A stretch of 21,748 nt of DNA from Candidatus Poribacteria bacterium (GTDB lineage: Bacteria; Poribacteria; DTPJ01; WJIO01), in assembly GCA_014730235.1 (NCBI GenBank), contig WJIO01000127.1, positions 1 through 21,748 of the forward strand. The letters run 5' to 3'. A program made the position numbers and the translations under genes. Numbering within the stretch: the stretch's first letter is position 1; the number at the start of each line of letters is the position of its first letter. Under the pieces are notes generated by a model, which saw only the letters and a list, made by a program, of their open reading frames with translations, had not been told where the DNA came from and ran no database searches. Shown here piece after piece: positions 1 to 21,748 of this stretch.

Positions 1-251
1 AGGTAAGGTTCTCCACCATCACCAGAATGGTTGTTATCGCCAGGACCACCAAAGGCTGTTCCGTTAATAGCTCCATCTTCACGAGTTTCGACCCATGTGT
101 TACCTTTCACCTCTTCGCCAAATTGGCTTAAAGCTCTGTTATAATCCTGTACCTCCACATATATAATCTGATCTGCATATGCAGTTAGACTTAATAAAAG
201 GCACAATAACAAACTAAAAATAAACAAAAACCCATAATTACTATGTCTCAT
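1..251 (-). CDS. secreted protein, N-terminal part only (3' end beyond window)
   Basis: An open frame begins at ATG 251 on the minus strand and runs off the left edge after 83 codons, so only the N-terminus is visible. The start is preceded by a clear AGGAGG Shine-Dalgarno about 7 nt upstream. Residues 1-26 form a typical signal peptide: MRHSNYG, then a long Leu/Phe-rich core, then a TAYA|D cleavage site. The mature part begins IIYVEVQDYNRAL and continues through TWVETREDGAINGT and a GGPGDNN stretch. This opening resembles carbohydrate-binding (CBM6/35-like) modules of secreted polymer-binding proteins, but too little is present to assign a family. It is co-oriented with the next three secreted-protein genes. 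Whether it carries the C-terminal WGxIK tag of its neighbours cannot be seen. Confidence 0.7.
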   Translation of the reverse strand, partial: MRHSNYGFLFIFSLLLCLLLSLTAYADQIIYVEVQDYNRALSQFGEEVKGNTWVETREDGAINGTAFGGPGDNNHSGDGGEPY

Positions 252-351
252 TGACTTTCCTCCTGCAAATTTGTTCCATCGATTACACTAAATTTCATAA
301 ACTCCCAGCCAGTATATTATTCTTTATCACTCCCTTTCTTCTGTGTTTTAA

Positions 352-394
352 CTTGTAAATAATTTCTTAATCTTAACCGCAAATTATTTACAAG
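352..394 (-). terminator. perfect 14-bp stem-loop just after the gene at 405-1109
   Basis: Arms 352-365 (CTTGTAAATAATTT) and 381-394 (AAATTATTTACAAG) are perfectly complementary with a 15-nt loop. Read on the minus strand it starts 10 nt after the stop codon at 405. No U-run follows, so it is not a classical intrinsic terminator. It may end transcription or protect the 3' end. The same arrangement follows three other tag-protein genes. Confidence 0.5.
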
Positions 395-404
395 AAATTT
401 CATT

Positions 405-1109
405 TTAATATTGATTTTTAATAGAACCCCAGGTAGTTGAAATCTTTTCCAAGGGTTCTACAGCAATATTACCTTCCTGTTCTTCCCTCTCGTCATCCTC
501 AGGCAGACGGACATTGGCTCCGCCTTCATTGGCAGCAAGGTTATTTGTTATAAAGAGGCAATCCAGCATTGTGGCATCTTCCCGAGTCCAGATTTTGAGA
601 ATACTTTCACCTTTTTCAAGCTCCCACTCTCGGTCAAATGTTCCACCATCCAGCCAGTGATTAATCCTGTCCCAGTGCCATGTTCCCCCACCAGCAACAC
701 CCCAACGGAATTCTACGTTATCTGTTTGTTGTGGATTTTCTTCAGGATCAGCAGGCATCCATGTTACCCAGAAGGAATCACTGTTACCATCCCAGGCGAT
801 GACCCTCCCCCATATTGCATAGGTGTCATCTTGCGGTATATCTACCTTAAATTCCATGAAACCACTGCCCCCACCACCGGTTACAGGTGGGCCAGGAGCC
901 CAGACATATTTGCCGCCTGATGGCTCATCCGTTTCAACGCCTCCTGCGTCTTTTGCATCAATAGGTAATGCGATAACCATAGGTTTCTGGATTTTGCTGG
1001 CAAGTTCGGCTTCTAATGCGATCTCTACATCCTCAGCAGCTACAATAAAGCTGACACATAAAATAAAAAACATTAAGAAAGATATAATAAGAGTTATGAA
1101 TTTCTGCAT
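405..1109 (-). CDS. secreted carbohydrate-binding-like protein with C-terminal WGxIK tag (paralogue A)
   Basis: ATG 1109 is preferred over the in-frame GTG at 1118 because GGAGG lies 8 nt before the ATG and overlaps the GTG. Residues 1-25 are a signal peptide (MQKFITLI... VSFIVAA|ED). The single ~150-residue domain has PGPPVTGGGGSGFMEF, YAIWGRVIAWDGNSDSFWV, WHWDRINHWLDGG and REDATMLDCLFIT. This order (Gly-rich turn, YxIWGRV...NSDSFWV, WxW, REDxTMLD) resembles beta-sandwich carbohydrate-binding modules such as the GH115 C-terminal/CBM6-35 type, so a glycan ligand outside the cell is inferred. An acidic linker (EDDEREEQEG) leads to the terminal tag AVEPLEKISTTWGSIK, three residues (NQY) before the stop. 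It is a tandem paralogue of the gene at 1173-1850. No catalytic motif is visible; it is probably binding or structural. Confidence 0.8.
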   Translation of the reverse strand: MQKFITLIISFLMFFILCVSFIVAAEDVEIALEAELASKIQKPMVIALPIDAKDAGGVETDEPSGGKYVWAPGPPVTGGGGSGFMEFKVDIPQDDTYAIWGRVIAWDGNSDSFWVTWMPADPEENPQQTDNVEFRWGVAGGGTWHWDRINHWLDGGTFDREWELEKGESILKIWTREDATMLDCLFITNNLAANEGGANVRLPEDDEREEQEGNIAVEPLEKISTTWGSIKNQY

Positions 1110-1129
1110 ATTTAACACCTCCGAAATTG

Positions 1130-1160
1130 TATATCAAGTCGCGTAACGCGACTTGATATA
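1130..1160 (-). terminator. perfect 14-bp stem-loop between the two paralogous secreted-protein genes
   Basis: Arms 1130-1143 (TATATCAAGTCGCG) and 1147-1160 (CGCGACTTGATATA) are perfectly complementary with a 3-nt loop. The hairpin starts 12 nt after the stop of the upstream gene (1173) and ends about 8 nt before the GGAGG of the downstream gene. It has no U-tract. It could terminate, attenuate or stabilise the intercistronic mRNA, or tune translation of the second gene. Confidence 0.5.
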
Positions 1161-1172
1161 ATAGCTTTATAA

Positions 1173-1850
1173 CTATTTGTTAGCTCTAACCGAACCCCAT
1201 GTAACAGCCAACTTGTCACCCGGGGTAACTGACGTAGTCTGTAAATCCTGATCTGTAGGTGTTCTTGGCCCTACTTCGGCTTCGTCATCAGACAGATTGT
1301 CAGTTATAAATATGCAGTCAAGCATCGTGGCATCTTCTCTGGTGAAAACCGTTAGAATTGTGGGTCCGGCCGGGAGTTCCCATGACCTTTCAAAAGTACC
1401 TCCGTCCAGCCACTGGTTAATTTTATCCCAATGCCATGTTGCGCCACCGGCAACCCCCCATCTATATTCTGTATTTTCGGTTTCTTGAGGATTTTCAGCA
1501 GGATCAGCCGGTTCCCATGTTACCCAGAATGAATCGCTGTTACCATCCCAGGCCAGAACACGACCCCAAACAGCGTAATTTCCGGGGGTCGGAATATTTA
1601 CTGTAAATTGCACGTAACCTGAGCCGCCGCCACCTGTTGCAGGAGGACCGGGGACCCATACAAATTGTCCGCGAGATGGTTCATCAGGTTCTGCCCCTCC
1701 CTGGTCAACAGCATCAACAGGAACACCAATGACCATTGGCTCTTCAATTACTGCAAATTCAGCTTCCATGGCTATATCCACAGCCATAAGCATTCCTGAG
1801 AAGGATAGGACAAATAAAGCAGATACCAGCATTAATAAAATTTTCTTCAT
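1173..1850 (-). CDS. secreted carbohydrate-binding-like protein with C-terminal WGxIK tag (paralogue B)
   Basis: ATG 1850 has GGAGG 8 nt upstream. Residues 1-23 are a signal peptide (MKKILLMLVSALFVLSFSG..., cleavage near MLMA|VD). The core repeats the landmarks of its downstream neighbour: PGPPATGGGGSGYVQF, YAVWGRVLAWDGNSDSFWV, WHWDKINQWLDGG, REDATMLDCIFIT. Most core positions match by eye, so the pair arose by tandem duplication. Signal peptides and linkers differ. A short Pro/Thr/Asp linker leads to the tag SVTPGDKLAVTWGSVR, three residues (ANK) before the stop. The fold looks like a beta-sandwich carbohydrate-binding module; no enzyme signature is seen. It lies 84 nt downstream of the propeller gene with no hairpin between, so the two may share a transcript. 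Confidence 0.8.
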   Translation of the reverse strand: MKKILLMLVSALFVLSFSGMLMAVDIAMEAEFAVIEEPMVIGVPVDAVDQGGAEPDEPSRGQFVWVPGPPATGGGGSGYVQFTVNIPTPGNYAVWGRVLAWDGNSDSFWVTWEPADPAENPQETENTEYRWGVAGGATWHWDKINQWLDGGTFERSWELPAGPTILTVFTREDATMLDCIFITDNLSDDEAEVGPRTPTDQDLQTTSVTPGDKLAVTWGSVRANK

Positions 1851-1934
1851 TTCTTAATCCTCCCATAGTAAAAAAACACAGTATCAGATAAACTAAATTG
1901 CGATATATACTTAAATCATCACCTCCCTGTAATT

Positions 1935-2891
1935 TTACGGTAAGGGTTTTATTTTAACTTCACTCCATTTAGAGTTAGTTTTATTATATTCAACATCAGT
2001 AAAAACTGATGAAACGGGACACCATTTAGGTTGTACATACCAGGCATCCGAATCTGTGATAATTTTCTTATCAGAACCATCAGATTTCATTATGGCAATA
2101 ACCCAGTTACCGTTTAATTCATGTTGATATGCTATCATAGAATCATCAGGCGACCAGGATGGAACTGCATCATCCGCTCCTTGGTCTTTTGTCAGGTTTA
2201 TATCTTCTCCACCTGTAGATGGCATTACAAATATCTCCATATCTCCTTGTCTCATGGATGTATATGCTATTCTCTTACCATCTGATGACCATGCAGGATA
2301 TGAATCCAAGCCGGGGTTATCTGTTAATCGGGTCTGATCTTCCCCTTCATGATTCATTGTATAGATTTCCCAGTTACCGTCGCGTTTTGATGAAAAAGCT
2401 ATAATTTTACCGTCAGGAGACCAGGCCGGGGTTTCTTCATCTGCCGCTGTATTAGTTAGATTTTTTTGTCCTTGTCCATTAACCATCATGATATATATCT
2501 CAAAGTTTCCGTCCCTGTTGGTGTTAAAGGCTATTTTATCACCACTTGGAGACCAACATGGGGCTTTATCCAAAGAAGGATCATAAGTAAGTCTGGTCTG
2601 GTTTTTTCCATCAGAATCCATAATATATATTTCGTTATTTCTGTCCCGGTTGGAAAAAAACACAATCCTCCTGCCATCAGGGGACCAAAAAGGATAATAA
2701 TCAGCCATTTTGCTTCGGGTGATGTTAAAAGGAATTCCATTTTCCGCATTTAAAAGGTAGATTTCCCAATCACCATTAAAGTTAGATGAGAAAGCCAGAT
2801 TTAATCCTGATATTTCTTGAGAATAAACTGTGTTTATACTAAAATAGATAAGGACTGAGAGAAAAAGCCCTGAATAAGTTGAAAACCTCAT
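1935..2891 (-). CDS. secreted six-bladed PD40/TolB-like beta-propeller protein
   Basis: A 318-residue protein with a signal peptide (residues 1-24, cleavage near VYS|QE) and about six PD40-type blades. Each blade has the pattern (P)xWSPDG(R/K)xIxF, SxRDGNxEIYxM, DGxxxTRLT. Good examples are FWSPDGRRIVFFSNRDRNNE and AWSPDGKIIAFSSKRDGNWE. This repeat is shared with TolB and DPP-IV-like propellers and usually mediates protein or ligand binding. No tol/pal genes and no C-terminal peptidase domain are present, so true TolB is unlikely. The end, VEYNKTNSKWSEVK, followed by IKPLP, looks like a degraded version of the neighbours' C-terminal tag. There is no good Shine-Dalgarno before ATG 2891, so the start is slightly uncertain. 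Confidence 0.8.
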   Translation of the reverse strand: MRFSTYSGLFLSVLIYFSINTVYSQEISGLNLAFSSNFNGDWEIYLLNAENGIPFNITRSKMADYYPFWSPDGRRIVFFSNRDRNNEIYIMDSDGKNQTRLTYDPSLDKAPCWSPSGDKIAFNTNRDGNFEIYIMMVNGQGQKNLTNTAADEETPAWSPDGKIIAFSSKRDGNWEIYTMNHEGEDQTRLTDNPGLDSYPAWSSDGKRIAYTSMRQGDMEIFVMPSTGGEDINLTKDQGADDAVPSWSPDDSMIAYQHELNGNWVIAIMKSDGSDKKIITDSDAWYVQPKWCPVSSVFTDVEYNKTNSKWSEVKIKPLP

Positions 2892-2940
2892 ATCGAAAAG
2901 AAAATAATAATGAGAGAACGAAGCTACAGTTAATACTTCT

Positions 2941-3081
2941 GGTTCTTCCGGCTTTAGTGTGGCTATAATTGGAAATTCTCTCAGCTTGTCATTCCTGCTT
3001 CAAGCTTTTTAAAAAAGCTTGAAGCAGGAATGACAGCATAAAGAAGTTTCTTATCTTTATCACACTGAACCCGAAAGAGTT
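2941..3081. mobile_element. MITE copy 1 (141 bp) with 8-bp target duplication
   Basis: Imperfect ~21-bp terminal inverted repeats lie at 2941-2961 (inner part TTCCGGCTTTAGTGTG) and 3061-3081 (CACACTGAACCCGAAAG). Identical 8-bp direct repeats ATACTTCT flank it at 2933-2940 and 3082-3089, as expected of target-site duplication. The centre is an almost perfect 24-bp palindrome (arms 2987-3010 and 3012-3035) built on TCATTCCTGC/GCAGGAATGA. It has no coding capacity. Both flanks of the core match copy 2 at 4272-4391. It must be mobilised in trans; no transposase is in the window. Confidence 0.8.
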
Positions 3082-3089
3082 ATACTTCT

Positions 3090-3402
3090 TTGAGCCTATT
3101 CTACAATACTGCTAGTAAAGAAGTCAAGTATTTTTGACTCAATCACAATTTTTAATTCTAGCGTAAATCGAATTTGGCGAATTGGCAAAAGTCTGTGAAA
3201 TCTTACTGGGCTTCAACTCGACAGTCTGCCAATCCTTTGTTAAATTCCTGAAATATGTAAAATAAAAAAACCTGGGATAAAATATAATTTCATTGATCTT
3301 ATAATTAAAAGTTGGTAAAATACTTAACAAGTAGTAACGGTCTGTCAAAATATATTTAATTAAATTACTTTATTGGTCTGATGAATAAGGAGGATCATGA
3401 AT
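3090..3402. other. intergenic stretch without a gene; leader of the LamG gene
   Basis: AT-rich sequence between MITE copy 1 and the LamG gene. A 69-codon open frame on the minus strand (3139-3348) has no ribosome binding site and low-complexity composition, so it is not called. A partial inverted repeat ATTGGCA/TGCCAAT occurs at 3181-3187 and 3227-3233. The only convincing signal is AAGGAGG at 3387-3393, the ribosome binding site of the next gene. No clear -35/-10 pair was found. Confidence 0.4.
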
Positions 3403-4176
3403 ATGCACAAAAGTCTAATAATTTTACTGGTTTTATCATTTATTTTTGTGTGTGAAGGTATGTCAAAAGCTGATATTGTTCAAAATGGTTTGATCGTCTA
3501 TTATCCTATGGACGAAGGAACTATTGACGGAGGCACTGTCGAGGATTTTATCGGTGAGAATGATGGAACAATAATCGGAGGTGTGGAAGAGGTCGAGGGA
3601 AGATTTGGTCAGGCTTTGCAGTTTGATGGCTCAAGTGGAAAAGTGGATATACCCGGTACTGATGACCTTATGTTTAACGGTATAGAGGAATTCACTGCTT
3701 CTGCCTGGGTTTACAGAACAGGTTCTGGTGGTGGTTGCTGCGGGCCCATCATTGCCCAGCGAGACCTCAGTGGTTGGGCCTTAAGGTATGACAACAGGAA
3801 CGTCGGTACTGAGGCGGAACTCATTATTTCTCCCGGCTGGGTTGGTGATGACGCGGGTTTTGGTGTTGAGATTCCCGAAGAGGAATGGCACTATATAACA
3901 GGGGTTCTACTCGATGGTAATATATACATGTATTTCGACGGTGAATTAGCCGCTGAAACAGCCTTTGGGCCAGGATCAGTCGGAACTAACGGTGGCACTG
4001 GTACCTCTCTTGGCGGCGCTTCAGATGGATATTTTGATGGAATCATTGACGAAGCCCTTATATATAACCGGGGTCTGTCTGCTGCTGAAGTTAAACAAAA
4101 CTATGAATCCACCATATTTTTTGCTGTTAAAAGTGTCGGCAAACTAACTACCTGCTGGGGAGAGATTAAGAAATAG
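3403..4176 (+). CDS. secreted LamG (concanavalin A-like) protein with C-terminal WGxIK tag
   Basis: Two ATGs are close together. AAGGAGG (3387-3393) is only 3 nt from ATG 3397 but 9 nt from ATG 3403, so the latter is preferred. Residues 1-24 form a signal peptide (MHKSLIILLVLSFIFVC..., cleavage near SKA|DI). The mature protein is one Laminin_G_3-type domain: LIVYYPMDEG, FIGENDGTIIGG, FGQALQFDGSSGKVDIPG, FTASAWVYRTG, EEWHYITGVLLDGNIYMYFD, YFDGIIDEALIYNRGLSAAE. Such domains bind carbohydrate or protein ligands outside the cell; no catalytic residues are seen. The end carries the tag AVKSVGKLTTCWGEIK plus one Lys before the stop. An unusual GGGCCGP turn follows the AWVYR strand. The gene stands alone between two MITE copies. 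Confidence 0.85.
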   Translation: MHKSLIILLVLSFIFVCEGMSKADIVQNGLIVYYPMDEGTIDGGTVEDFIGENDGTIIGGVEEVEGRFGQALQFDGSSGKVDIPGTDDLMFNGIEEFTASAWVYRTGSGGGCCGPIIAQRDLSGWALRYDNRNVGTEAELIISPGWVGDDAGFGVEIPEEEWHYITGVLLDGNIYMYFDGELAAETAFGPGSVGTNGGTGTSLGGASDGYFDGIIDEALIYNRGLSAAEVKQNYESTIFFAVKSVGKLTTCWGEIKK

Positions 4177-4188
4177 GTTTAATATAAA

Positions 4189-4227
4189 ATGTAGATTGGG
4201 TTTCGCAGATTCAAACCCAATCTACAT
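4189..4227 (+). terminator. perfect 15-bp stem-loop after the LamG gene
   Basis: Arms 4189-4203 (ATGTAGATTGGGTTT) and 4213-4227 (AAACCCAATCTACAT) pair perfectly around a 9-nt loop, starting 12 nt after the stop codon. AAATTGAG follows rather than a U-run. It is probably a terminator or 3'-end stabiliser, of the same type as those after the other tag genes. Confidence 0.55.
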
Positions 4228-4271
4228 AAATTGAGTCTTGTTTCAGGATTAGCAAATTTCTTAAGATAAAT

Positions 4272-4391
4272 GTCTTTTCCGTGTTTAGTGTGATTATAAT
4301 TGAAAATTCTCTCAGCTTGTTATTCCTGCGAATGCAGGAATGACAGCATAAATAAATTTCTTATCTTTATCGCACTAAATCCGGAAGAGCC
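4272..4391. mobile_element. MITE copy 2 (120 bp) with 8-bp target duplication, next to scpA
   Basis: Imperfect 21-bp inverted ends lie at 4272-4292 (inner part TTTAGTGTG) and 4371-4391 (CGCACTAAATCCGGAAGAG). Perfect 8-bp direct repeats AGATAAAT flank it at 4264-4271 and 4392-4399. The inner hairpin ATTCCTGC/GCAGGAAT (4322-4329, 4334-4341) and both flanks of the core match copy 1; the centre is shorter. TATAAT at 4295-4300 points toward scpA. The right-hand target repeat ends only 5 nt before the scpA start codon, so the insertion lies in the scpA leader. Confidence 0.8.
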
Positions 4392-4404
4392 AGATAAATA
4401 AGCC

Positions 4405-5112
4405 ATGTATGAAGTTAAACTAAATGTCTTTCAAGGTCCTTTAGACCTTCTTCTGTATCTGATTAAAAAAAACGAAGTGGATATTTATGATATCCCCATA
4501 GCCCAAATAGCTGAACAGTATGTAGAATACATCAGCCTTATGAAAATGCTTGATCTTGATATTGCCAGCGAATTTTTGGTTATGGCAGCTACTTTGCTTC
4601 ATATGAAATCCGAGGCAATGCTTCCCGCTGGATCAACAGATGATAATAACGAAGAGATGATGACCAGGGAAGAGCTTGTAAGACAACTGATCGAATATAG
4701 GAAATTCAAAGACGCAGCGTCAGTTCTGGCTGAATGGGAAAAAAAGCAGAATAAACTCTTCCCCAGATTATACATGGAAGAAAATTATGAAGAACTGGAT
4801 TTAAAGGAATTCAAGGTTAATGCGACTTTGTTTGACTTACTCTCAGCTTTTAGAACTATCTTGCAGGCTATGCCGGATGATCGCTTCAGGGAACTCCGAG
4901 AAGAGACAGTAACAGTCCAGCAAAAAATGGATGAGATTCTAAGTAAACTCAAGGACGAGGGTCGTGTGGAATTTTCATCTTTCTTTTCAATGATGTATAG
5001 CAGAATTGAAATCGTAGTATGTTTCCTGGCTATTCTGGAATTAATAAGAACAAAAGACATTATCGCCAGACAATCCCAGATTTTTGGTCAAATATGGTTA
5101 TATAAGCGTTAA
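4405..5112 (+). CDS. scpA: segregation and condensation protein A
   Basis: ScpA is the kleisin subunit that bridges SMC heads and binds the ScpB dimer in the condensin-like Smc-ScpAB complex, acting in chromosome compaction and segregation. The N-terminus is a textbook ScpA opening: YEVKLNVFQGPLDLLLYLI, then NEVDIYDIPIAQIAEQYVEY and the LDLDIASEFLVMAATLLHMK helix (residues ~50-75). The C-terminal winged-helix end is present (VEFSSFF...EIVVCFLAILELI). The length of 235 aa is near normal. It is followed by scpB after 23 nt, the usual order. No good Shine-Dalgarno precedes ATG 4405: the immediate leader is the MITE target duplication, and the nearest purine run (GGAAGAG, 4383-4389) is too far away. 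Transcription or translation may have been altered by the insertion. Confidence 0.95.
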   Translation: MYEVKLNVFQGPLDLLLYLIKKNEVDIYDIPIAQIAEQYVEYISLMKMLDLDIASEFLVMAATLLHMKSEAMLPAGSTDDNNEEMMTREELVRQLIEYRKFKDAASVLAEWEKKQNKLFPRLYMEENYEELDLKEFKVNATLFDLLSAFRTILQAMPDDRFRELREETVTVQQKMDEILSKLKDEGRVEFSSFFSMMYSRIEIVVCFLAILELIRTKDIIARQSQIFGQIWLYKR

Positions 5113-5135
5113 AAGTTATTATTGGATTTTACAAA

Positions 5136-5711
5136 ATGCAACAATCAGAAGCAAAATCAGTAATCGAGGCGGTTATATTCGCCGCTGATAGACCCGTAAC
5201 AGCGGGACAACTGGTCAGCATAATGGTTGACATGGATAACGAAAGCATTATCCAGCTAATCAATGAACTAAAACAGGATTATGACAGAGAAGGCAGGAGT
5301 TTCCAGATCGTTGAGATCGCCAACGGTTATCAGATAAGAACCCGGGATAAATACGCCCCCTGGATCAAAAGTTTTTATACAACAGAAATATCATCCCGGC
5401 TTTCAATATCCGCCCTGGAAGCACTGGCGATTATAGCTTACAGACAACCGGCAACCAGAGCAGAAGTAGAGGAAATCCGGGGTGTAAACAGCGACAGTGT
5501 GCTCCGCACCTTACAGGAAAGGAATCTCATTGAGGTTATAGGCAGAAAACAGGCCCCGGGAAAACCCATGATCTACGGCACAACTGAGGATTTTCTCATG
5601 CACTTCGGCCTGAAAGACCTTTCTGAACTGCCTTCTATAGATGAAATTGAAAGAATGTTAGGAACTCCCAAGGAGGAGATGAGATCTGAGATTAGAGAAA
5701 TACTTGGCTGA
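5136..5711 (+). CDS. scpB: segregation and condensation protein B
   Basis: ScpB forms a winged-helix dimer that binds ScpA in the Smc-ScpAB chromosome-organising complex. Family landmarks are clear: the AVIFAADRPVTAGQL start, YDREGRSFQIVEIANGYQI, then SISALEALAIIAYRQPATRA, EEIRGVNSDSVLRTLQERNL and the GRKQAPGKPMIYGTTEDFL end. The length of 191 aa is typical. It starts 23 nt after scpA with only a weak purine motif (GGA, about 9 nt upstream), suggesting translational linkage. Its last codons carry an AGGAGG (5671-5676) that serves the overlapping pseudouridine synthase gene. Confidence 0.95.
   Translation: MQQSEAKSVIEAVIFAADRPVTAGQLVSIMVDMDNESIIQLINELKQDYDREGRSFQIVEIANGYQIRTRDKYAPWIKSFYTTEISSRLSISALEALAIIAYRQPATRAEVEEIRGVNSDSVLRTLQERNLIEVIGRKQAPGKPMIYGTTEDFLMHFGLKDLSELPSIDEIERMLGTPKEEMRSEIREILG
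5671..5676 (+). promoter_or_regulatory. Shine-Dalgarno inside scpB that supports a CTG start for rluB
   Basis: AGGAGG lies within the end of scpB, exactly 9 nt before CTG 5686. It is 27 nt before TTG 5704, the first conventional start codon in the rluB frame, and that frame is closed by TGA at 5680-5682. The CTG is the only plausible start that this strong site can serve. Confidence 0.65.
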
Positions 5712-6423
5712 TGCGGGAGTTTGTTCCCGGCGTCAAGCAAAAAGAATGGTAGCGAATGGAAAAGTTACAGTAAATGGAAAAGTGGCTGATGTAGGTGGAC
5801 TGCACATTGATCCAAAAAATGATGACATAAAAGTAAATGGAGAACTTATAGAATATGATGGCGGAAAAGTTTATTTGATGCTGAATAAACTCCCCGGATA
5901 CCTTACGACAACTTCTGATCCCTACGACCGGGATATTGTTATGGATTTGATTTCCACAAAACGCAAACGGGTTTATCCTGTTGGGCGATTGGATATGGAT
6001 ACAGAAGGTTTACTTATTTTCACAAATGACGGCGCATTATCCTATCGCCTGACCCATCCCAAACATCACGTAAATAAAGTCTATCTGGCCTGGGTTAAAG
6101 GTAAACCCGATGAAAAAAAGCTAAATAATCTTAGAAAAGGTATTAAACTCAAAGATGGTATTACATTGCCTGCCCAGGTAGAAAGACTTGAAGACAAGAA
6201 AAGCGATGATAATACCAGCCTCATAAAGCTGACTATATATGAAGGACGAAAGCGTCAGATCAAAAGAATGTTCTCTGCTATAGGACATAAGGTTTTAAGG
6301 CTAAGACGAATTCAGATGGGCCCCATATCCCTGGGAAAATTACCTCCCGGAGAATTTCGACACCTCACCAAGCAGGAAGTAAAACTCCTAAAAAAATCTA
6401 CGGGTGATAAAAACGAAGAATGA
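5686..6423 (+). CDS. rluB: 23S rRNA pseudouridine synthase, RsuA/RluB family, probable CTG start
   Basis: RluB-type enzymes isomerise a uridine in the peptidyl-transferase region of 23S rRNA. The protein has an N-terminal S4 RNA-binding domain (ADAGVCSRRQAKRMVANGKV) and the catalytic domain with PVGRLDMDTEGLLIFTNDG, whose GRLD Asp is the nucleophile, then NKVYLAWVKG and EGRKRQIKRMF. S4 domains of this family start close to RLQKYLA.AGVASRR. Here RLEKYL sits upstream of TTG 5704, directly after a CTG at 5686 with AGGAGG 9 nt before it. I therefore take CTG 5686 (about 245 aa); a TTG start would remove the first S4 helix. It overlaps the end of scpB and shares an ATGA overlap with the next gene, as expected in an operon. 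An RsuA/RluE-type specificity cannot be excluded. Confidence 0.85.
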   Translation: MRLEKYLADAGVCSRRQAKRMVANGKVTVNGKVADVGGLHIDPKNDDIKVNGELIEYDGGKVYLMLNKLPGYLTTTSDPYDRDIVMDLISTKRKRVYPVGRLDMDTEGLLIFTNDGALSYRLTHPKHHVNKVYLAWVKGKPDEKKLNNLRKGIKLKDGITLPAQVERLEDKKSDDNTSLIKLTIYEGRKRQIKRMFSAIGHKVLRLRRIQMGPISLGKLPPGEFRHLTKQEVKLLKKSTGDKNEE

Positions 6424-7445
6424 AAATAGGTGGTAAAGAATACCGTATAAAAACAGGGATTATTATCTTCCTCGCTATTAGCACTATAAGCGCCATGATC
6501 TTGTTTTATCGCGGTTTTGACAGTGATACATGGCAGAGTTTAAAGCAGATCAAACCCATTTATGGATTCCTTGCAGCAGTTACCATGCTGTTATATTTTG
6601 TTTTTAACGGCTTAAGATTCCAGATATTAATAAAGGGTCTTGATGTTGATGTGAAGTTCTGGGATTCCTCCAGGGCTTTTATAGCTAATCTGTTTTTAGG
6701 TGCTGTTACACCTTTTCAGACAGGGGGAGGTCCTTTACAGATTTATATACTGAATAAGGCAGGAGTTCCCCTAGCGAAGGCCTTTTCCGGGTGTCTTATG
6801 GGAGCTATGCTGACTATATTCAGCCTGGTGGGATCGACAATAGTTATAATGGCTTTTAACCCCAATCTTGGGTTTAATTCCGGAAGTATTATGAAAGCTG
6901 TTTTCAGCACAGTATCTATAACCTTTGTAATTGCTTTAACGCTTTTCGTGTTAAGCTTAGTAAAGATGGATTTGCTGAAAAAAATAATTGCCAAAAGCCT
7001 GAATTTTATAACCAGAGGTAAGACATCTTTTACAGAAAAAGTTATGGGTGGTCTGGATCAATACAGCGAAAGTATGGCCATCTACAGAAAAGCTCGTAAA
7101 ATAACTATTTTATTTGCCGGTTTACTTACTTTTGGGACTATTGCGCTTCTATGTATAGAGGCTTCCGTTATTCTTGCGGGATTAAACGTTCAGCATAATG
7201 TGCCAGAAGTCTTTTTGACCCAGTTTGTTCTTAATTTTATCGTCTATTTTAGCCCAACACCCGGAGGTAGCGGGATAGCTGAACTCAGCAGCTATCATAT
7301 GATGGGGGATTTTGCCGAAGACCTGCTTGAAATATATATAATTGCATGGAGATTTTTCACTAACTTTCTTGGTGTTACCCTGGGTGGTTTAATTGTATTG
7401 GATTTACTCAGAAAAGAAGGGAAAAGGAAAGCTGTTAGCAATTAA
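6420..7445 (+). CDS. flippase-like integral membrane protein (LPG_synthase_TM/UPF0104 family)
   Basis: A 341-residue polytopic membrane protein of the lysylphosphatidylglycerol-synthase transmembrane-region/YbhN type. Family landmarks are NLFLGAVTPFQTGGGPLQIY (residues ~95-115), which contains the Gly-rich re-entrant segment, and YFSPTPGGSGIAELS near residue 280, followed by a last pair of membrane helices and a basic tail (RKEGKRK). About eight hydrophobic segments are visible. Relatives move lipid-linked intermediates across the membrane; the cargo here is unknown. The start overlaps the rluB stop (ATGA), so it is translationally coupled. The stop codon lies within the first bases of a palindromic repeat (7441-7590), which may have set the present C-terminus. 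Confidence 0.8.
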   Translation: MKIGGKEYRIKTGIIIFLAISTISAMILFYRGFDSDTWQSLKQIKPIYGFLAAVTMLLYFVFNGLRFQILIKGLDVDVKFWDSSRAFIANLFLGAVTPFQTGGGPLQIYILNKAGVPLAKAFSGCLMGAMLTIFSLVGSTIVIMAFNPNLGFNSGSIMKAVFSTVSITFVIALTLFVLSLVKMDLLKKIIAKSLNFITRGKTSFTEKVMGGLDQYSESMAIYRKARKITILFAGLLTFGTIALLCIEASVILAGLNVQHNVPEVFLTQFVLNFIVYFSPTPGGSGIAELSSYHMMGDFAEDLLEIYIIAWRFFTNFLGVTLGGLIVLDLLRKEGKRKAVSN

Positions 7446-7590
7446 TGTAATTTTTAAAAATTAATATCACTTGGTTGTCATTCATGCTTTTGCAGGAATT
7501 CAGTCTTTATGCAGATCTACTGGATTCCTGCTCTCGCAGGAATGACAACTAAATTATATCCATTTTTAACGATTACATAATTACATTAAT
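7441..7590. repeat. 150-bp palindromic repeat (MITE-like) overlapping the end of the flippase gene
   Basis: The ends are perfect inverted repeats: ATTAATGTAATT at 7441-7452 and AATTACATTAAT at 7579-7590. Inside lie GTTGTCATTCATGC and GCAGGAATGACAAC, plus the ATTCCTGC/GCAGGAAT hairpin core also found in both MITE copies. No matching target duplication lies directly outside. A 9-bp direct repeat TTAATATCA (7461-7469, 7586-7594) is present, of uncertain meaning. It has no coding capacity and may also act as a bidirectional stem-loop after the operon. Confidence 0.55.
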
Positions 7591-7601
7591 ATCATTATTT
7601 T

Positions 7602-7623
7602 CAGGAGATATACAGGAGATATA
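7602..7623 (+). promoter_or_regulatory. tandem duplicated ribosome binding site of the URO-D-like gene
   Basis: The 11-bp unit CAGGAGATATA occurs twice in direct tandem. The second AGGAG (7614-7618) is 6 nt from ATG 7625, the usual spacing; the first is 17 nt away. It probably arose by slippage or a small duplication and may raise initiation at the first gene of the operon. Confidence 0.6.
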
Positions 7624-7624
7624 T

Positions 7625-8632
7625 ATGAAACCCAGAGAAATTGTAACAAGGGCAATAGAATTTCGCAAACCTGAGCGATTACCGGTAAGTGGTTATAGTG
7701 GTGAAATTTCCGATGTTACAGGAGTTGGACGCAGGGATATAAAACCACCGGAAGCACAGGATGTTCCTAACATGGATCAATGGCTTTGCCTATGGGGTCA
7801 TACGGATATGCCCAACATGGGACAGGTAAAAGGTCATCCCCTGGAAGACCTTTCTGATATGAAAGATTTTCCCTGGCCCGATGGTAATGATCCCCGACGT
7901 TACGAGAATATGCCCGGGCAAATTGATGAGATTAAAAATGATCCTAACCGGCGGGATAAATTTGTTAGTTCCGGAATATTCATGATCCTCTGGGAACGTA
8001 TGCACAGCTTGCATGGATTTGAAAATTCCATGATGGATTTAATGGATAATACTCCTGAGATTAATAAACTGGCTGATAGGATTCTGCAATATGATATTGA
8101 AGTTGTAAGAAATACGCATAAATACTGCGGCGATAACATCCAGGCCATAAACTTCAGCGAGGACTGGGGAACGGAAGAAGACCTTCAGATTTCACCTGAA
8201 TTATGGAGGAAATTCTTTTTTCCAAGATATAAAAAGCTCTTTGATGTTATACATGAATGTGGCTATTATGTCTGGATGCACTCCTGTGGTAAAATAAACA
8301 AGGCAATCCCCGGTCTAATAGAAGCCGGTTGTGATGTCATTAATATGCAGCAACCTCGCACCAATGGCATAAAAGAAATCGGTCAGCAGTTTGCCGGTAA
8401 GATATGCTTTTTAAGTCTGTGTGATATTCAAAAAACACTACCAGAGGGAGACCGAAAGCAAATTGAAAAAGAGGCAGAAGAACTTTTATATAACTGGGGA
8501 ACACCTGAAGGGGGTTTCATACTGGGAGACTACGGTGATCACAGGGCTATAGGCGCAAAACCAGAGGATAAGCAGTTTATGCTTGATACTTTTAGACGCA
8601 TTGATCCATACAAAAATGGTTGGAAAATGTAA
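7625..8632 (+). CDS. uroporphyrinogen decarboxylase-like (URO-D superfamily) protein
   Basis: A TIM-barrel protein of the URO-D superfamily, which includes heme-pathway HemE and corrinoid-dependent methyltransferases such as MtaA and CmuA. Visible landmarks are the MKPREIVTRAIEFRKPERLP opening, FSEDWGTEEDLQISPELW near residue 180, and HSCGKINKAIPGLIEAGCD (residues ~219-237) followed by INMQQPR. The HSCG His-Cys pair matches the zinc-binding motif of the methyltransferase branch. The HemE N-terminal substrate motif is not evident, so heme synthesis is unlikely. It leads an operon with a Gfo/Idh/MocA oxidoreductase, a MoaD-like protein and a DUF6785-type membrane protein, which suggests catabolism of a methylated or sugar-like compound. 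No corrinoid-binding protein is encoded nearby, so methyl transfer is unproven. Confidence 0.85.
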   Translation: MKPREIVTRAIEFRKPERLPVSGYSGEISDVTGVGRRDIKPPEAQDVPNMDQWLCLWGHTDMPNMGQVKGHPLEDLSDMKDFPWPDGNDPRRYENMPGQIDEIKNDPNRRDKFVSSGIFMILWERMHSLHGFENSMMDLMDNTPEINKLADRILQYDIEVVRNTHKYCGDNIQAINFSEDWGTEEDLQISPELWRKFFFPRYKKLFDVIHECGYYVWMHSCGKINKAIPGLIEAGCDVINMQQPRTNGIKEIGQQFAGKICFLSLCDIQKTLPEGDRKQIEKEAEELLYNWGTPEGGFILGDYGDHRAIGAKPEDKQFMLDTFRRIDPYKNGWKM

Positions 8633-8657
8633 ATATAATAATATAGAGGTGGTTAGC

Positions 8658-9698
8658 ATGAAAAAATATCGCGTCGCAATAGTTGGTTTAGGACGAATGG
8701 CCAGCACCATTGATCAAGAGGTAGTTGATTATCCGGCAATAACTTTACCGTATTCCATAGCCGCATCGTGCCAGCAGATAGAAAAAGCAGAATTGGTAGC
8801 CGGTGCTGATATACTTCCTGAAAAGCTTAAAGCCTTTGGTGAACGCTGGGAGGTTAAAGCACTTTATGAAGATTATCTTGAAATGATTAAACAGGAAGAA
8901 CCTGACATGGTTGCTATATGCACCAAAGGGGAAATTCATGCAGAAATGGCCGTAAAAGTAGCAGAAACCGGCGTTCCCATGATGTATGTAGAAAAGGCCA
9001 TGGCCTGTTCCATGAAAGAAGCCGACGTGGTTCTGGAAGCCTGTCAAAACAATAACACCCTTTTCAACACAGGTGTTCTTCGTAGATTTGACAGCCGTTA
9101 CCACAAAGCCAAAGAGCTTATGGATGCAGGCGAGATCGGTCAGATTAAATCTATAATTCATTTCGGTTCTACAAACCTTATGCACGGTCATATTCACTCT
9201 ATTGACACTATAATGTATTTGCTTGGTGATCCGGTTGCTGAGAGTGTCTGGGGTGAGTTAAGGCCTCGAAGCCTGGAAATTAAAAACAACCGTCTTGACA
9301 AAGACCCATCGGCTATTTATCACATAGCTTTTGATAATGGCACAGAAGCCTGGACAATCCCTTCAGGTATGTGGGATTTTGAAATCTGGGGCACAGGAGG
9401 CAGCATAAGAGGTATGAATAACGGCATAGAATGGACGATTCGTAAAACTTATAAAATCAATGATAAACGAGCCATATTCCGGGAATCAACTTATCCGGAA
9501 TATAAAGCTTACAGCGCAACTGCTGCATGTCTGGAAGATTTAATCGAAGCTTATGAGCAGAAACGACCAACTCTTGGTAATGTGGAGGTAACCCATAGAG
9601 CCACTGAATTATGTCTGGCTATTGCTGAAAGCCATAGGACAGGAAAACGGGTGAATCTACCTCTGGATAATAAAGAGCTTTATGTATGGCATGTTTAA
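8658..9698 (+). CDS. Gfo/Idh/MocA family NAD(P)-dependent oxidoreductase
   Basis: The 346-residue frame starts at ATG 8658, preceded by GAGGTGG 5 nt upstream; an upstream in-frame ATG at 8583 lies inside the previous gene and is rejected. The N-terminal Rossmann fold has KKYRVAIVGLGRMAS (residues 2-16), an acidic ADIL turn, and VAICTKGEIHAEMAVKVAE. The family EKP motif appears as VEKAMACSMKEAD, with Ala in place of Pro. The C-terminal domain has FNTGVLRRFDSRYHKAKELM and HGHIHSIDTIMYLLGDP, where a catalytic His/Asp would lie. Relatives oxidise or epimerise sugars, inositols or glycosides; the substrate here is unknown. It lies 25 nt after the URO-D-like gene and 18 nt before the MoaD-like gene, so it is clearly in one operon. 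Confidence 0.85.
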   Translation: MKKYRVAIVGLGRMASTIDQEVVDYPAITLPYSIAASCQQIEKAELVAGADILPEKLKAFGERWEVKALYEDYLEMIKQEEPDMVAICTKGEIHAEMAVKVAETGVPMMYVEKAMACSMKEADVVLEACQNNNTLFNTGVLRRFDSRYHKAKELMDAGEIGQIKSIIHFGSTNLMHGHIHSIDTIMYLLGDPVAESVWGELRPRSLEIKNNRLDKDPSAIYHIAFDNGTEAWTIPSGMWDFEIWGTGGSIRGMNNGIEWTIRKTYKINDKRAIFRESTYPEYKAYSATAACLEDLIEAYEQKRPTLGNVEVTHRATELCLAIAESHRTGKRVNLPLDNKELYVWHV

Positions 9699-9716
9699 TT
9701 TTTGGGGATGATTTAT

Positions 9717-9956
9717 ATGAAAATAAAAGTGAAAATGTTTGCCAACCTTGCTAAATTGCTTCCACCTGGCTCTCAGAATAAACAGGCGGATTTGACTATA
9801 AAATCCGGAGCTAAAGTTCAGGATGTTCTCGATAAACTTAAAGTGCCGCCTAAACTTACCAATGTTTTTATGGTAAATGGCTCTCTGGTGGATAAGGAAA
9901 CTGAGTTGAAGGATGGTGATATTCTGAGCGTGTTTCCACCTGTGTCCGGCGGCTAA
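9717..9956 (+). CDS. MoaD/ThiS-like small sulfur-carrier protein
   Basis: A 79-residue beta-grasp protein ending in the diagnostic Gly-Gly (FPPVSGG), the C-terminus that is adenylated and thiocarboxylated in MoaD/ThiS carriers. Other landmarks are KIKVKMFANLAKLLP, SGAKVQDVLDKLKVP, FMVNGSLVDKETELKDGD and ILSVFPPVSGG. ATG 9717 is chosen over TTG 9702 and ATG 9708 because GGGG (9704-9707) lies 9 nt before it. No MoaE, MoeB, ThiF or ThiG gene is nearby. Its place between an oxidoreductase and a membrane protein is odd: it may serve a tungsten/molybdenum cofactor or sulfur-transfer need of the pathway, or supply a general carrier. Confidence 0.8.
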   Translation: MKIKVKMFANLAKLLPPGSQNKQADLTIKSGAKVQDVLDKLKVPPKLTNVFMVNGSLVDKETELKDGDILSVFPPVSGG

Positions 9957-9965
9957 TAAGATCAA

Positions 9966-11864
9966 ATGGCAAGCAAAGATTCGGATAATAAAGTTCATAT
10001 ACGGGCTATATTTCTTGGTATCTTGATGATGCCTATCCATTCATACTGGATATCCAAGATCGAAGCCATCGTATACAAGGGTGGTGGTGCTAGCACTTCA
10101 TCCCTTATATGGACATCAGTATATAACATGATGGTGCTGATGGTTATATTTCGGCTTATTGGAAAGCTTTGGCCGAAAATAAACCTGAGCAGGGCCGACT
10201 TGCTGGCTATTTTTGCCATGTGTAACATTGCCGCATGCGTGGCTGGTCACGATATGGTTCAGATACTTGTTCCCCAGATAGCATATCCGCAATGGTATGC
10301 TGCACCGGAAAACGAGTGGGAACAAACCCTCCTGCCGTATCTGCCTGATGCTGTAACTGTCAAAGACAAAACCACCCTTTCCGGTTATTTTGTAGGTGAT
10401 TCATCCCTCTATAACTCCCATATAATGCGTAAATGGCTGACACCATTTTTAATCTGGTCTGGATTTATATTTGTCCTTCTAGCTGTCGCTCTGGCCTTAA
10501 ATGTGATCGTCCAGAAAAAATGGACAGAGATTGACCGTTTAAGTTATCCTGTTATCCAGCTTCCCCTTCGTTTGTCAGCACCCACAAACACATTTTTCAA
10601 AAACAAGCTGGTCTGGGCTGGTGTGGGTACGGCGGGAGTTGTTCTAAATATTAACTACCTGCACCGGATATTTCCCGTAATACCCTATATAAGAACCAGC
10701 TATGAACTTGGTCAGTATTTTACCGAAAGTCCCTGGAATGCTGTGGGATGGCTGCCTTTTAACGTTATATTTAACTATATAGGGTTGGGATTTTTTGTGC
10801 CTATGGATATTCTCTTTTCATGCTGGTTCTTTTTACTTTTATTCAAAGCCCAGATTGTCTTTGGTCGGATGGTAGGATTCCGAAGTTTTCCCAATTTCCC
10901 CTATTCATATGAACAATCCTCCGGAGGTTATTTAGCCCTGGGGATAATTGCTATATGGATAACAAGAAAGCACCTGAAAGGCGTATTTGCCATGATCTTC
11001 GGTAAATTCAAAACTGAGGATTCAGGTGAAGTCAATGGCTATCGGATAGCCATTGCTACAATAATAATTGGAATTTTCCTGCTGATTATTTTTAGCAATT
11101 ATCTCGGTATGTCCATCTGGGTAGCAGCGTCTTTCTTTGGCATGTATTACCTGATACTCCTGGCCATTGCCCGGATGAGGGCAGAGATCGGCACACCTCT
11201 TCATGACCTGCATTTTGCAGGCCCCAGCACCATTCTCATAAACATGTTTGGCACCCGCAGGATGAACCAGTCCACTCTTGTTGGCATGACTCAATTATGG
11301 TTTATAGACAGGGCTTATCGCTCCAATCCCATGCCCCACCAACTGGAAGCCCTGAAAATTTCCGAAAGGATAGGTACAAAAGGCAACGGTTTTGTTTACG
11401 CCCTTATAGTAGCTAGCTTGCTGGCCGGGCCCATGGCCATATGGGCGTTATTGAATCACAGCTATGAAGTAGGAGTCCAAAATGCCGCTCCGGTTAATAT
11501 ATACTTCGGATTTGAACCCTGGAACCGGTTTCAGTCGTGGATAAATAACCTGACAACCACTAACACCCCATCAATGATATTCACCGGATTTGGATTTGTT
11601 ACTACAATACTGCTGATGGTAGGTCGTATGCGTTTCCTGTGGTGGCCCTTTCATCCTGTCGGATATGCTATATCAGGAAGCTGGCAAATGGTATGGGGTT
11701 GGGGTTCGTTTTTTATAGCATGGCTGATTAAGCTGATAATATTAAAATATTCAGGTATAAAGGGTTTCCGCAAAGCGACAGGCTATTTCCTGGGTTTACT
11801 TCTGGGAGATGTATTTTTCGGTGGGACATGGACTATGCTGGGTATTGCCTTCGATTTATGGTGA
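9966..11864 (+). CDS. large polytopic membrane protein, DUF6785/DUF6784 type (possible transporter), paralogue 1
   Basis: A 632-residue protein with about a dozen hydrophobic segments, starting IRAIFLGILMMPIHSYW. Landmarks shared with the protein at 16003-17913 include PENEW (~118), YPVIQLPL (~195), FTESPWNAVGWLP (~257), GLGFFVPMDILFSCWFF, FPNFPYSYEQSSGGYLA, the cytoplasmic-loop-like RMRAEIGTPLHDLHFAG (~403-419) and MRFLWWPFHPVGYAISGSW. I recognise this as the DUF6785/DUF6784 group, whose function is not known to me. It begins 9 nt after the MoaD-like gene without a clear Shine-Dalgarno, so it is probably translationally coupled. Its position at the end of a catabolic operon suggests uptake of the substrate; that is inference. 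Oligopeptide-transporter-like folds are an alternative comparison. Confidence 0.75.
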   Translation: MASKDSDNKVHIRAIFLGILMMPIHSYWISKIEAIVYKGGGASTSSLIWTSVYNMMVLMVIFRLIGKLWPKINLSRADLLAIFAMCNIAACVAGHDMVQILVPQIAYPQWYAAPENEWEQTLLPYLPDAVTVKDKTTLSGYFVGDSSLYNSHIMRKWLTPFLIWSGFIFVLLAVALALNVIVQKKWTEIDRLSYPVIQLPLRLSAPTNTFFKNKLVWAGVGTAGVVLNINYLHRIFPVIPYIRTSYELGQYFTESPWNAVGWLPFNVIFNYIGLGFFVPMDILFSCWFFLLLFKAQIVFGRMVGFRSFPNFPYSYEQSSGGYLALGIIAIWITRKHLKGVFAMIFGKFKTEDSGEVNGYRIAIATIIIGIFLLIIFSNYLGMSIWVAASFFGMYYLILLAIARMRAEIGTPLHDLHFAGPSTILINMFGTRRMNQSTLVGMTQLWFIDRAYRSNPMPHQLEALKISERIGTKGNGFVYALIVASLLAGPMAIWALLNHSYEVGVQNAAPVNIYFGFEPWNRFQSWINNLTTTNTPSMIFTGFGFVTTILLMVGRMRFLWWPFHPVGYAISGSWQMVWGWGSFFIAWLIKLIILKYSGIKGFRKATGYFLGLLLGDVFFGGTWTMLGIAFDLW

Positions 11865-11946
11865 TGAATATAAAATAATTCTGATTAAGTCTAGGGCTTT
11901 TTAATTTTCCATAACTCAAACAAATTCTTTAGCTAACCTGATTTTC

Positions 11947-11969
11947 CCTCTGTATTAGAGGTGTTTTTT
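11947..11969 (+). terminator. candidate intrinsic terminator of the URO-D/DUF6785 operon
   Basis: A short stem CCTCT/AGAGG (11947-11951, 11957-11961) with a 5-nt loop is followed by TGTTTTTT (11962-11969), 82 nt after the stop codon at 11864. The stem is short but the U-tract is good. Confidence 0.45.
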
Positions 11970-12000
11970 CAATGTCTGCAATAACCTTTACAGACATTGA
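11969..12000. other. 10-bp stem-loop in the convergent intergenic region
   Basis: Arms 11969-11978 (TCAATGTCTG) and 11991-12000 (CAGACATTGA) pair perfectly around a 12-nt loop. It lies between the operon terminator and the stem-loop of the opposing gene. It could back up termination on either strand; nothing more can be said. Confidence 0.35.
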
Positions 12001-12017
12001 GATAAAGCTAATCTGAA

Positions 12018-12068
12018 TTATCTGGCTCATTTAGACTTCGGCTAAAAGAGTAATCATGAGCCAGATAA
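12018..12068 (-). terminator. perfect 13-bp stem-loop with nested TTCG loop after the tag gene at 12079
   Basis: Arms 12018-12030 (TTATCTGGCTCAT) and 12056-12068 (ATGAGCCAGATAA) are perfectly complementary. The 25-nt loop holds a second small hairpin closed by C(TTCG)G on the plus strand (12031-12045). On the minus strand it begins 10 nt after the stop codon at 12079 and has no U-tract. Same design and spacing as after the other tag genes. Confidence 0.5.
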
Positions 12069-12078
12069 ATATCGATGA

Positions 12079-12801
12079 TTATTTCTTTATCTGTCCCCAG
12101 ATAGCGGCTAACTTTCGATCAGCATTTACAGCGGTAACATCTTCAAGATCCTGAACTGTTTCTGCCACTCTCATATTATCGTAATAGCTAACGCCAGATG
12201 TGATACCCATCATACCAATAGGCCCACTTTCAAACATATCATTTTCAGCCTCTACAACTGGGTCTAGTTCCTCAAATGGAGTATCATCATCTCGCTCCTT
12301 TAGATAAACCTGATGAGTATTTCCGTTAATTATCAGACGATGACTATACCAGACATTATTTTCGTTGGGATACTCGCCTGAAGTTATTTCAGCCCATGCG
12401 CCGTTATCGTAAGTGTATATATTTACATTCACAAATCCAGTACGACGGCTGGCATGGAAAAACGCTTCGCCGCTTTCAACTCTATATACAGTTCCTACGA
12501 AATTGTCATTTTCCCACATCCAGTCAAAATCCCATACATAATCAGTCCAGTTTTCCCTTCCTGCAACCTGGGGTAGATATATTCCTATTGCTGTTGTCTT
12601 TGCAACTTTGTTCTGCGCATCTGTCGGATCTATCTCGATAGTAATTATTGAGTCACCGGCTGTGGATTCAATCTTATCCCATCTTAATGGCTCGGAACCA
12701 ATAACGTCATCTTCAAAATCGTCAACAAAGAGCATTTCACCAATTGCTGTGCTACAAAAGACAAACATCGCCAAAATCATCATAGCTTTAAGCTTTAACA
12801 T
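12079..12801 (-). CDS. secreted jelly-roll (concanavalin A-like) protein with C-terminal WGxIK tag (paralogue B)
   Basis: ATG 12801 is preceded by AAGGAG with 8 nt spacing. Residues 1-20 are a signal peptide (MLKLKAMMILAMFVFCSTAIG|E). The mature protein opens LFVDDFEDDVIGSEPLRWD and has YVWDFDWMWENDNFVGTVYR, NENNVWYSHRLIINGN, KERDDDTPFEELDPVVEAE and GVSYYDNMRV. The FxDDFE...G..P..W start and the YYDNM end are typical of lectin-like jelly rolls of the LamG/DUF1080 kind, which bind or cleave sugars; no catalytic residues can be named. The linker leads to the tag AVNADRKLAAIWGQIK plus one Lys before the stop. It is a tandem paralogue of the gene upstream (12896-13624), 94 nt away, with a solitary MITE end in the gap. 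Confidence 0.8.
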   Translation of the reverse strand: MLKLKAMMILAMFVFCSTAIGEMLFVDDFEDDVIGSEPLRWDKIESTAGDSIITIEIDPTDAQNKVAKTTAIGIYLPQVAGRENWTDYVWDFDWMWENDNFVGTVYRVESGEAFFHASRRTGFVNVNIYTYDNGAWAEITSGEYPNENNVWYSHRLIINGNTHQVYLKERDDDTPFEELDPVVEAENDMFESGPIGMMGITSGVSYYDNMRVAETVQDLEDVTAVNADRKLAAIWGQIKK

Positions 12802-12830
12802 TTGTAAATCTCCTTATTTTCAATTATTAC

Positions 12831-12851
12831 CACGCTAAACCCGGAAGAACC
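12831..12851. repeat. solitary MITE terminal repeat upstream of the jelly-roll gene
   Basis: A 21-bp stretch (core CTAAACCCGGAAGAACC) matches the right-hand terminal repeat of the two MITEs at 2941-3081 and 4272-4391. No partner end or core lies within 150 bp on either side. It sits 30 bp before the start of the gene at 12801, so it is either a remnant of an imperfectly lost element or a sequence co-opted in the leader. Confidence 0.6.
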
Positions 12852-12895
12852 AGATTTTATAAAAATATTTTCCTTTACCCTCCTTCCAGTTACTG

Positions 12896-13624
12896 CTATT
12901 GGTTTCTGATTTCACCCCAGGTTATAGCTAATTTTCCACGCCGGTCTACGGATTTAAGTTTATCTATATCCTGAAGATTCTCAACCAACACCATATTATC
13001 AAAATAGCTGACCCCAGCGGTGATACCCATCATACCCACAGGGCCATTCTTAAATGTATCATCGTTAGCTTCAACGACGGGATCCAGATCTTCAAAAGGA
13101 GTATCATCATCCCGTTCTTTGAGGTATATCTCATGCTTATCGCCCATCATAACCAAACGATGGCTATACCAGACGTTATTTTCATTTGGATATACACCGG
13201 TGGCTACGTTAGCCCAGGCCCCGGCGTTGCGTGTGTAGATGTGTATCTCAGATGCCCCTTGACGCCTGCTACCGTGAAAATGTGCTTCTGCGCCTTCCAC
13301 TCTATATACAGTTCCCACAAAGTCGTCATTCTCCCACATCCAGTCAAATTCCCAGATGTAGTCACTCCAGTTATCCCTTCCATCAGCAATTGGGATGTAA
13401 AGGCCAATTCCCACAGTCATGACCACCTTATTGTTTGGATCATCAGGGCTTTCTTCTACAGTAATCGGGGAATCACCGCCAGCAAAGGCAATATGTTCCC
13501 ACTTTGATGGCTCTTCACCCAAATTGTCGCCCTCAAAATCATCCACAAAAAGCACTTCAGCATTTACCAAACCACATGATAAAAGAAGAACTAAAATCAT
13601 CAAAAATTCTTTGGTTTTTAACAT
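12896..13624 (-). CDS. secreted jelly-roll (concanavalin A-like) protein with C-terminal WGxIK tag (paralogue A)
   Basis: ATG 13624 has GGAGG 9 nt upstream. Residues 1-22 form a signal peptide (MLKTKEFLMILVLLLSCGLVNA|E). The body follows its tandem paralogue almost motif for motif: LFVDDFEGDNLGEEPSKWE, YIWEFDWMWENDDFVGTVYR, NENNVWYSHRLVMMGDK, KERDDDTPFEDLDPVVEA and GVSYFDNMVL. This is a lectin-like jelly roll and probably binds an extracellular glycan; no active site is recognisable. The end is the tag SVDRRGKLAITWGEIR plus NQ. It begins 43 nt after the glycyl radical enzyme gene, with no hairpin after its stop, so it belongs to the operon running from the regulator at 18764 to the stem-loop at 12018. 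Confidence 0.8.
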   Translation of the reverse strand: MLKTKEFLMILVLLLSCGLVNAEVLFVDDFEGDNLGEEPSKWEHIAFAGGDSPITVEESPDDPNNKVVMTVGIGLYIPIADGRDNWSDYIWEFDWMWENDDFVGTVYRVEGAEAHFHGSRRQGASEIHIYTRNAGAWANVATGVYPNENNVWYSHRLVMMGDKHEIYLKERDDDTPFEDLDPVVEANDDTFKNGPVGMMGITAGVSYFDNMVLVENLQDIDKLKSVDRRGKLAITWGEIRNQ

Positions 13625-13667
13625 TTTGTTTTACCTCCGTTGAAGATTTTCAGTTTCTCAAAAACTG

Positions 13668-15974
13668 TTATATTGACATATCAGCTCGATTTATTATGTC
13701 AACCTGCAATTCATGGGACAAATGAACGAAGTATGCGCTGTAGCCTCCTACCCTGACTATCAGATCCCTGTATTTCTCAGGGTTCTTTTGAGCATCTTTC
13801 AGTGTTTCAGAATCGACAGGTGTGTTCATAACCTGCTGTCCACCAAGTTGAAAATATGTTCTGATAATATTGATAACTTTATTCCGCTGTCCCGGCTCTT
13901 GCATTAAATTAGCCGGTATCTTGATATTGCACAGGACACCGCCAGGAGCCAGATATTGCGGGATTTTTGCTGCGGAATGAAGCATAGCTGTAGGACCGCT
14001 TCTATTCATACCAGCACGAGGTTCAATTGAACCTTCTAACGGTGCTCCTGACCTGCGCCCATCGGGAGTTGCCGCAGTTCTATGACCAAAGTCAATATTT
14101 CTGCCTAATACTATAACACAGCCAAAATATGGATTGCCGCGATTTGTTATATATTTATTTAACTCCTTCCAAAAATGCTCTGAAACATCCACTGCATATT
14201 TATCAGCAAATTCATCATCATTACCATATTTAGCAACAGAGTTCATTAATTGCTGACGTAGAGATTCATGGCCAACAAAATCTGCATCTAACGCGTCTAT
14301 AAGCTCAGCCATAGTTATCTCTTTTTCTTCAAAAATAAGTTTTTTTATCGCTGCTAACGAGTCACCCGTTATTCCAATTCCCAAAGTCATAACTTCGCCA
14401 TGACCGTAACGGACTCCACCAGCATCAGGATCAATACCTCTCTCAAGACAATCAGCAATCAAAGGCATCCTGACAATTTTTGATAGGTTAGCGGAACGTA
14501 TCTGAGAGCCTATATTCGACATCTCACAACAGTGTTTGGTCATAGTTTCTACCTGTGTTTTATAGGCGTTCATTACCTCATCAAAAGTGTTAAATTCCCT
14601 TGGATCACCAGTCTTTGGACCCAGTTGTAGGCCTGTAAGACGGCACTTGCCATTATTAAGAGCCAGTTCCAGACATTTTGCCAGATTAAAATCTGCATCT
14701 TCGCCCCCTAGATTGCTGGTTCCGCAAAGCTGTATTTCAGTACAGCCACCAAAGGCATAATTACGTGCATCTTCAATCTTAACCCCCTGTCTCACCATAC
14801 CCTTTATGACAACATCATCGTTAAAAATCGTTGGATCTCCCATACCTTCCGACCACATTTTGATGCCTTTTTCCCATACCCAATAAGGGGTTTCAGGACA
14901 AACACGTATGGTAAATCTCGGCATAGTAAGATGAAGTGATCGGGCCACTTCCAGACAAAGGTTTGTCAGCCTGTTAGATGCATCATGTCCATCATCGGTT
15001 TGACCTGATAATGCCACATGATGGGCGGGATAGCGATTAAATTTGAGAAAAAGTGAACCCAATATTTCGAACGCACCATCATCGTCAAGTCTTCCGGTTT
15101 CCATGTCTCTGGAATAGAATGGATATAGGTATTGATCCACTCTTCCCTGACTGTCAGGGCCGTCCCAGAGCATATAAAACCATGATAATTGTGCCGCCTG
15201 GCGGAACGTCTCAGGGGGATCATAGGCTATTGCTGAACAGCATTCAGCGATGGATTCCAATTGCTCTTTAAATTCAGCATTTTCGGCATCCATTGACATT
15301 TTCATTGCCTTTTGAGAATAAAGCTTTATCCAGTCAGACATTCCCAAATAGATTATCCTGCAGGCTTCAATTAACGTTCGCTTATCCACATCTGAAAACT
15401 CATTAAGCCAATATTCAATTTCATTTACAACCCCACCAATACCTTTTGTCAGAAGTTTATCAAAATCGGGAACATTATGCCCTTGAAAACTGCCAGGCCA
15501 AAATAAACCTCTTGAAGCTGCAAAATTTTCCTTTGAACCAAATCTTTTGGAACCTTCCTCCTGCATAATAGCCATAGTTTTGGGATAAAAATCAGAGGCG
15601 ATAGAATCGTATCTTTTACGAATCATCTTACCCTCATCGCTATTTTCCATATCTTTGAATATGCCGCTGTTAAAACTAATACCATAGGAATAAACTTCCT
15701 GCAAGAGGCGTCCCGGGCGAGGTGTTCCTACTATTATTTCATTATCCCGAATAACAGGTTCTGTTTGAAGCCAGGAAGATACTATAGCCTTTGCAAGACG
15801 GATTGCGTAAGGTTTATCCCTATTTTCTTCAAATACCTCCAGGAATGGCTCTTTATTATCATAAGGTGGAGGAATATCGGTTTGAAGATTGTCTAAAAGG
15901 TATTTTAAACGTTTTGGTAAAATATGTGGAATATCAAAAGATTTCTCATCAACTTTCATTTTAGTATTGGACAT
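13668..15974 (-). CDS. glycyl radical enzyme, pyruvate formate-lyase family, substrate unknown
   Basis: Start ATG 15974 has AGGAGGT 6 nt upstream; longer in-frame starts would overlap the previous gene. The 768-residue protein has the full glycyl radical signature near the C-terminus, RVGGYSAYF (residues 741-749, radical Gly 744). The thiyl cysteine is in GGCTEIQLCG (Cys411), with Glu413 placed as the general base of the GCxE group. The N-terminal part (PGRLLQEVYSYGISFNSGIF) and RMPLIADCLERGIDPDAGGV also fit the PFL-like fold. GCxE with Glu is typical of the dehydratase/lyase branch (glycerol or diol dehydratase, choline lyase, hydroxyproline dehydratase) more than of true PFL, but I cannot assign a substrate. 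No radical SAM activase is encoded in the window, so activation is in trans. The enzyme is oxygen-sensitive, which implies anaerobic growth. Confidence 0.88.
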   Translation of the reverse strand: MSNTKMKVDEKSFDIPHILPKRLKYLLDNLQTDIPPPYDNKEPFLEVFEENRDKPYAIRLAKAIVSSWLQTEPVIRDNEIIVGTPRPGRLLQEVYSYGISFNSGIFKDMENSDEGKMIRKRYDSIASDFYPKTMAIMQEEGSKRFGSKENFAASRGLFWPGSFQGHNVPDFDKLLTKGIGGVVNEIEYWLNEFSDVDKRTLIEACRIIYLGMSDWIKLYSQKAMKMSMDAENAEFKEQLESIAECCSAIAYDPPETFRQAAQLSWFYMLWDGPDSQGRVDQYLYPFYSRDMETGRLDDDGAFEILGSLFLKFNRYPAHHVALSGQTDDGHDASNRLTNLCLEVARSLHLTMPRFTIRVCPETPYWVWEKGIKMWSEGMGDPTIFNDDVVIKGMVRQGVKIEDARNYAFGGCTEIQLCGTSNLGGEDADFNLAKCLELALNNGKCRLTGLQLGPKTGDPREFNTFDEVMNAYKTQVETMTKHCCEMSNIGSQIRSANLSKIVRMPLIADCLERGIDPDAGGVRYGHGEVMTLGIGITGDSLAAIKKLIFEEKEITMAELIDALDADFVGHESLRQQLMNSVAKYGNDDEFADKYAVDVSEHFWKELNKYITNRGNPYFGCVIVLGRNIDFGHRTAATPDGRRSGAPLEGSIEPRAGMNRSGPTAMLHSAAKIPQYLAPGGVLCNIKIPANLMQEPGQRNKVINIIRTYFQLGGQQVMNTPVDSETLKDAQKNPEKYRDLIVRVGGYSAYFVHLSHELQVDIINRADMSI

Positions 15975-16002
15975 TCTAATACCTCCTGTTAAGCGGAAGT
16001 TT

Positions 16003-17913
16003 TTAAAACCAAAATCCATAAGTTGGCATATCAAGGGAAATACCAATTATTGTCCAAATGCTTCCAATGGTGAATTCTCCCAGAATCAAGCCCATAAATA
16101 AAGGAGTTGCCTTTAAATGGGCCTTTAACCCACCATACTTAAGAATGATTTTCTTTGCTAACCAGCTTATGAAAAGACAAAGCCAGATGTTATTCATAGA
16201 CCAACTTCCTGATACAGCATAACCAGCAGGATGGAACGGCCACCAGACAAATTTCATTCTCATTAAGAATAGGAATAACGAAAACAGTAATCCTACCCCC
16301 ATAAAGGCTAATGCAGGATAATTAGTAGGTTCAGGATAATTTAACCATCTCTGCAATCTGCTAAAAGACTCAGCTCCAAAAAAGCTCTGGGTTGCACCAT
16401 GATTATACATTATATGCAGATAGGTCCAGAAGGTTGCGAAAGGGGCAATTAAAATTGCAATAACCATCGCAGCAAATAACTGTCGGTTTGGGGTTTGCAT
16501 TTTTTCTGCAATCTTAAAACCCTCAAGCTGTTGGGGCATGGTATGGCTATATTGAGCACGGTTAAAAAAGCGAAGGAAAGTGAAATTAATAAGGTTCATA
16601 GTACCCAAGGAGCGAGTGCCTAAGAACCTGACCAGAACTTCATCTGAACCGATCCAATGAATATCATGGACAGGTGATCCCAATTCTATCCTCATTCTGG
16701 TAATTGCTGTGGATAGAGCATAATATATGACAAAAAACATTAGGGAAATAAAAATTGACATGCCCGACCTATGGCAAAAAAGTATCAAAAATATCAAGCA
16801 GCATAATATTAGCAGCAACGCTGACCTGTATTTGATGGGTTCTTTTGATTCATTATTATTTTCTTGTCTACTAAAAACTGATCTGAAAACCCAGATAAAA
16901 TATTTCCTGCCTAGAAAAAACGCAAAAATAACCAGCATCATATACGCTCCCCAGGACTGCTCATCGGGATACGGGAAGTTTGGCAGGCTTTTTAATCCCA
17001 AAACGCTGCCTAATATATTTTCTCCTTTCCAGAAAAGATAAAAGAACCAGCACGAAAAAGACAGATCAAGGGGCATAAAAAATCCCAGACCGATAGCAAA
17101 AGGGTAAAAGGAAATTGGCAACCAGCCTACTGCGTTCCATGGCTTTTCTGTAAAATAATGACCGATATTCTGACGCTTTATAGGTATATAAGGTATATTC
17201 GGGAAAAAATAGTGAAGACCATTTATGATATTGGGGATACCAGCAATGGCAAAACCAATCCACATAAAGCGATTTTTAAAGAACCTATTGGATTCGCCCA
17301 CCATTTCCAGAGGTAATTGTATAACTGGATATGCCAATTTCTCATTTTCGGTCCATTGCCTGCGGATTATTATGTTGATTCCCAACATTCCCAAAACTAA
17401 AGCAATGATAAATAAAGACCATGATATTATGGGTTGAAGCCAGGCCTTTATATATTCCACATAATAAAAGGAAACTTCACCATTATAATATCCCTTTAAT
17501 GCCTGATTATCAGATACAACCAACCAATCTGGCATATGATTCAGGAACAGTTCGCTCCATTCGTTTTCAGGTGTTGCGAACCAAAATGGATGTGAAATTA
17601 TAGGTATTAATACCTGCATAAATCCATGTCCGCCAATGGTTGATGAAATACAAATCATAACATAAATTACTGATAACTCACCCTGTGACAAAGAAAGCCT
17701 GGGAACTGTCTTATTTAGCAGGATATTAAAAACAGTCAATAAAAGAAGGCAAAAAACTGCATTAAACAAAAGGGATATAGTTGTAGGTAAACCGGAATAA
17801 CGGATTACCTCCATCTGAATTATCCAATAACTATTTACAGGAATTAGAATTATTCCTAGTATGTAAACTCGTAACCTTATAACTTTATTGGATTTGTCAC
17901 TCACCCTTAACAT
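16003..17913 (-). CDS. large polytopic membrane protein, DUF6785/DUF6784 type (possible transporter), paralogue 2
   Basis: A 636-residue protein with about a dozen membrane segments, clearly paralogous to the protein at 9966-11864. Shared landmarks are PENEW, YPVIQLPL, FFKNRFMWIGF, YFTEKPWNAVGWLP, GLGFFMPLDLSFSCWFF, NFPYPDEQSWGAYM, RMRIELGSPVHDIHWIG and MKFVWWPFHPAGYAVSGSW. The start is ambiguous. ATG 17913 lacks a good Shine-Dalgarno, while GTG 17904 has AGGA about 8 nt upstream and gives an N-terminus that aligns better with the paralogue. It lies 28 nt before the glycyl radical enzyme gene and 71 nt after the regulator gene. Pairing with a catabolic enzyme, as in the other operon, supports a transport role by inference only. 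Confidence 0.75.
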   Translation of the reverse strand: MLRVSDKSNKVIRLRVYILGIILIPVNSYWIIQMEVIRYSGLPTTISLLFNAVFCLLLLTVFNILLNKTVPRLSLSQGELSVIYVMICISSTIGGHGFMQVLIPIISHPFWFATPENEWSELFLNHMPDWLVVSDNQALKGYYNGEVSFYYVEYIKAWLQPIISWSLFIIALVLGMLGINIIIRRQWTENEKLAYPVIQLPLEMVGESNRFFKNRFMWIGFAIAGIPNIINGLHYFFPNIPYIPIKRQNIGHYFTEKPWNAVGWLPISFYPFAIGLGFFMPLDLSFSCWFFYLFWKGENILGSVLGLKSLPNFPYPDEQSWGAYMMLVIFAFFLGRKYFIWVFRSVFSRQENNNESKEPIKYRSALLLILCCLIFLILFCHRSGMSIFISLMFFVIYYALSTAITRMRIELGSPVHDIHWIGSDEVLVRFLGTRSLGTMNLINFTFLRFFNRAQYSHTMPQQLEGFKIAEKMQTPNRQLFAAMVIAILIAPFATFWTYLHIMYNHGATQSFFGAESFSRLQRWLNYPEPTNYPALAFMGVGLLFSLFLFLMRMKFVWWPFHPAGYAVSGSWSMNNIWLCLFISWLAKKIILKYGGLKAHLKATPLFMGLILGEFTIGSIWTIIGISLDMPTYGFWF

Positions 17914-17954
17914 CCTGTGAATTTTTCGCCTTTTAGCAACGGTTTATATACTAT

Positions 17955-17978
17955 TGAAATTGCGAAAAAACAATTTCA
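17955..17978. promoter_or_regulatory. 8-bp inverted repeat before the DUF6785-type gene
   Basis: TGAAATTG (17955-17962) and CAATTTCA (17971-17978) form a perfect inverted repeat with an 8-nt A-rich spacer, 42 bp before the gene at 17913. It could be an operator for the adjacent FadR-type regulator, or a stem followed by few U residues. A second palindrome, TATCATGATA, lies at 17983-17992 over the regulator's stop codon. Neither resembles a known FadR-family operator closely. Confidence 0.3.
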
Positions 17979-17984
17979 TATCTA

Positions 17985-18764
17985 TCATGATAAAGATTTA
18001 GATCGGTTTTGAGAAATTTTGTTATTGTTTGGTAGATTCGAAACTTTTTGTTCTTTTAATCTCTCTGCTATATTATTAAGATGATTTCGCATGGACTCTT
18101 CAGCATAATCAGGTTTTCTTTCCTTAATAGCACTATAGATCTGTTTATGATATTCCAGGGATTCTTGTCTGGCTTCAAGTAAATCTGGAAAGCTTTCCTG
18201 AACTATCTGTATAAGGTTGTGTGTTATAGCAACAAAGGCAACAAGTACAGGATTTTCTGTTGCCTCTGCTATGGTCTCATGAAAATCCATATCATTTTTG
18301 ATAAATTTAAGTCTATCATTTATATCTCTTTCCATTGCGTGAATATCAGCTTCAAGCCTTTTGAGTATTTCTTCACTACGTCTATTGGCTGCAAAAGCAA
18401 CAACCTGACATTCAATCACAATACGCGCTTCCAGCATATCCAATAAACTTACTTCGGATTGGCATCGTAAGATAGGCGATAGCTTGTGTAAAATTTTCAG
18501 CGCGTTAAATTCTGAAATAAACGCACCTTTACCATGATGAACAGAGATAATTCCTAAAGCCTGTAATCGAGCAAGTGCTTCCCGTAAAGGAATACGGCTG
18601 ACGCCTAATGCCTTTACCAGAAGCCTTTCTGATGGCAATTTATCACCAACCGTAAGTTTCTGCTCAGTAATATAAGAAATTAGACTTTCCACAATGTCGT
18701 CTACAAGAGAGGTCCTTTTGACATGTTTTATCTGAGCTATATCAGTCTTTTTATATCCTTGCAT
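17985..18764 (-). CDS. FadR/GntR family transcriptional regulator (FCD effector domain)
   Basis: ATG 18764 has AGGAAGG 5 nt upstream. The N-terminal winged helix (residues ~15-85) has the GntR landmarks YITEQKLTVGDKLPSERLL, LGVSRIPLREALARLQALG and HHGKGAFI. The C-terminal all-helical FCD domain (residues ~100-225) keeps putative metal ligands in DMDFHETIAEAT, in YHKQIYSAI and in MRNHL, so a metal-bound acid ligand such as a sugar acid or other carboxylate is likely. It is the first gene of a minus-strand run with the DUF6785-type protein, the glycyl radical enzyme and two tagged jelly-roll proteins, and probably controls them in response to the pathway substrate. A perfect consensus promoter precedes it. 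Confidence 0.88.
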   Translation of the reverse strand: MQGYKKTDIAQIKHVKRTSLVDDIVESLISYITEQKLTVGDKLPSERLLVKALGVSRIPLREALARLQALGIISVHHGKGAFISEFNALKILHKLSPILRCQSEVSLLDMLEARIVIECQVVAFAANRRSEEILKRLEADIHAMERDINDRLKFIKNDMDFHETIAEATENPVLVAFVAITHNLIQIVQESFPDLLEARQESLEYHKQIYSAIKERKPDYAEESMRNHLNNIAERLKEQKVSNLPNNNKISQNRSKSLS

Positions 18765-18813
18765 TATAGCCTTCCTATATGGTTTTATTACATAATCATA
18801 ATCTTATATACTC

Positions 18814-18842
18814 ATTATACCACTCATGTTTTTCTTTGTCAA
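18814..18842 (-). promoter_or_regulatory. consensus sigma-70 promoter of the FadR/GntR regulator operon
   Basis: On the minus strand TTGACA (18842-18837) and TATAAT (18819-18814) are exact consensus hexamers separated by exactly 17 nt, with a T-rich lead and a 5' leader of about 43 nt to ATG 18764. A tandem ATTATGATTATG lies between the promoter and the gene and is a possible operator for autoregulation. So strong a promoter on a regulator gene suggests repression when no inducer is present. Confidence 0.8.
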
Positions 18843-18883
18843 AGATATCTATAATATCAAGCATAAATTTTACGTCCCTGTGT

Positions 18884-18960
18884 CATTGCGAGGAACGGAG
18901 TGACAAAGCAATTTCCTCCATACATTAAACCTTTGAGATTGCTTCGCTTTACTCGCAATG
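18884..18960. repeat. dispersed CATTGCGAG-type palindromic repeat
   Basis: CATTGCGAGG...AAGCAATTTC (18884-18915) is inverted as GAGATTGCTTCG...CTCGCAATG (18935-18960), with a 6-nt indel between arms. This kind of extragenic palindrome, built on CATTGCGAG and GAAGCAAT, is widespread in environmental genomes. It lies between the gene ending at 19063 and the regulator promoter, and may also serve as a 3'-end structure for the dehydrogenase mRNA. Confidence 0.6.
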
Positions 18961-19062
18961 AGATGTATAGTAAGTTTTTAACCTGTTCAGAAGTCTTCAT
19001 GGATATAAATTTTATGCTTGTGAACACTTTTAAATTCTTCTATTCCTTTCTTATTTATTGTC

Positions 19063-20655
19063 TTAACCTTTGTGTATAATATCCGCTTGCGTCCATTTTC
19101 CAGCAACAAATCGCCACATTTTGCCTGTTGGATTTTTGTTTTGAAGCTCAGGAGGAAGCCGATGCTGGCGGACATTATCATAACATTGTAAAACTGCAAA
19201 TCGTAGCATAGACGCTGGTATTCCCACCGAAGTAAAACCGGGATGTCCAGTGGCTGGATAGGGGCCTCCGTGATTCATGGCCGGCGTCACAGCAACGCCT
19301 GTTGGCATCTTGTCATTGAGTAATCTTCCTACTTTTGCCCTTAATAAAGGCTCAAGCCGGTTGTAAAATTTATCATCTTCTCCCTGGGTATGGCTGTAAA
19401 TACACCCGGTCAGATTACCCTCCAATTTATTGGTGATGCTCAGCATCTGATCCAAGTCTCTAGCAATAACCATCAGGGATACTGTACCAAAAGCCTCTGT
19501 TTGCAATTCATGGGGGTTCTTTATAAACATATCTCCGGGAACACGAAGAAGGGTATTTTCATAGCTATATCCGTTTCCCTGCAACTCTTTACCACCGGTA
19601 ATTAATTCTGCCCCATGCTGTTGCATTATATGAATTGCTCTATCAATTCCCGCAGTTCCTTCTGCCCCAAGAAGCACTTCCTCTGGGGTTTCCCGGAAAA
19701 GCGCAGCTACTTCATCAATGAATTTCTCTGAAGTTTTACCATTTATCATTATCACCAATCCCGGATTGGTACAAAATTGCCCGGCTCCTAAAGAGCAAGA
19801 ATTGAAAAACTCCACACATATTTCCCGATAACGCTCTTCAAGTGCGCCTGGAAGCATAAACACCGGGTTGATGCTGGACATCTCAAGATAAATAGGTTTG
19901 CCAGCTTTGTCAGCCGCTTCCTTGAGCTGCAAACCGGCTTTTTTACTGCCGGTAAAGCCAGTCGCTCCCAGCATCGGATGTGACACAAATTTAAAACCAT
20001 CCTTCGGCTTTAAGCGATACAGAAGCTGAACCATACCATCGGGAAGACCAACTGCTTTCACAGCTTCAAACGAGGCTTCTCCAAGTATCTTTGTTGTGCG
20101 GGGATGTCCGGTATTTGCTTTCGCAATAACGGGATTTCCAGCCGCAATAGCAGATGCAAAATCGCCACCAGCGATAGAGTTAAAGGCAAAAGGGAAATTG
20201 TTCGGCCCAAAAATTGCCACAGGACCTATGGAACTGTATTTTGATCTTATATTCATTTTTGTATCTATTGTGGCATGACACCAGGAGCGATCTCTGGCGG
20301 CATGGGCAGCCTGTCGTAACTGGTCAGTAGTCCTGGGCAGTTCCACAGACCGCAGTCTTGGTTCTTCAGGCAGCCCTGTTTCGATATGGGCGGATTCTAC
20401 CAATTCATCAGCGCGTTCTTCAATAAATTCCGCATACTTCTCAAGAAAACAGGCTATAACATCCGGGGATATAGTTCTTAATTCCATCACAGCCTTTTGA
20501 GCGGCTTTCAAAGCTAAATCCACGTCAGCAAAAGTTGAAACAGGAAAACAATCCGACAGAGATTCCCTTGTGTATGGGTTAGTCGCGACAAAATAATCAA
20601 CAGGTTCATAAGCCTGTTGCCAAACACCGTCAATCATAACAGGTTGATAAGACAT
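19063..20655 (-). CDS. NADP-type alpha-ketoglutarate-semialdehyde (2,5-dioxopentanoate) dehydrogenase
   Basis: ATG 20655 has GAGGAG about 6 nt upstream; an upstream ATG (20715) would put the start before the terminator hairpin. The 530-residue protein has the markers of the ketoglutarate-semialdehyde dehydrogenase branch of the aldehyde dehydrogenase superfamily: SIGPVAIFGPNNFPFAFN, AAGNPVIAKANTGHPRT, YLEMSSINPVFMLPGAL (Glu258), GAGQFCTNPGLV (catalytic Cys295) and PAMNHGGPYPATG. It oxidises 2,5-dioxopentanoate to 2-oxoglutarate at the end of non-phosphorylating pentose, sugar-acid (galactarate/glucarate) or hydroxyproline breakdown. The hydroxyproline link is worth noting because some glycyl radical enzymes act on that compound, but nothing here proves it. 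It lies downstream of aldA, from which it is separated by a hairpin terminator. Confidence 0.85.
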   Translation of the reverse strand: MSYQPVMIDGVWQQAYEPVDYFVATNPYTRESLSDCFPVSTFADVDLALKAAQKAVMELRTISPDVIACFLEKYAEFIEERADELVESAHIETGLPEEPRLRSVELPRTTDQLRQAAHAARDRSWCHATIDTKMNIRSKYSSIGPVAIFGPNNFPFAFNSIAGGDFASAIAAGNPVIAKANTGHPRTTKILGEASFEAVKAVGLPDGMVQLLYRLKPKDGFKFVSHPMLGATGFTGSKKAGLQLKEAADKAGKPIYLEMSSINPVFMLPGALEERYREICVEFFNSCSLGAGQFCTNPGLVIMINGKTSEKFIDEVAALFRETPEEVLLGAEGTAGIDRAIHIMQQHGAELITGGKELQGNGYSYENTLLRVPGDMFIKNPHELQTEAFGTVSLMVIARDLDQMLSITNKLEGNLTGCIYSHTQGEDDKFYNRLEPLLRAKVGRLLNDKMPTGVAVTPAMNHGGPYPATGHPGFTSVGIPASMLRFAVLQCYDNVRQHRLPPELQNKNPTGKMWRFVAGKWTQADIIHKG

Positions 20656-20674
20656 GAATCTCTCCTCATTAACC

Positions 20675-20708
20675 AAAAAAGAGGGCTTGTTTACAAGCCC
20701 TCTTTTTT
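20675..20708 (-). terminator. intrinsic terminator/attenuator between aldA and the KGSA dehydrogenase gene
   Basis: Arms 20675-20689 and 20694-20708 (AAAAAAGAGGGCTTG / CAAGCCCTCTTTTTT) form a perfect 15-bp stem with a 4-nt loop, ending in a six-T run on either strand, so it can work in both directions. On the minus strand it begins 16 nt after the aldA stop and ends only 19 nt before the next start codon. That leaves no room for a separate promoter downstream. Confidence 0.8.
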
Positions 20709-20724
20709 GATTCATATAAATACA

Positions 20725-21748
20725 TTATTTTTTATTTTGATTATACTGGAGATAAACAACATGAGTCTGAGTATATTCATACAAGCCATGTTTCCCATCT
20801 GCACCGCCGATGCCGGATTTCCGCCATCCGGCGTGAAAGCCTTGAATGGCCTCAAAGTTTTCCCGATTTATGTATGTCTCACCAAATCTGATCTCGTTAC
20901 AGGCTCTCATGGCAACATCAATATTGGTGGTATAGATGGAAGAAGTCAAGCCGTATTCGCAATCATTGGCATACTTAATTGCCTCATCCAGATCATTGAA
21001 GGTAACAATAGGGATAACCGGACCGAATATCTCTTTTCGTATTATCTCATCCGATTGTTTTAAACTCGTCAATACAGTTGGTTTGTAGTAATACCCGGTT
21101 CCTCGGATATTATCACCTTCACCGCCTAGGAGAAGTTCAGCACCACCTTTGACGGCTCGTTTGACGAGACCATCAACTTTTGTAAATTGATCTTTATTCA
21201 CCAACGGCCCCATATCAATGTCTTCGTCCATGAGGGGATCTCCATAAGTTACCTGTTCCATGGATCCAACCATTTTTTCGGTGAAGGCCTCAACTACATT
21301 TTTATGAACGTAAATTCTCTCGGCACAGTTGCAGACCTGGCCAGTATTTCCAACTCGGGAATTCTTAATTGCTTCCACAGCCAGATCCAGATCTGCGTCA
21401 GCAAGTACTATGGCCGGGGCTTTTCCACCCAGTTCCAGGCTGACTTTTGTTACATTCTTTGCAGCGGCTTCCATCACTTTTGGGCCAGCCTCAACGCTTC
21501 CAGTCATACTTATTATTCCTACTTTGGGATGAGAAGCAAGAGCTTGTCCTACAGTTGAACCATGCCCAAAGACTGTATTAAAAACACCATTAGGTAAATC
21601 AGATTTAGCAACGATTTTTGCAAATTCAAAAGCGTTATTTGGAGTTTCACAACTGGGTTTAATGACTATTGTGTTACCTGTAACCAAAGCCGGGGCCATT
21701 TTACGTATAATCAGAAAGAAGGGAAAATTCCAGGGCAGAATTCCACCT
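20725..21748 (-). CDS. aldA: lactaldehyde/glycolaldehyde dehydrogenase, AldA type (N-terminus beyond window)
   Basis: The frame is open to the right edge; residues before Met 21699 read GGILPWNFPFFLIIRK, the conserved ALDH lead, so the gene continues outside. Visible motifs are APALVTGNTIVIKPS (NAD-binding), FNTVFGHGSTVG, SMTGSVEAGPKVM, SLELGGKAPAIV (general-base Glu), GQVCNCAERIYV (first Cys catalytic) and EIFGPVIPIV. The end, GETYINRENFEAIQGFHAGW, followed by RKSGIGGADGKHGLYEY, is nearly that of E. coli AldA. The enzyme oxidises L-lactaldehyde to L-lactate, or glycolaldehyde to glycolate, with NAD, in fucose, rhamnose or pentose breakdown. With the downstream ketoglutarate-semialdehyde dehydrogenase it points to use of deoxy sugars, pentoses or sugar acids. 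It ends 16 nt before a strong hairpin terminator. Confidence 0.9.
   Translation of the reverse strand, partial: GGILPWNFPFFLIIRKMAPALVTGNTIVIKPSCETPNNAFEFAKIVAKSDLPNGVFNTVFGHGSTVGQALASHPKVGIISMTGSVEAGPKVMEAAAKNVTKVSLELGGKAPAIVLADADLDLAVEAIKNSRVGNTGQVCNCAERIYVHKNVVEAFTEKMVGSMEQVTYGDPLMDEDIDMGPLVNKDQFTKVDGLVKRAVKGGAELLLGGEGDNIRGTGYYYKPTVLTSLKQSDEIIRKEIFGPVIPIVTFNDLDEAIKYANDCEYGLTSSIYTTNIDVAMRACNEIRFGETYINRENFEAIQGFHAGWRKSGIGGADGKHGLYEYTQTHVVYLQYNQNKK

Follow-up and report, generated by a model that had tools for sequence, protein, structure and literature searches.

The tag-bearing genes of the locus

Five genes in the window (the whole stretch of 21,748 nucleotides that was analysed) encode exported proteins whose C-termini share the consensus [AP]-V-x4-K-L-[AT]-T-T-W-[GAS]-x-[IVL]-K, a tag of ~15 residues in which V, K, W and G do not vary among the five copies. 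The original prediction of five signal-peptide proteins with a common C-terminal WGxIK tag is real, and all five open reading frames and the positions of their tags had been given correctly. Two of the genes, both on the reverse strand, encode CBM35/CBM6-like paralogues. Paralogue 2 (405-1109), whose fold is assigned from its paralogue, carries the tag at 417-461, reverse strand (V(-10) to K(+4), VEPLEKISTTWGSIK, followed by NQY and the stop codon), and paralogue 1 (1173-1850) carries it at 1185-1229, also in reverse (VTPGDKLAVTWGSVR, then ANK and stop), where the model shows it as a short helix lying apart from the body. A LamG protein (PF13385; 3403-4176, forward strand) ends in the tag at 4126-4170 on the same strand (VKSVGKLTTCWGEIK, then K and stop), with pLDDT <50 in the model. 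The remaining two are jelly-roll/ConA-like paralogues of each other, encoded on the reverse strand at 12079-12801 (tag at 12085-12129, reverse, VNADRKLAAIWGQIK, then K and stop) and at 12896-13624 (tag at 12905-12949, reverse, VDRRGKLAITWGEIR, then NQ and stop). The claim that the bodies differ in fold therefore stands for three independent bodies, and not for five, as the proteins are two paralogous pairs (58-59% identity within pairs) and one LamG protein.

The count of five also holds only for those proteins, as a sixth, diverged copy had been overlooked. It lies at the end of an exported TolB-like PD40 beta-propeller encoded at 1935-2891 on the reverse strand (1953-1994, reverse, VEYNKTNSKWSEVK, then IKPLP and stop); it scores 1.9 bits alone and is supported by homologues, most of ~50 of which keep a C-terminal W-G-x-[IL]-[KR] ending. 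In many Poribacteria the propeller gene lies next to the CBM pair. Searching the DNA with a pattern for the tag returned only 4 matches, the pattern being too strict.

Position and genomic distribution of the tag

Searching with a tag profile, we found at least 128 tagged proteins in ~1.14 Mb of the organism's own genome, with all matches no more than 12 residues from the C-terminus. The own-genome sample comprises 1018 ORFs from regions picked around tag matches and is hence biased; it contains 128 C-terminal matches of at least 8 bits, against a best mid-protein match of 5.0 bits and a best match on reversed proteins of 3.1 bits, scores that exclude chance similarity. In an unbiased 0.8 Mb of a closed genome (G045), 15 of 665 ORFs are tagged, all of them C-terminally. 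The predicted restriction to the extreme C-terminus was thus met in the own-genome sample, in G045 and among homologues, and the mid-protein or cytoplasmic matches that would have refuted it were not seen to any extent of note. The last Lys of the tag is followed by 0-3 residues (9 at most), so recognition probably does not depend on the free carboxyl group.

As had been predicted, the carriers are signal-peptide proteins: a signal-peptide-like N-terminus is present in 123 of the 126 full-length tagged proteins of the own-genome sample (for comparison, 244 of 690 untagged ORFs there have a signal peptide or membrane helix), and no tagged carrier in that sample has a later transmembrane helix. 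When ORFs of the unbiased G045 sample are sorted by class, the tag is found on 13 of 143 exported-like, 1 of 396 cytosolic-like and 1 of 98 membrane-like ORFs. The 130 exported-like ORFs without it mean that the tag is not a general requirement for export.

The tag is present in all 84 Poribacteria genomes, at 25 to at least 110 copies per genome, and in one of 302 non-poribacterial genomes (G153), which agrees with the single lineage that had been foreseen. None of the 56 phylum-mates of G153 has it, and its matches are likely contamination or transfer, although this is not settled. The tag is matched by no Pfam, NCBIfam or PDB entry and we found no description of the motif in the open-access literature, in line with the earlier view that it is unlike any described system.

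Coexistence with type IX secretion components

T9SS C-terminal domains (CTDs) and the PorV family (8-24 copies each) occur in 84/84 Poribacteria genomes, and a C25 peptidase and SprA-like proteins in 83/84 each. The SprA-like proteins score under the curated cut-off in every genome except one; one SprA-like ORF owes its assignment to a below-cut-off match to TIGR04189 (2.2e-36, in four stretches) and to Pfam SprA_N, which is above cut-off, and a phmmer search of this ORF against the PDB gave no match. For the first poribacterial genomes, T9SS-like export was reported without structural genes (PMC3909097); our counts suggest that it is present in Poribacteria.

Tagged and CTD-bearing proteins share bodies. 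On one contig (L036), an esterase encoded at 789-1895 ends in the tag and its homologue at 2467-5403 (37% over 317 aa, 7e-57) terminates with a T9SS CTD that scores above cut-off, and LamG and cohesin bodies also end in either one. Tag and CTD were never found on one protein (0/317 tagged proteins, using a local CTD profile), and the two groups are of different size, with medians of 252 aa for tagged and 942 aa for CTD proteins.

A conserved secretion gene co-occurring with the tag had been expected. The outer-membrane parts of the T9SS are indeed in the same genomes, but only circumstantial evidence connects them with the tag, and since the CTD proteins use them anyway, finding them there is no proof that they handle it. 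Among the few genomes with complete tag counts there is no obvious correlation of tag with CTD or PorV numbers, as read off rather than computed; G016 has 25 tags and 23 PorV. A PorV gene lies within a few kb of most CBM loci, and the 51 PorV-like ORFs of the sample are mostly in those loci, yet this proximity counts as a single event because it reflects one conserved block in which PorV is on the opposite strand, next to its own large CTD-like gene.

Alternative explanations

Over half of the own-genome carriers (70/132) are LamG paralogues, so some copies have plainly been inherited together, as they would be if the tag were the final element of each body's own structure or had come down as a relic from one LamG ancestor. 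We consider such an origin very improbable. The tagged bodies form 38 clusters of unrelated folds, including LamG, PD40 and Kelch propellers, an alpha/beta-hydrolase esterase, cohesin, F5/8C, CBM9 and DUF4960, which bears out the expectation of many folds per genome; the tag lies outside the fold, at pLDDT <50 to ~58, in both AlphaFold models (the LamG protein and CBM paralogue 1); and it is retained in 98 of 100 CBM homologues beyond a variable linker, the two exceptions being truncated or split ORFs. Body diversity, model position and linker contradict a last structural element, and the tag escapes the refutation that a last strand of a common domain would have brought. The periodicity of its conservation peaks near 80-90 degrees per residue, which is not strand-like, although so short a stretch does not decide between helix and strand. 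The many copies per genome might also suggest that a DNA element is repeated at the 3' ends of genes, with no selection on the protein, but this is scarcely conceivable: codon use at tag positions is like that of gene bodies (at invariant residues, Leu is encoded by six codons and Val by four), a spread that contradicts a DNA repeat, and the tags are constrained both in reading frame and in how far they lie from the stop. From this ordinary codon use we infer that selection acts on the peptide.

A peptide that is exposed and short, at the end of a flexible linker, would also suit an assembly tag, with the peptide attaching secreted proteins to a scaffold or a surface layer in the manner of dockerin and cohesin and taking no part in transport. 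The many lectin-like, CBM and propeller bodies, the lack of any sign of a membrane anchor in the tagged ends and the tag on a cohesin-domain protein are compatible with this. It nevertheless seems unlikely to us, as no scaffold partner was found, the cohesin protein bears the tag and is not obviously its binder, and the swap with the T9SS CTD on homologous bodies is as expected of a sorting signal. That swap also bears on a doubtful proposal that overlaps with the general sorting claim, namely that the sorting signal is read not by the T9SS but by an outer-membrane system that is either secretin/type II-like or entirely new: bodies common to tagged and CTD proteins suggest the same destination, whereas the absence of proteins with both endings and the different size classes are as for two systems. 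Secretins are present in 82/84 Poribacteria genomes, which leaves a type II-like route possible, but the substrates of type II systems do not usually share a linear signal.

A putative post-Sec sorting signal

We favour, with a probability of roughly 0.6, the reading that the WGxIK tag is a modular C-terminal post-Sec sorting signal of Candidatus Poribacteria, for which the T9SS-like route is only a lead. The general criteria for a modular C-terminal tag, namely fixed C-terminal position, many folds, an export signal and one lineage, are met. The observations comprise the tag and its C-terminal position, modularity, selection at the protein level, export signals, phylum restriction and interchange with the CTD on homologous bodies; the receptor and the destination of the tagged proteins are inferred, without any experiment, and neither translocation nor cleavage has been demonstrated. 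Of the earlier suggestion of a sorting, anchoring or assembly signal, what holds is therefore a modular C-terminal element on proteins with export signals in one phylum, with its function still an inference.

Under this sorting model, proteins of many folds with an N-terminal signal peptide would cross the inner membrane by Sec, as inferred from sequence, and would fold in the periplasm, leaving the last ~15 residues accessible at the end of a flexible linker, as the structural models support. A hypothetical periplasmic or outer-membrane receptor would bind the conserved V....KL...W[GAS].IK face, possibly presented as a short helix, and send the protein on to the surface or out of the cell. 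The most likely route, as a lead only, would be the phylum's T9SS-like system, with one of the many PorV-family barrels taking the tag, which may then do in minimal form what the ~80-residue T9SS CTD does for large proteins in the same genomes. More tentatively, and at somewhat less than even odds, the tag could be a second, undescribed sorting code of ~15 residues that stands beside the T9SS CTD, has its own receptor (e.g. a PorV-family barrel) and directs about a hundred small lectin-like and enzyme proteins to the surface.

With the tag, a large share of the proteins that this uncultured phylum, familiar mainly for its sponge symbionts, exports can be picked out simply from sequence. Should the tag prove to be a sorting signal, proteins would be addressed to the surface after Sec by an unusually small peptide, which would also be useful for display. 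The findings further prompt one to ask why a single phylum maintains two different C-terminal tags on related bodies.

Comparison with known C-terminal signals

Like the tag, PEP-CTERM is a short common C-terminal signal on many secreted proteins and was found by genome-wide counting, but the tag contains neither a hydrophobic helix nor a basic cluster. When the 15-mer of highest mean hydropathy is taken from the last 40 aa of each tagged protein, these means have a median of 0.37 and a maximum of 1.83, confirming the predicted lack of such a helix, and exosortase is missing in the own genome, as it is in 81 of the 84 Poribacteria genomes (present in 3); with neither a transmembrane helix and basic tail nor an exosortase in its own genome, the PEP-CTERM/exosortase system is ruled out. 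Sortase is likewise ruled out, as the tagged ends listed contain no LPxTG-hydrophobic-basic pattern, as predicted, and no hydrophobic segment. Dockerins resemble the tag as short C-terminal modules on a linker that connect secreted glycan-active proteins. Dockerins are, however, ~60-70 residues long and contain calcium loops, whereas the tag has ~15 residues, and the Pfam dockerin with its calcium-binding repeats, matched by no tagged protein tested, can be set aside. The GlyGly-CTERM signal includes a transmembrane helix, and the WGxIK tag has none. In both cases one C-terminal signal serves many variable bodies, as described for GlyGly-CTERM/rhombosortase (PMC3237569).

The T9SS type A CTD (TIGR04183) does not match the tag peptides or the window proteins, and the tag peptides have no NCBIfam match of any kind. 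The CTD model spans 72 positions with the pattern PNPFNPETWIPY... in these genomes, whereas the tag has only ~15 residues and is unfolded in models. Yet both are C-terminal, occur on Sec-exported proteins of many folds in tens of copies per genome, and are found in the same genomes, where homologous bodies carry either one.

Position and spread of the WGxIK tag

The five tagged genes, a CBM-like pair (405-1109 and 1173-1850), a LamG gene (3403-4176) and a jelly-roll/ConA-like pair (12079-12801 and 12896-13624), and their tag coordinates were right on checking, and we regard the tag as a genuine modular C-terminal signal with near certainty (probability about 0.97). As the two pairs are paralogues (58-59% identity), the window alone provides only three independent bodies. 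With a profile of its five ends, the source genome (5.53 Mb, 451 contigs) yielded 139 matches (E<=10), and a second profile was rebuilt from 100 ends. Relative to W at position 0 (100/100), these have [APS] at -11, V at -10 (97), P/A at -8, G/D/N/S at -6, K at -5 (93), L at -4, [ATS] at -3, mostly T at -2 and -1, [GAS] at +1, [IVL] at +3 and K/R at +4 (100).

Our source-genome sample (93 stretches around profile matches, 1.14 Mb including the window, crude ORF calls) is biased, having been chosen from tag-bearing contigs. In it, 128 ORFs carried the tag at >=8 bits within 12 residues of the C-terminus, with 0-3 residues past the last tag Lys in 121, whereas the best mid-protein match to the rebuilt profile reached 5.0 bits; the top match among reversed control proteins was 3.1 bits. 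An unbiased sample, evenly spaced 20 kb stretches (0.8 Mb) of a closed genome, had the tag in 15 of 665 ORFs, every one C-terminal: 13/143 exported-like, 1/396 cytosolic-like and 1/98 membrane-like, the lone cytosolic-like ORF being short and probably missing its true start. Extrapolation from this sample suggests about 100 tags per genome.

The tag was found in all 84 Poribacteria genomes examined (25 to at least 110 matches each) and in 1 of 302 others (G153), where the 2-3 matches are also C-terminal. Since none of 56 phylum-mates of G153 was positive, contamination or gene transfer is likely there. This 1.7 Mb genome has three C-terminal tags (L216, L217, L218), one on a lamin-tail-domain protein. 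The original prediction of a sorting, anchoring or assembly signal had called for C-terminal placement and a single lineage, and both held.

Bodies and ends of tagged proteins

Signal peptides were called by hydropathy alone, with a simple rule and no trained predictor; on this basis, 123 of 126 full-length tagged proteins in the source-genome sample have a signal-peptide-like hydrophobic N-terminus, as do 244/690 untagged ORFs, membrane proteins included. No later transmembrane helix was found in any of the 126, and a lipobox-like motif occurs in 2/124. With both termini removed, the bodies form 38 clusters (LamG 70, the next 11, many small), with Pfam domains including LamG, PD40 and Kelch propellers, esterase (alpha/beta hydrolase), cohesin, F5/8 type C, CBM9, DUF4960 and Sad1/UNC-like; a peptidase match was sub-threshold, and many bodies had no Pfam match. 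The expectation of many folds per genome on signal-peptide proteins was thus fulfilled. One cohesin-domain protein with its own tag (L095:3992-5725) is a possible scaffold part.

Codons at invariant tag residues are spread as in gene bodies, and the tag is therefore not a DNA element. It is kept in 98 of 100 CBM homologues, the exceptions being one truncated and one split ORF, and the preceding linker varies in length by 8 residues. In AlphaFold models the tag lies outside the body of both the CBM protein (pLDDT averaging 86, but below 50 in the linker at 207-216 and near 58 in a low-confidence short helix at 218-223) and the LamG protein (below 50 at 242-257), so that in neither model is it the last strand of a common domain, which would have refuted the proposal.

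A sixth window protein, a TolB-like propeller (1935-2891), ends in VEYNKTNSKWSEVK-IKPLP. Of its approximately 50 homologues, most have a W-G-x-[IL]-[KR] ending, as in LPIEPSALQIQQWGKIRAP, and one of them, ending in SVNPSGKYRMTWGKIK, scores 11.8 bits against the tag profile; we take the end of the window protein as a diverged tag copy. The CBM-like body matches CBM35/CBM6 structures, and all 58 loci of the CBM-like pair found among genome contigs belong to Candidatus (or uncultured) Poribacteria. Gene order is kept across Poribacteria (window 405-2891; L128-L185): TolB-like propeller, CBM, CBM and an approximately 375 aa protein, and then, on the opposite strand, a gene of the PorV family and one for a large CTD-like protein. 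Elsewhere in the window, two related-looking large multi-spanning membrane proteins (9966-11864, +; 16003-17913, -) lie on either side of the second tagged pair and of a pyruvate-formate-lyase-like gene (13668-16046).

Comparison with known export systems

The tag peptides matched nothing in NCBIfam or PDB and gave one weak Pfam match (E 0.12); a search of the open-access literature found no published description of the motif. Tagged ends have no hydrophobic stretch, bearing out the claim that a PEP-CTERM-like helix is lacking. Exosortases are absent from the source genome and 81/84 Poribacteria genomes; the other three (G002, G014, G016) encode them (E down to 1.8e-66).

Contrary to the 2014 single-cell genomes, in which type IX secretion (T9SS) C-terminal domains (CTDs) were described on WD40-type proteins and structural T9SS genes were reported as lacking (Kamke et al., PMC3909097), Poribacteria appear, from sequence matches, to encode T9SS outer-membrane parts. 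TIGR04183 CTDs (9-60 per genome) and PorV-family proteins above cut-off (8-24 copies) occur in 84/84 genomes and C25 peptidase domains in 83/84. Secretins, too, are present in 82/84. SprA-like ORFs, mostly about 2,150-2,300 aa, are present in 83/84, with collinear TIGR04189 stretches mostly under the curated cut-off; one that was tested matched TIGR04189 at 2.2e-36 and SprA_N above the Pfam cut-off. One PorV-family protein matches PorV of PDB 6h3i (1.5e-17). The source genome has a SprA-like gene (C368:48014-51811), a PorV gene (C164:1027-1860) and C25 peptidases (C261 and C365).

We consider it probable, though far from settled, that the tag sorts proteins to the surface or outside after Sec export; the chief alternative is that it serves assembly or docking. 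That T9SS, through a PorV-family receptor, handles the tag is no more than a tentative lead, resting only on co-occurrence and body swapping.

The most informative comparison drew on 2,543 pooled ORFs, with CTDs called by a local profile of poribacterial CTDs: 317 were tagged and 66 matched the CTD profile (about 20 clearly; most others are orthologues of a single large gene whose end has diverged). No ORF carried both. Median length was 252 aa for tagged and 942 aa for CTD proteins. Homologous bodies occur with either end. At L036, a tagged esterase (789-1895) neighbors a gene (2467-5403) with the same domain (37% over 317 aa, 7e-57) and a CTD above the curated cut-off. A LamG-plus-cohesin protein (L069 8394-11264) has a CTD that scores 122 bits with the local profile and 21.2 bits with TIGR04183, narrowly below the cut-off of 23. 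This protein matches both tagged LamG proteins (down to 1e-21) and a cohesin protein with the tag (4e-13). Such bodies with either end would be expected if the tag and the T9SS CTD serve related destinations.
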